A DNA stretch of 64,000 bases, taken from the NCBI RefSeq assembly GCF_012275515.1, contig NZ_JAAZQL010000008.1, positions 124,001 to 188,000 of the forward strand, read 5' to 3'. Each line of letters opens with the position of its first letter. Within the stretch, counting starts at the first letter, position 1. Source of the DNA: Novosphingobium sp. SG707. GTDB taxonomy: Bacteria; Pseudomonadota; Alphaproteobacteria; Sphingomonadales; Sphingomonadaceae. The notes below the pieces were generated by a model, which saw only the letters and a list, made by a program, of their open reading frames with translations, was not told the origin of the DNA and searched no databases. Shown one piece after another: positions 1 through 64,000 of this stretch. The translations under genes were made by a program, and so were the position numbers.

Positions 1-741
1 TTCGGCGCCGATCTGGCCTATCACTATCAGAAGGCCCAGACCGCCGATGCGCTGGTCGATATCTGGGGTGCGGACCATGCCGGTACGGTCAAGCGCATCA
101 AGGCCGCCGTGGCCGCGATGACCGGGCGCGATGGCGCGGCCAAGCCCTTCGAGGTCAAGCTGGTGCAGATGGTGCAATTGCTGCGCGATGGCGAACCGGT
201 GAAAATGTCCAAGCGTTCTGGCAATTTCGTCACCCTGCGCGAGGTGGTCGAGGAAGTCGGCAAGGAAGTCGTGCGCTTCACCATGCTGACCCGCAAGCCT
301 GAGGCGATGATGGATTTCGACTTTGCCAAGGTGGTCGAGGCCAGCAAGGACAATCCGGTGTTCTATCTGCAATATGCCCATGCGCGCATCTGTTCGACGC
401 TGCGCAAGGGCGCGGCGGAAGGCTTTGCGCCTGCCGCTGCCGGGCTGGACCTGCTGGGCGAGGAAGAGCTGGCGCTGGTGCGCACGGGGGCGCAGTTCCC
501 GCGTCTGGTCGAGGCCGCCGCGGCGGCGCGCGAGCCGCACCGCATCGCCTTTTTCCTGGCCGATCTGGCCGCCGCCTTTCATGCCTATTGGAATGTCGGC
601 AATGACCGGCCCGACAAGCGGTTTATTGTGTCCGAAAACGGTACGCTTACGGGCGCGAGGCTTTTCTTGGCCTCGCAAATCGGGCAGATCATCCGCAACG
701 GCCTTGCCATCCTTGGCGTGACCGCTGTCGAGGAGATGTAA
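1..741 (+). CDS. argS: Arginyl-tRNA synthetase, C-terminal part (cut by window edge)
   Basis: Class I aminoacyl-tRNA synthetase that charges tRNA-Arg with arginine in the cytoplasm. The frame is open from base 1, so only the last 246 codons are present; the HIGH motif and the N-terminal domain lie outside the window. Visible are DIWGADHAG near the start, typical of the ArgRS Rossmann domain, and the KMSKS-loop variant VKMSKRSGNFVTL that positions ATP, followed by the helical anticodon-binding domain and a normal stop at 739-741. The next gene begins 3 bases later, so the SPOR protein is probably co-transcribed. Confidence 0.96.
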   Translation, partial: FGADLAYHYQKAQTADALVDIWGADHAGTVKRIKAAVAAMTGRDGAAKPFEVKLVQMVQLLRDGEPVKMSKRSGNFVTLREVVEEVGKEVVRFTMLTRKPEAMMDFDFAKVVEASKDNPVFYLQYAHARICSTLRKGAAEGFAPAAAGLDLLGEEELALVRTGAQFPRLVEAAAAAREPHRIAFFLADLAAAFHAYWNVGNDRPDKRFIVSENGTLTGARLFLASQIGQIIRNGLAILGVTAVEEM

Positions 742-744
742 GTC

Positions 745-1791
745 ATGGCGAACGGTCAGGATGGGTTTGGGAGCCGGGGTAACGGGTTTGCCCAGCCGCC
801 AGTCCAGCCATGGACCGATGCGGCGGGCGACGCGCAGGCGCGGGCCAGGGATCTGATCGGCCGCGCGCGCGATGCGGCTCTGGGCGGTGTGGGGCTTGGC
901 GATGGGGCAACGCTGGCGGACAAGGCCGGCGTGCTCTCGCAAGAGGCCAGTGCCCATATGCAGGATGCCGAAACCCGCGCCCGGCAATGGTATCAGGACG
1001 CGCGCGAGGCTGTGCCCGGACGCGACGATGCCGCGCTGCATGGCGTGGACGAGGCGCTGGGCAATGCGCATTTTGATGACCATGACCGCCTGCCCTGGCT
1101 CGAATCGGACGATGACGAGGAATATGAGGGCGTCGACAGCAAGCGTGTGGCGGTGGCGGTTGCGGCCGGTCTGGCGCTGACGGTGGCGGCGGTCGGCGGC
1201 TTTTGGTATTTCACCCATCGCCCCGACAATGGCGTGCCTGTGGCCGATGGCAGCGTGATCGCCGCGCCCGCCGAAAGCTATAAGGAAGCGCCCAAGGATC
1301 CGGGCGGCAAGCAATTTGCCGGGACGGGCGATTCCAGCTTTGCCGTTTCGCAGGGGCAGGAACGCCCGGCGCAACTGGCGGGCGGTGATGCTGCGGCAGC
1401 AGCAGGCGCCAATGCGGCCGAGGCGGCGGCCTCGACGGCGGCGGCGGCCGGGGCCAGTTTCGCGGGCGGCGCGCCCGTGGCGGGCAAACCGGAAGCTGTG
1501 GCGGCGGCCAAGCCCGTGGCCGCGCCCAAGCCTGCGGCGGCGGCTGATAATGGCCCCACCGGCGGCGTGGTCCAGATCGCGGCCTATACCAGCGAGAGCG
1601 CGGCGGTGGCCGGGTGGAACCGGCTGGTGCAGGGGCATGAGATCCTGAAGGGCATGAACCACCGCGTGGTTTCGGCCAAGATTGATCTGGGCACGGTCTA
1701 TCGCCTGCAACTGGTGACCAATGCCGGGGGCGGGGCGGGTCTGTGCGAACGGCTGAAGGCCGATGGTCTGCCCTGTCAGGTAAAGCACTAA
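745..1791 (+). CDS. SPOR domain-containing inner-membrane protein
   Basis: A 348-residue protein with a cytoplasmic acidic N-terminal half, one membrane segment around residues 132-155 (AVAVAAGLALTVAAVGGFWYF), a long Ala/Pro-rich periplasmic linker (about 160-270) and a C-terminal SPOR domain (about 272-345). SPOR domains bind denuded septal peptidoglycan, so this protein likely acts at the division site. It starts 3 bases after argS and is followed 44 bp later by nagZ, another peptidoglycan gene. The N-terminal half has no family I recognise. The SPOR call rests on position, the topology and the pattern GGVVQIAAYTSE...YRLQLVTNAG; confidence is good for the domain, low for a specific role. 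Confidence 0.85.
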   Translation: MANGQDGFGSRGNGFAQPPVQPWTDAAGDAQARARDLIGRARDAALGGVGLGDGATLADKAGVLSQEASAHMQDAETRARQWYQDAREAVPGRDDAALHGVDEALGNAHFDDHDRLPWLESDDDEEYEGVDSKRVAVAVAAGLALTVAAVGGFWYFTHRPDNGVPVADGSVIAAPAESYKEAPKDPGGKQFAGTGDSSFAVSQGQERPAQLAGGDAAAAAGANAAEAAASTAAAAGASFAGGAPVAGKPEAVAAAKPVAAPKPAAAADNGPTGGVVQIAAYTSESAAVAGWNRLVQGHEILKGMNHRVVSAKIDLGTVYRLQLVTNAGGGAGLCERLKADGLPCQVKH

Positions 1792-1835
1792 GCGGATCTT
1801 GCGCGCAGGCGCCGTTACGTGCAACGGATGGCCGC

Positions 1836-2852
1836 ATGATACCGGCGATTTTCGGCCTTTCCGGCCTGACCCTGACTGATGATGAGCGCGCTTTCTTTCG
1901 GGATTGCGACCCGGCGGGATACATCCTGTTTGGCCGCAATGTGGAGAGCCGCGCGCAATTGCGGGCGCTGACCGATGAATTGCGCGGCCTGCACGGGCGC
2001 GACGATCTGTTCATCAGCATTGATCAGGAAGGTGGACGGGTCGCGCGGATGAAGCCGCCGGTCTGGGCCAAGTATCCGGCCGGTGAGCCTTTTGCGCGGC
2101 TCTATGATGCGGCCCCTTCCAGCGCGATTGCCGCCGCGCGCGCCAATGCCGAGGCGCTTGGGCTCGATCTGGCGCAGGCGAGGATTACGGTCGATTGCTG
2201 GCCCTGCGTGGATGTGCGCGAACCGGGCGCGCATGATGTGATCGGCGACCGCGCGCTGGGCGAGGAGCCGATGCGGGTGGCCGCGCTGGGCCGCGCGATC
2301 CTTGAAGGGCTGGAGGCGGCAGGCGTCGCGGGCGTGATCAAACATATGCCCGGCCATGGCCGCGCCGGGGCCGACAGCCATCAGGAATTGCCCACCGTCC
2401 ATGCCGATGCCGAGGCGCTGGAGCGCGATATTGCCCCTTTCCGCGCTCTGGCCGCGCGGGCGAAGATCGGGATGACGGGGCATATTCTGTTTCCCGCATG
2501 GGACGCTGATGCGCCCGCCACACAATCGCCGCGCATTATTTCGGACATTATCCGGGGGGCGATCGGCTTTGACGGTCTGCTGTTGACCGATGATATCGAC
2601 ATGCAGGCGCTCTCGGGCACGATTCCGGAACGGTCGGCGCGGGCGCTGGCGGCGGGCTGTGATCTGGTGCTCAATTGCTGGGCGCGGATGGACGATATGG
2701 TGGGGATCGCGCGGGCCTGCCCGACCATGGGCGAGCAAGGCGCGGCGCGTCTGGCGCGGGCAATGGAGGGGACTTTCCTTTCGCCCGCTTTGGCGCAGGA
2801 GCGGCAGGCCGAATGCATCGCCATGCGCGATGCGTTGCTTGGTTTGGTATGA
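1836..2852 (+). CDS. nagZ: Beta-N-acetylhexosaminidase NagZ (GH3)
   Basis: Cytoplasmic glycoside hydrolase family 3 enzyme that removes N-acetylglucosamine from anhydro-muropeptides during cell-wall recycling. The 338-residue protein shows the GH3 features DQEGGRVARMKPP (substrate-binding Asp/Arg) and KHMPGHGRAGADSHQELP, the NagZ loop with the catalytic Asp-His pair, then GLLLTDDIDMQAL with the nucleophile Asp. The ATG at 1836 fits MIPAIFGLSG; the open frame extends upstream over the SPOR gene but without family sequence. Its stop overlaps the scpA start (ATGA), so translation is probably coupled. Length is normal for NagZ. Confidence 0.95.
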   Translation: MIPAIFGLSGLTLTDDERAFFRDCDPAGYILFGRNVESRAQLRALTDELRGLHGRDDLFISIDQEGGRVARMKPPVWAKYPAGEPFARLYDAAPSSAIAAARANAEALGLDLAQARITVDCWPCVDVREPGAHDVIGDRALGEEPMRVAALGRAILEGLEAAGVAGVIKHMPGHGRAGADSHQELPTVHADAEALERDIAPFRALAARAKIGMTGHILFPAWDADAPATQSPRIISDIIRGAIGFDGLLLTDDIDMQALSGTIPERSARALAAGCDLVLNCWARMDDMVGIARACPTMGEQGAARLARAMEGTFLSPALAQERQAECIAMRDALLGLV

Positions 2853-3643
2853 ACGAAATCGCGCTCCCGCCGGGCGAGGGCGCAGACTTGTTCACGGCAC
2901 CGGCACGAGACGCGCTGATGCTGGAAATCGAGGGCTGGGAAGGGCCGCTTGATCTGCTGCTCGATCTGGCGCGACGGCAAAAGGTCGATCTGCGGCGGAT
3001 ATCGATCCTCGAACTGGTCGATCAATATATCGCCTATGTCGAGGCCGCCGAGGCGCTCAAGCTGGAGCTGGCCGCTGATTATCTGGTGATGGCGGCGTGG
3101 CTCGCTTATCTCAAATCCGCGCTGCTCTTGCCGAAGGAGGAGCAGGAAGAGCCAAGCCCTGAAGAACTGGCGCTGCGCCTGCAATTGCGGCTGCAACGAC
3201 TGGCCGCGATGCGCGAGGCGGCGGCTAGACTTTTGGCGCGGGATCGGATCGGACGCGATGTGTTTCTGCGCGGCGCGCCGGAGGGGCTGCGCATTGGGAA
3301 AAAGGCCGTTTGGCAGGCCGATCTTTATGATCTCATCGCCGCCTATGGCCAGGTCAAGGCCCGCAACGCGCCGGTGGTCCATATCGTGCGCGACCGCAAG
3401 GTGATGACGCTGGATTCGGCGCTGGCGCGTATGTCGGCGATGCTGGGGGTGACGCTGGACTGGGTGGAATTGCGCGAATTCCTGCCCCCCGCGACGCAGG
3501 CGGAATGGAGCGATGAGCGCTTGCGCCGTTCCGCTTTGGCCTCCAGCTTTGTCGCCGCGCTCGAGCTGGCGCGGCAGGGGAGGGTGGAGATCGTGCAGGA
3601 CCACGTGTTCGGCCCCTTGCGTTTGCGGAGTTTGAACGCATGA
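2849..3643 (+). CDS. scpA: Segregation and condensation protein A (kleisin)
   Basis: A 264-residue ScpA kleisin that bridges SMC heads and binds ScpB in the condensin-like chromosome-organising complex. Start chosen at the ATG overlapping the nagZ stop (ATGA, 2849). The diagnostic N-terminal block is LEIEGWEGPLDLLLDLARRQKVDL, broken here by position: about residues 30-53; then the helical SMC-neck binding part, an acidic linker (EEQEEPSPEE) and a C-terminal winged helix (about 195-260) that would contact the SMC cap. Coupled by ATGA overlaps to nagZ upstream and scpB downstream. Confidence 0.95.
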   Translation: MNEIALPPGEGADLFTAPARDALMLEIEGWEGPLDLLLDLARRQKVDLRRISILELVDQYIAYVEAAEALKLELAADYLVMAAWLAYLKSALLLPKEEQEEPSPEELALRLQLRLQRLAAMREAAARLLARDRIGRDVFLRGAPEGLRIGKKAVWQADLYDLIAAYGQVKARNAPVVHIVRDRKVMTLDSALARMSAMLGVTLDWVELREFLPPATQAEWSDERLRRSALASSFVAALELARQGRVEIVQDHVFGPLRLRSLNA

Positions 3644-4233
3644 GCCCGCTGATCCGCGCGCTGGAGGCCGCGCTCTTTGCCGCGACCCAGCCGATGAGCG
3701 TCGAGGCGATCGCGCGCCATCTGGGCCAAGGCGAAGCGGCGGTGCGCGAGGGATTGCGGGAACTGGCCGCCCATTATGCCGGGCGCGGGGTCGAGCTGGT
3801 CGAGCGCGGCGGGCGCTGGCATTTCCAGACCGCGCCCGATCTGGCCCATCTGCTGCGCCCCATGCATGAGGAACCGCGCCGCCTGACGCGGGCCGCCACC
3901 GAATGCCTTGCCATCATCGCCTATCATGAGCCGGTTAGCCGGGCCGAGATCGAGGCGATTCGCGGCGTTCAGACCGCCAAGGGCACGGTGGACGTGCTGA
4001 TGGAGGCCGGATGGGTGCGCATCGCCGGCCGGCGCGAGGTGCCGGGCCGCCCGGTGATCTATGCCACCACGCCGACCTTCCTTGCCGAGTTCGGTTTGGG
4101 CAGCCGACGCGACCTGCCCGGAATCGAGGAATTGCGCGCTACCGGCCTGCTCGATCCGGTCGATGAGGCCTATGACGCCCTGATGGGGCAAGGGGCGGTC
4201 GATCCGAACAGTGAGGAAGCGCTACGTCAATAA
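3640..4233 (+). CDS. scpB: Segregation and condensation protein B
   Basis: ScpB, 197 residues, the winged-helix dimer that binds ScpA and regulates SMC. Two winged-helix units are visible: residues about 1-75 ([28 protein letters not shown]) and about 85-165, with the family signature [28 protein letters not shown] (split: [16 protein letters not shown] then [12 protein letters not shown]). The start overlaps the scpA stop by ATGA. The C-terminal tail after residue 170 is short. Downstream about 100 bp separate it from tatA, where a new promoter may lie. Confidence 0.95.
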
Positions 4234-4334
4234 GCGGATGGGCTGGCGCAGCTGAAAGAAAGGGCCTAGATAGTATACAAATGCCCGCGTCGATGCATGA
4301 ATCTTGGCTCGGCGGGTCACAAGGAGTTGGTATC

Positions 4335-4580
4335 ATGGGTTTTGGGTCTGTCTGGCACTGGGTCATCGTTTTGCTGGTCGTGCTGGTGCTGTTTGGTCGC
4401 GGCCGCGTTTCGGACATCATGGGCGATTTCGGCAAGGGTATCAAAAGCTTCAAGGAAGGCATGGCCGACGAAACCGACCGTCCCGCAACGCCGCCCCCGG
4501 CCCAGATCGAAAGCAAGGGCGAGCCGGTCAAGCCTGCTTCGAGCCCGGTTGGCACCGAAGAAAAGACCGGCCAGAACTGA
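4335..4580 (+). CDS. tatA: Sec-independent translocase subunit TatA
   Basis: Pore-forming TatA of the twin-arginine translocase, 81 residues. It has one membrane helix at residues 3-20 ([19 protein letters not shown]), then an amphipathic helix with [12 protein letters not shown], and a polar Pro-rich tail. The ATG at 4335 is preceded by an AAGGAG ribosome site at 4321, 8 bases away, which decides this start over the in-frame ATG at 4281. First gene of tatABC. At least three proteins in this window carry twin-arginine signals (30443 small protein, 48015 hydrolase, 59558 molybdoprotein). Confidence 0.95.
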
Positions 4581-4621
4581 GCCTTTCTTACCTGTTCCTC
4601 GCAAGATTGGCCTGACGCACT

Positions 4622-5071
4622 GTGCTGTTTGACATTGCCCCTTCGGAATTTCTGCTGACGGCGGTGGTCGCCGTGGTGGTGATCGGCCCCAAGGATATGC
4701 CCCGCGCCATGCGCACGATCGGCAAATGGATGGGGACGGTGCGCCGTGTCTCGGGCCATTTCCGCTCGGGCATCGAAACCATGATCCGCGAGGCGGAAAT
4801 GGAGGAGATGGAGAAGAAATGGCGCGAGCAGAATGAGGCGATCATGAAGGCCAATCCGCCAGAGGCTCTGCCCTTGGCGGCTGTGCCGCCCGAAGTGATC
4901 GCCCATGCGCCCAGCGAGCCTTTGGCGGAGGGCGAATTGCCGAGCGCCCAATTGCCGGGCGCCGAATTGCCCGTCGATCCCCATTCGGCCAGCGCGCGCG
5001 AACATGCCGCGCATCATCCGGCCCAACCCCACGATGGCCATGAACAGGTCGAAAAGGCCAAGGGCGAATAA
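4622..5071 (+). CDS. tatB: Sec-independent translocase subunit TatB
   Basis: TatB, 149 residues, which with TatC forms the receptor for twin-arginine substrates. The GTG start at 4622 gives MLFDIAPSEFLLTAVVAVVVIGPKDMP, the conserved TatB membrane helix and hinge with the Glu at position 9 and the GPK motif. A charged amphipathic region (about 25-75, REAEMEEMEKKWREQ) follows, and then a low-complexity Ala/Glu/His-rich tail with repeats of AELP/AQLP. It lies between tatA and tatC; tatC follows 3 bases after the stop. Confidence 0.94.
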   Translation: MLFDIAPSEFLLTAVVAVVVIGPKDMPRAMRTIGKWMGTVRRVSGHFRSGIETMIREAEMEEMEKKWREQNEAIMKANPPEALPLAAVPPEVIAHAPSEPLAEGELPSAQLPGAELPVDPHSASAREHAAHHPAQPHDGHEQVEKAKGE

Positions 5072-5074
5072 GCG

Positions 5075-5866
5075 ATGGCGTTTGAAATCAAGGATATCGA
5101 CGAATCGCAGGCCCCGCTGATCGAGCATCTGGTCGAACTGCGCTCGCGTCTGCTCAAATCCATCGCGGCCCTGTTCGTCGCCTTTGGCATCTGCCTCTAT
5201 TTCGTGAACCCGATCCTGGCCTTTCTGGTGCAGCCGCTGCGCGATGCGGCGGGCACCGGGGGCAAGCTGATCTATACCAAGCTCTATGAAGCCTTTTTCG
5301 TCGATCTGAAGGTCGCGCTGTTCGCCGCCTTCATGCTGGCCTTTCCGGTGATCTCGAACCAGATGTGGGCCTTTATCGCGCCGGGCCTTTATGCCAAGGA
5401 AAAGAAGGCTTTTCTGCCCTTTCTGATTGCCACGCCGGTGCTGTTCCTGTCGGGTGCGGCGCTGGCTTATTATGTGGTGATGCCCACAGCCTTCCGCTGG
5501 ATGCTGGGTTTTCAGGGCAATCGCGGCGGGGTCCAGATGGAGGCGCTGCCCAGCGTCGGCGATTACCTCGGGCTGGTGATGCAGTTCATCCTAGCCTTCG
5601 GAATCAGCTTTCTGCTCCCCGTTCTGCTGTTGCTGCTCAACCGCGCGGGGATCGTGACGCGCCAGCAGCTTTCGGGCGCGCGGCGCTATGTGATCGTCGG
5701 GATCACGGTGCTGGCCGCCGTGCTGACGCCGCCGGACGTGGGCTCGCAATTGATGCTGGCCGTGCCGCTGATGATCCTGTTCGAAGGTTCGCTGGTGGTG
5801 ATGTGGTTTGGGGAAAAGCGCGCGGCCAAGGCTGAGGCTAAGGGCGAGGTTGAGGTCGCGGGGTAA
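5075..5866 (+). CDS. tatC: Sec-independent translocase subunit TatC
   Basis: TatC, 263 residues, the polytopic receptor that recognises the RR signal. The family signature APLIEHLVELRSRLL is at residues 12-26. Six hydrophobic segments are visible, including IAALFVAFGICLYFVNPIL and the TatC block in the second periplasmic loop region (FIAPGLYAKEKKAFLPFL). The C-terminal segment ends in a basic, Ala/Glu-rich tail. Length is normal for an alphaproteobacterial TatC. Directly downstream lies copy A of the composite repeat, whose core hairpin followed by ATTTTT could end this operon. Confidence 0.96.
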   Translation: MAFEIKDIDESQAPLIEHLVELRSRLLKSIAALFVAFGICLYFVNPILAFLVQPLRDAAGTGGKLIYTKLYEAFFVDLKVALFAAFMLAFPVISNQMWAFIAPGLYAKEKKAFLPFLIATPVLFLSGAALAYYVVMPTAFRWMLGFQGNRGGVQMEALPSVGDYLGLVMQFILAFGISFLLPVLLLLLNRAGIVTRQQLSGARRYVIVGITVLAAVLTPPDVGSQLMLAVPLMILFEGSLVVMWFGEKRAAKAEAKGEVEVAG

Positions 5867-5871
5867 GAAGG

Positions 5872-6089
5872 TTTGCCTCCGGCGGGCAAAGGGCGGGGAC
5901 CCTTTGCAATCCCTTTATGGGGTGCGTCGGGTTTGCAGACGTAGTTTTATGGTTTGAAAGCCTGCGGCGCGGAGAGGTCATTCCTATCCACGCCGCAGGC
6001 TTTATTTTTCAACGCTGCGTCCGACACTCAACGCCGAAGCCCATGCGCAACGAAGACAGTAACGGGAGCGCGAGGGTCTAGACCCTCGC
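5872..6089. repeat. Composite intergenic repeat, copy A (end module P, core, end module Q)
   Basis: One of four related elements in the window. Module P at 5872-5913 contains TTTGCC/GGGCAAA and AAAGGG/CCCTTT pairs followed by GCAATCCC. The core at 5957-6003 is a perfect 13-bp stem (AAAGCCTGCGGCG with CGCCGCAGGCTTT) followed by ATTTTT, so it looks like a terminator on the plus strand. Module Q at 6070-6089 is the perfect palindrome GCGAGGGTCTAGACCCTCGC. The element fills nearly all of the gap between the convergent tatC and amidohydrolase genes. Confidence 0.85.
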
Positions 6090-6098
6090 ATTCATCCC

Positions 6099-7799
6099 TT
6101 ACTTCTTCCCCAACTCCCAAACAGGCTTACCCGCCACCCACGTCTGCAACACCCTGGTCCGCCGGATCATGTCCGCACTGTCGGTCATGGGATCAACATC
6201 GACCAGCACGAAATCCGCCTGCCAGCCCGGCCTCAACTGGCCCAGCTTCCCTTCGGCGAACCCGGCAAAGGCGGCGCCTGTGGTATAGGCGGCCAGCGCC
6301 TGCGTGCGGGTGAGTTTTTCCTGCGGCTGCCATCCACCGGCGGGCTGGCCGTCGGCGCCTTCGCGGGTGATGGCGGCGGCCATGCCCGCAAAGGGATCGG
6401 AAACCTCGACCGGCGCGTCCGAGCCAAAGGCCAGACGCGCACCGGCCTTCAGCATCGAGGCCCATGCATAGGCCCCGTTCAGCCGGTTCGGCCCCAGCCG
6501 CGCTTCGGCCATGATGCGGTCGCTGGTCTGGTGGATGGGCTGCATGCTGGCGATGATGCCGTTGCGGCCAAAGCGGGGGATGTCGGCGGGATCCACGATC
6601 TGGGCGTGTTCAATGCGCCAGCGCCGGTCGCCCTGATAGGTCTGCGCCACATCCTCGATGGCCGAGAGCAGCGTGGCATTGGCCGCATCGCCGATGGCGT
6701 GGACGGCCACCTGAAAATGATCCATGGCCGCACGGCTCATCAGGTTTTTGAGCTGCGTCTCGGTCAGGAAGGGCAGCCCGCTGGTCGCCGCATCGGCATA
6801 GGGCGCTTTGAGCCACGCCCCGCGCGAACCCAGCGCCCCGTCCAGATAGAGCTTCACGCCATTCAAGCGCAGCCGGTCGCCATAGAGCCAGGGCGTTGGC
6901 CCCGGCCCGCCGATCAGCACCGTGTTGGCGATGCCGTCGCCATAGGCCATGACGCGCATCTTCAACCGCGCCTCATCGCCCGCGCGGCGCATCGTCTGCC
7001 AGTCCTCGATGGAGGTACCCATGTCCGCCGCCGTCGTCACCCCGCGCGAAAGGAACAGTTCCTGCGCCTTGGCCAGCGCGGCATCGCGGTCTTCGGGCCG
7101 GGGGGGCGGCACGATCTTGGCCACCAGCGCCATCGCCCCATCGACCAGCACGCCGGCGGGCCGCCCTGGCGCCGCCTGAGCCTTGCCCGCCGGTCCCTTT
7201 TTGATGGCCGGGGACGCGGGCAGGCGTTCGATCCGCCCGCCGCTGGGGTCTTTCGTGGCCGCCGTCACGCCCGCGGCAGCAAGAGCCTTGGAATTGGCCC
7301 AGCCCGCATGGCCATCGACCCGCTCCAGCCAGACCGGGCGGTCATCCACCGCCACATCCAGCTCCGCCGCCGTGGGGAAGCGGCCCAATTGCCACAATTC
7401 CTGATTCCACCCGCGCCCGATGATCCATGGGCGGCCGGGAAATTGCGCGGCATAGGCGCGGATCTTGCCCTGCGCCTGCGCCAGCGAAGTGGTGTCCGAC
7501 AGGTCGAGCGTGAGCGCCGCGATCCCCACACCCATCACATGCGCATGGGCGTCGATCAATCCGGGCAGCAGCACCGCCCCGCGCCCATCGGCGGCGAAAT
7601 CCAGCCTTGTCGGGCGGGGATCATCCTCGTGCAGCAATTGCAGCACGCGGCCGTCGCGGTCGATGACGATGCCGTTGAAGCGCTCGACATTGCCCGCCGC
7701 ATTGAGCGTCAGGCCCCGAACGTGATCGACCAGCGTATCGGCATGGGCCGACCCGGAGCACAGCAATCCCGCGACCAGCGCGGCAAAAGATAATCTCAT
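6099..7799 (-). CDS. Exported YtcJ-like metal-dependent amidohydrolase
   Basis: A 566-residue amidohydrolase of the YtcJ-like group (metal-dependent TIM-barrel hydrolases of amides or related bonds). It begins with a typical Sec signal peptide ending SGSAHA at about residue 20. The first metal motif is in GLIDAHAHVMGVG (HxH); AVHAIGDAAN and RIEHAQIVD hold later metal-site histidines; AFGSDAPVEVSDP has the conserved Asp near the C-terminus. The start overlaps the stop of the upstream dehydrogenase gene (ATGA), so the two form an operon. The real substrate of this group is usually unknown, and nothing here identifies it. Confidence 0.85.
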   Translation of the reverse strand: MRLSFAALVAGLLCSGSAHADTLVDHVRGLTLNAAGNVERFNGIVIDRDGRVLQLLHEDDPRPTRLDFAADGRGAVLLPGLIDAHAHVMGVGIAALTLDLSDTTSLAQAQGKIRAYAAQFPGRPWIIGRGWNQELWQLGRFPTAAELDVAVDDRPVWLERVDGHAGWANSKALAAAGVTAATKDPSGGRIERLPASPAIKKGPAGKAQAAPGRPAGVLVDGAMALVAKIVPPPRPEDRDAALAKAQELFLSRGVTTAADMGTSIEDWQTMRRAGDEARLKMRVMAYGDGIANTVLIGGPGPTPWLYGDRLRLNGVKLYLDGALGSRGAWLKAPYADAATSGLPFLTETQLKNLMSRAAMDHFQVAVHAIGDAANATLLSAIEDVAQTYQGDRRWRIEHAQIVDPADIPRFGRNGIIASMQPIHQTSDRIMAEARLGPNRLNGAYAWASMLKAGARLAFGSDAPVEVSDPFAGMAAAITREGADGQPAGGWQPQEKLTRTQALAAYTTGAAFAGFAEGKLGQLRPGWQADFVLVDVDPMTDSADMIRRTRVLQTWVAGKPVWELGKK

Positions 7800-8704
7800 C
7801 GAACCCCTCGTTTGGGCAGGCGGCGAAGAATGGCGCTGGTGTCCTGACGCCCGCCGCCCATGGCCTGAATGTCGGCATAAAGCTGGTCGATCAGCGCGGC
7901 CACCGGGAAGGACAGGCCCAGCCCGCGCCCTTCATCCAGCGCCAGCCCCAGATCCTTGCGCATCCAGTCGATGGCAAAGCCGAAGTCGAACCGCTCCTGC
8001 GCCATCGTGTGCCAGCGGTTGTCCATCTGCCAGCTTTGCGCCGCGCCCCCGCTGATCGCCTCATAAACCTTGTCGAGATCGAGATGCTCGGCCTGCGCCA
8101 GACGGAAGGCTTCGGCCAGCGCCGCCGTGACGCCCGCCAGCGCGAGCTGGTTGACCATTTTGGTGGCCTGTCCGGTGCCTGCCTTGCCGATATGCACGAT
8201 GCGCCGGGCATAGGCGCTCATCACCGGGGTGGCGGCGGCCACGGCATCGGCCCGCCCGCCGCACATCAGAGTCAGCGTGCCCGCCTCGGCGCCCGCCTGC
8301 GCCCCGGTCATCGGCGCATCGACACAGCGGATTTCCTTGTCGCGCGCCTCCACCCCGATTTGCCGGGCGATGCGCGCCGACACCGTGGTGTGGTCGATAA
8401 ACAAGCCTCCGGGATGAAGCGTGGTGAACACGCCCTGCGGCCCCAGCACCACCTCGGCCAGATCATCGTCATTGCCAACGCAAGTGATGACCACATCCGA
8501 ACCATCGGCGGCGTCGGCGGCGTTGTTGGCCTCGCGCACCGGTATGTCGGGGTTGGCCTCGCGCCACAGCGCGATCCGTTTGGGGCTGCGGTTATACAGG
8601 GTCAGACTGTGTCCGGCATGGCCCAGATGGCGGGCAATCGGCCCTCCCATCACACCAAGTCCGATGACGGCAACGCGGCGAGGAGCAGAAGCAGGGTCGG
8701 TCAT
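7796..8704 (-). CDS. NAD(P)-dependent beta-hydroxyacid dehydrogenase (HIBADH/GLYR family)
   Basis: A 302-residue enzyme of the 3-hydroxyisobutyrate dehydrogenase family. Residues 10-30 (VAVIGLGVMGGPIARHLGHAGH) form the Rossmann dinucleotide loop GxGxMGxP. DAPMTGAQAGAEAGTLTLMCGG is the substrate-loop signature DxPVSGG-like, and GKAGTGQATKMVNQLALAG holds the catalytic Lys of the GxGxxxKxxN motif. Start at MTDPASAPRRV; the open frame runs far upstream over ilvA but without family sequence. Translationally coupled to the amidohydrolase downstream. Exact substrate (hydroxyisobutyrate, tartronate semialdehyde, other) cannot be told. Confidence 0.88.
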   Translation of the reverse strand: MTDPASAPRRVAVIGLGVMGGPIARHLGHAGHSLTLYNRSPKRIALWREANPDIPVREANNAADAADGSDVVITCVGNDDDLAEVVLGPQGVFTTLHPGGLFIDHTTVSARIARQIGVEARDKEIRCVDAPMTGAQAGAEAGTLTLMCGGRADAVAAATPVMSAYARRIVHIGKAGTGQATKMVNQLALAGVTAALAEAFRLAQAEHLDLDKVYEAISGGAAQSWQMDNRWHTMAQERFDFGFAIDWMRKDLGLALDEGRGLGLSFPVAALIDQLYADIQAMGGGRQDTSAILRRLPKRGVR

Positions 8705-8842
8705 GCAGGCCGTATTAGCCGGTTTGTGCGCGAAGGGAATAAGGGAAGTGCAGCGCCGCACGATAAAGGCGGGGGGTGAGGCAAAATCCGCGCATAAACG
8801 CGGTTTCTTGGGAAAGGTTTTTCGGCTAGGGGCCCAAGGATT

Positions 8843-10093
8843 ATGACTGAGGCAAACATCACGCAAATCGGCGCCACCGCGCCCCTGCTCACCATCGATG
8901 ATATCCGCGCCGCCGCAGGGCGAATTGCGGGCCATGTGGTGCGCACCGACATGGACCATTCGCGGACCCTGTCGAAGATTTGCGGCTGCGAAGTCTATCT
9001 CAAGTTCGAAAACCTCCAGTTTACCGCCGCCTATAAGGAACGCGGCGCGCTCAATGCCCTTTTGCATCTGACCCAGGAACAGCGCGACCGGGGCGTTATC
9101 GCCGCCAGCGCGGGCAATCATGCCCAGGGCCTGTCCTATCACGGCAGCCGTCTTGGCGTGCCCGTGACGATCGTCATGCCCAAGACCACGCCCACCGTGA
9201 AGGTGATGCAGACCGAGAGTGTGGGCGGCAAGGTCGTGCTCGAGGGCGAGACGTTCGACGAGGCCTATGCCTATGCGCGCAGCATGGAGAAGCAGTTGGG
9301 CCTGACCTTTGTTCATCCCTTCGACGATCCGCTGGTCGCCGCCGGACAGGGCACGGTTGCGCTCGAAATGCTGGAGGACCAGCCTGATCTCGACATGCTG
9401 GTGATCCCGGTGGGCGGGGGCGGCCTGTCGACCGGCATGGGCACGGCGGCGCGCGCGATCAAGCCGGGCATCGGCCTGATCGGGGTCGAGGCCGAGCTGT
9501 ATCCTTCGATGTACAACCTGCTCAAGGGCACCAATTACCCCATCGGCGGCGACACGCTGGCCGAGGGGATTGCGGTCAAGGAGCCGGGCGAGTTCACCTC
9601 GAAGGTGCTGGCGCAATTGCTCGACGATTTCGTGCTGGTGTCGGAAAGCGAGTTGGAACATGCGCTGTGCCTGTTGCTCAACATCGAAAAGACGGTGGTC
9701 GAGGGCGCGGGCGCGGCGGGTCTGGCCGCGCTGATGGCACATCGCCATCTGTTCAAGGGCAAGAAGGTGGGCATCGTCCTGTCGGGCGGCAATATCGACC
9801 AGCGCCTGCTGGCCAATGTGCTGCTGCGCGATCTGGCGCGTTCGGGCCGTCTGGCGCGTCTGAAGCTGACGCTGCAGGATCGCCCAGGCGCGCTGTTCAA
9901 GGTGGTCGAGGAATTCAACCGCCATCAGGTCAATATCATCGAGGTCTATCACCAGCGCATCTTCACCCATCTGCCCGCCAAGGGGCTGACGGCGGACATC
10001 GAATGCGAGGCGCGCGACGGCGAACAGATCGACGCATTGGTTAACGCCCTGCGCGCCAAGGGCTATGAGGTGGTGCAGGCCGAAGTGAGCTGA
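8843..10093 (+). CDS. ilvA: Threonine ammonia-lyase (threonine dehydratase) with ACT domain
   Basis: PLP enzyme of fold type II that deaminates threonine to 2-oxobutanoate, first step toward isoleucine. The 416-residue protein has the PLP lysine in FTAAYKERGALN (about residue 65), SAGNHAQGLSYH, the phosphate loop VGGGGLSTGMGTA, and a C-terminal single ACT domain from about residue 335 (LKLTLQDRPGALFKVVEEF). One ACT domain and this length fit the shorter catabolic/biosynthetic hybrid type common in alphaproteobacteria, so allosteric control is likely but its ligand is uncertain. Start has an AAGGA site just upstream. It is divergent from the dehydrogenase gene with a 138-bp shared promoter region. 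Confidence 0.93.
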   Translation: MTEANITQIGATAPLLTIDDIRAAAGRIAGHVVRTDMDHSRTLSKICGCEVYLKFENLQFTAAYKERGALNALLHLTQEQRDRGVIAASAGNHAQGLSYHGSRLGVPVTIVMPKTTPTVKVMQTESVGGKVVLEGETFDEAYAYARSMEKQLGLTFVHPFDDPLVAAGQGTVALEMLEDQPDLDMLVIPVGGGGLSTGMGTAARAIKPGIGLIGVEAELYPSMYNLLKGTNYPIGGDTLAEGIAVKEPGEFTSKVLAQLLDDFVLVSESELEHALCLLLNIEKTVVEGAGAAGLAALMAHRHLFKGKKVGIVLSGGNIDQRLLANVLLRDLARSGRLARLKLTLQDRPGALFKVVEEFNRHQVNIIEVYHQRIFTHLPAKGLTADIECEARDGEQIDALVNALRAKGYEVVQAEVS

Positions 10094-10100
10094 GGAAACC

Positions 10101-10137
10101 CACAGGGGGTCGGTTAACGCGATCCTGACCCCCTGTG
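10101..10137 (+). terminator. Hairpin after ilvA, no U-tract
   Basis: A perfect 11-bp stem CACAGGGGGTC / GACCCCCTGTG with a 15-base loop, 8 bases after the ilvA stop. No T-run follows, so it may be a weak terminator or an mRNA 3-prime stabiliser. The rest of the gap to bpt (10138-10306) shows nothing convincing. Confidence 0.55.
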
Positions 10138-10306
10138 CCTATATGGGGCAATGGATGAAATTAGCGCCAAAATAACGGTTAAACGCTTTGACGCCATGAA
10201 CCAGCGGGGCATAAAGTCGGCCTATGGCGCGCAATGACCGAAAGCGGGAGCCAACCCGCCGGTTAACAGACAAAGCGTCTTGGCCAGTTTAAGGATCGCA
10301 AAAACA

Positions 10307-11218
10307 GTGACCGCCCCCGTTCGCTTTCCCCGGTTTTTCGTGACGGCGCCCGCGCCATGCCCCTATCTGGCGGGCCGGACCGAACGCAAGGTGTTTACCG
10401 AACTCAAGGGCCCCCATGCCGATGCGCTCAACGATGCGCTGGGCCGCATCGGTTTCCGGCGCAGCCAGACGGTGGCCTATCGCCCCTCTTGCGTGGATTG
10501 CAGCGCCTGCGTTTCGGTGCGCGTGGTCACGGGCGAATTTGTCCCCAATTCGGCGCAGAAGAAAAACCTTAAACGCAACAGCGATCTGGTCGCCTCGGTT
10601 TGCCACCCCTGGTCCACGGCCGAACAGTTCGCCTTGCTCCAGCGCTATCTTGCCGCACGCCACCCCGGCGGGGGCATGGCGACAATGGACGAGGTGGATT
10701 ATGCGGATATGGTGGAACATACGCCGGTCACCAGCTATGTGATCGAGTATAGGGAGCCCTCGACCGGTTCTCAGCCGGGCCGTCTTGTGGGGGCCTGTCT
10801 GACGGATCGGCAGGGCGATGGGTTGTCGATGATCTATTCCTTCTATGACCCAGAACATGCGACACGGACCGGGCTTGGCAATTATATCATCCTTGATCAC
10901 ATCCGCAGGGCGGCCAGCGAGGGCCTGCCCTATGTGTACCTCGGCTATTGGGTCGATGGGTCCGAAAGGATGCAATATAAGGTCCGGTATCGTCCGCTCG
11001 AAAGGCTGGGGCGTGACGGGTGGATGCGCCTGTCCGATGATGAACAGGATGCGCTTATCCGCGCCACCGCAGGTCGCAGCGGGCCTGCCGAACCCGCCAC
11101 GCGCGATCCTGCCGCTGAGGGGCGGGAAGACGGGAGCGCCGAACCCGGCAAGTTTGACGCGGGCAAATTTGTCGAGCGCGATCCGCAGGATCTATGGAGC
11201 CGCAGCAGCCGGTTCTAA
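10307..11218 (+). CDS. bpt: Aspartate/glutamate leucyltransferase (arginyltransferase family)
   Basis: A 303-residue aminoacyl-tRNA-protein transferase of the ATE family that adds an amino acid (leucine in bacterial Bpt) to N-terminal Asp or Glu, making N-degrons for ClpAP. The family blocks are [32 protein letters not shown] with its Cys pair, FSLVxS-like region [12 protein letters not shown], and [14 protein letters not shown]...[19 protein letters not shown]. The GTG at 10307 is chosen because AAGGA lies 11 bases upstream; a TTG at 10280 would add 9 residues. The last 50 bases overlap the proposed tamA start in another frame. Confidence 0.88.
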
Positions 11219-13508
11219 AACCGACTGGCTGTGCGGGGCCGCGCTGGCGCTGGTGCTGGCCGGGGGGGCGCCGCTGGCCGCGCAGCAGCGCCAGACCGAT
11301 GATGACCTGCGCGCGCTGATTCCCGATGCGGCGCTGAGTGATCCCGAGGGCTGGGCCAAGGCGCAGGCGGCCAAGAAATCGGTGGCCAAAGAGGCGCCGC
11401 CGCCCGTTGCGGTTGCTGCGCCTGCGGTCTCCGCCCCGCCGGTCAATCTGGCCGCGCTGATCCCTGATTCGCCGATGGATGTGATCGCCGGGCTCGACCT
11501 GCCCTGGCCCGAACCGGGCAAGGAGGAAGCCACGATCCCGATCCCTGCCGCTCTGGCCGCGCAGGAGGATGGCGAAACACTCGCCGCCGCGATGGAGCGT
11601 GTGCCGCCGCCGGGCGCGGCGCGTCTGGCTGCGCGCAATCCGGCGGATGCCAAGGCGCAGGGCAAAGAGCAAGCCAAAGAGCAAGAGCGCGAGACGATAC
11701 TGGCCTCGGGCCGGGCGCGGCTGGTGTGGCCCGCCGATGCGGCCGCCATGCCCGAGCGCGAGGCGTTCGAGCGCCGTTTCCGCGATCTGTCCGCGCTGCA
11801 GGGGCTGGGCGCGCATGATGCCGATGCGCTGGCGCAAGTGGTGGTACGCGGCAGCAGCGACCGCAAGCTGCTGGAAAAGCTGCTGCGGGTCTATGGCTAT
11901 TACGATGGCGAGGTAACACAATCGCTGATCGGGCCGGATCCGGGCGCCGATGGCACGCCGGGGTCAGGCACCGCCGGCGCCGGCGCGCCGCCCACCGGGG
12001 TGCGTTTCGATATGGACCCGGGCGCGCGTTATCACATCGGGGCGATCACGACGGGGCGGCTGGACGATACGGGCAAGGATGCCGCGCGGTTGCGCGCCGC
12101 GCTGGCGATCAAGACCGGCGATCCGCTCGATATGGACGCGATCACGGCGGGCACGAATGATCTGGCCAAGGCGCTGGGCGAGGCGGGCTATCCCTTTGCC
12201 AAGGTGCCCCCGGCCTCGCTGACCATCGACCATGCCCGCGACGAGGGCGATGTCGATGTGGCGGTCGAACCGGGCGGGCCATATCGCTATGGCGCGATCA
12301 CATCGGCGCTGCCGCGAGTGATGTCGCCGAACCATCTGGGCGATATTGCGCGGTTCAAGCCGGGGCAGGTGTGGAACCAGAAGGACGTTGAGGACCTGCG
12401 CCGCGCGGTGCTGGCCACGGGCCTTGTCGCGGGCGTCAATGTCACCCCGCGCGAAACCGCCCCGCCCAAGGATGGCCAGCCCGGCGTGGTGGCGCTGGAT
12501 GTGGCGATGAGCCGGGCACCGGTCCACACCATTGCCGGCGAGATCGGTTATGACACCGGGCAGGGCGCGCGCGTCGGGGCCAGTTGGGAAAACCGCAATC
12601 TGTTTCCGCCTGAAGGCTCGCTGAAACTGCGCGGCGTGGTGGGCACGAACGAGCAGTTGGCCGGGGCCACCTTCCGCCGCGCCAATTTCCTGGGCCGCGA
12701 CCGGCAATTGACGGTCGATCTTTATGCCACGAACACCACGCTGATCTCCTATGCCGCGCGCAAGGTGGCCTTTGCCACCAGCTATGAACGGTTGACCAAC
12801 CTGTTGTTTCAAAAGCCCTGGACATGGTCGATGGGGCTGGAAGTCGAAGCGTCGGAGGAGCGCGAGGGCGTGCCGAGCGGCGTGACCACCGGGCGTATCC
12901 TGTATATCACCACCGCGCTGCCGCTGCGCGCGGGGATCGACAGCACCGACAATCTGCTCGACCCGACCAAGGGGCACCGCGCCTCGCTGCGCATTTCGCC
13001 CGAACAGAGCTGGGCGCGCGAAACGCAGTCGCGCTATGCCCGCATTCAGGCCGATGCCAGCTTCTATCGCTCGTTCGACAAGGTTGTGCTGGCGTCGCGC
13101 GTGCGGCTGGGAACGATGCCGGGTTCCGACATCGACTATGTTGCGCCCTCTCGGCGGTTTTATGCGGGCGGCGGGGCCTCGATCCGGGGCTATGGCTATA
13201 ATCTGGTCGGCCCGCGCAACGCTCTGGGCGAGCCCAAGGGCGGGCGCTCGCTCTATGAATTCTCGATCGAGGCGCGGGTCAACACGCATTTCTTTGGCGG
13301 TGCGCTGCAACTGGTGCCCTTCCTTGACGCGGGCGGGGTCGAGGCGGGCACGGTGCCCAAATTCAACGACTGGCGCTATGGCGCTGGTCTGGGTATCCGC
13401 TATCGCACCGGCTTCGGCCCGATCCGCATTGACGTGGGCACTCCGCTCAATCCAAGGGCGGGGGACAGCCGGATCGGCGTTTATGTCGCACTGGGACAGG
13501 CGTTCTGA
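11169..13508 (+). CDS. tamA: Outer-membrane assembly factor TamA (POTRA plus Omp85 barrel)
   Basis: Omp85-family protein that with TamB inserts outer-membrane proteins or moves phospholipids. The signal segment [21 protein letters not shown] precedes a Pro/Ala-rich stretch, then POTRA-like domains (about 190-430) and a barrel with [15 protein letters not shown] and [17 protein letters not shown], the VRGY/F motif of Omp85 loop 6. The last residue is Phe, as expected for barrel proteins. No ATG lies between the bpt stop and the signal peptide; the TTG at 11169, inside bpt, gives a basic n-region (SSAIRRIYG) and is my choice, with moderate certainty. The stop overlaps tamB (TGATG). Confidence 0.88.
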
Positions 13509-16500
13509 TGACGCAGGGGGCGGACATTCAGGAACAGCCACAGCCGGAAGCGCCGCAGCAGGACGCGCCCCGCGTGCGTGGCGGGCTGGGCTGGCGCAAA
13601 TATGCGCTGGGCCTGCCGTTGGGGATTGTGGGCGCGGCGGCGGCCTTGCTGGTCGGGCTGGATACGCCGATCGGGCATCGCCTGATTGCCGATATTATCG
13701 CGGCCAACGAACTGGACAATGGGCTGCGCGTCTCGATCGGGCGGATCGAGGGGTCGATCTATGGCCGGGCGCGGCTATCGGGCATCGTGCTGCGTGATAC
13801 GCATGGCATTTTTCTGCGCGCGGGCGAGGGCGTGTTCGACTGGCGCCCGATCAACTGGTTCTCCTCGGGGCTCGATATTCGCGAGGTGGTGCTGCGCCGC
13901 GCCACGTTGCAGCGCGTTCCCGAATTTCGCGCGACGGCGGCCGATGGGCAATTATGGCCCGATTTCGATGTGCGGCTCGACCGGGTGGCGCTGGAAAAGC
14001 TGGTGATTGCCAAGCCGGTGCTGGGGGTGGAGCGCCGGATCGATGCGCAGGGCAGCCTGCGCGTAGCCAAGGGTCTTGCCGCGATCCGGCTGAACGGCAG
14101 GTTGGGGGGCGAGGATCGGCTCTCGCTGGTGCTGGACGCGCAAAGGGCGCAGGATCGGTTTACTCTCTCGCTGGACTATAACGCGCCCAAAAACGGGCTG
14201 CTGGCCGCGCTGACGCGCAGCCGCGCCGCGCGCGAGGTCCGCGCCGAGGGCCGGGGAAGCTGGAAGGTCTGGTCGGGCTGGGCCAAGGCACAGCAGGACG
14301 GGCGCAATGCCGTGGCGGTCAATTTCGCCAACAGCGAAGGCGCGGTCCGTTTCGACGGCAAATTGTGGAGCGATCCGGTGCTGTCCGAAGGGCAGCGCCA
14401 TACGCTGGGCGGCGGGGTGATCGCGCTGGCGGGCAAGGGCGTGGTGGCAGATCGGCGCTTTACCGGCGATCTGTCGGCCCGCGCGCCCAATCTGAGCGCG
14501 CAGGGCAAGGGCGTGCTGGATCTGAGGCGGCAGAGTTTTGTCGACTGGGTGCTCAATCTCAAGGGCGGGCCGCGCCTGCCTTTGGGCAAGGATGACGAAT
14601 TCGCCGGGCTGGAGGTCCGCGCGCTGATGAACGGGGCCTTTGCCGCCCCGCGCGCGCATATCGTCGCCCGGACCCTACGCTGGCGCAGCCAGACCACGGT
14701 GTTTGAGGGCATGACGGCGGATGGCAATTTGCGCCGCGAGGGCGCGCGCTGGGTCCTGCCCGTGCAATTGACCGCCGCGCAGATCCGCACGAAAGACGGC
14801 AGGTTCGATCCCGAATTGCACCATGTCCGCGCGGCGGGAACGCTGGCGCTCGAGGGCATGCGGCTGACCAGCGCGGACGTGGCGCTGGCCATTCCCCATG
14901 GCACCGCGCGGGCCAGTCTGAACGCCGATCTGGCGCGGGGTGACTGGGTGGTGCAGGGCAAGGCGGGGCTGCATGGCTGGCCCCTGTCGCTGGGGCCTGC
15001 CGATGCGCAGGGAAAGGTGCGGGTCAGCGGGGCGCGGGGCGCGCCGTGGCGGGTCGCGGCCGATGTGACGGGCGCTATCGCCCAATTGAGCAGCCATAGT
15101 CTGGAAAATCTGACGGGCGGCGCCTTGCGCTTTGCCGGCCATGTCGATGTGGCGCAGGGCAACCATCTGGCCGTCACGCGCGGCCGGATCGATGCGCCTT
15201 CGTTGCAGATGGTACTGGAGGGCGGGCGCGACGGCGATGGCCGGATCGCGTTGAATGCGCGGGGGCAGCAGGAGCGCTATGGCAGCTTTGCCGGTGAACT
15301 GAGCATTGGCGATGACGGCCCGCGCGGTCAGGTTCGTTTGCAGGACCCGCTGCCGACCCTGGGTGTCAAGGATGTGCTGGTGGTGCTGACGCCGGAGGCC
15401 GAAGCGCTGCGGATCGAGGCGCGGGGCGATTCAACCGTCGGCCCCTTTACCGGGACGGCGGGTTTGATCGTGCCCAAGGGCGAGGGACGCACAAGGCTGG
15501 AATTGCGCGATTTCCTCTTGTCCAGCACCCATGTCACCGGCTCGGTGATGCTTGATGACGAGGGGGCCGACGGGCATCTGACGGTATCGGGCGGCGGGGT
15601 GGCGGGGCTGATCGCTCTGGCGCCGCGCGGGGGCGGACAGAGCGTGGATGCCTCGCTGGACGCGCGCAATGCCCATTTCGAGGGCGAGCGGCCGCTGACC
15701 ATCGCGTCCGGGCGGCTCAAGGTCAGCGGGCAATTGCTGAAACAGCATACGACGCTGTCGGCGGATCTGTTTGCGCAGGGGATCGGCAAGGGCAAGCTGT
15801 TCATCGGGCGGCTGGGGCTGGCGGCGCGGCTGAACGATGGCAATGGCACGGTCAATGCCACGATGGGCGGGCGCAAGGGCAGCCGTTTCGATCTTCAGGT
15901 GAGCAGCGATATCGCGCCGGGCAAGGTGTCCGTGCTGGCCGGGGGCAGTTTTGCCGGGCAGAAGATCGCCATGCCGCGCCGTGCCCTGTTCACGGTGGAA
16001 AGCCGCGATGGAGCGCCGGGTGTATGGCGTCTGGCGCCCAGCCAGATCGACTTTGGCGGCGGGCGCGTGGTGGCGCAGGGGCTGATCGGCAATGGTTCGA
16101 CCGAGCTGGATCTGGGGCTGGTTGCGATGCCGCTTTCGCTGGCCGATGTGGTGGTGCCCGACATTGGCCTAGGGGGCAAAGTGTCGGGCAAGCTGACCTA
16201 TGTGCAGCGTCGCGAGGCTCTGCCCGAGGGCGAGGCAAGGGTGATCGTCAAGGGGCTGACGCGTTCCGGGCTGATGCTGACCTCGCGGCCGGTCGATGTG
16301 GCGGTGGTCACGCGGCTGGGCGCGCGGGCGCTCGATCTGCGCGCGGTGGCCAGTGAGGGCGGCGCGGCGCGCGGGCGTTTGCAGGCGCGGATCGACCAAT
16401 TGGCCGACACGGGCGCGATCAATGAAAGATTGGGCGCGGGAAGGTTGGCGGCGCAGATGCGCTATGCCGGGCCTGCGGATGCGCTGTGGCGGTTGATGGC

Positions 16501-17728
16501 GCTGGATGCGTTTGACCTGTCGGGGCCGGTGGAGATCGCCGCAGATATGAGCGGGACGCTCGACGATCCCAGCATCCGCGGGTCGCTGGCGGGCAAGGGG
16601 ATGCGGTTGCAGAGCGCGGCCTCGGGCACGGACATTGGCAATGTCGATGTCAAAGGCGATTTCGACGGCTCGGCGCTCAGCCTCAGCACGCTGTCGGGCG
16701 TGGCGCCGGGCGGTGGGCTGGTGACGGGCAGCGGCCGGGTCGATTTCGCCCAGATGGGGCCGGGGCGCGGGCCGTCCATCGACGTGGCGTTGGCGGCGCG
16801 GCGGGCGCAATTGATCTCGCGGCCCGATATGGCGCTGAGCGCGTCGGGGCCGATCCGCATCATGTCCGATGGCATGACCGGCACGATCGCCGGGCGTCTC
16901 TCGATTGATTCCGCCCGCTGGCGGCTGGGTCAGGCGAGTTCGGCGACGGATCTGCCCAGTCTGCCCACGCGCGAGATCAACCGGCGCGCCGATATCGCCC
17001 CGGCCTCCGAGCGCGATATGCCCTGGCGGCTGATGGTCGATGCGTCGGGTGGGAATATTCGCCTGTCCGGGCTGGGGCTGAACAGTTTGTGGAACGCGGA
17101 TCTGAAATTGCGCGGGGCCTTGCAGGAGCCCGCCATCAGCGGGGTGGCCACGCTGGTCGAAGGCAGCTATGATTTTGCCAGCAAGCATTTCGACCTGACG
17201 CGCGGGCGGATCAGCTTTGATGGATCGACCCCGGTGGACCCCAGGCTGGATATGGCCGCAACCGCCACGGTCAACAATCTGACCGCGACGGTGACGGTGC
17301 GGGGCACGTCGCTGCGTCCGGAAATCGCGTTCTCCTCGGTGCCTGCGTTGCCGGAAGAGGAATTGTTGTCGCGCATTCTGTTCGGCGATTCGATCACCCA
17401 GATTTCCGCGCCTGAGGCCCTGCAACTGGGGGCGGCGCTGGCGGCGCTGCATGGCGGGGGCGGGCTGGACCCGATCAACAAGCTGCGCAGCGTGATCGGG
17501 CTCGACCGGCTGCGGTTCGTGTCCGCCGATGCCACCATCGGGCGGCAGACGGGCGTGGCTGTGGGCAAATATCTTGGGCGGCACATCTATGCCGAGATCG
17601 TGACCGACGGGCGCGGCTATTCGGCCACCAATGTCGAGTTTCGTCTGACCAGTTGGCTGGCGTTGCTCGGCACAGTGGCGAGTACGGGGCGGCAGAGTGT
17701 GAATGCCAAGGTGTCGAAGGATTATTGA
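13508..17728 (+). CDS. tamB: Translocation and assembly module protein TamB (AsmA-like/DUF490)
   Basis: A 1406-residue inner-membrane-anchored periplasmic protein. It has a Gln/Pro-rich cytoplasmic start, one membrane helix around residues 35-58 (YALGLPLGIVGAAAALLVGL), a very long repetitive beta-rich body of the bridge-like lipid-transfer type, and the conserved TamB C-terminal domain (about 1080-1406) with VEGSYDFASKHFDLTRGRISF and ALPEEELLSRILFG. It spans the periplasm and pairs with TamA; the shared TGATG shows coupled translation. Length is usual. Repeat copy B follows directly. Confidence 0.94.
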   Translation: MTQGADIQEQPQPEAPQQDAPRVRGGLGWRKYALGLPLGIVGAAAALLVGLDTPIGHRLIADIIAANELDNGLRVSIGRIEGSIYGRARLSGIVLRDTHGIFLRAGEGVFDWRPINWFSSGLDIREVVLRRATLQRVPEFRATAADGQLWPDFDVRLDRVALEKLVIAKPVLGVERRIDAQGSLRVAKGLAAIRLNGRLGGEDRLSLVLDAQRAQDRFTLSLDYNAPKNGLLAALTRSRAAREVRAEGRGSWKVWSGWAKAQQDGRNAVAVNFANSEGAVRFDGKLWSDPVLSEGQRHTLGGGVIALAGKGVVADRRFTGDLSARAPNLSAQGKGVLDLRRQSFVDWVLNLKGGPRLPLGKDDEFAGLEVRALMNGAFAAPRAHIVARTLRWRSQTTVFEGMTADGNLRREGARWVLPVQLTAAQIRTKDGRFDPELHHVRAAGTLALEGMRLTSADVALAIPHGTARASLNADLARGDWVVQGKAGLHGWPLSLGPADAQGKVRVSGARGAPWRVAADVTGAIAQLSSHSLENLTGGALRFAGHVDVAQGNHLAVTRGRIDAPSLQMVLEGGRDGDGRIALNARGQQERYGSFAGELSIGDDGPRGQVRLQDPLPTLGVKDVLVVLTPEAEALRIEARGDSTVGPFTGTAGLIVPKGEGRTRLELRDFLLSSTHVTGSVMLDDEGADGHLTVSGGGVAGLIALAPRGGGQSVDASLDARNAHFEGERPLTIASGRLKVSGQLLKQHTTLSADLFAQGIGKGKLFIGRLGLAARLNDGNGTVNATMGGRKGSRFDLQVSSDIAPGKVSVLAGGSFAGQKIAMPRRALFTVESRDGAPGVWRLAPSQIDFGGGRVVAQGLIGNGSTELDLGLVAMPLSLADVVVPDIGLGGKVSGKLTYVQRREALPEGEARVIVKGLTRSGLMLTSRPVDVAVVTRLGARALDLRAVASEGGAARGRLQARIDQLADTGAINERLGAGRLAAQMRYAGPADALWRLMALDAFDLSGPVEIAADMSGTLDDPSIRGSLAGKGMRLQSAASGTDIGNVDVKGDFDGSALSLSTLSGVAPGGGLVTGSGRVDFAQMGPGRGPSIDVALAARRAQLISRPDMALSASGPIRIMSDGMTGTIAGRLSIDSARWRLGQASSATDLPSLPTREINRRADIAPASERDMPWRLMVDASGGNIRLSGLGLNSLWNADLKLRGALQEPAISGVATLVEGSYDFASKHFDLTRGRISFDGSTPVDPRLDMAATATVNNLTATVTVRGTSLRPEIAFSSVPALPEEELLSRILFGDSITQISAPEALQLGAALAALHGGGGLDPINKLRSVIGLDRLRFVSADATIGRQTGVAVGKYLGRHIYAEIVTDGRGYSATNVEFRLTSWLALLGTVASTGRQSVNAKVSKDY

Positions 17729-17746
17729 TTTTTGAGCGGGGTTTAT

Positions 17747-17983
17747 GCCTCCGGCGGGCAAAGGGCGGGGGTCCTTTGCAATCCCGTTACTGTCGGTGTT
17801 GTGTGTGGGGGCGGCCTTTTGCGTCGGACGCGGCCTTGAAATTTTAAAGCCTGCGGCGCTGATCGGCGCTAGGCCGCCGCGCCGCAGGCTTTCTAACCTA
17901 CTGCCTTTACCACCCCGCTGCCGACCATACGCAACCCTATAATGGGATTGCAAAGGGACGAGTCCCTTTGCCCGCCGGAGGCA
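17747..17983. repeat. Composite intergenic repeat, copy B (P, core, inverted P)
   Basis: Module P at 17747-17787, core at 17846-17892 (AAAGCCTGCGGCGC...GCGCCGCAGGCTTT), and an inverted module P at 17941-17983, so the two ends are an inverted repeat of about 40 bp. It occupies the convergent gap between tamB and glnA. Together with the glnA terminator it explains the 336-bp gene-free stretch 17729-18064. Between modules lies GCGTCGGACGC, shared with copies A and D. Confidence 0.88.
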
Positions 17984-18003
17984 ACTGCCAACCCCTAACG
18001 CAA

Positions 18004-18036
18004 CAAAAAAGGCGCCCGGTTTCCCGGACGCCCTTC
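18004..18036 (-). terminator. Rho-independent terminator of glnA
   Basis: Read on the minus strand it is a GC stem (GGCGTCCGGG with CCGGGCGCC) followed by TTTTTT, about 30 bases after the glnA stop. Confidence 0.85.
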
Positions 18037-18064
18037 TTGTGCCTTGCAGCGATCCTGAGTGAGA

Positions 18065-19474
18065 TCAGGCGCTGTAGTACATGTCGAACTCGACGGCCGA
18101 CGGCGTGGTTTCCCAGCGCAGCACTTCGGGCCACTTGAGTTCGAGGTAGGAGTCGATCTGGTCCTTGGTGAACACGCCGCCTTCGAGGAGGAAGTCGTGG
18201 TCAGCAGCCAGCGAGTCCAGAGCTTCGCGGAGCGAACCGCAAACGGTGGGGACTTCGGCCAGCTCTTCGGGCGGCAGATCGTACAGGTTCTTGTCCATGG
18301 CTTCGCCGGGGTGGATCTTGTTCTTGATACCGTCAAGACCAGCCATCAGCAGAGCGGCATAGCACAGGTAGGGGTTGGCCATCGCGTCGGGGAAGCGGAA
18401 TTCAACGCGCTTCGCCTTGGTGCCGGCGCCGTAGGGGATGCGGCACGAGGCCGAACGGTTACGGGCCGAGTAGGCCAGCAGAACGGGGGCTTCATAGCCC
18501 GGCACCAGACGCTTGTAGCTGTTGGTGGTCGGGTTGGTGAAGGCGTTCAGGGCCTTGGCGTGCTTGATGACGCCGCCGATGAAGTACAGGCAGGTGTCCG
18601 ACAGACCGGCGTAGCCGTTGCCGGCGAACGTGTTCTGACCCTTATCCCAGATCGAGATGTGGGTGTGCATGCCGCTGCCGTTGTCCTTCATGATCGGCTT
18701 GGGCATGAACGTGGCGGTCTTGCCATAGGCATTGGCGACCTGATGCACGACATACTTGTAGACCTGCATGCGGTCGGCGGTGGTCACCAGCGTACCGAAG
18801 GTCAGACCCAGTTCGTGCTGAGCCGAGGCCACTTCGTGGTGGTGCTTGTCGCAGGGCAGGCCCATGTCGAGCATGGTCGAAACCATTTCGCCGCGGATGT
18901 CGACCAGGCTGTCGACCGGAGCCACGGGGAAGTAGCCGCCCTTGGCGCGCGGACGGTGGGCGAGGTTGCCGCCTTCATACGACTTGTTTGAGTTGGTCGG
19001 CAGTTCGATGTCGTCGATCGAGAAGCCGTTGCCATTGTAGCCGTCGTAGAACTTCACGTCGTCAAACACGAAGAATTCGGCTTCGGGGCCGACATAGACG
19101 GTGTCGCCAAGGCCGGTCGACTGCACGAAACCTTCGGCGCGCTTGGCGGTCGAACGGGGGTCGCGGGCATAGAGTTCGCCGGTCGAGGGTTCGACGATGT
19201 CGCAGACCAGGATCAGCATCGGGGTGGCCGAGAACGGATCGACATAAACAGCGTCGAGGTCGGGCTTGAGGATCATGTCCGACTCGTTGATGGCCTTCCA
19301 GCCTTCGATCGACGAACCGTCGAACATCAGGCCGTCTTCGAGTTCGCTTTCACCCAGGACCGAGGCGACCATGGTGAGGTGCTGCCACTTGCCCTTGGGG
19401 TCGGTGAAGCGCAGGTCGACCCACTCGATTTCCTCATCCTTGATCCGCGCAAGGATGTCTGCTGCAGTTGCCAT
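18065..19474 (-). CDS. glnA: Glutamine synthetase type I
   Basis: Dodecameric GSI that makes glutamine from glutamate, ammonia and ATP. The ATG at 19474 gives 469 residues, the same length as E. coli GlnA, and has GGAGAA upstream; an in-frame ATG 6 codons earlier is less likely. Visible motifs are [17 protein letters not shown], the ATP-binding [16 protein letters not shown]-like block, the metal-binding [15 protein letters not shown], and the adenylylation-loop [10 protein letters not shown] whose Tyr is the GlnE target. It follows glnB on the same strand, so the pair forms the usual glnBA unit. Confidence 0.98.
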
Positions 19475-19580
19475 TCCGATAGTTCTCCGCATTATGGCCG
19501 GGGTCGACAGGTTCGAACCTCCGGCAAAGATTTCAAATTGCTTATGTAGGGCGGCCCGCCCGCAATGCCTGTGCCCTGCG

Positions 19581-19607
19581 CCCGATCCCTGACGGGGCAG
19601 GGACGGG
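19581..19607 (-). promoter_or_regulatory. Hairpin between glnB and glnA
   Basis: CCCGATCCCTG pairs with CAGGGACGGG 7 bases after the glnB stop. It lacks a T-run. It may reduce read-through from glnB into glnA or stabilise the glnB message; a separate glnA promoter could lie in the remaining 100 bp, where I see no clear sigma-54 site. Confidence 0.45.
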
Positions 19608-19614
19608 CAAGGGA

Positions 19615-20004
<390 letters not shown>

Positions 20005-20218
20005 TTACGCCAGCATCCGGACCGCGATGGCCGGACCTGATGCGGTTGACGCTGGTAAGGATCTAACAAGATTCGTGCCAGAGTCGATTGGGAAGGGATA
20101 GGACAAAGGAAGCCTGAGGAAAACCTCTGAAATGCGGCTTTGCACGAAAGATTTTCCGGAAAACCGGGGGTGTGCGGGCAGGATAATGACTCAAACTGCC
20201 AATTTTGCGATCATTTTT

Positions 20219-20284
20219 TAGGCAGTGCTGCCTACATTTTGGGCATGGGTGCCCAAGGGGCTCTTTCGCGCCGGAAAGAGCCCC
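20219..20284 (-). other. Three consecutive hairpins in the argC-glnB gap
   Basis: The 340-bp gap 19954-20293 holds three adjacent inverted repeats: 20220-20233 (AGGCAGTGCTGCCT), 20239-20256 (TTGGGCA/TGCCCAA) and 20257-20284 (GGGGCTCTTTC/GAAAGAGCCCC, perfect 11-bp stem). The last one, 9 bases after the argC stop, is likely the argC terminator though its T-run is absent. The remaining 260 bp before glnB should hold the glnB promoter; I could not assign it. Confidence 0.5.
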
Positions 20285-20293
20285 CAAAAGAGA

Positions 20294-21220
20294 TCAGAGT
20301 GCGAGGCCCGCCGTCTCGGGCAGACCCGCCATCAGGTTGAGGCTTTGCACTGCAGCGCCGCTGGCGCCCTTGCCCAGATTGTCGAGCACGGCGACGAGGC
20401 GCGCCTGCGTACCATCGGCGCTGCCGAACACATGCAGCGTGAGCGCATCGGAAGGCGCCATCGAGGCGCGCAGCAGCATTTCGGCAGGCGTTCCCGCCTC
20501 GGCCACGCGCACGATCGAGCCACCGGCATAAAAGGCCGCCAGCCCTTCGCGCAGCGCATCGACCGAGGCCGCGCCCGGAATTGCGGCCAGAGGCAGCGGC
20601 ACTTCGACCCACATGCCGCGATGGGCCGGGATCACGCTGGGGGCAAAGACCGGGGCATGGGCAAGCCCGGCATAGCGCGTCATTTCGGGTACATGCTTAT
20701 GCCCCAGCCCCAGTGCATAGGCGCGAAAGGCAATGTCGCGATCTTCTTCAAACCGTTCGATCAACGCCTTGCCGCCGCCCGAATAGCCCGACACGGCATT
20801 GGCGGTATAGGGCCAATCCGCGGGCAGCAGGCCGCCACGCACTAGCGGTGCGAGCAGCGCGATAAAGCCCGTGGAATAGCAGCCCGGATTGGACACGCGG
20901 TCAGAATTCGCCACGGCATCGCGCCCGGAAATCTCAGGAAAGCCATAGACCCAGCCCGGCGTCACGCGATGGGCGGTGCTGGCGTCGATGATACGCACTT
21001 TGGCCCCCTGCGCCATCTCGACCGCCTCGCGCGCGGCGTCATCATGCAGGCACAGGATCGCGAAATCGGCGGCATGCAGCGCTTCCTTGCGCGCGGCGCT
21101 GTCCTTGCGGCGCGTGTCATCCAGGATAATCAGGTCGAATTCCGACCGCCCGCCCAGCCGGTCGGCGATCTCCAGGCCCGTGGTGCCTGCGGCACCATCG
21201 ATGAACACGCTCAGGCTCAT
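20294..21220 (-). CDS. argC: N-acetyl-gamma-glutamyl-phosphate reductase (type 2)
   Basis: NADPH-dependent reductase, third step of arginine synthesis. The ATG at 21220 gives 308 residues, typical of the shorter AGPR type 2. The Rossmann start is VFIDGAAGTTGLEIADRL; the catalytic Cys lies in RVSNPGCYSTGFIALL; YGFPEISGRD and SGYSGGGKALI are family blocks. The start codon overlaps the stop of the SH3-domain gene by ATGA, so it sits last in a run of coupled minus-strand genes. Confidence 0.95.
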   Translation of the reverse strand: MSLSVFIDGAAGTTGLEIADRLGGRSEFDLIILDDTRRKDSAARKEALHAADFAILCLHDDAAREAVEMAQGAKVRIIDASTAHRVTPGWVYGFPEISGRDAVANSDRVSNPGCYSTGFIALLAPLVRGGLLPADWPYTANAVSGYSGGGKALIERFEEDRDIAFRAYALGLGHKHVPEMTRYAGLAHAPVFAPSVIPAHRGMWVEVPLPLAAIPGAASVDALREGLAAFYAGGSIVRVAEAGTPAEMLLRASMAPSDALTLHVFGSADGTQARLVAVLDNLGKGASGAAVQSLNLMAGLPETAGLAL

Positions 21221-21549
21221 GCCAGTTTCTCCAGTTGATCGGCGGCAATATAGCCGACCATGCCGCCGGGAATCTCGCCCCACGCATGGCCGCCCGCCAG
21301 ATCGAGCACATCAAATTGCGCGCCCGCATTCAGGCTGGCGATGGCCTCGCCCCCCGGAGCGCGCAAAACCTCGGTTTCGCCCATGGCGCGATGCGGCATG
21401 GGCACCACATAATGCGGCACAAACACCTGTCCCGCCAAGCGAATATGCGCAACATCGCCGCGCACGGGGACGCGGGCCGGATCGGGTTTGCCCACAGGGC
21501 CGCTCAACGCGAAGGATGCGCCCAAAGCCGGAACCTGATTTTCAAACAT
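21217..21549 (-). CDS. SH3-domain-only protein resembling the N-terminus of NlpC/P60 hydrolases
   Basis: A 110-residue protein with no signal peptide. Residues about 30-60 (VRGDVAHIRLAGQVFVPHYVVPMP) and the bacterial SH3 part (about 62-108: VLRAPGGEAIASLNAGAQFDVLDL...AWGEIPGGMVGYIAADQL) look like the targeting half of alphaproteobacterial NlpC/P60 endopeptidases, which often sit beside an M17 aminopeptidase gene as here. The catalytic Cys-His domain is absent: the frame stops and argC begins in the overlapping ATGA. Whether it is a stand-alone wall-binding protein or a decayed hydrolase cannot be told. Confidence 0.7.
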   Translation of the reverse strand: MFENQVPALGASFALSGPVGKPDPARVPVRGDVAHIRLAGQVFVPHYVVPMPHRAMGETEVLRAPGGEAIASLNAGAQFDVLDLAGGHAWGEIPGGMVGYIAADQLEKLA

Positions 21550-21588
21550 AGATAAACTCGCCTGCCCCCGACACGGAAAGGCGGGCGC

Positions 21589-22038
21589 TTAGCCGGAAGG
21601 GGGGGATTCTGCAAGTTTTGCGCTCATTCCCTGGCCGTCAAGCCGAACCAGCACCAATAGGCAGGCCAGATTGACTACGGCGGAAGCCAGCCACAGATAA
21701 TAGCCTGCCCGATAGCTGGCGATCTTTTCGATAATTCCTCCTTCGTTCATCACCGCATCGGGATCAACCAAAGGGATCAGGCAGAAAATGAGAGCGGCGC
21801 CGGCGGCTCCAGCAGCGGAACGGTATTTCCATTGCAATCCCATCACCCATGAAATCAACAGCATGGGGTTTGCCCACCAGCCGATATTGGCGGGCGCCGC
21901 AAAGGGGGCCATCCAGCCGAAAAGCAGGATGCCATAGGCAGGCCATCGCGAACAATCAAAGTTGCCTGTGCAGACGGCCCGCATCGGCAGGCAGGCGAAA
22001 AAGAGCAGCGGGCTGAGCAGGAGAAGCAAGCGCTTCAC
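21589..22038 (-). CDS. Small membrane protein of unknown function
   Basis: A 149-residue hydrophobic protein. I chose the GTG at 22038, which overlaps the aminopeptidase stop (GTGA) and gives MKRLLLLLSPLLFFACLPM, a signal-anchor-like first segment. Three or four further hydrophobic stretches follow (YGILLFGWMAPFAAPANIGWW, AAGAALIFCLIPLV, YYLWLASAVVNLACLLVLV). Two Cys (CTGNFDCSRWPA) may be paired outside the membrane. I do not recognise the family; residues and codon use look coding, and the tight overlap with the upstream gene supports it. Confidence 0.65.
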   Translation of the reverse strand: MKRLLLLLSPLLFFACLPMRAVCTGNFDCSRWPAYGILLFGWMAPFAAPANIGWWANPMLLISWVMGLQWKYRSAAGAAGAALIFCLIPLVDPDAVMNEGGIIEKIASYRAGYYLWLASAVVNLACLLVLVRLDGQGMSAKLAESPPSG

Positions 22039-23453
22039 CCAAACCGCGCCTTCACCATTGCCCATGCCGCGCGCAGGCCCAGTGCATCGCCGCCCTTGGG
22101 GCGTCCGGGCTTGGCGGTGGGGCGCCATGCGAAAGTGTCGAAATGGGCCCAGTCGATGCCTTCACCCACGAAACGGTCGAGGAACAGCGCGGCGACGCTG
22201 GCCCCGGCAAAGCCGCCTGCCGGGGCGTTGTTCATATCGGCAATGTCGGATTTCAGCCATTCGCGATAGCCGTCATACAAAGGCAGCCGCCAGACCGGAT
22301 CGTCGCAGGCCAGTCCGGCATCGAGCAGAGCCTGCGCCGTACCGTCGGTCCTCGCAAACATCGCGGGCAGGTCCGGCCCCAGCGCCACCCGCGCCGCCCC
22401 CGTCAGCGTGGCGAAATCGAGGATCAGGTCCGGCTTGCCCTCGCTGGCCCGCGTCAGCGCGTCGCCAAGGATCAGGCGCCCTTCGGCATCGGTATTGCCG
22501 ATTTCGACCGAGATCCCTGCCCGGCTGCGCAGCACATCGCCGGGGCGGAAAGACCCGCCCGACACCGCATTCTCCACCGCCGGGATCAGCAGGTGCAGCC
22601 GCACCTTCAACCCGGCCTCCATCACCAGCCGCGCCAGCGCGAGGGCATGGGCCGCCCCGCCCATATCCTTCTTCATAATCAGCATGGCCGAGGACGGCTT
22701 GATATCCAGTCCGCCCGAATCGAAACACACGCCCTTGCCGACAATGGCGAGGCGAGGGGCCTTTTCATCGCCCCATTCGATCTCGATCATGCGCGGCGCG
22801 TGGGATCGCGCGGCGGCGCGGCCCACCATATGGACCATCGGAAAATCATGCTCCAGCGCCTCGCCGCGCGTGACGCGGAGCGTGGCGCGATGGGCCTTGG
22901 CCAGCAATTCGGCCTCATGCTCCAGTTCGGCCGGGCCCAGATGTTCGGCGGGCGTGTTGACCAGATCGCGCACCAGCGCCACCGCCCCGGCCTCGGCCAG
23001 AGCGGGCGCGATGGCCTTGACCTCGCCGGTCAGCAGGACGCGCGGCGCTTCGCCATTGCCATCCTGACGATAGCGATCATAGCGATATTGCCCCAGCGCC
23101 CAGCCGATGAAGGCTGCCCCGGCGCTGCACGGACCGGCAGGCACAAGGCGATAGAAACCGCCCGGCAGAACATCGCCCAATTTACCAAGGCACCAACTGC
23201 CCAGCACATCGAGGCGCGCCACGCCCGCCGCCACGGCAAAGCCGTCGCCATCGGGGATGACCGCATGGCTGCCCGCCTCGCCCTTGAACTTCTGCCCGGC
23301 CAGAGCGGCGCGCTGCGCCGGCGTTCGGCCTTTGAGCCATTCCTCATAGGAAGCCTTGTCCACCAGATGGATCGGCGTTGCGGCCTGCCGGCGGTCGGGC
23401 TGGACCAGATCCGGCAGGGAAGGGTCGGCGGCGGTGCTGTGGGTCTTGGACAT
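22035..23453 (-). CDS. Leucyl aminopeptidase family protein (M17)
   Basis: Cytosolic dinuclear-metal M17 aminopeptidase, 472 residues. The catalytic domain (about 160-470) contains VGKGVCFDSGGLDIKPSSAM, where the Lys and Asp bind metal, KKDMGGAAHALALARLVM, and the signature NTDAEGRLILGDAL with metal-binding Asp and Glu and the catalytic Arg. The N-terminal domain is divergent from PepA, as in the smaller alphaproteobacterial group. Likely recycles peptides from protein turnover. It heads a minus-strand run with coupled stops and starts toward argC. Confidence 0.92.
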   Translation of the reverse strand: MSKTHSTAADPSLPDLVQPDRRQAATPIHLVDKASYEEWLKGRTPAQRAALAGQKFKGEAGSHAVIPDGDGFAVAAGVARLDVLGSWCLGKLGDVLPGGFYRLVPAGPCSAGAAFIGWALGQYRYDRYRQDGNGEAPRVLLTGEVKAIAPALAEAGAVALVRDLVNTPAEHLGPAELEHEAELLAKAHRATLRVTRGEALEHDFPMVHMVGRAAARSHAPRMIEIEWGDEKAPRLAIVGKGVCFDSGGLDIKPSSAMLIMKKDMGGAAHALALARLVMEAGLKVRLHLLIPAVENAVSGGSFRPGDVLRSRAGISVEIGNTDAEGRLILGDALTRASEGKPDLILDFATLTGAARVALGPDLPAMFARTDGTAQALLDAGLACDDPVWRLPLYDGYREWLKSDIADMNNAPAGGFAGASVAALFLDRFVGEGIDWAHFDTFAWRPTAKPGRPKGGDALGLRAAWAMVKARFG

Positions 23454-23563
23454 GGCCCCTTATGGACCCAGGCGGGGGGGCGCTTCAATCCAGATAATCA
23501 TCCAGCTTGCATGGGGGCGGGGGCGCTCTATCCTTGGGCGCGAATGGTATGGAGTTGGCAGGC

Positions 23564-24391
23564 ATGATGAAGGCTCGGGCGATTGTGACGGCAGGACCGG
23601 TCCTGTCTCTTGCCCTTTTCTCTGCGGCCTGCGGCGGGGCGGGCGATGCGCCCTCGCAAGGCGCCAGCGCCGCCTCGGGCGCGGTGCCCACCCATGCCGC
23701 CGCGTCCAGCCCGACCCCGGGCGAGGCGCGCAAGGTCAAGATCGCCAATGACTTCTTTGAATTCGACTACAGCTATCCGGCCGCCGCCGCTGGCATACCG
23801 GGCCTGAAAAGCTGGCTGGAGGCCGATATGGGCAAGCAGCAGTCGAGGCTGGCCAAGGAGGCGCGCGCGGCGGCCAAGGAGGCCAAGACCGACAATTTCC
23901 CCTTTCGCCCATGGGCCAATGGCGTGGAATGGAAAGTGGTGACCGATCTGCCCGGCTGGCTCAGCCTGTCGGCGGCGGTCTATGAGGATTCGGGCGGCGC
24001 GCATCCCAACCATGGCTATACCGCGCTGTTGTGGGACAAGGACGCGGGGCAGCAGCGCAAGGCCGAGGACCTGTTCACCAGCAAGGCGGCGCTGTCGGCG
24101 GCAATCCGCGAACCGTTTTGCGCCTTGCTGGATAAGGAGCGGGCCAAGCGGCGCGGCGAACCGGTGGTGCGGTCAAGCGAATGGCCCAATGATTGCATCG
24201 ACCCGGCCGCCTCCACCGTCATTCTGGGCAGCAGCGATCACGCCCATTTCAACCGCATCGGCATTCTGGTCGGGCCCTATGAGGCCGGGCCCTATGCCGA
24301 GGGGGATTATGAGATCACGCTGCCGGTGGATGCGCGGGTGATGGCGGCGGTGCGCCCGGAATATCGCGCGGCCTTTGCGGCGGGCAAATGA
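23564..24391 (+). CDS. Exported lipoprotein-like DUF3298/DUF4163 protein
   Basis: A 275-residue envelope protein. The ATG at 23564 has GGAG 9 bases upstream and starts a signal peptide ending at FSAAC (Cys23), a lipobox-like site with a weak -3 residue, followed by a Ser/Ala/Pro linker. The body resembles DUF4163 plus DUF3298: FFEFDYSYPAAAAGIPGLKSWLEADM, then YEDSGGAHPNHGYTALLWDKDAG and the C-terminal FNRIGILVGPYEAGPYAEGDYEITLP, the hallmark of the DUF3298 C-terminus. These domains occur in RsiV-type lysozyme sensors and PdaC-like proteins. Function here is unknown. Confidence 0.8.
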   Translation: MMKARAIVTAGPVLSLALFSAACGGAGDAPSQGASAASGAVPTHAAASSPTPGEARKVKIANDFFEFDYSYPAAAAGIPGLKSWLEADMGKQQSRLAKEARAAAKEAKTDNFPFRPWANGVEWKVVTDLPGWLSLSAAVYEDSGGAHPNHGYTALLWDKDAGQQRKAEDLFTSKAALSAAIREPFCALLDKERAKRRGEPVVRSSEWPNDCIDPAASTVILGSSDHAHFNRIGILVGPYEAGPYAEGDYEITLPVDARVMAAVRPEYRAAFAAGK

Positions 24392-24457
24392 GGCCCCGCC
24401 CCCAATAAGCACATCCCCAATAAGCACACCTCTGTCATTTTTCGCGCGCTTTGCTAT

Positions 24458-25291
24458 ATGGAGGCCATGACACAATATCAGATCGTCGCCGATGGCGACA
24501 CCGTGCTGCGCGACGGCACGATCAAGCTGCATGGTCCCGCCGCGTTTGAAGGGATGCGCCGCGCCGGTCGTCTGGCCGCCGAGATCCTTGATGCGCTGAC
24601 CGAGGTGGTCAAGCCGGGCGTCACAACGGGCGAAATCGACGACATCGTGCGCCAGATGACGCTGGATGGCGGGGCTGTTCCGGCAACACTGGGCTATCGC
24701 GGCTTTGCGCATAGCTGCTGCACTTCGATCAACCATGTGATCTGCCATGGCATTCCGGGCGACAAGGTGTTGAAGGACGGCGACATCGTCAACATCGACG
24801 TGACCCCGCTGCTCGATGGCTGGCATGGCGATTCCAGCCGGATGTATTTGGTGGGCGATGTGCCGTTGAAGGCGCGGCGGTTGGTTGATGTGACCTATGA
24901 ATGCCTGATGATTGGCGTCGAGATGGCGCGTCCGGGCGTACGCCTTGGCGATATAGGCCATGCGATCCAGCGCCATGCCGAAGGGCACCGCTATGGCGTG
25001 GTGCGCGATTTCTGCGGCCATGGCGTGGGCCGCCTGTTCCATGATTCGCCCGAGGTGGTGCATGTCGGCACGCCGGGCACCGGGCCGGAGCTGAAGCCGG
25101 GCATGTTCTTCACCATCGAGCCGATGATCAATCTGGGCAAGCCGGGGGTCAAGATGCTCGACGACGGCTGGACGGCGGTGACGCGCGACCGCTCGCTCTC
25201 GGCGCAGTTCGAACATTCGATCGGCATCACCGAGGATGGCTGCGAGATCTTCACCCTCAGCCCCAAGGGCTTGCACAAGCCGCCCTATTGA
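24458..25291 (+). CDS. map: Methionine aminopeptidase, type I
   Basis: Removes the initiator Met co-translationally. The 277-residue protein has the pita-bread fold ligands: NIDVTPLLDGWHGDSSRMY (two metal Asp), CGHGVGRLFHDSPEV (His), FTIEPMINLG (Glu) and FEHSIGITEDG with the last Glu. No N-terminal zinc finger or long extension, so type Ia. Two close starts, 24458 and 24467, are possible; neither has a well-spaced ribosome site, so the first is kept. The gene ends just before a strong bidirectional terminator. Confidence 0.96.
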   Translation: MEAMTQYQIVADGDTVLRDGTIKLHGPAAFEGMRRAGRLAAEILDALTEVVKPGVTTGEIDDIVRQMTLDGGAVPATLGYRGFAHSCCTSINHVICHGIPGDKVLKDGDIVNIDVTPLLDGWHGDSSRMYLVGDVPLKARRLVDVTYECLMIGVEMARPGVRLGDIGHAIQRHAEGHRYGVVRDFCGHGVGRLFHDSPEVVHVGTPGTGPELKPGMFFTIEPMINLGKPGVKMLDDGWTAVTRDRSLSAQFEHSIGITEDGCEIFTLSPKGLHKPPY

Positions 25292-25310
25292 GCGGTTTGC
25301 AGCGGACGAT

Positions 25311-25350
25311 AAAAAGGGGGCGGTGCCTTGGATGGCGCCGCCCCTTTTTT
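25311..25350. terminator. Bidirectional terminator between map and TauE/SafE gene
   Basis: AAAAAGGGGGCGGTGCC pairs with GGCGCCGCCCCTTTTTT around a short loop. A-run and T-run on both sides let it work for both convergent genes. Confidence 0.88.
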
Positions 25351-25360
25351 ATGCCCGGGA

Positions 25361-26137
25361 TCAGGTCAGCGCCTTGTAGATCGCAAAGGAACTGGTGGCC
25401 ATCAGCACGATGCTGACCATAATGAGCAGATGCTTGGGCGCGATGCGCTTGGCAAACCATGCGCCAAAGGGCGCGGCCAACAGCCCGCCCACCAGCAAGC
25501 CGCCGGTGACGGTGGTGAAGGCCGAAAAGCCCGAATTATAGATGAAAGTGGCCGAAACCGCGAAGGTCAGCACGAATTCGGCGGTGTTGACCGTGCCCAC
25601 GGTCTTGCGCGGATCGGTGCCTTGCAGCAGCAGGTTGGAGGTGACCACCGGCCCCCAGCCGCCCCCGCCCGACGCATCGAGAAAGCCGCCGATCAGCCCC
25701 AGCGGCATCGTGATGCGCGCCTCGTCATGCAGCTTTTCCGAAGGGTAGTGGAACGCCTTGTAGAACAGGTAAAGCCCGATCAGCGCCAGATAGGCCATCA
25801 CAAAGGGCCGCGCCACCGAAGCATCAATATGCGAAAGCACCGTGGCCCCCGCCACACCGCCGATCACCCCCGGCACGGCAAGCCGCCCGAACAGTTTCCA
25901 GTCCACATTGCGATGCAGGATATGGCTGAGCCCCGAGGCGCCCGTGGTGAAGAATTCGACCAGATGCACCCCCGCGCTGGCCCGCGCGGGCGGCACGCCC
26001 ATCGCGCTGACGAGCAGCGTGGAGGAGATCACGCCAAAGGCCATGCCCAGCGCGCCATCCACCAATTGCGCGGCAAAACCGATGCCGATGTAGGGCAGAA
26101 GCGCTTCAAGGCTGAAAGAGGCGAGGCTGAGGGACAC
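25361..26137 (-). CDS. TauE/SafE family anion permease
   Basis: A 258-residue membrane protein of the sulfite exporter TauE/SafE family (UPF0721). It has about seven or eight hydrophobic helices and the internal-repeat pattern seen in the family: GFAAQLVDGALGMAFGVISSTLL near the start and GLIGGFLDASGGGGWGPVVTSNLL in the middle, both with the conserved G-x-x-D-x-x-x-G element. Family members export or import sulfite, sulfoacetate or other organosulfur anions; nothing nearby identifies the substrate. Convergent with map. Confidence 0.88.
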   Translation of the reverse strand: MSLSLASFSLEALLPYIGIGFAAQLVDGALGMAFGVISSTLLVSAMGVPPARASAGVHLVEFFTTGASGLSHILHRNVDWKLFGRLAVPGVIGGVAGATVLSHIDASVARPFVMAYLALIGLYLFYKAFHYPSEKLHDEARITMPLGLIGGFLDASGGGGWGPVVTSNLLLQGTDPRKTVGTVNTAEFVLTFAVSATFIYNSGFSAFTTVTGGLLVGGLLAAPFGAWFAKRIAPKHLLIMVSIVLMATSSFAIYKALT

Positions 26138-26258
26138 GAAAGGCTCTCTTCTGTCTGAAAGGCGCCCGGTTTGGCGCTGCGCCGCATGGAAAACAGATTA
26201 GCGCATGTCTTGCAGCAAAGAAATTCTATCAAAGTGGTGGAGATTATGATTTTCATGC

Positions 26259-26292
26259 AAAACCCCTCTTCCGGCTGTGCCGAAAGAGGGGT
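26259..26292 (-). terminator. Terminator of katG
   Basis: Minus-strand stem ACCCCTCTTTCGG / CCGGAAGAGGGGT followed by TTTTG, about 50 bases after the katG stop. The remaining part of the gap (26138-26258) should contain the promoter of the permease gene; no clear site assigned. Confidence 0.82.
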
Positions 26293-26341
26293 CGCGGGGC
26301 CGGCCGTGAGGGGATGGAGCCAACCCGTGGATAAAAATCTA

Positions 26342-28603
<2,262 letters not shown>

Positions 28604-28723
28604 TTACAGTGATCGAATTTGGCGATTATGGTGCGCAAGGCCGCTTGCCTGATCCGCGCGGGGGCCCTAAGGGCGCGCATCAGATTTTGCGCAGGCCGCG
28701 CCATGATGCAGGAGGAATTGCCG

Positions 28724-29728
28724 ATGCCCACCAAGACCGAAACCCTGATGGCGCGCGGCAAGGCATTTCTGGGCAGTGAATATGCGATCCTGTGCGGCGC
28801 GATGAGCTGGGTTTCGGAACGCAATCTGGTCTCGGCGATCAGCAATGCGGGCGGGTTCGGCGTGATTGCCTGCGGGGCGATGACGCCTGAACTGCTGGAT
28901 GCGGAAATCGAGGCCACCAAGGCGCTGACCTCCAAGCCCTTTGGCGTCAATCTGATCACCATGCACCCCAAGCTGTTCGAACTGATCGAGGTTTGCGCGC
29001 GCCATGGCGTGACCCATGTCGTGCTGGCCGGGGGGATTCCGCCCAAGGGCAGCGTCGAGGCGATCAAGGCTTTCGGCGCCAAGGTGCTGGTCTTTGCCCC
29101 GACGCTGGCGCTGGCCAAGAAGCTTCTTCGCTCTGGCGCGGATGCCTTGGTGATCGAAGGGTCTGAGGCAGGTGGTCATATCGGGCCCGTATCAACGTCT
29201 GTGCTGGCCCAGGAGTTCCTGCCCGCACTGGCCGAAGATTATCTTGTTTTTGTCGCGGGCGGAATTGGGCGCGGCGAGGCTATTGCCTCCTATCTGGAAA
29301 TGGGCGCGGCGGGCGTGCAATTGGGCACCCGCTTTGCGGCGGCGAGCGAGTCCATCGCCCATCCCGATTTCAAAAAGGCCTTCTTCCGCGCCGCCGCGCG
29401 TGAGGCTGTTGCCAGCGTGCAGGTCGATCCGCGCCTGCCGGTGATCCCGGTGCGTGCGCTGAAGAACAAGGGCACCGAGGAATTCACCGCCAAGCAGCGC
29501 GAAGTGGCCGCCAAGCTGGATGCGGGCGAGGTGGACATGCATGACGCGCAATTGCTGATCGAGCGCTACTGGGCGGGCGCGCTGCGCCGCGCGGTGATCG
29601 AGGGCGACGTGGAAAACGGCTCGCTGATGGCGGGGCAGTCGGTCGGCATGGTCACCAAGGAAGAGCCGGTGGCCGATATCATGGCCTCGCTGATCGCGGA
29701 ATGCGAAGCGGCGCTCAATAAGCGCTGA
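28724..29728 (+). CDS. NAD(P)H-dependent flavin oxidoreductase (nitronate monooxygenase family)
   Basis: A 334-residue FMN TIM-barrel enzyme of the 2-nitropropane dioxygenase/YrpB family. Start chosen at 28724 because GGAGGAA lies 7 bases upstream. Motifs are ILCGAMSWVSERNLVSAISNAGGFGVIACG at the N-terminus, MTPELLDAEI, GSEAGGHIGPVST for FMN phosphate and substrate, and FVAGGIGRGEAIASYLEMGAAGVQLGTRF. The fatty-acid-synthesis relative FabK and true nitronate monooxygenases share these; substrate is open. It overlaps the next small gene by TGATG. Confidence 0.88.
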   Translation: MPTKTETLMARGKAFLGSEYAILCGAMSWVSERNLVSAISNAGGFGVIACGAMTPELLDAEIEATKALTSKPFGVNLITMHPKLFELIEVCARHGVTHVVLAGGIPPKGSVEAIKAFGAKVLVFAPTLALAKKLLRSGADALVIEGSEAGGHIGPVSTSVLAQEFLPALAEDYLVFVAGGIGRGEAIASYLEMGAAGVQLGTRFAAASESIAHPDFKKAFFRAAAREAVASVQVDPRLPVIPVRALKNKGTEEFTAKQREVAAKLDAGEVDMHDAQLLIERYWAGALRRAVIEGDVENGSLMAGQSVGMVTKEEPVADIMASLIAECEAALNKR

Positions 29729-30063
29729 TGGCACGCGCCGATCGTCTGGAGCGGCTGGAGGCCCAGCGCGAGGAGGCAGAGGCCGAGTATCGCGCGGCGC
29801 TGATCGCGGCGCTTCGGGTTACGGCGGCGGGTCAATGGGGCCTGTTCGATCATCAGCAGGACCGCCATGCGCGGGCGAAAGCCGCGCCGATGCTGGCCGA
29901 GCTGAACGATCTGGCCGAAACCATTGACGGTATGCGCGAAAAACTCGGCATGGAGGCGTTTGCGCTCCATGCCGAGTTTCTGGCCGCGCGCGGGCCGGTG
30001 CGGTCCGACGCGGTCGGAGAGCCCAAAAAGGCCGCCGCATGGTTGCAGCGGCTGGGCGCCTAA
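29728..30063 (+). CDS. Small helical protein of unknown function
   Basis: A 111-residue, charged, mostly helical protein. Residues 1-30 (ADRLERLEAQREEAEAEYRAAL) look like a short coiled coil, and KAAPMLAELNDLAETIDGMREKL forms a second helix. Its ATG overlaps the stop of the flavin enzyme (TGATG), so it is translated with it. I do not recognise the family. Its last 4 bases overlap the end of the convergent gene on the other strand. Confidence 0.72.
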   Translation: MARADRLERLEAQREEAEAEYRAALIAALRVTAAGQWGLFDHQQDRHARAKAAPMLAELNDLAETIDGMREKLGMEAFALHAEFLAARGPVRSDAVGEPKKAAAWLQRLGA

Positions 30064-30443
30064 CCCCAGCGGTTGATTTCCGGCTCCCTGCCCAGCGACC
30101 AGCGGAACAGGTGGTCGCGGGTGGAAATCGACGGCGGCAGGCGCCGGTCATCCTGACGGCGCATGCCCTGCAGGCGCAGGGCGAGCGACAGGGCGACATA
30201 ATCGCTGTGCCGGGTCAGGCCCTCCATGCGGCTGACGGCGGCGATCCGGCGCGGGTCGATGCGCCCCTGCGCCAGATCATGGCGCGACGGATTGTGCGAG
30301 GCAGCAGCAAAGGCGGCGCTTTCGGGAATGCGGCTGTCATAGATCAGCAGGGCAGGGGCGGAGGCGGCCAGCGCCGGTCGCGCCGCGATCAATCCGGCCG
30401 CGCCCGCGCCCTGCAACAGACGGCGGCGGGAGAGGCGCAGCAT
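30060..30443 (-). CDS. Small Tat-exported protein coupled to the phenol-oxidising flavocytochrome genes
   Basis: A 127-residue protein with a clear twin-arginine signal (LSRRRLLQGAGAAGLIAARPALA), mature from about residue 28. The mature part includes APALLIYDSRIPESAAFAAAS and RHDLAQGRIDPRRIAAVSR, then SDYVALSLALRLQGMRRQDD. I recognise no family. The start lies on the cytochrome c stop, so the three genes flavoprotein, cytochrome and this protein are one coupled operon; it may help assemble or anchor the periplasmic complex (inference). The frame extends upstream in the cytochrome gene, but the RR signal marks this ATG. Confidence 0.7.
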   Translation of the reverse strand: MLRLSRRRLLQGAGAAGLIAARPALAASAPALLIYDSRIPESAAFAAASHNPSRHDLAQGRIDPRRIAAVSRMEGLTRHSDYVALSLALRLQGMRRQDDRRLPPSISTRDHLFRWSLGREPEINRWG

Positions 30444-30862
30444 CACTTCTTCCCTCCCTTTGGCCCCGGCTTTTGCGCCAGATAGGCCGCCACCGCGTTC
30501 AATTCCGCATCGGTGAGGTCCACGCGGGTCTGGGCGGGCATCGCCCCCTTGCCGCCGCGCACCACCGCCTTGACGTAATCGGCGGTCAGATCCCGCCGAT
30601 TGGCCAGCAGGCCATCGGAGGGCGGGCGTTTCATCATCATCATCTGCTTGGTCAGCAGATTGCTGCCCATGCCGCCCGCCAGATGGCAATAGCCGCAGGA
30701 ATGCTCAAACACCGCCTTGGGGTCGCGTCCCGGTTGCAGGCGGTCGCCCGCAGGTTGGGCCGCGCGCATCTGATAGGGCGGCAATTCGGGGACGCCGCCC
30801 GGCGCGGCCGCCATGGCCGGGATCGGAGCGAGCAGCGCGAGGGCGATCAGGAACCGGCTCAT
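30443..30862 (-). CDS. Periplasmic class I cytochrome c, partner of the VAO/PCMH flavoprotein
   Basis: A 139-residue monohaem cytochrome c. It has a Sec signal (FLIALALLAPIPAMAAA), one haem site SCGYCHLAGG at about residues 55-59, and a late Met-containing loop KGAMPAQTRVDLTDAELNAVAAYL providing the sixth ligand. Such small cytochromes are the electron-accepting subunit of p-cresol methylhydroxylase and related flavocytochromes. The start overlaps the flavoprotein stop by 4 bases, which supports a flavocytochrome complex. The exported location of the cytochrome implies that the flavoprotein is carried out with it or acts at the membrane, since the flavoprotein has no signal of its own. Confidence 0.85.
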   Translation of the reverse strand: MSRFLIALALLAPIPAMAAAPGGVPELPPYQMRAAQPAGDRLQPGRDPKAVFEHSCGYCHLAGGMGSNLLTKQMMMMKRPPSDGLLANRRDLTADYVKAVVRGGKGAMPAQTRVDLTDAELNAVAAYLAQKPGPKGGKK

Positions 30863-32436
30863 TCCGCGCCCTCCTTCTGCAAGGCGCGATAGGCCGAGGG
30901 CCAGATGCCCTGTTTGCCCGGCGCAATGATGCCATTGGGGTCCAGCGCGTCCTTCACCTTTTCGCCAAAGCGGCGCAGCGCGTGGTCGTTGAAGTCGAAC
31001 GTGTCCATCACCCGGTCCATCCAGCCCAGATGGGTGCGATATTCGCCGTAACCGGCCTTGGCGGTCTCGGTGATAAGCGCGTTGAACAGTTTTTTCATAT
31101 TGTCGACCTGCGCCGCATTGTCGCGATCATACATCAGCATGTTGACATTGTTGGCAAAACGACCGCCGATGGTGAAGCTGGCATAGAAGTCCACATCGTG
31201 ATCGGCGATGATCTTGCGGCTGCGCTTCAACTGTCCCATCACATGTTCGGACGTGGCGGGCACCACCGGCGAGAAGCCCAGATGCGCCCCGCGGCCGCCC
31301 ACCCAGTCCGACATCTGCAACGGCACCGCCGAGGGTGTGCCCAGCGCCAGATCGAGCGGCGGCTTGGGATCGCCCTGACGCCACCACACCTCCATGGCCG
31401 GGGCGGCGAGGTGGCGCTTGAAGGCGGCCTTGATCACCTCGGCCTTGGCCTTGTTGACGCTCTCGTCGCCATAGAGGCGGATCGAGACGCGCCAGTAGCC
31501 AAGCTGATATTGCTTGAGCAATTCCTTGACGCGCCATTCGGGCATGGCGGTCGGTTTATCCCAGAAATCCTTGCGCGTGCCCAGCACGACGATCTTGCCC
31601 AGCCAACTGGGGATGAACACGTTCTGGTCGATCACGCCCGCGATTTTCAGCGGCGTCACCGTGTCGATGACCCAGCCGATGTCCTCCTCCTCGGGGATAT
31701 CCCAGGTCAGCTCAAGGCTGGTTTCAGGCGCGGGCTGCATCCACAGGCCCGCCTTGGTGACCACGCCAAGGTTCGACTGGCTGAAGGCCAAGTCCCAAGT
31801 CGGGCCGTAATTCATGGGGAAGAGGTGCCAGGCCGGATTGTCCTTCATCGCGCCCATGCCGGTGCGCAAAAGGTCGCCGTCGGGCAGCACCGCCTCGATC
31901 CCGCACAGGTTGCGCGCGTGCAACCCATAGGGCGTATAACCGATGCCGTGTTCGAGCGCATTGCCGATCACGCTGCCCCAGCCATTGCCGGGGACCGAGA
32001 GCCAAAGCGGCGCCTTTTGCCGCTCCACCTCGTCATGCAGGTCGAAAAAGCCCACGCCCGGTTCGACCACCGCATAGGCCAGCTTTGGATCGAGTTCGAG
32101 GATGCGGTTCATCCGCCCCAGATCCAGCACCACAGAGCCCGCCATGCGCGGCGCGGCGGTGCCATAGCCAAGGTTCTTGCCCCGCGCGACCGGCCAGAGC
32201 GGCACCTTGTATTCATTGGCGATGCGCACGATGGCGCGCACTTCCTCGACCGATGCGGGCGCGACGGCGGCCGATGCGGGCCAGCGCTCGGGCGAGCCGG
32301 GGGCATAGGCATCGGCATAGGCATCGCGGTCGGCATCGGATGACATCACCCATCCGGCTCCCACAACCCCGGCAAAAGCCTTGAGCGCGGCGTCAAAGGA
32401 TTGCGGGCCAACCCGCGGCGGCAGGGTCAGTTTCAC
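30859..32436 (-). CDS. VAO/PCMH-family FAD-dependent phenol oxidoreductase
   Basis: A 525-residue flavoprotein of the vanillyl-alcohol oxidase/p-cresol methylhydroxylase family, which oxidise para-alkylphenols at the benzylic carbon through a quinone methide. PP-loop FAD binding is in PLWPVARGKNLGYGTAAPR; SVPGNGWGSVIGNALEHGIGYTPYG and GEYRTHLGWMD are family blocks. By my recalled alignment with fungal VAO, phenolate-binding Tyr108, Tyr503 and Arg504 are all kept, and the covalent-flavin His422 matches GAHLGFSP, but Asp170 is Gly. GTG at 32436 chosen because GGAGAGGAAGAGG lies just upstream. Coupled with the cytochrome c gene, so probably a dehydrogenase. A perfect palindrome sits 24 bp upstream of the start. 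Confidence 0.88.
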   Translation of the reverse strand: MKLTLPPRVGPQSFDAALKAFAGVVGAGWVMSSDADRDAYADAYAPGSPERWPASAAVAPASVEEVRAIVRIANEYKVPLWPVARGKNLGYGTAAPRMAGSVVLDLGRMNRILELDPKLAYAVVEPGVGFFDLHDEVERQKAPLWLSVPGNGWGSVIGNALEHGIGYTPYGLHARNLCGIEAVLPDGDLLRTGMGAMKDNPAWHLFPMNYGPTWDLAFSQSNLGVVTKAGLWMQPAPETSLELTWDIPEEEDIGWVIDTVTPLKIAGVIDQNVFIPSWLGKIVVLGTRKDFWDKPTAMPEWRVKELLKQYQLGYWRVSIRLYGDESVNKAKAEVIKAAFKRHLAAPAMEVWWRQGDPKPPLDLALGTPSAVPLQMSDWVGGRGAHLGFSPVVPATSEHVMGQLKRSRKIIADHDVDFYASFTIGGRFANNVNMLMYDRDNAAQVDNMKKLFNALITETAKAGYGEYRTHLGWMDRVMDTFDFNDHALRRFGEKVKDALDPNGIIAPGKQGIWPSAYRALQKEGAE

Positions 32437-32459
32437 GGACCTCTTCCTCTCCAATTTTT

Positions 32460-32473
32460 ATAACAATTGTTAT
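32460..32473. promoter_or_regulatory. Perfect palindrome upstream of the flavocytochrome operon
   Basis: ATAACAATTGTTAT, a perfect 14-bp palindrome, lies 24 bp before the GTG of the flavoprotein gene and looks like a repressor operator. Related sites lie at 35001, 35101, 36444, 42044, 47840 and 51502. Confidence 0.7.
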
Positions 32474-32522
32474 GGATGATGCGCATCGCGCGTGCGCCTG
32501 TCAACCGGGAAAGTGACGCGCA

Positions 32523-32555
32523 GAAAAAAGGGGCGGACCTTGCGATCCGCCCCCC
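32523..32555 (-). terminator. Terminator of TonB receptor 1
   Basis: Read on the minus strand: GGGGCGGATC, loop GCAAG, GTCCGCCCC, then TTTTTT, about 25 bases after the receptor stop. It isolates the receptor from the flavocytochrome operon. Confidence 0.88.
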
Positions 32556-32579
32556 AAAGTCGGGTCAAAAATGCGCAGT

Positions 32580-34967
32580 TCAGAACGACTTGCGTACCGA
32601 AATCGCCCATTCACGCGGACGGCCCACATTGCTGTAAACCGTGCCTGCCGAGGCATAGAGCGCCTGGAAGCGCAGCGGCAGATAGTAATATTTGTCAAAC
32701 AGGTTCGACACTTCAAAGCTGATCGCCAGATCCTGCTTGGGGTTCTTCCAGGTCAGGCGCGCATTGGCGAGCGCAAAGGCCGGGTTGTAATCCAGCGGGC
32801 TGGTCACGGTCAGGCGGCCGATCTGCTGCTTGCCGGTATAGACCAGGTCGAAACGCGGGGTCAGCGTGCCGTTGCTGCCGCCCAGATCGGCGGTGTACTG
32901 AATGCCCGCGCTGCCACGCCAGTTGGGCGAGGTGATCGGATCGGACAGTTTGATCGAGGTGACCTGCGCGCTGATCCGGTTCCATTCGCCATCGATCCAG
33001 CTCAGCGTGGCGTCGATGTTCAGGCCGTCAATCGGCGTGGCCGAAAGTTCGCCTTCAAGACCCCACATCTTGCCATCGCCCGCATTCTGAATGGCGGCGC
33101 AGGGATAGGGATCGGTGCCCGGCGCGAAGCCGTCGAGCAGCGAACAATCCGAGATCGGCAGCTGGATGTTCTTGTAGTCATTGACGAAACCGGCCAGGTT
33201 CAGGCGCAGACGACGGTCGAACAGATCGCTCTTGAGGCCCAGTTCATAAGAAGTGAGCGTTTCGGGGCGGAACGTGCCGTTGGTGGCCTGCGTCTTGGTG
33301 AACGGACGCGCCGTCACGCCGCCGCCCTTGAAGCCGGTGCTGACCGTGGCATAGGCCATCAGTTGCGGGCTGAAGCGATAGTCGGCCGAAATGCGCCAGT
33401 CGAGCTTGTTGCCGTCGTAATTAGCCACGCTGCCATTAAGCGCGCCCACGCCGAACGGATCAACCAGCGCGCCGCCCGACCAGTTCTGGCGGACAAAGGT
33501 GTAATCCTTGTGCTCGCTGGTATAGCGCAGGCCCGCCGTCACGTTGAGTTTGGAGGTGGGATGCAGGATCAGCGTGGCAAAACCGGCCTTGGAATTGGCC
33601 TTGACCGGATCGTTGCCCTGGAATTGCAGGTAGAAGCTGGGCACGTTCGGCACGATGTAGCGAATGTCCTGACGGGTGAAATAGACCGAGGTCTGGTCAT
33701 TGTAGAAACCGCCGATGGTCCATTCGGCCAGGCTGCCGATCTTGCCGTTCAGGCGCAGTTCCTGGCTGAAGAAGCGGAAGGTAAGGTCATTGTAACCGGC
33801 CCCGCCTATCGGCCCATAGGGGGTGAAATCGTCGTCGGTGCCAAAGGTCTGGTGATACTTGCGATAGGCGGTGATCGACTGGAGGTTGAGATTGTCGCTG
33901 AGCGTGTACTTCAGATTGCTCGACACGCCCCAGCCGGTGAACATCGTGTTCATCGGCATCGTATAGGCCTGCCCTGCCTGGCCGCCGGCGGGCATGTAGA
34001 AATTGGCATAGGTGCAGAAATTGCCGCAGCGGAAATCGACCCCGCCGGTCTTGGCCGTGTTGTCCACGGTCAGCACACTGGCGGCATTGCTGCGGTTTTC
34101 GTAGGTGTAATCGCCCGAAACGATCCAGTCGAGCTTGTCATTCGGGTTGTAGCGGATCGAGGCGCGCGCGCCGGTGTAATTCTTCTCGCCCAGCTTGCCG
34201 ATCACACAGCCCTTGCCGGTATTGGGATTGCCCGTGATGCCCAGCGAATTGCCGGGATTGGCGCAGCCATAGTCGATCATGTTCACATAGCCGTCCTGGC
34301 GCTTGTGAACGCCCGAAACGCGCACGAACAGCGAGTCAGTCAGCGCGAAATTCATGCTGCCGCGCAGGTCCAGACGGTTGCGCGCACCATAGGCAGCCTC
34401 GATATTGCCCGAATTTTCCGCGCTCGGCTTGGTCGAGAACATCTTGATCGCGCCGCCGATCGAGTTGCGCCCCGTCAGCGTGCCCTGCGGGCCGCGCAGC
34501 ACTTCAACCCGGTCGAGGTCGAGCAGATCCATCACCGAGCCGGTGAGCGAGGCATAGTAAACATCGTCGATATAGATGCCCACGCCCGGTTCATAGGCGG
34601 GGTTGAAGTCATATTGGCCCACGCCGCGGATATAGGCCGCCATCGAGGAGCCGAAAGCGCCGCCCATTTGCGTGAGCTGAACGTTGGGGGCCTGGGCGGC
34701 AATCTGGCTGATGTCGGTCTGGTTGCGCGACTTCAAAAGGTCGGAGGTTACCGCCGTGATCGAAAGCGGCGTGTCCTGCAGCTTTTGCGAACGGAACTGG
34801 GCCGTCACCACGATTTCCTTCAGCCCATGCTCTGCGGCATCGGCGGGCGGAGCGTCAGCGGCTTCGGCGGCGAAGGCGGGCGCGGCGCTCAGCGCACAGG
34901 CCATCGCCGTGGTGGCAACCGCCTGAACCAGGCGCGCGCGAGTAAAGATGCCAATAGTCCTGGCCAT
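32580..34967 (-). CDS. TonB-dependent receptor 1
   Basis: Outer-membrane active transporter, 795 residues. A signal peptide (about residues 1-33, ending APAFA) is followed by the plug: EIVVTAQFRSQKLQDTPLSI (TonB-box-like start, about 48-67), YIRGVGQYDF, and VEVLRGPQGTLTGRNSIGGAI, then a 22-strand barrel ending SVRKSF with terminal Phe. It is the sphingomonad receptor type linked to aromatic and plant-derived compounds rather than siderophores (inference). AGGAGAGG precedes the ATG at 34967. The plug is very similar to that of receptor 2 at 48932. No FecR/sigma pair is near, so control is probably by the MarR gene that diverges from it. Confidence 0.93.
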   Translation of the reverse strand: MARTIGIFTRARLVQAVATTAMACALSAAPAFAAEAADAPPADAAEHGLKEIVVTAQFRSQKLQDTPLSITAVTSDLLKSRNQTDISQIAAQAPNVQLTQMGGAFGSSMAAYIRGVGQYDFNPAYEPGVGIYIDDVYYASLTGSVMDLLDLDRVEVLRGPQGTLTGRNSIGGAIKMFSTKPSAENSGNIEAAYGARNRLDLRGSMNFALTDSLFVRVSGVHKRQDGYVNMIDYGCANPGNSLGITGNPNTGKGCVIGKLGEKNYTGARASIRYNPNDKLDWIVSGDYTYENRSNAASVLTVDNTAKTGGVDFRCGNFCTYANFYMPAGGQAGQAYTMPMNTMFTGWGVSSNLKYTLSDNLNLQSITAYRKYHQTFGTDDDFTPYGPIGGAGYNDLTFRFFSQELRLNGKIGSLAEWTIGGFYNDQTSVYFTRQDIRYIVPNVPSFYLQFQGNDPVKANSKAGFATLILHPTSKLNVTAGLRYTSEHKDYTFVRQNWSGGALVDPFGVGALNGSVANYDGNKLDWRISADYRFSPQLMAYATVSTGFKGGGVTARPFTKTQATNGTFRPETLTSYELGLKSDLFDRRLRLNLAGFVNDYKNIQLPISDCSLLDGFAPGTDPYPCAAIQNAGDGKMWGLEGELSATPIDGLNIDATLSWIDGEWNRISAQVTSIKLSDPITSPNWRGSAGIQYTADLGGSNGTLTPRFDLVYTGKQQIGRLTVTSPLDYNPAFALANARLTWKNPKQDLAISFEVSNLFDKYYYLPLRFQALYASAGTVYSNVGRPREWAISVRKSF

Positions 34968-35000
34968 GATTCCCTCTCCTATATCGGGCTGTTTCAGCCC

Positions 35001-35012
35001 TGACGTTTGTGA
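35001..35012. promoter_or_regulatory. Operator-like site before TonB receptor 1
   Basis: TGACGTTTGTGA, 34 bp upstream of the receptor ATG, fits TNAC-N4-GTNA with the other cluster sites and is nearly the same as the 51502 site before receptor 2. Confidence 0.5.
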
Positions 35013-35100
35013 GTGATACATACGATTTTCAACTTGGCAAGCAGGCTTGGGGGTTTTTCTTGGGCGCGGCCTGCTTGATAGGGTTACTGATGCGAAAAGG

Positions 35101-35118
35101 TCACATTCGTTAATGTGA
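35101..35118. promoter_or_regulatory. Inverted repeat before the MarR gene
   Basis: TCACATT-CGTT-AATGTGA is a perfect 7-bp inverted repeat 53 bp upstream of the MarR ATG and in the divergent region with TonB receptor 1. Placement and size suit autoregulation by MarR. Confidence 0.6.
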
Positions 35119-35170
35119 AAAGGGGAAAAAACTTGCCTTTCGCTCCCCGGATGTGGTTAGTTTCACCACC

Positions 35171-35704
35171 ATGAACAGCAGTAACAGCATGCCCGCTTCC
35201 CCGCCCGAAGACGCCTCCCCTGAACCGGGTGCCGCCCCAGCCGAAGACGGTCTGACCGACCTGCTGATCAGCCTGCTCAAATTGTGCAGCCTGATCGGCG
35301 ATCCGATGAAGGTCGGGGTATGCGATCCCTTCGCCGCTTCCACCAACGAGGTGAAGGTGTTGATGGCGCTGGCCGGTGAAGGACCGCTGGCCGGGCATGA
35401 TCTGGTGCATATTACCGCCATGTCTGCGATGAATGTCAGCCGGGCAATCGCGGGGTGCAAGGCGCGCGGCTGGGTGGAGGATTTCAACGACCCGGAAAAC
35501 CGCCGCCGCCGCCCGGTGCGCCTGACCGAGGATGGCGAGGCGACCTATCGCCGGATGCAGCCGATGCTGCACGGCGTGGCCGAAAGCCTGCTGGGCAAAC
35601 TGACGGTGAGGCAGCGGCGGGAAATGGGCCATTTGACCGATCTGGTTCTGCGCCGCATCGCCGAATGGGAAGCGGCGCAGCCTCAGGATCAGGCCGGTTC
35701 CTGA
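35171..35704 (+). CDS. MarR-family transcriptional regulator
   Basis: A 177-residue winged-helix regulator. Residues about 60-140 hold the MarR fold: STNEVKVLMALAGEGPLAGHDLV, the recognition helix AMSAMNVSRAIAGCKARGWVED and the wing DPENRRRRPVRLTEDGEATY. The N-terminal 25 residues are a Pro/Ser-rich extension. The ATG at 35171 is preferred to GTG 35153. It diverges from TonB receptor 1 and is the only regulator in the 21-kb island, so it is the obvious candidate to bind the TNAC-N4-GTNA palindromes. MarR proteins usually repress and release DNA on binding phenolic ligands. Its last 16 bases overlap the convergent NTF2 gene. Confidence 0.9.
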   Translation: MNSSNSMPASPPEDASPEPGAAPAEDGLTDLLISLLKLCSLIGDPMKVGVCDPFAASTNEVKVLMALAGEGPLAGHDLVHITAMSAMNVSRAIAGCKARGWVEDFNDPENRRRRPVRLTEDGEATYRRMQPMLHGVAESLLGKLTVRQRREMGHLTDLVLRRIAEWEAAQPQDQAGS

Positions 35705-36390
35705 ACCTGTCCGGCGAGCAGGGCGCCGAAACGCGGATGGGCAAAATGCATCGGCACATCATGGCGATGGGGCCAAGTCTGGCGCAATTCGGCGGTGCGA
35801 ATTTCGTCCGGGCCGATGGGGTTGGCCGGATAGCATTCGGTCAGCGGCTGAAGATGCGCGGTGGTCTTTGACCAGCCGGCTTCATAATCGCCCTGCCACT
35901 GCATCATGTAATCGAGGCGCTTGATCTTCCAGACGCCATTTTCCTTAACGTAATCATTCTCATAGATGCCTGCCTCCATAAATTGCAGCGGCAGGCCCTG
36001 CGGCTTGAACTCGCGGCTTTCATGGCTGCCGCCAAACAGCATGCCGCGGAAGCGGCCCTTGGCGGTCTGGCCATCGGGGGCGATGGTGATGATGTCCTGC
36101 ATCTGGAAATGGTCGAGCAGGAAGCCATAGGCGGGGCCTTCCTCGCCGGGCGCAAGGAACAAAGATTTGAACCATGTGCCATAAAGACGATAGGCGCCCT
36201 CGCGGCCCTTGTAGATCCCCGAAAGAAAGATAACCTCGCCGTCTTCGGCAAAGAGATTGGCTACATCTTCGGCCCGGTTGAAGTCGATATAGTAACCATA
36301 GGCCCAATGCAGGCGGCGGATCGCGTTGATATCCTCCAGCTCCTGCACGCGCCGCTCCAGCGCGGCCAGACGGGCGTCTGTATCTGCCAT
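35689..36390 (-). CDS. NTF2/SnoaL-like protein A (233 aa)
   Basis: A 233-residue cytoplasmic protein with a leading heptad helix (ARLAALERRVQELEDINAIRRL) and a SnoaL_4-type alpha+beta cone: WAYGYYIDFNRAEDVANLFAEDGEVIFLSGIYKGREGAYRLY, then APDGQTAKGRFRGML and YENDYVKENGVWKIKRLDYMMQW. This superfamily includes cofactor-free lyases, isomerases and cyclases; the sphingomonad diarylpropane lyase LdpA, which makes lignostilbene, belongs to it. Given the lignostilbene-dioxygenase-like gene at 46306, a lyase role is attractive but inferred. Divergent from the SDR gene at 36479, with a shared 88-bp control region. Confidence 0.82.
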   Translation of the reverse strand: MADTDARLAALERRVQELEDINAIRRLHWAYGYYIDFNRAEDVANLFAEDGEVIFLSGIYKGREGAYRLYGTWFKSLFLAPGEEGPAYGFLLDHFQMQDIITIAPDGQTAKGRFRGMLFGGSHESREFKPQGLPLQFMEAGIYENDYVKENGVWKIKRLDYMMQWQGDYEAGWSKTTAHLQPLTECYPANPIGPDEIRTAELRQTWPHRHDVPMHFAHPRFGALLAGQVQEPA

Positions 36391-36443
36391 GTCACTCTCC
36401 CATATTGCCAGCCCGATTCCTTGGGGCTATTTGTATGCTATAC

Positions 36444-36450
36444 TAACAAT
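36444..36450. promoter_or_regulatory. Half-site TAACAAT between NTF2 protein A and SDR 1
   Basis: TAACAAT matches one half of the 32460 palindrome; the flanking GTAT-GCT-ATAC is a small inverted repeat. It lies in the middle of an 88-bp divergent promoter region. Confidence 0.35.
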
Positions 36451-36478
36451 CATAATGCTCTTGGCGAGAGGAAAATGC

Positions 36479-37408
36479 ATGGGCGAGGAAACGAAAGACT
36501 GGGCAGGCCGGGTGGCCTTTATCAGCGGCGGCGTATCCGGGCTGGGCTTTGGCATCGCGCGGGCCTTTGCGCTGGCGGGGATGCGTCTGGCGCTGTCCTG
36601 GCGCAACGAGGATTACCGCAGCAAAGCCGCAGCATGGTTTGCGCAAAACGGTCTGGAGGAGCCATTGTGGGTGCGCCTCGACGTGACCGACCGCGAGGGA
36701 TTTGCCCGCGCCGCAGCGCAGGTCGAAGAGCATTTCGGCGCGGTGCATGTGGTGGTCAACAATGCGGGCGTCTCGGTCTTCGGCAATACCGCCGAGGCAT
36801 CCTATGACGATTACGACTGGATCATGGGGGTCAACTTTGGCGGCGTCGTCAATGGTGTGGTCTCCTTCCTGCCCGCGCTGCGCCGCGCCACCGGCCGCCG
36901 CCATGTCGTCAACATCGCCAGCATGGCCGCCTATCTCTCCGGCCCTCAGGCGGGGATCTACACCGCCAGCAAATTCGCGGTCCGTGGTCTGACCGAAAGC
37001 TTGCGCTATAATCTGGTGCCGCTGGGCATCGGCTGCTCGCTGGTCTGCCCGGCGCTGGTCGCGACCAACGCATGGGATTCCGCCTTTCGCCGCCCGGCCG
37101 AATTTGCCGACAGCGGCTTTGGCGAGGTGAACCGCGGCGCGCTCGAACATTTCGGCAAGGTCTTCTCGGCTGGCATGGATCCGCTCGAAGCTGGGCAGCG
37201 CATCCTGTCCGGCATGAGCGAGGGGAAGGGCCTGATCTTTACCCACCCGGAATTCGCCGAGGATTTCAAGGCGATCTATGAGGATAGTCTGGCTGCTCTG
37301 CCATCGGATGAAGCTCCCCCTGAACGGCTGGAGGTCGAGCGGATGCGGCGGGCGGCGAACAAGGCGGCGCTGGAGGGGCGGGAGATTACGATTGCGGATT
37401 TGAATTAA
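36479..37408 (+). CDS. Short-chain dehydrogenase/reductase 1
   Basis: A 309-residue SDR. The cofactor loop is SGGVSGLGFGIARAFALAG (GxxxGxG); the NNAG motif is VVNNAGVSVFG; the catalytic Ser and Tyr-x-x-x-Lys are in VVNIASMAAYLSGPQAGIYTASKFAVRG. A C-terminal extension of about 60 residues (LEVERMRRAANKAALEGRE) is longer than in classical SDRs. GAGAGGA lies just before the ATG at 36479. In the island it may oxidise or reduce a side-chain alcohol or ketone. Repeat copy C follows. Confidence 0.88.
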   Translation: MGEETKDWAGRVAFISGGVSGLGFGIARAFALAGMRLALSWRNEDYRSKAAAWFAQNGLEEPLWVRLDVTDREGFARAAAQVEEHFGAVHVVVNNAGVSVFGNTAEASYDDYDWIMGVNFGGVVNGVVSFLPALRRATGRRHVVNIASMAAYLSGPQAGIYTASKFAVRGLTESLRYNLVPLGIGCSLVCPALVATNAWDSAFRRPAEFADSGFGEVNRGALEHFGKVFSAGMDPLEAGQRILSGMSEGKGLIFTHPEFAEDFKAIYEDSLAALPSDEAPPERLEVERMRRAANKAALEGREITIADLN

Positions 37409-37416
37409 GAAGCGGG

Positions 37417-37604
37417 TTTGCCTCCGGCGGGCAAAGGGCGGGGGCCCTTTGCAATCCCGTTTTGGGGGTTGCGCTAAGATTTCCGCGCCGCAGGCAATAT
37501 CTTAAAGCCTGCGGCGCGGCGACGTCACGCTTCGGGCGATATTGTGCACCACATAAATAGTAACGGGATTGCAAAGGGACAAGTCCCTTTGCCCGCCGGA
37601 GGCA
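37417..37604. repeat. Composite intergenic repeat, copy C (P, permuted core, inverted P)
   Basis: Module P at 37417-37462 and inverted P at 37562-37604. The core is arranged the other way round from the other copies: CCGCGCCGCAGGC (37483-37495) comes first and GCCTGCGGCGCGG (37507-37519) second, still a perfect 13-bp stem but with an AATATCTTAAA loop. It fills the convergent gap between SDR 1 and the CmcJ-like gene. Confidence 0.85.
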
Positions 37605-37610
37605 CCTATT

Positions 37611-38402
37611 CTATTCCCACCAATATGCCGTCGCCCGCATCTCAATACTCGCCCGCGGCGGCGCATCCCCCGGCGCGTTGGGATCGTTAAACGCGACATG
37701 GGGAATATGCCGCGCGGCGGCTTCGTCGCTGTCCTTGGTCTTGAACAGGATGGCCTCGCCCGCATGCATGTCGGGGTAGTAGAACCAGCGATGCCCCGGA
37801 TTATGCGCGACGACCAGCCCTTCAAAGCCCCATTCACGCCCATCGGGTTCATCGAATATCGCATCCGCCACGATCAGATCTCCTGCCGCCACGCTGCGCG
37901 CATCGCACAGGGCGAGGGGCACATCCTGCGGCGCGGGCGAGAGGGCGCGCCAGATGTTGATCGCGGCATAGCGGCGAAAGGGCCGCCCGCCCGCGCCGCG
38001 CTCGGCCATCATGCGCGATGATCCATCGGCCACATCGATATGGGCAAAGCGGGCAGGGTGGGAATTGTTGCCGCTGCCCGCGAGGCCCGATTTTTCCGAA
38101 AAGCGCAGGATGCCGTGGGGCGTGACCTTCACCTCGTCAGCCCCGGTGACGCTTTGGACCAATGCCGCAATCTCGGCGGCATAGACGCCGGCGATCTGCG
38201 CCGGATCGCGCCAGTCCGAGACCGCGCTGTCATGCAGCGCCAGTGTAAACCCCTCGCGGTCGATGTCCGCATTCAGCCCTCGCGCGCTTTCCACGTGCAT
38301 CGGGTGTGAAACAATGTCCAGCACATCGCGGTGATGGGCATTGGCGTAATAGCGGGGCCGTTCCACCCCGCGTCCGGAATAGGCGATCTGGGCGGTGGGC
38401 AT
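37611..38402 (-). CDS. CmcJ/NvfI-family putative non-haem Fe oxygenase
   Basis: A 263-residue protein resembling the CmcJ/NvfI/AsaB family, which includes iron/2-oxoglutarate-type hydroxylases and desaturase-like enzymes of fungal and bacterial secondary metabolism. Visible are PARFAHIDVADGS (HxD iron pair, about residue 121), INIWRAL, LVVAHNPGHRWFYYPDMHAGEAILFKTKDS with the distal His, and PRASIEMRATAYW with the Arg expected to bind the co-substrate. It is the last gene of a four-gene minus-strand operon after DUF3237, 11 bp apart. Catalytic role in a catabolic operon is unknown. Confidence 0.75.
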   Translation of the reverse strand: MPTAQIAYSGRGVERPRYYANAHHRDVLDIVSHPMHVESARGLNADIDREGFTLALHDSAVSDWRDPAQIAGVYAAEIAALVQSVTGADEVKVTPHGILRFSEKSGLAGSGNNSHPARFAHIDVADGSSRMMAERGAGGRPFRRYAAINIWRALSPAPQDVPLALCDARSVAAGDLIVADAIFDEPDGREWGFEGLVVAHNPGHRWFYYPDMHAGEAILFKTKDSDEAAARHIPHVAFNDPNAPGDAPPRASIEMRATAYWWE

Positions 38403-38413
38403 CGCGGCCTCCT

Positions 38414-38911
38414 TTACGTCAGCGCGTAATAGCGCACATGGTTGCCATCCGGGCGGCGCTCGCCGATGCCGATGAAGATGTGGCGGGTCAGCCAGTCATG
38501 CTTGCCCTTGCTGGTTTCAAAGCTGGGCTGGGCGCGCAGGTAATATTCGGCATGGGGCACCGGATCGCCGCCTGCAAAGGCCCATTGACGCAGCCGGTCC
38601 ATCACGCCCGGCTCGCGGCCCCAGAGGAACCCCTTGTTCTGCATATAGATCAGCGTGCCGTCTTCCTCCTCCAGCATATAGCGGGCGTCGAAACAGGCGG
38701 TGTCATCGGGGCGGAACAGCGCATAATCGCCGCCCGAATTGGGCACGGCGCGGCCGCGCAGGCGCGGGCCTTCAAACGTGCCCTCGTCCACATAGACCGC
38801 GCTGCGCATACCCCCCGATGGGATGTCGGGCACCATCTGGACCCGCGTGAAGCGCAAGGTGCAGGCGAAGGCGAATTCGAGGCGTGGGTTTTCGAGTGTG
38901 GAAAATTCCAT
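38414..38911 (-). CDS. DUF3237 protein
   Basis: A 165-residue beta-rich protein of the DUF3237 family: LEFAFACTLRFTRVQMVPDIPSGGMRSAVYVDEGTFEGPRLRG, then GGDYALFRPDDTACFDARYMLEEEDGTLIYMQNKG and the C-terminal FETSKGKHDWLTRHIFIGIGERR. No signal peptide. Members form lipocalin-like barrels of unknown role and often occur in aromatic catabolic clusters. Here it stands 12 bp after the PQQ dehydrogenase gene and 11 bp before the CmcJ-like gene in one operon, suggesting it acts on the same intermediate. Confidence 0.82.
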   Translation of the reverse strand: MEFSTLENPRLEFAFACTLRFTRVQMVPDIPSGGMRSAVYVDEGTFEGPRLRGRAVPNSGGDYALFRPDDTACFDARYMLEEEDGTLIYMQNKGFLWGREPGVMDRLRQWAFAGGDPVPHAEYYLRAQPSFETSKGKHDWLTRHIFIGIGERRPDGNHVRYYALT

Positions 38912-38923
38912 GGGGTTCGGCCT

Positions 38924-41101
38924 CTAGTAATTGGAAAGAATGGTCAGCGCCGGTCCGTCGAGCGGCTTTTTCGCCTTCACCTTGGCCAGTTCCTCGACGC
39001 GGGTCTTGGATTGCAGGTCGATCAGATAGGCGTGGATCGCATCGGCGTCCGCTGGCGTCAGGATGTCATTCCAGCGCGGCATTCCGCCGGGCACCAGCAG
39101 GCCGTCGAGCAAGATCTGGCGGAAGGCCTCATGCGTGCCCGGCTGCATCCGGCGCAGGTCGGGCGTGATCGAGCGGTGGCGGTTGGCGTGGCAGATCGCG
39201 CAATTGGCGAAGAACAGCCCTTGCCCGCGCGCGATGGTCTCTGGCGTAACGCCCGGTGCCTGCGCAGGCGGTTCGGGCGCCACGGTCAGCGCGGGCAGGC
39301 GTGGCGGGGGCGTCATTCGCGCCTTGCCGTCCAGCTTGAACACCAGCAGGCGGTTGGCATTGACCCGGTTATAGGCGGCGGCATAGCGCGGCACAAAGGG
39401 AAAGCCCCCGCCGCCCCAGCCCGCCGCCACGGCGATATATTGGGTCTTGCCGATCATATAGGACATCGGCGCGGCAAGGATGCTGGTGCCGGTGTCGATG
39501 GTCTTGATGATGCGCCCATTGGCTGCATTGCGCACCACCAGTTGCCCCGCGACATTGCCATGCACCATGATCCCGCCCTCGGTCACCAAGGCCCCGCTGC
39601 GGTCCTGCCAGCCCTGCATGTCGGCGGCCCAGACGGTCTTGCCGGTCAGAGGATCGAGTGCGCGCATCTGCGCCGTGCCGGGGTTCTTCACCGCCTCGGC
39701 AAAGGCGGGCAGGGCTTTGACTTGGGCTGCCAGCGGCGGGGGCAGCGTATCGACCGCATCACCCACATCGGTGGTGAAGATCAGCGCGGCGTCATTGTTC
39801 AATCCCCGCGCCTTCAAAGGCTTCTGCCCCGGCGTCATGAAGATCAGATTGCCGATATCCAGCACCGCGCCATAATAGAGCCCAGTCTTGGGACTATAAG
39901 CCGCGCCATGCCAGTTGCGCGCGCCCGGCGTACCGGGAAACACGATCTTGGGCCCGGTGGTGTAGTCGGCGTTCTCCGGGGTCAGATTGGGCCGCCCGGT
40001 CTTCAGATCCACCCCGCTGGCCCAATTGACCCGCGCAATCGCATTGGCGCGCAGCAATTTCCCGTCGCGTCGGTCGAGCACATACATGAACCCGTTCTTG
40101 GGCGCATGGACGACAACCGGGCGGTCCTCTCCATCCAGTTTCACATGGGTCAGCACCATCGGTTGGGTGCTGGTGAAATCCCAGTTGTCGCCGGGTGTTT
40201 CCTGATAATGCCATTTCATCGCGCCGGTTTTGGGATCAAGCGCGACCACTGAGCCGATATAGAGATTGTCGCCGCCCGATGGGCTGCGCTTGGATGTGGC
40301 ATAAGGCCCGCCATTGCCGGTGCCAATCAGCACCAGCCCGGTTTCGGGATCATAATGAATCGCATCCCAAGGTGCCCCGCCGCCGCCAATGTCCCAGCGG
40401 CTTTTCGGGTCCCATGTTTTCAGCGCAGCCTCAAGTTCTGACCTTTCCTGCGGCCCCAACGCCGGATCGCGCGGCACGACATGCCAGCGCCAGCGGATCT
40501 TGCCGGTCTTCAGGTCCAGCGCGGTGACATAGCCGCGCACGTCATATTCCGCCCCCGCCATGCCGATGATGACCACATCGCCTGCGACTTCGGGCGCGCC
40601 GGTGGAATTGTCGCCCTTGGCGCGGTTTTCGATAAAGTCGGTCTTCCACGCCACCTTGCCGGTTTTGGCGTCCAGCGCATACATCCAGCCATCGAGCGCG
40701 GCGATGAACACTTTGCCATCGGCCACGGCCAGCCCGCGATTGACCATATCGCAGCAGGCGGTGCGGTTGAGCTGCATATCCACCTGCGGCTCAAACGCCC
40801 AGAGCAGGCGCCCGGTGGCCGCATCATGGGCATAGGCCCGGCCCGCCACGCCAGCCGTATAGAGCACACCGCCCACCATCACCGGCGTCGCCTCCATGCC
40901 CCGCGTGGTGCCCAATTCGGCCATCCATGCAAGGCCGAGGCGCGGGGCATTGGCGGGGGTGATTTGGGTCAGGCGGCTATAATGGGTCTTGCCCGCATCG
41001 CCGCCGGGGTTGGTCCATTGCGCGCCTGCGCCCTCCGGCTGGCCCGCAGCCAGTTGGGTGGCGATGGCGGCGATGGCCAAAGCGCCGATCAGCCGCTTCA
41101 T
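38924..41101 (-). CDS. PQQ-dependent quinohaemoprotein alcohol dehydrogenase
   Basis: A 725-residue periplasmic type II alcohol dehydrogenase: signal peptide (about 1-20), an eight-bladed PQQ propeller (about 25-580) and a C-terminal cytochrome c domain. Typical are RTACCDMVNRG, the vicinal Cys disulfide over PQQ, the W-motif blades such as AWKTDF and ALDPKTGAMKWHYQETPGDNWDFTS, and NCAICHANRHRSITPD for haem c. It oxidises primary alcohols, plausibly the side-chain alcohol of an aromatic dimer. No PQQ-synthesis gene lies in the window. Its ATG overlaps the stop of NTF2 protein B (ATGA). Confidence 0.93.
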   Translation of the reverse strand: MKRLIGALAIAAIATQLAAGQPEGAGAQWTNPGGDAGKTHYSRLTQITPANAPRLGLAWMAELGTTRGMEATPVMVGGVLYTAGVAGRAYAHDAATGRLLWAFEPQVDMQLNRTACCDMVNRGLAVADGKVFIAALDGWMYALDAKTGKVAWKTDFIENRAKGDNSTGAPEVAGDVVIIGMAGAEYDVRGYVTALDLKTGKIRWRWHVVPRDPALGPQERSELEAALKTWDPKSRWDIGGGGAPWDAIHYDPETGLVLIGTGNGGPYATSKRSPSGGDNLYIGSVVALDPKTGAMKWHYQETPGDNWDFTSTQPMVLTHVKLDGEDRPVVVHAPKNGFMYVLDRRDGKLLRANAIARVNWASGVDLKTGRPNLTPENADYTTGPKIVFPGTPGARNWHGAAYSPKTGLYYGAVLDIGNLIFMTPGQKPLKARGLNNDAALIFTTDVGDAVDTLPPPLAAQVKALPAFAEAVKNPGTAQMRALDPLTGKTVWAADMQGWQDRSGALVTEGGIMVHGNVAGQLVVRNAANGRIIKTIDTGTSILAAPMSYMIGKTQYIAVAAGWGGGGFPFVPRYAAAYNRVNANRLLVFKLDGKARMTPPPRLPALTVAPEPPAQAPGVTPETIARGQGLFFANCAICHANRHRSITPDLRRMQPGTHEAFRQILLDGLLVPGGMPRWNDILTPADADAIHAYLIDLQSKTRVEELAKVKAKKPLDGPALTILSNY

Positions 41102-41964
41102 GGCAGTTCCTCCTGCGGCCACGGACTGGGCATGCGATAGGGCACGGTGATGAAATTGGCCTCGATCTGACAGATCATGCCGTGGTCGATCTTGAAGAGT
41201 TCGGAAATGTAGAAGGAATGCGGGCGGCGCACCGGGCTGTTGACCCAGCGCCCGTCGGTCAGTTGATAGCGCTCGAGCTTGCCCGAATGGTCGATGAAGC
41301 CGAAGGCCAGTACGAGGCCGCGCTCCTCATCCACCAGCGGGAAGCGGCGGGCGCGCAACTCATCGTCATAGCGGTAATTGCCCATGCGGAACTGTTCCTC
41401 ACAGCCCAGCGCGGAAACGGGAACGATTTTGGCAAAATCGGGGTTGCGCGTGGTCTGCACGCCATTTTCCACCCGGTTGCAATCGGGGTGAAAGCGTGTG
41501 TGGATCGTGCCGTCATTCAATTGCAGCGTGTCGAAATAGCCGTTCGACAGGCGCACCATTTCGGTGCGGTCCACCGGGGCCTCGGCATCGCTTTCAAGGA
41601 TGGGCTTGGTCCAATAGCGCGGGTTTTCGAATTTGATGCCCGAATCGCTTTGTCGCACGATGCACATTTCGCATTGCGTGATCTGGCCCGCCGCGTTGAC
41701 GGCAAGGCGCAGGGTAAAGCCCGATTCCTCGATCGCCTCGATGATCGTGCCGAAATAGCCGACCTGGCCCGTGCGTGTGTCGGCAAAGCGGAGCTGGTAT
41801 TCGCCGATGCCCTGGATGGTGTTCCACACGCCATCGCCGGGGTCCAGCATGACGTTGTTTTCGGAAAATTGCGCATCGGGCGCCCAATCGAGCGCGCCCG
41901 CATCGCGCGCCGCCAAAGCCGCCAGAAACCTGTCGAGCACGCCATAAAGCGCGGTCCGATCCAT
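41098..41964 (-). CDS. NTF2/SnoaL-like protein B (288 aa)
   Basis: A 288-residue protein whose first 170 residues form a SnoaL-type domain (DRTALYGVLDRFLAALAARDAGALDWAPDAQFSENNVML, then FGTIIEAIEESGFTLRLAVNAAGQITQCEMCIVR); the C-terminal part (LRARRFPLVDEERGLVLAFGFIDH, PHSFYISELFKIDHGMICQIEANF) looks like a second, related half, so this may be a tandem NTF2-like protein. No signal peptide. GGGGAGAGG precedes the ATG at 41964. It heads the operon with the PQQ dehydrogenase, DUF3237 and CmcJ-like genes. Reaction unknown. Confidence 0.75.
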   Translation of the reverse strand: MDRTALYGVLDRFLAALAARDAGALDWAPDAQFSENNVMLDPGDGVWNTIQGIGEYQLRFADTRTGQVGYFGTIIEAIEESGFTLRLAVNAAGQITQCEMCIVRQSDSGIKFENPRYWTKPILESDAEAPVDRTEMVRLSNGYFDTLQLNDGTIHTRFHPDCNRVENGVQTTRNPDFAKIVPVSALGCEEQFRMGNYRYDDELRARRFPLVDEERGLVLAFGFIDHSGKLERYQLTDGRWVNSPVRRPHSFYISELFKIDHGMICQIEANFITVPYRMPSPWPQEELP

Positions 41965-42043
41965 AACCTCTCCCCAATTATCTGGCGACAGGGGAGTGAG
42001 GGGTATGGTCCCTGTCGCTGGTTGTATCCTGTCTGGCATATGC

Positions 42044-42055
42044 TATCAATTGTTA
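42044..42055. promoter_or_regulatory. Operator-like palindrome between NTF2 proteins B and C
   Basis: TATCAATTGTTA matches the 32460 palindrome at 11 of 12 positions and lies between two divergent operons (80 bp from the 41964 start, 64 bp from the 42119 start), so one site could control both. Confidence 0.65.
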
Positions 42056-42118
42056 CAATAGCCATTGCGCGGACAGGCATGTTCATCGCGCAAAAACAAC
42101 AGGCAGGGGAGAGAGATG

Positions 42119-42508
42119 ATGGCGCGGACTGCGCAGGAAGAGGCCAATCTGCGCCTCGTGATCGAGATGTATCACAAGGTTTTGATCGCGATGGATTCGC
42201 AGGCCGTCGACCACTATATTGCGCCCGATTATGTGCAGCATTCCTCGCTGGCCGAGCCGGGCGTGGAGGCTTTGAAAGCGTTTCTCGACAAGGTTCGCGC
42301 AGAGAGCCCCGATGCGCGCCAGACCATCCATCGCACCTTGGTCGATGGCGACATGGTGGCGGTGCATGTCCATGTCGAACGCTTTCCCGGCGATCCGGGG
42401 CTGGCCGTGGTGGATATCTTTCGTGTGGCGGGCGGCATGATTGTCGAACACTGGGATGTGCTGCAGGAAGTGCCCGCGAATCCCGTCAATCCCAATTCCA
42501 TGTTCTGA
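42119..42508 (+). CDS. NTF2/SnoaL-like protein C (129 aa, cytoplasmic)
   Basis: A 129-residue single SnoaL-like domain: NLRLVIEMYHKVLIAMDSQAVDHYIAPDYVQHSSLAEPGVEALKAFL, then LVDGDMVAVHVHVERFPGDPGLAVVDIFRVAGGMIVEHWDVLQEVP. The EHWD motif and the histidine-rich core are typical of SnoaL-like polyketide cyclase relatives. GGGGAG lies 8 bases before the ATG at 42119; an ATG one codon earlier is possible. First gene of a three-gene plus-strand operon. It is clearly paralogous to the exported protein D encoded next. Confidence 0.85.
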   Translation: MARTAQEEANLRLVIEMYHKVLIAMDSQAVDHYIAPDYVQHSSLAEPGVEALKAFLDKVRAESPDARQTIHRTLVDGDMVAVHVHVERFPGDPGLAVVDIFRVAGGMIVEHWDVLQEVPANPVNPNSMF

Positions 42509-42523
42509 ACCAGGGAGAGTGTC

Positions 42524-43003
42524 ATGCTGCGTTTTTCGATGGCCGCCTTCATGTTGCTCCTGGCCGCGCCGGTCGGGGCGGCGCCTGCCAAAGGGCCTGC
42601 CAAAGGGGGTGTTTGCACAATGACGCCCAAGCAGGTCGTGGCCCGGTTCATGGACGAGTTTTACATGAAGAAGCAGGTGCGCTCATCCTTTGAGCGCTGG
42701 GTCGATCCCAGCTATATTCAGCACAATCCCTATGCCGCGACCGGGCGCGATGCCGCGATCACTTTCCTGGAAAAGTTTGTCAATGAAAACAAGGGGCAGC
42801 ATACCAAGATCCACCGCATCATCGCCGACGGCAATCTGGTCGCGGTCCATTCGCACGGGTGGAACGAGGGCGGCGATGCGGCGGCCCAGCGCGGCTTTGC
42901 GGTGGTCGACATCTTTCGCGTCAAGGGCTGCCGGGTGATGGAGCATTGGGATGTGATCTCGCCCGTGCCGGAACATTCGGCCAATACGAACACGATGTTT
43001 TGA
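42524..43003 (+). CDS. NTF2/SnoaL-like protein D (159 aa, exported)
   Basis: Paralogue of protein C with a Sec signal peptide (MLRFSMAAFMLLLAAPVGAA). The mature domain keeps the same layout: DEFYMKKQVRSSFERWVDPSYIQHNPYAATGRDAAITFLEKF and IIADGNLVAVHSHGW, ending VVDIFRVKGCRVMEHWDVISPVPEHSANTNTMF (33 residues in a row of clear similarity to C, given here by its pieces VVDIFRV, EHWDV and the NTMF end). So the cell appears to have the same reaction inside and in the periplasm, or the two act on successive forms of the substrate. It lies 15 bp after gene C and 14 bp before SDR 2. Confidence 0.83.
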   Translation: MLRFSMAAFMLLLAAPVGAAPAKGPAKGGVCTMTPKQVVARFMDEFYMKKQVRSSFERWVDPSYIQHNPYAATGRDAAITFLEKFVNENKGQHTKIHRIIADGNLVAVHSHGWNEGGDAAAQRGFAVVDIFRVKGCRVMEHWDVISPVPEHSANTNTMF

Positions 43004-43017
43004 CGGAGGCCTGAGCG

Positions 43018-43773
43018 ATGGTGTCGATTTCGGGCGAATTTGTTGACCGCTGCGTGGTGGTGCTTGGGGGCACGGCGGGGATCGGCCTTGCCGCCGCCCG
43101 CCGCTTTCGCGAGGAGGGCGCCAAGATTGCCGTGACCGGGCGCAATCAGGCGATGCTGCGCGAGGTGGCCGAGGATCTCGACGCCTTGGCCATCCGCAGC
43201 GACATGGCCGATCCGCAGCAAAGCGCGGGCGCGATGGCCGAAATCGAGGAGGCGCTGGGCGGGATCGACGTCTTGTTCGTCAATGCGGGCGTGGGCGGTT
43301 TTGCCCCGGTCGAGCAAGTCACCGAGGAATTCTGGGACCAGATCCATGATGTGAACTTGCGCGGCGCGTTCTTTGCGATTCAGCGCGCCCTGCCGCTGAT
43401 GCGCGATGGCGGCTCGATTGTCATTACCGGCTCGATCGGTTCGCTGGCGGCCGTGCCGGGCAATGTGGTCTATGCTGCGGCCAAGGCAGGGCTGCGGGCG
43501 ATGGCGCGCATTCTGGCCAAGGAATTGCTGCCCCGCCGCATCCGCGTCAATATGGTCAGCCCCGGCCCCACCGACACCGAAATTTTCAAGCGCGATGCAA
43601 GCCCGGAAACTATCGCCGAAATGAAGGCAATGATGGCGGGAGTGGTGCCAATTGGTCGCATGGGAAGCTCAGAAGAGCTTGCCGAGGCTGTGTTGTTTCT
43701 TGCCAGCGCGCGCGCATCGTTTATCAATGGCGTCGACCTATTCGTCGATGGCGGCTGTATCGAGCTGCGTTGA
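43018..43773 (+). CDS. Short-chain dehydrogenase/reductase 2
   Basis: A classical 251-residue SDR: VVVLGGTAGIGLAAARRF for NAD(P), VNAGVGGFAPVEQV, Ser and Tyr-x-x-x-Lys in SIVITGSIGSLAAVPGNVVYAAAKAGLRA, and the C-terminal FINGVDLFVDGGCIELR common to FabG-like enzymes. The Arg after the cofactor loop region (TGRN) favours NADPH, but this is weak evidence. Last gene of the plus-strand operon with NTF2 proteins C and D; a strong terminator follows. Confidence 0.9.
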   Translation: MVSISGEFVDRCVVVLGGTAGIGLAAARRFREEGAKIAVTGRNQAMLREVAEDLDALAIRSDMADPQQSAGAMAEIEEALGGIDVLFVNAGVGGFAPVEQVTEEFWDQIHDVNLRGAFFAIQRALPLMRDGGSIVITGSIGSLAAVPGNVVYAAAKAGLRAMARILAKELLPRRIRVNMVSPGPTDTEIFKRDASPETIAEMKAMMAGVVPIGRMGSSEELAEAVLFLASARASFINGVDLFVDGGCIELR

Positions 43774-43800
43774 CCCGACATCACGAACTGTGAGAGGGGA

Positions 43801-43836
43801 AGGGGGCGTCGCCGTAATCTGGCCGGCGCCCCCTTT
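43801..43836. terminator. Terminator between SDR 2 and aldehyde dehydrogenase
   Basis: AGGGGGCGTCG pairs with CGGCGCCCCCT around a GC-rich loop; TTT follows on the plus strand. Serves the convergent genes, mainly SDR 2. Confidence 0.75.
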
Positions 43837-43858
43837 CGGGTTTTGGCCCTTTCGGGAT

Positions 43859-45349
43859 TTAAAGCGCCGATGGCATCCCATCGAGCAGGATGGTCTTCAA
43901 TTCCGTATAACCCAGCAGCCCCTCGATCCCGCCTTCGCGGCCAAGGCCCGATTGCTTGAAGCCGCCAAAGGGCAGGCCGAAATCCATGCGGAGCCCGTTT
44001 TGTCCGACCGCGCCCGTGCGCACCGCCCGCGCGATGCGATAGGCCGCATCGACATCCTGCGTCAGCACCGAACCATTGAGGCCGAAGCTGGAATCATTGG
44101 CGATGCGGATGGCGTCGGCCTCATCCTCATAGGGGATCAGTGCCAGAACCGGGCCGAAGATTTCCTCCTGCGCAATACGGCTGGCATTGTCGACATTGGC
44201 AAACAGGGTTGGCTCGATGAAATAGCCCTTGGGCAGATGCGCCGGACGGGCGCCGCCATGGACCAATTGCGCGCTGCGTTTGCCTTCCTCGATATAGCTC
44301 TCGATCCGCTCCAACTGCCGCTTCATCGCTACCGGGCCAAGCTGGGTCGTCGGATCGTCGCTGTGGCCGATCTTCACTTGCGCCATTTCGGCGGCAATCG
44401 CGGCGGCCAGTTCGTCATGGCGCGCCTTGCTCACCAGTACGCGGCTCAGCATCGCGCAGACCTGTCCGCTCATCATGCAGATGGTTCCGGCAAAGATCTT
44501 CGCCGCCACCTCAATGGGGAAATCGTCCAGCACAATCGCCGCCGATTTGCCGCCCAGTTCCAGCGTGCAGCGCGCAATCCGCTCGCCGCAGACCTGCGCG
44601 ATGCGTTTGCCCGCCACGGTCGATCCGGTGAAGCTGACCTTGTCCACGCCCGGATTGCAGATGAGATGATCCGACGCCTCGCGGTGGCCCGTCACCAGAT
44701 TGACCACGCCTGCGGGCACGCCCGCCTCCTGCGCCGCCTCGGCGATGATATAGGCCTCCAGCGGGGTTTCGGGACTGGGCTTCATAATCACGCAGCACCC
44801 GGCGGCCAGCGCATAGGCCACCTTGTTGAGCATGATGCCATAGGGCCCGTTCCATGGCGTAATCGCGGCCACCACGCCCACCGGCTCATAGGCGACCAGC
44901 CCCACCGCCGCGCCCACCGTGGGGCGCTTTTCGACCCAGTCGAACCCTTCGGCCATGGCGATGATGCCGTCGAACGTGGCATTCGATCCGCCCTGCATGA
45001 TGCCGGAAAAGCTGGCGAGGCCACCCATCTGCATCGACCATGCCCGCGCCGTTTCGCCAACGCGCGCGTGCAGGATCGCGGACATGCGCTTCATCACCGC
45101 GAAGCGTTCACCCGGCTGCATCCGGGGCCATGGGCCATGGTCAAAGGCATGGCGCGCAGCGGCGACGGCGGCATCCATATCCGCCTCATCGGCCTCGGCC
45201 ACGGCGGAGACCACTTCTTCGGTATCGGGGCTGATCTGTTCGATCATGCGACCCGAATGGGCGGCCACCCACGCGCCGCCGATGAACAGGCGGTCCTTAT
45301 GGGCAATATTGGGTTCAACCGGGGTAATCTGGGGGAAGGGGGCGTTCAT
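43859..45349 (-). CDS. NAD(P)-dependent aldehyde dehydrogenase
   Basis: A 496-residue ALDH superfamily enzyme. Motifs in order: ITPWNGPYGIMLNKVAYALAAG for cofactor binding, VSFTGSTVAGKRIAQ, the catalytic Glu in CTLELGGKSAAIV, the catalytic Cys in SGQVCAMLSRVLV, and EEIFGPVLALIPYEDEADAI. Residues before the Cys (MM instead of the usual hydrophilic pair) are slightly unusual. It likely oxidises the aromatic aldehyde released by the carotenoid-oxygenase-like dioxygenase in the same operon. Its start overlaps the NmrA gene stop by 4 bases. Confidence 0.94.
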   Translation of the reverse strand: MNAPFPQITPVEPNIAHKDRLFIGGAWVAAHSGRMIEQISPDTEEVVSAVAEADEADMDAAVAAARHAFDHGPWPRMQPGERFAVMKRMSAILHARVGETARAWSMQMGGLASFSGIMQGGSNATFDGIIAMAEGFDWVEKRPTVGAAVGLVAYEPVGVVAAITPWNGPYGIMLNKVAYALAAGCCVIMKPSPETPLEAYIIAEAAQEAGVPAGVVNLVTGHREASDHLICNPGVDKVSFTGSTVAGKRIAQVCGERIARCTLELGGKSAAIVLDDFPIEVAAKIFAGTICMMSGQVCAMLSRVLVSKARHDELAAAIAAEMAQVKIGHSDDPTTQLGPVAMKRQLERIESYIEEGKRSAQLVHGGARPAHLPKGYFIEPTLFANVDNASRIAQEEIFGPVLALIPYEDEADAIRIANDSSFGLNGSVLTQDVDAAYRIARAVRTGAVGQNGLRMDFGLPFGGFKQSGLGREGGIEGLLGYTELKTILLDGMPSAL

Positions 45350-46302
45350 TTCGCATGTTCCATCGGTTGGGCGGCCGCGCGCAGCATGTCTGCATGGGCC
45401 TCGATCAGGCTGCGCACGCTGCGGGCCGGGCGGCCGGTGAGTTTTTCAACGTCATCGCTGCAAATGGCCAGAAAGCCCTCGCGGATCGCGGCGCCGAATG
45501 TCACCATGTCGTCGCTGTTCCACGGGATGCCGTTGACGCTTTGGTCGTCGACCGGGCGGCGCGGGATGCCCATCGCGTCAAAGATCGCATATTGCGCCTC
45601 GTCCGAGACGGGTGTGTAGGCCAGCGGCACGCCGGTGACCTGCGAGAGGATCGCGGTCACTTCGGCAAAGCTCTGCAACTCCGGCCCGGTGATGTTGTAG
45701 ATCCGGCCCGCATGGTCGCGCGTTCCGGTGGTAATATCGCGCAACACCGCCACCGCGCTTTCCACGCAATCCTCGCGCCAGACCATCGCCTCGCGCCCGT
45801 CGCCCGCGTTCGAGATCCATTGGCCGCTGCTCATCACGCCGGGCCCGGCCATCACGATCATCGCATCGGCATAATGCGCATCGCGCAGCATGGTCCAGTC
45901 CATGCCGCTCTCGCGGATCAGGCGCTCGGTTTCGATGTGATCGTGGCGCACCTCGGCGGGGTTGGCCGGATCGTCGATGCCGATGAAGCTGGTGTAGAGG
46001 ATATGGCGAACCCCCTGCGCGGCGGCGGCATCAATCGCGGCCTTGTGCTGAGCCACGCGTGCGCCCACCCGCGTGCCGGAAATCAGCAGCATGGTGTCCG
46101 CCCCCGCCACCGCATCGCCCAGCGTTTCGGGCCGGTCGAAATCGCCATAGCGGATGGCGGCGCCCTGAGCCTCGCGGTCGGCCAGTTTGGCGGGGGTGCG
46201 GGAGATCAATACCAGCTGATCCCCCAGACCCGCCGCGATCAGCCGGTCGGTGACGCCGCGACCATATTGGCCGCTGGCGCCGGTGATAACGATCCGGCCC
46301 AT
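45346..46302 (-). CDS. NmrA-like NAD(P)-binding reductase
   Basis: A 318-residue atypical SDR of the NmrA/QorB type: IVITGASGQYGRGVTDRL (GxxGxxG), ADTMLLISGTRVGARVAQHKAAIDAA, then the substrate domain with YNITGPELQSFAEVTAILSQVTGVPLAY. Relatives reduce quinones, and the sphingomonad pinoresinol reductase PinZ is also NmrA-like, so a lignan- or quinone-type substrate is plausible but unproven. The usual active-site Tyr-Lys pair of classical SDRs is not evident. It is coupled to the aldehyde dehydrogenase gene (4-bp overlap) and follows the dioxygenase by 3 bp. Confidence 0.85.
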   Translation of the reverse strand: MGRIVITGASGQYGRGVTDRLIAAGLGDQLVLISRTPAKLADREAQGAAIRYGDFDRPETLGDAVAGADTMLLISGTRVGARVAQHKAAIDAAAAQGVRHILYTSFIGIDDPANPAEVRHDHIETERLIRESGMDWTMLRDAHYADAMIVMAGPGVMSSGQWISNAGDGREAMVWREDCVESAVAVLRDITTGTRDHAGRIYNITGPELQSFAEVTAILSQVTGVPLAYTPVSDEAQYAIFDAMGIPRRPVDDQSVNGIPWNSDDMVTFGAAIREGFLAICSDDVEKLTGRPARSVRSLIEAHADMLRAAAQPMEHAK

Positions 46303-46305
46303 CGC

Positions 46306-47820
46306 TTAAACTGCCGCGTCCAGAGCGCCCTGCGGCACCCACCAGCCATGGACCTGCGGTCGCAGGCGGGCGGGGATGGCGACCTTAGCCACAGGGCCTT
46401 TGTGCAGCGCGCCCGCATCCAGCACCCATGCGGCATGTTCGAACTGGTTATCGCCGGTCTGATGATCGACGATGGTGACGATATAGCCCAGATGGTCGGG
46501 ATCATTCGACGGCACATGGACCGGCTCGTTCAGGCTCCACCCCACCGGCAGCGCCAGCGCATCGAGCACCTGACCGGCCGCGCCCGCGACATCGAGGCGG
46601 ATGATCGTGTTGAACATCGCCCCCACCGGACCACCGGCCAGCGGCGGCCCCTTCATCTGCGGGTCCATGGTCAGCATCCAGCCATAGGGGTTGGGCCGCC
46701 CCTGCATCTGCGCCGGGATCAGGGGGAAATCACCCGGAGGCCCGACCACGCTTTGCGTCACGTCTGTCGCGTCGCCCTTGGGGGCCACGCTCCAGCGGGT
46801 CAGCGCGCCTTGCACCTCCCACGGGGCCATATGGATGCCCGAAGCCTCGCGGATGAAGGGGAAGGCGTTGGTGTTCGACAGGCACTGGTCGAAATGGATG
46901 ATGCCGTTGGCATCTTCAAAGGCGTTCATGAAGTGATAGGCCGAAACCCCCTTCGGTCCCTTGAACCAGCGCATGTCCGAGACATTGCCATAGCGCGGCA
47001 TGATGCCCAGCCAGCTGTCGGTTTCCTGTTCATGCACCCAGTGATCGCCGCCCGCTTTCAGGCGTTCGAGCGAACAGGTGGTGGGATAGATCGGGAACAG
47101 CGCGTAATTTTCGGTGATCGCGAAATCATGCATCATCGCGCAATAAGGCGCATCGAACCACTGCTCGCTGGTCAGATGGCCGTCCTTGTCGACGATCAGA
47201 TAGGCGATCTTGGTGCTGGCCTCGCCATCGGCCTCATAGCCATAGAGGAACATCTCGCCGGTCGCGGCATCGATGCGGACATGGGCGGTGACGGTCTTTG
47301 ATTTCAATTTGCCGCCAAAGTCATAGGAGCCGAGCGTTTCCAGCGTGATCGGGTCCATGCGATAGGGGCGGCCATCCTCCTTGGTCATCAGCAGACGTCC
47401 GGCGTGCCACACCGGCGTGGTGTTGGCCACGGTGCGATCAACGCCCGCCACATCGGCATCGTCGGTGAAGGGGTTGCGATAGCGGCCAAAGCGGGCATGG
47501 CCTTTTTCTTCCTCGGCCAGCCAGCGCGCGGTGCGGACATAGCGGATCGCGTAATCGACGGTGTTGTCGGCGTTGAAGGAAACGCGGCTGATCATGCCGT
47601 CGCCCGAGAGCACATTGTCGTCATCGAACTTGGGCGCGAAATGCGGGTCGGGCACGGCGCGATAGAAGCTGCCCAGCACCTCGGGGGGCAGGGTGCCTTC
47701 GACCTTCAGGCCCGTGAGCGTAAGTTCCTGTCCGACCGGCTGATTAAGGCCGATAAAATGCGGCGTTTGCGGGAATTGCCTTGCGTTTGCGGGCGCGTCG
47801 GCCCCTGCGATTGTTGCCAT
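46306..47820 (-). CDS. Carotenoid oxygenase family protein, lignostilbene-dioxygenase-like
   Basis: A 504-residue seven-bladed propeller dioxygenase. The four iron His are H180 (VTAHVRID), H231 (MMHDFAIT), H296 (AYHFMNAFED) and H491 (QVHGWWVP). Tyr114 and Lys147 are 33 residues apart, and Lys147 is 33 before H180, the same spacing as the Tyr101/Lys134/His167 set recalled for the stilbene cleaver NOV1, which binds the 4-hydroxyl of the substrate. The NOV1 Phe59 position seems to be Leu or Ser here. ATG at 47820 follows GTGAGG; a GTG 3 codons earlier is an alternative. Likely cleaves a hydroxystilbene to two aldehydes; the aldehyde dehydrogenase is downstream. Confidence 0.9.
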   Translation of the reverse strand: MATIAGADAPANARQFPQTPHFIGLNQPVGQELTLTGLKVEGTLPPEVLGSFYRAVPDPHFAPKFDDDNVLSGDGMISRVSFNADNTVDYAIRYVRTARWLAEEEKGHARFGRYRNPFTDDADVAGVDRTVANTTPVWHAGRLLMTKEDGRPYRMDPITLETLGSYDFGGKLKSKTVTAHVRIDAATGEMFLYGYEADGEASTKIAYLIVDKDGHLTSEQWFDAPYCAMMHDFAITENYALFPIYPTTCSLERLKAGGDHWVHEQETDSWLGIMPRYGNVSDMRWFKGPKGVSAYHFMNAFEDANGIIHFDQCLSNTNAFPFIREASGIHMAPWEVQGALTRWSVAPKGDATDVTQSVVGPPGDFPLIPAQMQGRPNPYGWMLTMDPQMKGPPLAGGPVGAMFNTIIRLDVAGAAGQVLDALALPVGWSLNEPVHVPSNDPDHLGYIVTIVDHQTGDNQFEHAAWVLDAGALHKGPVAKVAIPARLRPQVHGWWVPQGALDAAV

Positions 47821-47839
47821 GATCCTCACCTTTTTATCG

Positions 47840-47851
47840 TAACGTTTGTTA
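47840..47851. promoter_or_regulatory. Operator-like site between dioxygenase and hydrolase operons
   Basis: TAACGTTTGTTA, 10 of 12 identical to the 32460 palindrome, 20 bp upstream of the dioxygenase ATG in the 194-bp divergent region with the gene at 48015. Confidence 0.6.
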
Positions 47852-48014
47852 GCATCTTATGCGCTTTGCGGCCTCATGCAATCCCCTTTCGACGGCCGGG
47901 CGCGCAAATTGTATCGCCCGATTGGGCGTGGTTGAATTATCTCCGTTTCTGCGCCAGCTTTGCGCCGGAAAAACGGCGGGCCGCGCGGGCCTGTCCATCA
48001 AGGAGAGCATTCCC

Positions 48015-48890
48015 ATGTGCGACGAACTCACCATCGCCGATGACGATGCCAATGCCGCCACGCGCGGCCTATCGCGCCGCCAGTTTGCCGCCGTGAGCGC
48101 AGCAGGCGCCGCCGCCGCCATGGCCGGGGCGCAGCAGGCGATTGCCGCAGGCGCGGCGCTCAAAGAAAACGCGGTGGCCATCACCACGCCCGATGGGCAA
48201 TGCGACGCTTTCTTTGTCCACCCCGCCACCGGCAAGCATCCGGGCATTATCGTGTGGCCCGACATTGCCGGTTCGCGCGACGCCTATAAGGTGATGGCGC
48301 GCCGTCTGGCCTCCGATGGCTATGCGGTCCTGCTGGTCAACCACTACTATCGCACGGCCAAGGCGCCGCTGCTGAACAGCCTTGCCGAATGGCGCACCCC
48401 GGCGGGCGGCGAGAAGCTGAAGCCCGCCATCGCCGCGATCACCACGCCGGGCATCATCAGCGATGCCAAGGCTTTCGTGGGCTGGCTGGACAAGCAGGCG
48501 GCGGTGGATACCAAGCGCAAGATCGGCTCGGCGGGCTATTGCATGACGGGCGGCTATACCGTGCGCACGGCGGCCGCCAATCCCGACCGCGTGACGGCCT
48601 GCGCCAGTTTCCACGGCGGCGGACTGGTGGGCGATGCGGCCGACAGTCCGAACAAGCTGATCGGGGCGACCAAGGCGGGCTTCCTCTTTGCCATCGCCAA
48701 GAATGACGATGCGCGCAGCCCCGGCGACAAGGATGCGCTCAAAGCCGCCGCTGCGTCCGCCGGGCGTCCGGCCGAGGTCGAAGTGTACAATGCCGATCAT
48801 GGTTGGTGCACGCTGGACGCGCCATCCTATGACAAGGGCGAGGCGGACCGCGCCTATGCCCGCCAACTCGCGCTTTTCGCCAAGCTGTAA
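48015..48890 (+). CDS. Tat-exported dienelactone-hydrolase-like protein
   Basis: A 291-residue alpha/beta hydrolase of the dienelactone hydrolase family. The first 45 residues contain LSRRQFAAVSAAGAAAAMAGA, a Tat signal preceded by an unusually long acidic start (CDELTIADDDANAATRG). The nucleophile Cys is in GSAGYCMTGGYTV and the acid/base His in YNADHGWCTLD; the Asp is probably in AIAKNDDARSP. AGGAG precedes the ATG at 48015. Dienelactone hydrolases are normally cytoplasmic, so export suggests it acts on a periplasmic ester or lactone. Divergent from the dioxygenase. Confidence 0.85.
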   Translation: MCDELTIADDDANAATRGLSRRQFAAVSAAGAAAAMAGAQQAIAAGAALKENAVAITTPDGQCDAFFVHPATGKHPGIIVWPDIAGSRDAYKVMARRLASDGYAVLLVNHYYRTAKAPLLNSLAEWRTPAGGEKLKPAIAAITTPGIISDAKAFVGWLDKQAAVDTKRKIGSAGYCMTGGYTVRTAAANPDRVTACASFHGGGLVGDAADSPNKLIGATKAGFLFAIAKNDDARSPGDKDALKAAAASAGRPAEVEVYNADHGWCTLDAPSYDKGEADRAYARQLALFAKL

Positions 48891-48893
48891 AGA

Positions 48894-48924
48894 GAAAGGG
48901 GGAGGTTTTCGGCCTCCCCCTTTC
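48894..48924. terminator. Bidirectional terminator between hydrolase and TonB receptor 2
   Basis: A perfect 12-bp stem GAAAGGGGGAGG / CCTCCCCCTTTC with loop TTTTCGG, between the two convergent genes. Confidence 0.82.
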
Positions 48925-48931
48925 CCATCCT

Positions 48932-51442
48932 TTAGAAGTCCTTCTTCAGCGTCACCGCCCATGTCCGCGGCAGGCCGGGCGCGCCCGACACGGTGCCGAT
49001 CGACACGTAATTCGCGGTCATCGAGGTGAAGTAGTATTTGTTGAAGATGTTGCGCACCTCGACGCTGGCGGTCCAGCCATCGGCGGCGCTCTTCCATGTG
49101 ATCCGGCCATTGCCCAGAAAATAGCCGTTGATCCGGTTGGTCGCCACCTGCGTCGCCAGCGATCCGCCGCCGCCATTGGTGGCCGTGCTGGTGGAAACCA
49201 CGGCGCTGTCGACATTGGTGGGGTCGACATAGATGTGCGACTGGTAATTGCCATCGGCGCGCAGCGACAGCGTGCCCTTCAGGACATCGGGGATGTCATA
49301 TTGCACGCCCGCGTTCCACTTCCACTGGGGCGTGTAGGGCGGAACCATGCTGGCGGTCACGCCGGTGCTGGCCGTGTCCACGGTGGTATATTTGAAATCG
49401 AGATAGGACAGCGAAGCATCGAAGGTCAGCCCGGCGGTCGGGCGGATCATCGTTTCGATTTCAATGCCCTTCACATGGGCCGAGCCGACATTCTTGGGTT
49501 GCAGGCAAGGCGTCGAGGGGAAGCCCAGATTGTTGGGGCAATTCAGAACGGTCAGGATGATGTTCTTGTAATCATTATAGAAGGCCGACACGTTGAAGCG
49601 CAGCTTGCGATCAAACAGGTCGGTCTTGAAGCCCGCCTCATAGGCCACGATGGTTTCGGGCTGGAAGGACTGGGCCTGGTTGATATAGAAGGGACGCGGA
49701 TTGACGCCGCCCGCGCGATAGCCGGTCGAAACCTGAGCATAGACCATCAGTTCGGGGCTGAAGCGATAGTCGCCCGCGATGCGCCAGTCGGTGCGCTGCT
49801 TTTCGAAATGGGCGTTGAGGCCGTTCAGAGCGGCAATCGCGCAATTCGCAGGCTGGCCCACGGTAAAGGGATAGCCGGTGCAGGGCAGGATCGTCGAACC
49901 ATCGGGATTATGCCGCGAATAGGTGTAATCCTTGGTGTCCCAACTGGCGCGCACGCCGCCCGTGATGGTCAGCGCCTCGGTCAGCTTGCCCGAGACATTG
50001 GCGAAAACCGCCTTGTTGGTGGCAGGCGTCGTGTCCGGTCCGTGCAGGAAGTCGATGCCTGCATAGTTGAGGTCGATGCGCCCGGTATAGGTGCCCTTGG
50101 CATGGAAATAGAAGCCGCCCACCGTGTAATCCAGACGACGGTTGAGCGCCTTGCCGGACAGGCGGATTTCCTCGCTCCACTGGGTATTGGCCTGCGCCTG
50201 CTCCAGCATCGAGGGCTGGACCGGGGCGCCTTCGGCAAAGGCCCATGAGGAAGTGTAATGGCGATAGGCGCTGATCGATTTGAGCGCCAGATCCTCGGCG
50301 ATCGTCCAGTCGATGGTCCCGGCAAAGCCATAATTGTCGAGGTTCGAATGCGGGTTCAGCGTCAGCGGCTTGTAAGGCATCTGGCTGTCGGATGCGGCAT
50401 TGTCGAAGAAGGTGGCATAGGAAACATAGCGCCCGTCATAGCCTGCGGGCACCGTGTCGCAGCTGTTCACGCCGCTGGCGACAAAGGCGCAGTTCAAGGG
50501 AATCGGGGCGCCATTGGTGCCGCGCAGCCATGGGCGGGCGGGCGACTTGCTGACGGGCGAACCGGCGAATTGCGCGATGGAATTGCCATAGATCAGCACG
50601 GTCGCGCCCGGCTCGTCGCGCTGGCGGGTGTAATCGCCCGAGACATTGACCTCGACATTGCTGGCCGGTTGCCAACGCAGCGCGACCTTGCCCGCGGTAA
50701 AGCTGGTGCCGCCCAGCGTGCCCAGCACCGGACTGTCGCCGGTGGCCTGCGTGGGCACATTCGATCCGGGGTGGGTCTTGGCGTAATCCAGCCGCTTGAC
50801 ATAGCCGTCGCGGTTCTTGGTCGCGCCCGACACGCGCAGGAACAGATTGTCGGCCAGTTTCAGGTCGAAAAAGCCGCGCATGTCGATGCGGTTGAACGAG
50901 CCGTAGGTGCCTTCGACCATGCCCTTGCCATTGCCCTGCGGCTTGACCGAATAGAGCTTGATCGAACCGCCCAGCGAGTTGCGCCCGGAAAGCGTGCCCT
51001 GCGGCCCGCGCAGCACTTCAACCCGGTCAAGGTCCATCAGGTCGAGCAGCGAGCCGGTGAGGGTGGGCAGGTAAACGTCATCGATATACATGCCCACGCC
51101 CGGTTCGAGCGCGAAATTGGGGTCTGTCTGCCCCACGCCGCGGATAAAGGCGATGATGCCCGGCCCGAGATAGGCGTTTTGCGGGGTCAGCGTGACATTG
51201 GGCGTTTGCGCGGCCACTTCGGCCACATTGGTCTGTCCGCGCGCGGCCAGCGAGGCCCCGGTCATGGCCGTGATGGCCAGCGGCGTGTCCTGCAGCTTCT
51301 GGCTGCGGAATTGCGCGGTGACAACGATTTCGCCTGTGGTAACGTCCTTTTTGGGCTGCTCGGTTTGAGCATGGACGGTGGTGGCGGTTGCGATCATCGC
51401 AACGCAGGCGCCAGACAGGTAAAGCCCCCGAATACCGATCAT
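48932..51442 (-). CDS. TonB-dependent receptor 2
   Basis: An 836-residue outer-membrane receptor: signal peptide (about 1-24, ending TTVHA), plug with EIVVTAQFRSQKLQDTPLAI, FIRGVGQTDPNFALEPG and VEVLRGPQGTLSGRNSLGGSI, then the barrel ending TLKKDF with terminal Phe. The plug is nearly the same as that of receptor 1, while the barrel differs, so they probably import related but different substrates. GAGG precedes the ATG at 51442. It closes the catabolic island; the site TCGCGTTTGTGA at 51502 is close to the one before receptor 1. Confidence 0.93.
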   Translation of the reverse strand: MIGIRGLYLSGACVAMIATATTVHAQTEQPKKDVTTGEIVVTAQFRSQKLQDTPLAITAMTGASLAARGQTNVAEVAAQTPNVTLTPQNAYLGPGIIAFIRGVGQTDPNFALEPGVGMYIDDVYLPTLTGSLLDLMDLDRVEVLRGPQGTLSGRNSLGGSIKLYSVKPQGNGKGMVEGTYGSFNRIDMRGFFDLKLADNLFLRVSGATKNRDGYVKRLDYAKTHPGSNVPTQATGDSPVLGTLGGTSFTAGKVALRWQPASNVEVNVSGDYTRQRDEPGATVLIYGNSIAQFAGSPVSKSPARPWLRGTNGAPIPLNCAFVASGVNSCDTVPAGYDGRYVSYATFFDNAASDSQMPYKPLTLNPHSNLDNYGFAGTIDWTIAEDLALKSISAYRHYTSSWAFAEGAPVQPSMLEQAQANTQWSEEIRLSGKALNRRLDYTVGGFYFHAKGTYTGRIDLNYAGIDFLHGPDTTPATNKAVFANVSGKLTEALTITGGVRASWDTKDYTYSRHNPDGSTILPCTGYPFTVGQPANCAIAALNGLNAHFEKQRTDWRIAGDYRFSPELMVYAQVSTGYRAGGVNPRPFYINQAQSFQPETIVAYEAGFKTDLFDRKLRFNVSAFYNDYKNIILTVLNCPNNLGFPSTPCLQPKNVGSAHVKGIEIETMIRPTAGLTFDASLSYLDFKYTTVDTASTGVTASMVPPYTPQWKWNAGVQYDIPDVLKGTLSLRADGNYQSHIYVDPTNVDSAVVSTSTATNGGGGSLATQVATNRINGYFLGNGRITWKSAADGWTASVEVRNIFNKYYFTSMTANYVSIGTVSGAPGLPRTWAVTLKKDF

Positions 51443-51501
51443 GATGCATCCTCTCATAGGTGCGCGGCGAATCCCTAGCACGCCGCGTCAACGCCTGTTT
51501 A

Positions 51502-51513
51502 TCGCGTTTGTGA
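51502..51513. promoter_or_regulatory. Operator-like site before TonB receptor 2
   Basis: TCGCGTTTGTGA differs from the 35001 site before receptor 1 at two positions; it lies 60 bp upstream of the receptor start. The remaining 140 bp to msrB hold a second TTGTTA half-site near 51530. Confidence 0.4.
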
Positions 51514-51654
51514 AAATTTCAGCAATGTGATTGTTATTCCCAATCCCATTTTCACCACCACCGCGACATTCTTGCCGCAGTGGCCCCAGAGCCGGGGGCT
51601 TGCCGCGATGGAGCGCGCGCCCCATATGTCTGGAGAGCAAAGGAGAACCCCCCC

Positions 51655-52056
51655 ATGGCCGACCCCCATATGCCCCAGACCGAGGAAGAATGGCGCGCGC
51701 GTCTGAGCCCGATGCAATATCATGTCCTGCGCGAAGGCGGCACCGAACGCGCCTTTACCGGCGAGTATGAAAGCAACAAGGCGGCGGGCGAGTATCTTTG
51801 CGCGGGCTGCGGCGCGCCGTTGTTCTCATCGGACACCAAATATAATTCCGGCTCGGGCTGGCCCAGTTTCTATGCCCCCGAGGGCAGCGACGCTGTTCTG
51901 GAGCACCGCGACATGTCGCATGGCATGATCCGCACCGAGGTGCGCTGCGCACGCTGTGACGGCCATTTGGGCCATGTCTTTCCCGATGGTCCGCAACCCA
52001 CCGGCCTGCGTTATTGCATCAACAGCGCCAGTCTGGATTTCGAACCCAAGGATTGA
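51655..52056 (+). CDS. msrB: Peptide methionine-R-sulfoxide reductase MsrB
   Basis: A 133-residue cytoplasmic MsrB, which repairs methionine-R-sulfoxide with thioredoxin. The zinc Cys pairs are CAGC and CARC ([25 protein letters not shown] and [17 protein letters not shown]), and the catalytic Cys is in [18 protein letters not shown] lies 9 bases before the ATG at 51655; the upstream frame is not part of the protein. Length is normal. Confidence 0.96.
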
Positions 52057-52224
52057 TCGCCCGATTTTGCGCACAAGCCAGCAATTTCAGGTTAACCAAG
52101 GACGCTCTATCGCCTATGCGGATTTGACAGGGCGCACGGGGATCCATTTCGTGCGCCCATGGTTTGTGCATGATTGGCGCGGCGTCGGCTTTCTCCCGCG
52201 CGCGCAGCAGGGGTTGGCATTTCG

Positions 52225-54276
52225 ATGGCAAGGCAGAATAGGCGCGGTTCGGGCGATTCCGATAAAGAATCGAGTTCAGGCCTGCGTGGGTTTTTGAAGA
52301 AAATTGCCATCTGGACCGGGGCCTTTGGCCTGCTGGTGCTGCTCATGGCTTTTGCCGCTGTCTGGTTCGAAGCGCAGCAATTGCCCGATTTCGACACGAT
52401 GAAGACCAGCCAGAACGGCCAGACCATCCTGGTGCGCGCACGCGACGGCAGCGAATTGTTCGCCATGGGCCCCAGCTATGGCAAATGGCTGTCCTATCAG
52501 GACATTCCCTCGGAGATGAAGGCGGCCATCGTCGCCACCGAGGATCGCCGTTTCCGTGACCATATCGGCATTGACCCGATAGGCGTGCTGCGCAGCTTTT
52601 ATGTGCGCGCGCAAAAGGGCAAATGGCGTCAGGGCGGCTCGACCCTGACCCAGCAATTGGCCCGCACGATTTTCCTCAACAATGACCGCACGTGGAACCG
52701 CAAGGCCCGCGAGGCGCTGATCGCGCTGGCGCTGGAGTTCAAGTTCTCCAAGGATGAGATCCTCGAACTCTATCTGAACAAGGTCTATTTCGGCGGCGGC
52801 GCCTATGGCGTGGACGCGGCCGCGCGCAAATTCTTCGGCCATGAAGGTCGCCAGCTCAGCCTTGGCGAGGCCGCGATCATCGCCGGTCTGGTCAAGGCCC
52901 CCAGCCATTATTCCCCCACCGCCGACCAGCAGGCCGCGATCGACCGCGCCAAGGTTGTGCTCGAGGTGATGGTCGATGCCGGCGCGATCACCCCGGCGCA
53001 GGCCGACAGCGTCGATCTGCAATCCGTCAAGCTGGCCGCCGAAGCTTCGCAGAGCACGGTGCGCTATTTCACCGACTGGGCGCTGCCGCAGCTCGATGTG
53101 CTGCTGCCTGAAACGCGCGACCCCAACAATCACGACAATCTGGAAGTCTGGACCACGCTGGATCCCAAACTCCAGAATGCCGCGACCTCGGCCATCAAGG
53201 GCTATACGCCCAAGGATTCGCAGGGCGCGCTGGTCAGCATGGACCGCGACGGCGCGGTGCTGGCGATGGTGGGCGGGCTGGATTACGTGACCAGCAATTA
53301 CAACCGCGCGACCAACGCCCTGCGTCAGCCCGGCTCGGCGTGGAAGCTGTTCGTCTATATGGCGGCGCTGGAGGCGGGCGTGAAGCCTGACGATCCGGTG
53401 GTTGACCAGCCCGTCACCATTGATGGGTGGAGCCCGCGCAATTCGGGCGGCACCTATGCGGGCCAGATCGACGTGCGCACCGCCTTTGCCTATTCGAAAA
53501 ACACCGTGGCCGCGCAATTGGGCCAGCAGGTGACGTTTGACGCCGTGGCCGCCATGGCGCGCCGTTTCGGCATCAGCACGCCGATCTCGACCAATCCCTC
53601 AATGGTACTGGGCAGCAATGACGTGCGTGTGATCGACATGGTCAAGGCCTTTGCCGCCGTTTCGGCGCGGGGCACATCGGTTGAGCCCTATGGCATCGTC
53701 AAGGTCGTCGCCAGCGATGGCCGCGTGCTGTATGAACATGCCCAGAAGCAGGGCCAGACGCTGGTCGCGCCCTTCGTTTCGGCCGGGATCACCGATCTGC
53801 TTCAGACGGCGGTCAACATCGGCACCGGCCGCGCGGCCCAGATCGGCCGCCCTGTCGCAGGCAAGACCGGCACCACCAGCAGCAACAAGGACGGCTGGTT
53901 CCTCGGCTTCTCCAGCGGCGTGACCACGGGCGTGTGGATGGGCCGCGACGATGCCAAGGCGGTGCCCGGCCTGCAGGGCGGCACGGCCCCGGCGCGCGCC
54001 TTTGCCCAATATATGAAGGTCGCCGTGGCGCAGCGTCCGGTCGAACCTTTCGAAACCCAGTTGACCCTGCCTGACTGGCAGCTGGAACCCGACGATATCG
54101 CCAACCTGAGCGGGCCGGACGCCTATGTGCCGACCGATGAGGGCGCGATCCCCGATGGCAACAACCCCACCGACAATCAGCCCGCGCCTGCGGCCAATCC
54201 CGACTTTCTGGACAATGCCACCGGGCGGCAGGGGGATAATACCCGCAAGCGGGCGCAGCCGGGCGTGGGGATTTAA
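52225..54276 (+). CDS. Bifunctional penicillin-binding protein (class A, transglycosylase/transpeptidase)
   Basis: A 683-residue class A PBP that polymerises and cross-links peptidoglycan. After a membrane anchor (about 30-55, IWTGAFGLLVLLMAFAAVWF) comes the GT51 domain with ATEDRRFRDHIGID, GGSTLTQQLARTIFLN and LELYLNKVYFGGGAYG, and then the transpeptidase: SxxK in GSAWKLFVYM, SxN in YSKNTVAAQ, KTGT in AGKTGTTSSNKDG. The C-terminal tail is disordered and Asn/Pro-rich. It lacks the OB-fold insert of long PBP1a and fits the shorter PBP1 type of sphingomonads. The ATG at 52225 has only a weak ribosome site. Confidence 0.94.
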   Translation: MARQNRRGSGDSDKESSSGLRGFLKKIAIWTGAFGLLVLLMAFAAVWFEAQQLPDFDTMKTSQNGQTILVRARDGSELFAMGPSYGKWLSYQDIPSEMKAAIVATEDRRFRDHIGIDPIGVLRSFYVRAQKGKWRQGGSTLTQQLARTIFLNNDRTWNRKAREALIALALEFKFSKDEILELYLNKVYFGGGAYGVDAAARKFFGHEGRQLSLGEAAIIAGLVKAPSHYSPTADQQAAIDRAKVVLEVMVDAGAITPAQADSVDLQSVKLAAEASQSTVRYFTDWALPQLDVLLPETRDPNNHDNLEVWTTLDPKLQNAATSAIKGYTPKDSQGALVSMDRDGAVLAMVGGLDYVTSNYNRATNALRQPGSAWKLFVYMAALEAGVKPDDPVVDQPVTIDGWSPRNSGGTYAGQIDVRTAFAYSKNTVAAQLGQQVTFDAVAAMARRFGISTPISTNPSMVLGSNDVRVIDMVKAFAAVSARGTSVEPYGIVKVVASDGRVLYEHAQKQGQTLVAPFVSAGITDLLQTAVNIGTGRAAQIGRPVAGKTGTTSSNKDGWFLGFSSGVTTGVWMGRDDAKAVPGLQGGTAPARAFAQYMKVAVAQRPVEPFETQLTLPDWQLEPDDIANLSGPDAYVPTDEGAIPDGNNPTDNQPAPAANPDFLDNATGRQGDNTRKRAQPGVGI

Positions 54277-54291
54277 GGGGAAGGGATAAGT

Positions 54292-54517
54292 GCGAGGGTC
54301 TAGACCCTCGCGCTCCCATTACTGCCTGCGTTGCGTTACGGGTTCGATGTTCGGTGTCGGACGCAACGTTTGAATTTATAAAGCCTGCGGCGCGGCGAGC
54401 GATGAGCTTACCGCGCCGCAGGCCTTTATCCTATGCCCCAGTCTGCAACGTCGCCCACCTAGCGCCACCCCATAATGGGATTGCAAAGGGACCGAGTCCC
54501 TTTGCCCGCCGGAGGCA
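54292..54517. repeat. Composite intergenic repeat, copy D (Q, core, inverted P)
   Basis: Module Q palindrome at 54292-54311, core at 54380-54426 (AAAGCCTGCGGCGCGG with CCGCGCCGCAGGCCTT), inverted module P at 54474-54517. Its reverse complement aligns along most of its length with copy A, including TGCGTCCGACAC and GGGAGCGCGAGGG. With the degP terminator it accounts for the 322-bp gene-free stretch 54277-54598 between convergent genes. Confidence 0.87.
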
Positions 54518-54536
54518 CAAAACCCGCGACCTCACA

Positions 54537-54571
54537 AAACAAAACCCCCGCCAGCCTGACGCTGACGGGGG
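54537..54571 (-). terminator. Terminator of degP-like gene
   Basis: Minus-strand stem CCCCCGTCAG / CTGGCGGGGG followed by TTTTGTTTTG, about 27 bases after the protease stop. Confidence 0.85.
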
Positions 54572-54598
54572 CTTGTTCATGCCCAATGGGCCAAGCGA

Positions 54599-56128
54599 TC
54601 AACGCAGGCGGATGCCCACATAAATCGGCGGTTGACCGGGGCGCATCCACTGCACGCCGATGGCGGTGCGGCCTGCGGACTGCGCCGCGCGGATGCTGTT
54701 TTCGATCTCGCCCACGCTGGTGATCGGGGTGTTGTTGACCGAGAGCAGCACGTCGCCGCGTTCAAAGCCCTTGGCGCCCGCGTCCGACGAGGCATCGACG
54801 CCCGCCACGACCACGCCCTTGGTATCCTCGGGCAGGCCGAGCTGGCGCGCGATCTGCGGATTGAGCGAGAGCAGCGAGAGGCCGAGTGCCTTTTCGGCAA
54901 GGCCGGTCCCCTTGGTGGGGGCCTTTTCGAAATCGTCGCCGCCCTTCTTGCGGTCAAAGGTCTGCTGGGCCAGTTCCTCGTCGGTCGGACGCTTGGACAC
55001 CGCGACGTTGAGCGTCAGACGCTGGCCGCCGCGCAGCACTTCGAGCGGGATCTTGGTGCCCGGCTTCACGTTCGAGACGAGGAAGGAGAGGGTCTGGTCG
55101 CGGGTGACTTCCTTGCCGCCCACCTTGAGCACCACGTCGCCCGCCTTGACGCCGCCCTGATCGGCGCCCTTGCCGGGCTCGACCGCCTGGATCAGCTCGC
55201 CGCGATTATGGGGCAGGCCCATCGAATCGGCATAATCGGTGGTCACAGGCTGGATCCGCACGCCAAGATAGCCGCGCTCGATGGTCTGACCCTTGATGAG
55301 CTGATCGACGATCGGCGCGGCGGTTTCGGCCGGGATGGCAAAGCCGATGCCCACGCTGCCGCCCGAGGGCGAGAAGATCGCGCGGTTGATGCCGATCACC
55401 TGGCCCTTCATGTCGAACATCGGGCCGCCCGAATTGCCCTGGTTGATCGCGGCGTCGGTCTGGAGATAGCGGTCATAGGCGCCGCCCTGACCCGTGTTGC
55501 GATAGACCGCCGAGATGATGCCCGCCGTTACCGTGCCGCCAAGGCCGAAGGGGTTGCCGATGGCCACCACCCAGTCGCCCACGCGCGAGGCGCGGCTGTC
55601 GCCGAACTTCACGAAGGGCAGCGGTTTGCCAGCGGTGATTTTCAGCACGGCAAGGTCGGAAGCGGCATCCTTGCCGATCAGCTTGGCCGGATATTCGCTG
55701 CCGTCGGGCAGGGTGACGGTGATCGATTCGACCACGCCTTGCCCCTCGGGCGTCACCACATGGTTGTTGGTGACCAGATAGCCGTCGGCCGAAACGATGA
55801 AGCCCGAACCCAGCGATTGCGCCTCGCGGGTCTGGGGCTGGCCCTGACCATCTCCGCCGCCGAAGAAGCCCTCAAAGGGGGTGCCGGCAAAGGGATTGGC
55901 CCCGCCTGCCACGCGCACCTTCTGGCGGGTGGAAATGTTCACCACCGCCGGCTGCAACTGACTGGTAAGATCGGCAAAACTGGACGGCGCGCCCACGCGG
56001 GGCGTGATCGCCTGAATGTTCTGCGCATCGTTTTGCGCCACCTGCGCCCCGGCGGGAAGTCCGGTGAGGAGCGAGAGGGTCGCACCCCCAAGAAGCAGCG
56101 CACTGGTCACTCCATAAGCGTATCGCAC
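54599..56128 (-). CDS. degP: Do-family periplasmic serine protease (DegP/HtrA)
   Basis: A 509-residue envelope quality-control protease/chaperone. It has a signal peptide (about 1-28), then a trypsin-like domain with the triad His (VTNNHVVTPEG), Asp (DAASDLAVLKI) and Ser (NQGNSGGPMFD), followed by two PDZ domains (about 285-375 and 405-505; RGYLGVRIQPVT and PEDTKGVVVAGVDASSDA). The Gly-rich LA-loop region (FFGGGDGQGQP) precedes the catalytic His. It lies 146 bp downstream of hflC on the same strand; the three quality-control genes hflK, hflC and degP are thus grouped. Confidence 0.95.
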   Translation of the reverse strand: MRYAYGVTSALLLGGATLSLLTGLPAGAQVAQNDAQNIQAITPRVGAPSSFADLTSQLQPAVVNISTRQKVRVAGGANPFAGTPFEGFFGGGDGQGQPQTREAQSLGSGFIVSADGYLVTNNHVVTPEGQGVVESITVTLPDGSEYPAKLIGKDAASDLAVLKITAGKPLPFVKFGDSRASRVGDWVVAIGNPFGLGGTVTAGIISAVYRNTGQGGAYDRYLQTDAAINQGNSGGPMFDMKGQVIGINRAIFSPSGGSVGIGFAIPAETAAPIVDQLIKGQTIERGYLGVRIQPVTTDYADSMGLPHNRGELIQAVEPGKGADQGGVKAGDVVLKVGGKEVTRDQTLSFLVSNVKPGTKIPLEVLRGGQRLTLNVAVSKRPTDEELAQQTFDRKKGGDDFEKAPTKGTGLAEKALGLSLLSLNPQIARQLGLPEDTKGVVVAGVDASSDAGAKGFERGDVLLSVNNTPITSVGEIENSIRAAQSAGRTAIGVQWMRPGQPPIYVGIRLR

Positions 56129-56274
56129 TGGGCATAGTCCTTGTTGTGTTGCCCGGACCCGGTTGCACCGGGGGCGGGGGCCGGTCTCCGTCCGGCCATG
56201 GGTTATTCACGCGGGATATTTACGCGCCCTTGTCCTGAATGGAAATTGAATAGGCGCGTGCCGGTTCCATGGCC

Positions 56275-57147
56275 CTATTGGCCCTTTTGATTGCGGAACT
56301 GGCGCAGATAGTCATTGTCCGGCGTCAGCACGATGGTGGTCGATGACTTGTTGGCCGGATTGGCGAAGGTGGTGCGATAACTCTCCATCGCGCGATAGAA
56401 ATCGTAGAAGCTCGGGTCCTTGCCATAGGCTTCGGCATAGATCTTGGCAGCGGCCGCCTCGGCGTCGGCGCGGATGATCTGGGCCTGTTTCTGGCCCTGC
56501 GCGCGGATGGCGGTGGCCTCCTGATCGCGGGCGGCCTCCATCCGGGCAAAGGCGCGCTCCAGTGGCGTGCCGTCGGGAAGATCGGCGCGCTTGATGCGCA
56601 CGTCGATGATCTGGGCGCCATATTCGCGCGCCTCGATGTCCAGCGCCTTGCGGATCTGCTCCATCATCAACCCGCGCTCGGGCGTCAGCAGCGACTGGAA
56701 CGTATAGGAGGCCAGCCCCTGACGCAGCACGCTGGTCAGGATCGGCTGCAACTGTTCCTGCACCCGCTCGCTGGTGCCCGCCGTGCGGACCATCTTGACC
56801 GGGTCGATGATGCGGAAACGGGCATAGGCGTCCACCTCCAGCCGCTGCTGGTCGGAGGAGTTAACCTGCTGGCGCTCCATATCCAGATTGAGCACGCGCC
56901 GGTCCACCCGCACCAGCGTTTCAAGGAAAGGCACCCGCAGCGACAGTCCTGCGCCGGTGTTGCCATAATCCACGCCCGGCTTGTAACGGTTGATGACGCG
57001 TACCGGATCGCCCAGCCACATCACCACCGCCTGCTGGCTTTCGGGCACCTCGACAATGGCCGAAAAACCCACCAGCGCCGCCGCGATCAACCCCGCCACC
57101 GCCAGTTTCGCGCGCGGGGCGATGCCGTCCTGAAACAGCCCGCTCAT
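56275..57147 (-). CDS. hflC: FtsH-modulating membrane protein HflC
   Basis: A 290-residue SPFH/band-7 protein. One N-terminal membrane helix (KLAVAGLIAAALVGFSAIVEV) is followed by the SPFH domain (SQQAVVMWLGDPVRVINRYKPG...RVDRRVLNLDMERQ) and a coiled-coil region with AARDQEATAIRAQGQKQAQII and AEAAAAKIYAEAYGKDPSFYDFYRAMESY, diagnostic of HflC. With HflK it forms a cage around FtsH in the membrane. Its ATG overlaps the hflK stop (ATGA). Confidence 0.95.
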   Translation of the reverse strand: MSGLFQDGIAPRAKLAVAGLIAAALVGFSAIVEVPESQQAVVMWLGDPVRVINRYKPGVDYGNTGAGLSLRVPFLETLVRVDRRVLNLDMERQQVNSSDQQRLEVDAYARFRIIDPVKMVRTAGTSERVQEQLQPILTSVLRQGLASYTFQSLLTPERGLMMEQIRKALDIEAREYGAQIIDVRIKRADLPDGTPLERAFARMEAARDQEATAIRAQGQKQAQIIRADAEAAAAKIYAEAYGKDPSFYDFYRAMESYRTTFANPANKSSTTIVLTPDNDYLRQFRNQKGQ

Positions 57148-58346
57148 GGCTTCACCACCGTGGTTTCCTCGGAAGGCTTCTTCTGAATCGCGGGCAAAGG
57201 CATATAGGAATTGAAGCCGCCGGCAGGGGCGATCACCTTGTCATTCTGCGACAGAACCTGCTCCATCGTGGCGTAATACATGCGGCGGCGCGTGACTTCG
57301 GGCGCCAGCTTGTATTGATCATAAACCTTGTTGAAGGCGGTGGCGTCGCCCTCGGCGCGCTGGGTCACCTGTTCGGCATAGGCGCGCGCGTTCGACATGT
57401 CGCGGTTGGCGTCCTGCTGGGCGGCCTGTACGCGCTGAAAGGCATCGTTGACCTTGGCGGGCGGATCGGCCTTCTTGATATCCACACCCTGCACTAGAAT
57501 GCCCGAATGATAGGCGTCCAGCACGGCCTGCATCCGCTGGCGCACATTGCTCTCGATCTCGGCGCGGCGGGTGCCCAGCATCACATCGTTGAGCTTCACC
57601 TCGGCCACGCTGGCGCGCATCGCGGCCTCGGCCACTTCGCGCACGGTGCCCTTGGGGTCTTCCAGCTGATAGGTGAACTGCTTGAGATTACGGATGTTCC
57701 AGCGGATGATATAGCTCAGATCGACCAGGCTCTGATCCCCCGTCAGCATCAGCTTTTCCATCTCGCCATCGGGCACATTGTCGCGCCGGATCGAGGTCAC
57801 ATCCTCCACCCGCACGCGCTGGATCGGCCATGGCGCGGTGAAATTCATGCCCGGTCCGATGGTGGAGGTATATTTGCCAAAGGTGGTGACGATGCCCTGC
57901 TCGTTCGAGGAGAGCTGATGCCCGGTGGAAAAAATCAGCCAGACCAGCGCCACCCCGCCCAGCACCATGGGGGTCCAGCTCTTGCCGTCGGGGCGCTGGG
58001 GAATGCGGAAATTGGGGCCGGGGGGGATGGGGCCGGGTCCGCCGGGGCCGCCATTCTCGCGCCGGGCGCGGAAAATGTCCTCAAGGCTGCTGGCGCGGCG
58101 CGGGCCGCCGCCCTTGCCCGCGTTGGGGCCGCTGCTGGGCGGCTGCCACGGGTTGCGCGGGCCGCCGCCGGGCTTCTCGCTGCCCGGCCTGTCGCCCTCG
58201 GGCTTTTTGCCGCCGGCATCGCCATCATCCTGCTCGGCGCTGAATACCGGGGGCAGGGCAGGGGACATGTCCCAGACCCGATCCTGTTTCCGGCTCTGAA
58301 ACCGGCGTTGAATTTCCTGCGCTATCCGCTCGGCCACTTGCTTCAT
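57144..58346 (-). CDS. hflK: FtsH-modulating membrane protein HflK
   Basis: A 400-residue SPFH protein, partner of HflC. It has a long cytoplasmic Gly/Pro-rich start, a short LEDIFRAR block, one membrane helix (MVLGGVALVWLIFSTG), the SPFH domain (NEQGIVTTFGKYTSTIGPGMNFTAPWPIQRV), and helices with QDANRDMSNARAYAEQVTQRAEGDATAFNKVYDQYKLAPEVTRRRMYYATMEQVL. The ATG at 58346 is used, but the good AAGGAGG site (58364-58370) is about 17 bases upstream, too far; the ATG at 58268 is an alternative. The longer open frame upstream is antisense to apbC. Confidence 0.92.
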   Translation of the reverse strand: MKQVAERIAQEIQRRFQSRKQDRVWDMSPALPPVFSAEQDDGDAGGKKPEGDRPGSEKPGGGPRNPWQPPSSGPNAGKGGGPRRASSLEDIFRARRENGGPGGPGPIPPGPNFRIPQRPDGKSWTPMVLGGVALVWLIFSTGHQLSSNEQGIVTTFGKYTSTIGPGMNFTAPWPIQRVRVEDVTSIRRDNVPDGEMEKLMLTGDQSLVDLSYIIRWNIRNLKQFTYQLEDPKGTVREVAEAAMRASVAEVKLNDVMLGTRRAEIESNVRQRMQAVLDAYHSGILVQGVDIKKADPPAKVNDAFQRVQAAQQDANRDMSNARAYAEQVTQRAEGDATAFNKVYDQYKLAPEVTRRRMYYATMEQVLSQNDKVIAPAGGFNSYMPLPAIQKKPSEETTVVKP

Positions 58347-58539
58347 GGTGTTATCTATAGGTGCCTCCTTGCGAATTAACAGGGGGCGATTGAAGCCCTG
58401 CGCGCAAATTTCCCCAAGGATCGGCACTTTCGGATGTTTCCCCTTGGGGGCAAAATGCTCTAGGGCGCGGGGCGCGCCTGTTTTTTGGCCCCTTTTGTTG
58501 CCCTGATTTGTTACCCTGTTTTGCTGCAAGGAAACCGTG

Positions 58540-59550
58540 ATGACTGCCCAGCCTGCCGATGATCTGCGCCAACTTCTGCCTGCCGATATGGCCGCGCGGG
58601 TGCAATCGCTGCGTCTGGCCGACGGGGTGGTGACGCTGGTGCTGGACGGGGCGGGGCTGGATGGCGATAGCCGCGCCGCGCTGGAGGCCGAGGCCAAGGC
58701 GGCGCTCTCGGCCGCGCCCGGCGTATCCGAGGTGCGCGTGGGCATTGTGGCCGACCGCGATGCGCCTCCTCCGGCTCCCAAGGGGCCGCTGATCCTTGCC
58801 GTGGGTTCGGGCAAGGGCGGCGTGGGCAAATCCACCCTCTCGGCCAATCTGGCGGTGGCCTTGTCGCGGATGGGGGTGCGGGTCGGGCTGGTCGATGCCG
58901 ACATCTATGGCCCGTCACAGCCGCGCCTGCTGGCCAATGAGGGCAAGAAGCCCGAAGCCAAGGACAGCAAGATGTTTCCCGTGCCCAGCCCTTATGGCGT
59001 GTCGGTGCTCTCGATGGGCCATTTGATCGAGGATGGGCGCGCGATTGCCTGGCGCGGGCCGATGGTGTCGGGCGCGCTGGGGCAATTGATCGACGCGTGG
59101 TGGGGCGAAACGCAGGTGCTGGTGATCGACCTGCCCCCCGGCACGGGCGATGTGCAATTGACCATGGTGCAGAAGCACAAGCCCGCAGGCGCCGTCATCG
59201 TCTCGACCCCGCAGGATCTGGCGCTGATGGATGCCAGTCGCGCGCTCAACCTGTTCGAGGCGGCCCATGTGCCGGTGCTGGGGCTGGTCGAGAATATGGC
59301 GGGCTATGTCTGCCCCCATTGCGGCAATGTGTCGGACCCCTTCGGCTGCGGCGCGGTCGAGGATGCGGCTAAAAGGCTCGATATGCCCTTCCTTGGCCGC
59401 GTGCCTCTGGACATGGCGATCCGGCTTGGCTCGGACGCGGGCGAGCCGCCCGCGGCGGGCGAAGGTCCGCAGGCCGAGGCTTTTGCCGCCATCGCCCGCA
59501 AGCTGCTGCCGTGGCTGGCCACGCAGGGTGTGACCCCGGAAAAGGGCTAA
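58540..59550 (+). CDS. apbC: Mrp/ApbC-type iron-sulfur cluster carrier ATPase
   Basis: A 336-residue P-loop carrier that transfers Fe-S clusters to apoproteins. It has an N-terminal DUF59/MIP18-like part (about 5-75), the deviant Walker A GSGKGGVGKSTLSANLAVAL (KGGVGKS), DADIYGPSQPRLL, Walker B-like VLVIDLPPGTGDVQLT, and the cluster-binding CPHC (YVCPHCGNVSDPFG). ATG at 58540 has AAGGAAA upstream; GTG one codon earlier is possible. Divergent from hflK; 7 bp before the molybdoprotein gene. Confidence 0.95.
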   Translation: MTAQPADDLRQLLPADMAARVQSLRLADGVVTLVLDGAGLDGDSRAALEAEAKAALSAAPGVSEVRVGIVADRDAPPPAPKGPLILAVGSGKGGVGKSTLSANLAVALSRMGVRVGLVDADIYGPSQPRLLANEGKKPEAKDSKMFPVPSPYGVSVLSMGHLIEDGRAIAWRGPMVSGALGQLIDAWWGETQVLVIDLPPGTGDVQLTMVQKHKPAGAVIVSTPQDLALMDASRALNLFEAAHVPVLGLVENMAGYVCPHCGNVSDPFGCGAVEDAAKRLDMPFLGRVPLDMAIRLGSDAGEPPAAGEGPQAEAFAAIARKLLPWLATQGVTPEKG

Positions 59551-59557
59551 GCCGCAG

Positions 59558-61825
59558 ATGGCCATCACCCGGCGGCAATGGTTGATCGGCGCGGCGGCGG
59601 GCGGTGGCCTTGTGGTCGGGTGGAGCCTGCTGCCCCGGCATTACGCCTATCCCTTTCCGGCTGAGGAGGGGGAATATCCCTTCGACGCATGGCTGCGCAT
59701 CGGCAAGGACGGCGTGGTCAATGTGGCGATCCCCCAGCTCGAAATGGGGCAGGGGGTGATGACCGTGCTGGCCCAGATCGCGGCGGTCGAACTGGGGGCG
59801 GATTGGCGACAGGTGGCCGTGACGCCCGCGCCCATTGGGGCGCAATTTCCCAATCTGCCGCTGGCGGCGCATTGGGCGCCGCTCTGGGCGCCGATTGTCG
59901 CGCCGCTGGTCGCGGACAGGCACAGCTGGATGGTGCGCCGCTGGGCCGAGGATCACCGCTTTATGGCCACGGGCGCGGGCACATCGGTGTCGGCCTATGA
60001 GGAACCCCTGCGCAAGGCGGCGGCGGGCGCCCGGGCGGTGCTGGCCATGGCGGCGGCGGCGCGCTGGAATGTGCCTTGGGAGCAATGCGAGGTGTCGGGC
60101 GGGGCGGTGCGCCATGGCGCCCGCTCATTCGGCTTTGGCGCGCTGGTTCAGGATGCGGCCGGCCTGACCCCGCCCGATCCGCCGGTGATGCGCCCCACGC
60201 CGCCTGCGGAAAGCCCTGCGGCATTGCCTGCCGGGGCGGATCTGGCCTTTCCCCGACTCGATGCTCCGGCCAAGGTTGATGGATCATGGCCCTTTGCGGG
60301 CGATATCCGCCTGCCTGACATGCTCTATGCCGCGATCCGCCATGCGCCGCGCGGCGAGAATATCGCTCTGGGCGCGCATGATGCGGGCCGGGCGCGCGGG
60401 GTTTCCGGCTTTGTCCGCATGGTTGAAGGGCCGCGCTGGGTGGCCGCTGTGGCCACCGACTGGTGGGCGGCGGAACAGGCGCTGGCCAAAATCGCGCCGG
60501 GCTTTGCGGTGGAAAAACCGCTGGAAAGCGCAGGCGTCACCAAGGCGTTGGATGATGCGCTGAAGGGCGATGACACCCACCGCATGGTGTCGCAGGGCGA
60601 TGCCGACGGCATTCTGGGCGCGCATCCGCAATTTTCCGCGCGCTATGATATTGCCCCTGCAATGCATGCCGCGCTGGAAACCGCCACGGCCACGGCGCGC
60701 CTGCGCGATGGCAAGGTCGAGGTCTGGGCCGCGGTGCAGACGCCCGAACGGGCCAGACTGGCGATTGCGCGCGATCTGGCGGTGCCCGCGCATCATGTCA
60801 TGCTCTATCCCGCTGCCGCCGGGGGCAGCTTCGATGCCCGTCTGGACGCCCGCTTTGCGATTCAGGCCGCCGCCATCGCGCAGGCGGTGGGCAAGCCGGT
60901 GCAATTGATCTGGAGCCGGTGGCAGGAGCATGTTGCCGGTCTGCCGCGCGCGCCCATGGCCGCCCATGTCGAGGCGCGGGCCGATACGGCGGGCCATGTC
61001 GCGGCCTGGCGCGCCAAAATCGCCATGCCCGCCACGATGCGCGAATTCGGCCTGCGCATGCTTTCCGCCGCCAGCCCGACCAAGGCGGCCAAGATGCAGG
61101 ACCGCAAGGACATTATGGCGATGGAGGGCGCCAATCCGCCCTATGCCATTGCCCATGTGGCGGTCGATCATGCCCCGGCCGCCATTGGCCTGCCCACGGG
61201 CCAGATGCGCGGGGGGCCGTCTGCGCTGCACGCCTTTGTCATCGAGAGCTTCATGGACGAGATCGCCGCCGCGCTGGGGCGGGAGCCTTTGTCCTTTCGC
61301 ATGGGCATGTTGGCGGACGATGCGCGGATGGCGGCCTGTCTTCAGCGCGTCTCGGCGCTGGCGGGGTGGAACGGCGGCAAGGATGGCAGCGGGGCGGGGC
61401 TGGCCTGTCACCGCATGGGGGCGGTGGCCGACGGCGGCTGCATCGCGGCCATCGCCACCGCGCGGCGCAGCGATGCGGGCGTCCGGGTGGACCGCATCAC
61501 CGCCGTTGCCGACATTGGCCGCATTATCAACGCCGACATTGCCCGCCAACAGATCGAGGGCGGGCTGATCTATGGTATCGGCCTTGCCCTTGGCGCCAGC
61601 ACGGGCTGGGAGAAGGGGCTGCCGGTTTTATCGCGACTGGGTCAACTGGGTCTGCCCTTGCTGGCCGATTGCCCCGAAGTCGAGGTTGAATTGATCGCCA
61701 GCGGGGCCGATCCGTTTGATCCCGGCGAGTTGGGCGTGGCGGTGGCCGCGCCTGCGATTGCCAATGCTCTGTTTTCCGCCACGGGCATCAGGCTTCGCCG
61801 CCTGCCTCTGGCCTCTGACGATTAG
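59558..61825 (+). CDS. Orphan molybdopterin-binding oxidoreductase subunit (IorB/xanthine dehydrogenase family), Tat-exported
   Basis: A 755-residue protein similar to the beta subunit of isoquinoline 1-oxidoreductase and aldehyde dehydrogenases of the xanthine dehydrogenase family. A Tat signal starts it (ITRRQWLIGAAAGGGLVVG). Motifs for the cofactor are IPQLEMGQGVMTVLAQIAAVEL, AAGGSFDARLDARFAIQAAAIA, TGQMRGGPSALHAFVIESFMDE and PGELGVAVAAPAIANAL, whose Glu is the catalytic base. The expected 2Fe-2S partner (IorA-like) is not adjacent, so it must pair with a distant subunit or a cytochrome. It follows apbC by 7 bp, and hemH follows; the Fe-S carrier neighbour may be relevant. Confidence 0.87.
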   Translation: MAITRRQWLIGAAAGGGLVVGWSLLPRHYAYPFPAEEGEYPFDAWLRIGKDGVVNVAIPQLEMGQGVMTVLAQIAAVELGADWRQVAVTPAPIGAQFPNLPLAAHWAPLWAPIVAPLVADRHSWMVRRWAEDHRFMATGAGTSVSAYEEPLRKAAAGARAVLAMAAAARWNVPWEQCEVSGGAVRHGARSFGFGALVQDAAGLTPPDPPVMRPTPPAESPAALPAGADLAFPRLDAPAKVDGSWPFAGDIRLPDMLYAAIRHAPRGENIALGAHDAGRARGVSGFVRMVEGPRWVAAVATDWWAAEQALAKIAPGFAVEKPLESAGVTKALDDALKGDDTHRMVSQGDADGILGAHPQFSARYDIAPAMHAALETATATARLRDGKVEVWAAVQTPERARLAIARDLAVPAHHVMLYPAAAGGSFDARLDARFAIQAAAIAQAVGKPVQLIWSRWQEHVAGLPRAPMAAHVEARADTAGHVAAWRAKIAMPATMREFGLRMLSAASPTKAAKMQDRKDIMAMEGANPPYAIAHVAVDHAPAAIGLPTGQMRGGPSALHAFVIESFMDEIAAALGREPLSFRMGMLADDARMAACLQRVSALAGWNGGKDGSGAGLACHRMGAVADGGCIAAIATARRSDAGVRVDRITAVADIGRIINADIARQQIEGGLIYGIGLALGASTGWEKGLPVLSRLGQLGLPLLADCPEVEVELIASGADPFDPGELGVAVAAPAIANALFSATGIRLRRLPLASDD

Positions 61826-61833
61826 GAATGATG

Positions 61834-62847
61834 ATGAAGCGCCCTTCCGATCACCCGCCTGTGGCCGCCCCGCGCGTGGGGGTGATGCTGGTCAATCTGG
61901 GCACACCGCAGGCGCCCACGGCATCGGCGGTGCGCACCTATCTGGCCGAATTCCTGTCGGACCGACGCGTGGTGGAAATTCCGCGCGCTGTGTGGCTGCC
62001 GATCCTGCATGGCATTATCCTGCGCACGCGCCCGGCCAAATCGGCCCATGCCTATGCGCAGGTATGGACGGACCAAGGCTCGCCTCTGGCCGCGATCACG
62101 CAGGCGCAGGCGCAGGATCTGCAGGTGCGGCTGGGCGAAACGGTGATGGTCGATTGGGCGATGCGCTATGGCGCGCCCTCGATCCCCGATGTGCTGGAGC
62201 GGATGAAGGCGGCGGGTTGCGAGCGTATTCTCGTCGCCCCGCTCTATCCGCAATATTCAGGCGCGACCACGGCCAGCGTGATGGACCGGCTGGGCGAGGG
62301 GCTGGCGGCGATGCGCTGGCAACCAGCGATTCGCACCCTGCCGCCTTATTATGACGATCCGGCGCATATCGAGGCGCTGCGGGCGGATCTGTCGGCGCAA
62401 TTGCGCGGGCTGGCTTTTGTGCCGCAGGTGCTGCTGCTCTCGTTCCACGGCATGCCGGAGCGCACGCTGCATCTGGGCGACCCCTATCATTGCCAATGCC
62501 GCAAGACCGCGCGCCTGCTGGGCGAGGCGCTGGCGGGGGAATTTCCGGGGATACGGGTGGAAACCTCGTTCCAGTCGCGCTTTGGCCGGGCCAAATGGCT
62601 GGAGCCTTCGACCGAGGATACGCTGGCCCGTCTGGCGCGCGAAGGTGCGGCGCAGGTGGCGATTGCCGCGCCCGGATTTTCCGCCGATTGCGTCGAAACG
62701 CTGGAGGAACTGGCGATCCGCGGGCGCGAGGTGTTCGAGGAAGCGGGCGGAAAAGACTATGCCGTGCTGGAATGCCTCAATGCAGGCGCCGACGGCATGG
62801 CGATGCTGGAAGCGCTGGTGCGGCGGGAATTGCTGGGCTGGGTCTGA
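61834..62847 (+). CDS. hemH: Ferrochelatase
   Basis: Inserts iron into protoporphyrin IX, last step of haem synthesis. The 337-residue protein has VGVMLVNLGTPQAPTASAVRTYLAEFLSDRRV, the YPQYSGATTASVMD block, the metal-site His in LLLSFHGMPERTLHLGDPYHCQC, and the Glu region FQSRFGRAKWLEPSTEDTL. Three ATGs stand in a row (61828, 61831, 61834); the last is best spaced from AGGA at 61824. Length is typical. The haem proteins in this window (katG, two cytochrome c domains) need its product. Confidence 0.95.
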   Translation: MKRPSDHPPVAAPRVGVMLVNLGTPQAPTASAVRTYLAEFLSDRRVVEIPRAVWLPILHGIILRTRPAKSAHAYAQVWTDQGSPLAAITQAQAQDLQVRLGETVMVDWAMRYGAPSIPDVLERMKAAGCERILVAPLYPQYSGATTASVMDRLGEGLAAMRWQPAIRTLPPYYDDPAHIEALRADLSAQLRGLAFVPQVLLLSFHGMPERTLHLGDPYHCQCRKTARLLGEALAGEFPGIRVETSFQSRFGRAKWLEPSTEDTLARLAREGAAQVAIAAPGFSADCVETLEELAIRGREVFEEAGGKDYAVLECLNAGADGMAMLEALVRRELLGWV

Positions 62848-62865
62848 GCCTTCAGAAATCCGCCC

Positions 62866-63057
62866 TTAAAAATCCCAAGCAATCCCCTTGCGGGTGAAAT
62901 CGCCATAGCGCGTGGGCGAGAGGCCCTCGGGGTCTTCCTCATCTTTCGGCGGGGCCGGGGTGGGCACGGGATCGTTGGTCCAATGCTGCGGCTTGGTGAA
63001 AGTGCCGGGGCGCTGGGTGGCGCGCTGGATCGGCCGGGGGGTGGCATCGTCGGTCAT
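62866..63057 (-). CDS. DUF1674 protein, SDHAF4-like succinate dehydrogenase assembly factor
   Basis: A 63-residue protein that starts at the ATG complementary to 63055-63057. After a polar, Pro-rich start (TPRPIQRATQRPGTFTKPQ) the C-terminal block DPEGLSPTRYGDFTRKGIAWDF shows the DUF1674/SDHAF4 signature (PTRYGDW...G...DF). SDHAF4 binds flavinylated SdhA before complex assembly in mitochondria; bacterial homologues are little studied. It is convergent with hemH (18 bp gap) and divergent from rsmB (54 bp). A much longer frame reads on upstream over rsmB, but only this part matches the family. Confidence 0.85.
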   Translation of the reverse strand: MTDDATPRPIQRATQRPGTFTKPQHWTNDPVPTPAPPKDEEDPEGLSPTRYGDFTRKGIAWDF

Positions 63058-63111
63058 GGCCTTGCCATGCGCCTGCTGGCGCTGGAATGCAATATCCCCT
63101 AAGGGCTGCCG

Positions 63112-64000
63112 ATGAACCAACGCAACACCGCCGAAACCGTCCCCGGACTTGCTCCCCGCCGTGCCGCTTTGCGCCTGATGGATGCGGTGCTGCGCCGGGG
63201 CGAAACACTTGATAATGCGGCCCATGCCGCTACGCAGGGCCTGCCCCAGAATGACAAGGCGCTGGCCCGCGCGCTGGCGGGCGAGGCGATGCGCTGGATG
63301 GTGGATCTCGACGCGCTGATCGATTCGGCCACCAAGCAGATTCTGCCCGAGGATGCCAAGCCGCGCGCTGTGCTGCGTATGATGCTGGCGGGCTGGCTGC
63401 GGTTGGAAACGCCGCCCCATGCGGTGGTGGCCACCGGGCTGGAACTGCTTCAGGGCGGGCCGCGCCGCTTGGCGCATGGCGTGTTTTCCGCGCTGGTCAA
63501 ACAAGGCGTGGCTTTGCCCGACGTGCCGACCTTGCCCGAGGCTGTGGCGGAGCGCTGGGGCGAGCGGGGCGAGGCTATCGCGGCGGGTCTGGCTGTGCCG
63601 CCGCCGCTCGATCTGAGCGTGAAAGCGGGCAAGGAGGCGCCCGAGGGTCTGTCGCTGATGCCTGGCCATGTGCGCCTGTCGCGCGGGGATGCGGTGGAAA
63701 GCCTGCCCGGTTTTGCCGATGGCGACTGGTGGGTTCAGGATCTGGCCGCCTCGATCCCGACGCGCCTGATTGGCGCGGGAACGGGCCGCGTGCTGGACGT
63801 TTGCGCGGCGCCGGGGGGCAAGACGATGCAACTGGCCGCCGCCGGTTGGGATGTGACCGCGCTGGACAGCAGCCCCAAGCGGATCGAGCGGATGCGGGCC
63901 AATCTGGCGCGCACCGGGCTGGAGGCTGATCTGATCGCGGCCGATGCGCTGAAATACGCGCCGGAAGAATTGTTCGATGCCGTGCTGCTCGACGCGCCCT
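63112..64000 (+). CDS. rsmB: 16S rRNA m5C967 methyltransferase RsmB, N-terminal part (cut by window edge)
   Basis: Methylates C967 of 16S rRNA. The frame runs from ATG 63112 to the window end (296 codons). The NusB-like N-terminal domain (about 10-140: APRRAALRLMDAVLRRGETLDNA) precedes the methyltransferase domain with GRVLDVCAAPGGKTMQLAA (SAM motif I), TALDSSPKRIERMRANL (motif II) and FDAVLLDAP at the very end, where the motif IV Cys should follow just outside the window. An upstream gap of 54 bp separates it from the DUF1674 gene. Confidence 0.95.
   Translation, partial: MNQRNTAETVPGLAPRRAALRLMDAVLRRGETLDNAAHAATQGLPQNDKALARALAGEAMRWMVDLDALIDSATKQILPEDAKPRAVLRMMLAGWLRLETPPHAVVATGLELLQGGPRRLAHGVFSALVKQGVALPDVPTLPEAVAERWGERGEAIAAGLAVPPPLDLSVKAGKEAPEGLSLMPGHVRLSRGDAVESLPGFADGDWWVQDLAASIPTRLIGAGTGRVLDVCAAPGGKTMQLAAAGWDVTALDSSPKRIERMRANLARTGLEADLIAADALKYAPEELFDAVLLDAP

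Follow-up and report, generated by a model that had tools for sequence, protein, structure and literature searches.

Known pathways for lignans and lignin dimers

The closest described system is the pin cluster of Novosphingobium rhizosphaerae LY, whose gene functions, according to the available parts of the report of September 2025 (mBio 2025, PMC12607616), rest on RB-TnSeq, deletions and metabolites. As given there, only six genes are essential for pinoresinol and two upstream of pinX are not, though the transposon library missed some genes; LY PinX belongs to the DUF3237 proteins, and PinY, a GMC oxidase with 39% identity to PhcC, is one whose deletion abolished growth on pinoresinol. The same portions of text describe LY as having no other known dimer pathways, and name N. 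capsulatum as the holder of a syntenic cluster.

The beta-1 pathway of N. aromaticivorans F199 and SYK-6 (LdpA, LdpB/C, LsdA/NOV2; PMC12997858, as far as its available text goes) resembles the present locus in its NOV2-type dioxygenase, its LdpA and the SDR at the LdpB position. The phenylcoumaran (beta-5) route of SYK-6, PhcCD-PhcFG, follows the same logic of side-chain acid, decarboxylase and lignostilbene dioxygenase, and PhcF/G are given 38-42% identity to LY PinX in the accessible part of PMC12607616; unlike that route, the locus described here lacks a GMC oxidase and has a PinZ-like reductase. PinAB of Pseudomonas sp. SG-MS2 is likewise a VAO/PCMH flavocytochrome acting on a lignan, but there, according to a review, it attacks pinoresinol itself as the first step, whereas this locus has PinZ-like and PinX-like genes, as LY does.

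A probable pin-type island in Novosphingobium sp. SG707

The island extends over approximately 30060-51481 of the window, i.e. the whole 64,000-nucleotide stretch of DNA analysed (Table 1). Every gene type named in the initial annotation is present: two TonB receptors, a VAO/PCMH flavoprotein, a PQQ-haem dehydrogenase, NTF2-like proteins, a dioxygenase, an aldehyde dehydrogenase, an NmrA protein and a MarR regulator. Its term "flavocytochrome" is correct, since the flavoprotein gene shares 4 bases with the gene of a c-type cytochrome (motif CGYCH), and the two are translationally coupled. It had passed over the DUF3237 protein, the CmcJ/NvfI-family oxygenase, two SDRs, the dienelactone-hydrolase-like protein and the small signal-like protein.

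Table 1. Genes of the island, with positions in the window
Feature	Position	Strand	Profile matches and remarks
Small protein, 127 aa, signal-like N-terminus	30060..30443	-	third gene of pinW-pinV operon
c-type cytochrome, PinV-like, flavoprotein partner	30443..30862	-	CGYCH at 30697; PF13442 54.7 bits
VAO/PCMH flavoprotein, PinW-like (predicted imperanene oxidase)	30859..32454	-	PF01565, PF02913
TonB-dependent receptor 1	32580..35021	-	PF00593, PF07715
MarR-like regulator	35153..35704	+	weak MarR matches, below Pfam's own cut-offs
LdpA-like predicted diarylpropane gamma-formaldehyde lyase	35689..36390	-	NTF2/SnoaL_4 fold
SDR (SDRa)	36326..37408	+	PF00106; listed start TTG
CmcJ/NvfI-family oxygenase	37611..38402	-	NF041278 262.5 bits (cut-off 80)
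DUF3237 protein, PinX-like (predicted lariciresinoate decarboxylase)	38414..38911	-	PF11578 128.9 bits
PQQ alcohol dehydrogenase with C-terminal haem c domain	38924..41122	-	PF01011 225.5 bits, PF13442; CAICH at 39202
NTF2-like protein, 288 aa	41098..41964	-	
SnoaL_2-like protein a	42116..42508	+	PF12680, on longer ORF
SnoaL_2-like protein b, signal-like N-terminus	42524..43003	+	PF12680
SDR (SDRb)	43018..43773	+	PF13561 218 bits
Aldehyde dehydrogenase	43859..45349	-	PF00171 477 bits
NmrA-like reductase, PinZ-like (predicted pinoresinol reductase)	45346..46302	-	PF13460, PF05368
Lignostilbene-type dioxygenase, PinU/NOV2-like	46306..47829	-	NF053780 857.6 bits
Dienelactone-hydrolase-like protein, signal-like N-terminus	48015..48890	+	PF01738 99.8 bits
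TonB-dependent receptor 2	48932..51481	-	PF00593, PF07715

The earlier remark that no described cluster combines these genes has been overtaken by the LY publication: judging from the sequences, the cluster is already known in kind, as a homologue of LY pinUZXWV (PMC12607616). The assignment to phenolic dimers is supported by homology to genes characterised by experiment: pinZ, pinU, pinX, pinW and pinV for resinol lignans, and LdpA for diarylpropanes. We consider it highly probable that the island is a catabolic cluster for resinol lignans and lignin dimers of the LY pin type, which would very likely convert plant lignans (e.g. pinoresinol) and related two-ring lignin fragments to vanillin-type molecules. 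An island that had no name thereby becomes a lignan pathway that can be put to the test. Gene identity, homology, linkage and catalytic residues are the established part of this explanation; every reaction assigned to the island is one that we infer from papers on relatives.

All five pin genes of LY are shared by the island. Likeness in the aldehyde dehydrogenase, LdpA-like protein, SDR, TonB receptors, MarR, CmcJ and PQQ dehydrogenase is judged through N. capsulatum and the LY locus tags (R9J51_00370 pinV ... 00450 pinZ, 00455 pinU, 00470 ligC in the available text). N. capsulatum has the same gene set followed by an oxidoreductase in the ligC position, LigB and LigA, an order that fits the LY tags, and its dienelactone-hydrolase-like gene adjoins PinZ. 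By gene order, the aldehyde dehydrogenase matches R9J51_00415 and SDRa matches R9J51_00440, published, in the parts available, as LY homologues of desV and ldpB. Unlike LY, the island has receptor 1, MarR, the LdpA-like gene, SDRa and CmcJ between pinW and pinX, and has no adjoining ring-cleavage genes. Their absence had been correctly noted in the initial annotation; LigA and LigB are neighbours at 45240-46488 of the same contig, about 108 kb before the island.

Predicted resinol and diarylpropane genes

Identities of the island pin proteins to their N. capsulatum copies span 60-87% (PinX 87%, PinW 79%, PinZ 70%, PinU 69%, PinV 60%). In the PinZ-like cofactor site, nine of ten checked residues are identical to NrPinZ with the same numbers (G8, S10, G11, G14, R35, K39, S75, G76 and Y144), the exception being S34 in place of T34; its gene lies directly beside the PinU-like gene, 3 bp away. 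The closest solved relatives of the PinW-like flavoprotein are of the VAO/eugenol-oxidase type, and it scores higher against oxidases than against p-cresol methylhydroxylase, which counts against the pin-type reading. Following the cytochrome gene, whose stop is overlapped by its ATG, the small-protein gene has homologues at 15 loci (two of them one stretch), adjoining the cytochrome gene wherever positions were compared.

The PinU-like dioxygenase keeps the four His iron ligands (H183, H234, H299, H494) and the phenol-binding Tyr and Lys (Y117, K150). SnoaL/KSI-like folds, SDRs and carotenoid-oxygenase-family proteins are also known from steroid, terpene and carotenoid pathways, but catabolism of such compounds is an exceedingly unlikely role for the island: the apocarotenoid model gives the dioxygenase 158.5 bits (cut-off 675) and the NOV2 model gives it 857.6 (cut-off 650), the phenol-binding pair is kept, and the PinZ-, PinX- and LdpA-like assignments indicate phenolic dimers. 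Where LSD4 has Phe-59, which stacks on the guaiacyl ring (PMC8191317), the dioxygenase has L74, a departure from the LSD4 type that counts against the pin-type reading; this position is Leu in 66/66 rows at at least 60% identity, with overlapping loci included among the rows.

On the pin-type reading, the first (beta-beta) route would begin with the PinZ-like NADPH reductase, which would open one of the two furan rings in pinoresinol (or in syringaresinol) and so give lariciresinol. Its primary alcohol would be oxidised to the acid, lariciresinoate, by the island PQQ-haem dehydrogenase, a GMC oxidase encoded elsewhere, or both; the PinX-like protein would decarboxylate this and open the second ring, yielding imperanene. 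The PinWV-like flavocytochrome would then form a quinone methide which, with loss of formaldehyde, would give diguaiacylbutadiene, and the PinU-like iron dioxygenase would cleave this to vanillin and coniferaldehyde, with aldehyde dehydrogenases and 4,5-cleavage genes elsewhere completing the breakdown. The earlier expectation of two aromatic acids as products is not borne out by LY, where the available text of PMC12607616 gives vanillin and coniferaldehyde, i.e. aldehydes, directly. Aldehyde dehydrogenases can carry both further.

No PinY (GMC) gene lies in the island, a point against the pin-type reading; the nine GMC-family matches found in the whole genome are at most candidates for it. 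The PQQ-haem dehydrogenase is a candidate side-chain alcohol oxidase, 74% identical to the N. capsulatum copy. From the order of the locus tags, LY would also have such a dehydrogenase (R9J51_00390), though PQQ is not mentioned in the accessible text of PMC12607616; since deletion of pinY nevertheless stops growth there, the enzyme on its own is probably insufficient for the PinY step.

For the second (beta-1) route, the LdpA-like protein shows 70% identity to NaLdpA (8abt) and 68% to SpLdpA (8abv, 8abw), with Z 28.4-29.1, and 69% to 8abu (Z 26.9); the titles of the matched entries name NaLdpA and SpLdpA, the latter with erythro-DGPD. H94 here is the counterpart of the His replaced in the H97Q mutant 8abu, and is invariant in 24/24 rows. 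This 68-70% identity to crystallised LdpA indicates that the island probably also carries the key step of the beta-1 pathway. The lyase would convert erythro-diguaiacylpropanediol (erythro-DGPD) to lignostilbene and formaldehyde, and the PinU-like or another lignostilbene dioxygenase would cleave lignostilbene to two vanillin. The erythro isomer might be supplied by SDRa, an LdpB candidate by position only; the listed TTG of this gene probably lies upstream of its real start. Against this route stands the description of LY as a strain with no other known dimer pathways, and the accessible papers include no test of the route for LY-type clusters.

It could also be argued that the island serves only diarylpropane and stilbene breakdown through LdpA and NOV2, its pin-like genes having drifted to other substrates, as LdpA is the enzyme best supported by structure, NOV2 is described as cleaving the LdpA-made stilbene in N. 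aromaticivorans, and PinY is missing. This is quite improbable: PinX-like and PinW-like proteins have no place in beta-1 breakdown, yet accompany PinU in 55/57 and 53/57 genomes (LdpA and CmcJ each in 54/57). The island also suggests that a single locus houses the breakdown of both beta-1 and beta-beta dimers, and that the two may even use the same dioxygenase, a point of relevance to lignin valorisation. In F199, unlike here, the LdpA gene is outside a full pin cluster, ldpA, pinZ and NOV2 being at Saro_2805-2809 and pinVWX at Saro_2875-2877 in the text available. Homologues of pinZ, pinX, pinW, pinV and NOV2 are present in N. aromaticivorans, but the accessible part of PMC12607616 reports no growth on pinoresinol; gene content therefore proves no phenotype.

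Conserved accessory genes and distribution in the genus

Published genetics, in the parts available, assign no role to the CmcJ-type oxygenase, the pinX-side PQQ dehydrogenase, the tandem NTF2-like protein or the two TonB receptors, all of which are conserved. The oxygenase, which is not mentioned in the available portions of the pin and lignin-dimer papers, is probably of the Fe(II)/2-oxoglutarate type; profile matches are to 7eus and NvfI (7de2), and H121, D123 and H204 are invariant in 20/20 rows. Its HxD aligns with both, while in the same alignment the place of H204 is His in 7eus but not in NvfI. For the 288-aa protein no Pfam family was matched, though it is probably a tandem of two NTF2-like domains: the N-terminal half has the NTF2/ketosteroid-isomerase fold (best Z 12.9), and the C-terminal half is poorly modelled. 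The receptors are 76% (receptor 1) and 74% (receptor 2) identical to their N. capsulatum copies, and may be dispensable for pinoresinol, given that no putative transporter of LY had a fitness effect in the available text of PMC12607616. In 9/9 full loci, the MarR-like gene has receptor 1 on one side and the LdpA-like gene on the other.

One possibility, which we regard as somewhat unlikely, is a refinement in which the main substrate is another lignan or resinol, the CmcJ-type oxygenase, PQQ dehydrogenase, tandem NTF2 and hydrolase being needed steps hidden by growth of LY on pinoresinol. Such a substrate could be, for instance, syringaresinol, or a lignan that carries a methylenedioxy group or additional oxygenation. 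These genes are retained alongside the pin genes, the short list of essential LY genes leaves out two upstream of pinX, and the PinZ of N. aromaticivorans is more active on syringaresinol; on the other hand, the LY library was incomplete and the accessory genes could have side functions. Within the pin-type reading, it is a doubtful, tentative proposal that a single NOV2/PinU-type dioxygenase serves both routes and that the CmcJ-type oxygenase widens the lignan range by an undescribed oxidation, for example a hydroxylation, an O-demethylation or the cleavage of a methylenedioxy bridge.

What is new is how widespread and conserved the cluster is, the conserved genes in it without an assigned job, and its presence whole in several named species outside those of the LY paper (PMC12607616), in the available text of which it is whole only in a narrow clade. 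Among 195 genomes of the genus, PinU-, PinX-, PinW-, LdpA- and CmcJ-like genes are all present in 49 and all absent from 123, an association that exceeds chance, although the genomes are related and the counts therefore not independent. In 20 of the 195, a span of 25 kb takes in PinU, PinX and PinW, and the CmcJ-type gene is no more than 12 kb from PinU in 50/50 genomes with both on one contig.

Gene content and relation to the pin cluster of strain LY

Using Pfam and NCBIfam scans, all of the gene types listed in the initial annotation (TonB-dependent receptors, flavocytochrome, PQQ dehydrogenase, NTF2-like proteins, a lignostilbene-dioxygenase relative, aldehyde dehydrogenase, an NmrA reductase and a MarR regulator) have been found in the island, and refined gene models are listed in the table. 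The class of pathway, one for phenolic dimers, had been read correctly, as indicated by homology to the pin genes of Novosphingobium rhizosphaerae LY and to LdpA, and the finding is real; the cluster is no longer to be called undescribed, being a homologue of the pinoresinol cluster pinUZXWV described in 2025 (PMC12607616). What remains of interest is the shared beta-1 (diarylpropane) and beta-beta (resinol) content, the wider distribution, a Leu for Phe replacement in the dioxygenase, and those conserved genes that have no assigned role, the CmcJ-type oxygenase foremost.

Features of the island with refined gene models (positions in the window)
Feature	Position	Remark
Small protein after cytochrome gene	30060-30443	
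c-type cytochrome gene	30443-30862	4-base overlap with flavoprotein gene
CmcJ/NvfI-family oxygenase	37611-38402	
DUF3237 gene	38414-38911	
NTF2-like protein, probable tandem	41098-41964	
Dienelactone-hydrolase-like gene	48015-48890	

In LY, PinZ reduces pinoresinol to lariciresinol, which is oxidised by PinY, a GMC-family enzyme; lariciresinoate is then decarboxylated by the DUF3237 protein PinX, which gives imperanene. The flavocytochrome PinVW acts next, formaldehyde being lost on the way to diguaiacylbutadiene, and a relative of lignostilbene dioxygenases, PinU, splits the latter into vanillin and coniferaldehyde (PMC12607616). On the best reading of the island, with each reaction inferred from relatives, this resinol route and the LdpA route for diarylpropanes would converge on one dioxygenase of the NOV2/PinU type. 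The 5.64 Mb genome that contains the window has nine GMC-family matches, none singled out as PinY. It is possible that the PQQ dehydrogenase takes the place of PinY; this is kept as a possibility only, since LY, judging from its locus-tag order, has a PQQ dehydrogenase too, yet needs PinY. N. aromaticivorans has most of the pin homologues (PMC12997858), and in PMC12607616 it is reported not to grow on pinoresinol; the same source gives no putative transporter of LY with a fitness effect. The ring-cleavage genes LigA and LigB adjoin each other on the window's contig, about 108 kb from the island.

A syntenic pin cluster has been attributed to N. capsulatum (PMC12607616). Its locus (L064, L065) has five of five pin-type genes and nearly all of the window's accessory genes, including the small third gene, with one of the two SnoaL_2-like genes lacking a separate match; its CmcJ gene is followed by an oxidoreductase, LigB and LigA. 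Protein identities to the window are 87% for PinX-like, 82% for the tandem NTF2 protein, 79% for PinW-like, 76% and 74% for the TonB receptors, 74% for PQQ, 70% each for PinZ-like and the aldehyde dehydrogenase, 69% for PinU-like, 67% for LdpA-like, 62% for SDRa (the short-chain dehydrogenase at 36326-37408), 60% for PinV-like, 58% for CmcJ-like, 55% for the hydrolase and 36% for MarR-like. The N. capsulatum gene order agrees with the LY locus tags in the review PMC12997858, which, going by position, would place the PQQ dehydrogenase at R9J51_00390 and the tandem NTF2 protein at R9J51_00395. These are presumably the pair of genes located upstream of pinX for which fitness effects are reported in LY, neither gene being essential (PMC12607616); the words "PQQ" and "TonB", and words beginning with "oxygenase", are absent from the main text of that paper.

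Reductase, dioxygenase and accessory proteins

The PinZ-like protein is identical to NrPinZ at nine of ten cofactor-site positions (taken from PMC12817470), with the same numbering, and has Ser for Thr at the remaining one. The PinU-like protein scores 857.6 bits on NF053780, the equivalog model for NOV2 (a lignostilbene-type dioxygenase of N. aromaticivorans), where the cut-off is 650, and it retains the four His ligands, the Tyr and the Lys; two other members of the family in the same genome instead score above the threshold for NF053778, the classical lignostilbene model. A role in carotenoid, steroid or terpene breakdown was considered but rejected on the model scores of the PinU-like protein and its conserved residues. 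The N. capsulatum PinU-type protein (844) and that of a sister group (from L085) also exceed the NF053780 cut-off, so automatic annotation would probably label them all NOV2. In LSD4, Phe-59 stacks on the guaiacyl ring (PMC8191317). All 66 aligned rows at 60% identity or above have Leu at this position, as do all three at 50-60%, and four of the seven below 50% have Phe, the rows including overlapping loci and so representing fewer independent sequences. The Leu may provide space for diguaiacylbutadiene, the longer of the two candidate substrates beside lignostilbene. Among the matches listed, the closest named relative by dioxygenase is Novosphingobium sediminicola DSM 27057 (97% identity).

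The GAHLGFSP motif of the flavoprotein contains H391, which we take to be the FAD-linking residue. Its best solved relatives are oxidases and a cytochrome-free oxidase was therefore considered; that reading was dropped because of the overlapping cytochrome gene.

The predicted structure of the LdpA-like protein (mean pLDDT 81) aligns with SpLdpA and NaLdpA at Z 28.4-29.1 and 68-70% identity, the next fold being at Z 16.7, and the protein retains the His replaced in the H97Q structure. For the tandem NTF2 protein, structure prediction gave no usable fold of the C-terminal half. The CmcJ-like protein scores 262.5 bits on NF041278 (cut-off 80), with profile matches to the 2-oxoglutarate dioxygenase 7eus (3e-32) and to NvfI (8e-27). 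No paper combining "CmcJ" and "lignan" was found in the literature searched, nor any passage on these genes in a search of PMC12710314.

Distribution in the genus

The survey covers 195 Novosphingobium genomes, 149 of them with completeness of 90% or more and contamination of 5% or less. At orthologue cut-offs of our own choosing, and with incomplete genomes and partial matches counted, as well as two genes that contain an in-frame TGA (PinU-like in G116, PinW-like in G193), PinX-like is found in 69 genomes (E 1e-58), LdpA-like in 67 (E 1e-85), PinU-like in 65 (E 1e-180; 57 of these at 62% identity or more), CmcJ-like in 61 (E 1e-70) and PinW-like in 58 (E 1e-180). The 57 PinU genomes, which are related rather than independent, as are all those in these co-occurrence counts, also have PinX (55), CmcJ (54), LdpA (54) and PinW (53); all five genes occur together in 49 of the 195 and none in 123, while genomes lacking PinU at this identity still have PinX in 14 cases and LdpA in 13. 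Fisher p-values for these co-occurrences assume independence between the genomes and are not taken as probabilities. In each of the 50 genomes that have CmcJ and PinU on one contig, the two are no more than 12 kb apart. Of the 53 genomes having PinU, PinX and PinW, 20 have the three on a single contig in a stretch of no more than 25 kb; in the remainder some 30-76 kb or more separates genes, or they are on different contigs, the distance between PinX and PinU being 68-69 kb in N. taihuense.

Nine full loci, a non-random sample chosen partly for PinX near PinU, come from N. capsulatum, N. arvoryzae, N. sediminis, N. fuchskuhlense, strain B 225, N. sediminicola, SG751A, N. umbonatum and Chakrabartia godavariana. 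All nine have PinV-, PinW-, PinX-, PinZ-, PinU-, LdpA- and CmcJ-like genes, along with PQQ, tandem NTF2, aldehyde dehydrogenase, MarR, SDRa and receptor 1 (the TonB-dependent receptor at 32580-35021). Beyond the group of N. capsulatum, N. pokkalii and N. rhizosphaerae, the relevant passages of PMC12607616 give fragments only; with full loci outside this group, the complete cluster has a wider distribution than that paper gives.

Related loci and possible transfer

The metagenome-assembled genome Novosphingobium sp. SCN 66-18 (L086 = G105:C7; L034) matches window 28619-36390 with 100% identity for the flavoprotein, 99% for the cytochrome, 90-94% for receptor 1 and 86% for LdpA-like, and on the same contig PinZ and PinU are only 73% and 70% identical to those of the window. 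To judge by these identities, this mosaic suggests recent transfer of the segment, or else that the bin is chimeric (its contamination is listed as 6%).

Twelve genomes carry another, more distant group of dioxygenases (55-58% identity), and ten of them have a PinX-like gene within 14 kb of it; in ten of the 12, a PinW-like gene is absent at the cut-off used. One such locus, a sister cluster (L085, G111:C34:25001-45000), has a second NOV2-model dioxygenase, 53% identical to that of the window, with PinX-like at 72%, tandem NTF2 at 59%, aldehyde dehydrogenase at 67%, several SnoaL-like genes and only a distant flavoprotein (44%); it is perhaps a different dimer pathway.

Two further loci lie in the window's own genome. 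At 9317-14359 of L088 (G000:C1:562001-582000), a DUF3237 gene is followed by two GMC oxidoreductase genes, which are two of the nine GMC-family matches; these genes appear to form a set of their own for acid formation and decarboxylation, with the same oxidase and decarboxylase logic as PhcCD/PhcFG or PinY/PinX. In the other (L089, G000:C1:790001-810000), a second cluster encodes two VAO-type flavoproteins together with a cytochrome c and a lignostilbene dioxygenase of the classical type; a GMC gene is located close by. Finally, a distant cluster in a gammaproteobacterial bin (L054, a Cellvibrionales MAG), with PinU at 54%, PinZ at 57%, PinX at 59%, flavoprotein at 45% and PQQ at 52%, indicates that the pathway may reach past the Sphingomonadales.
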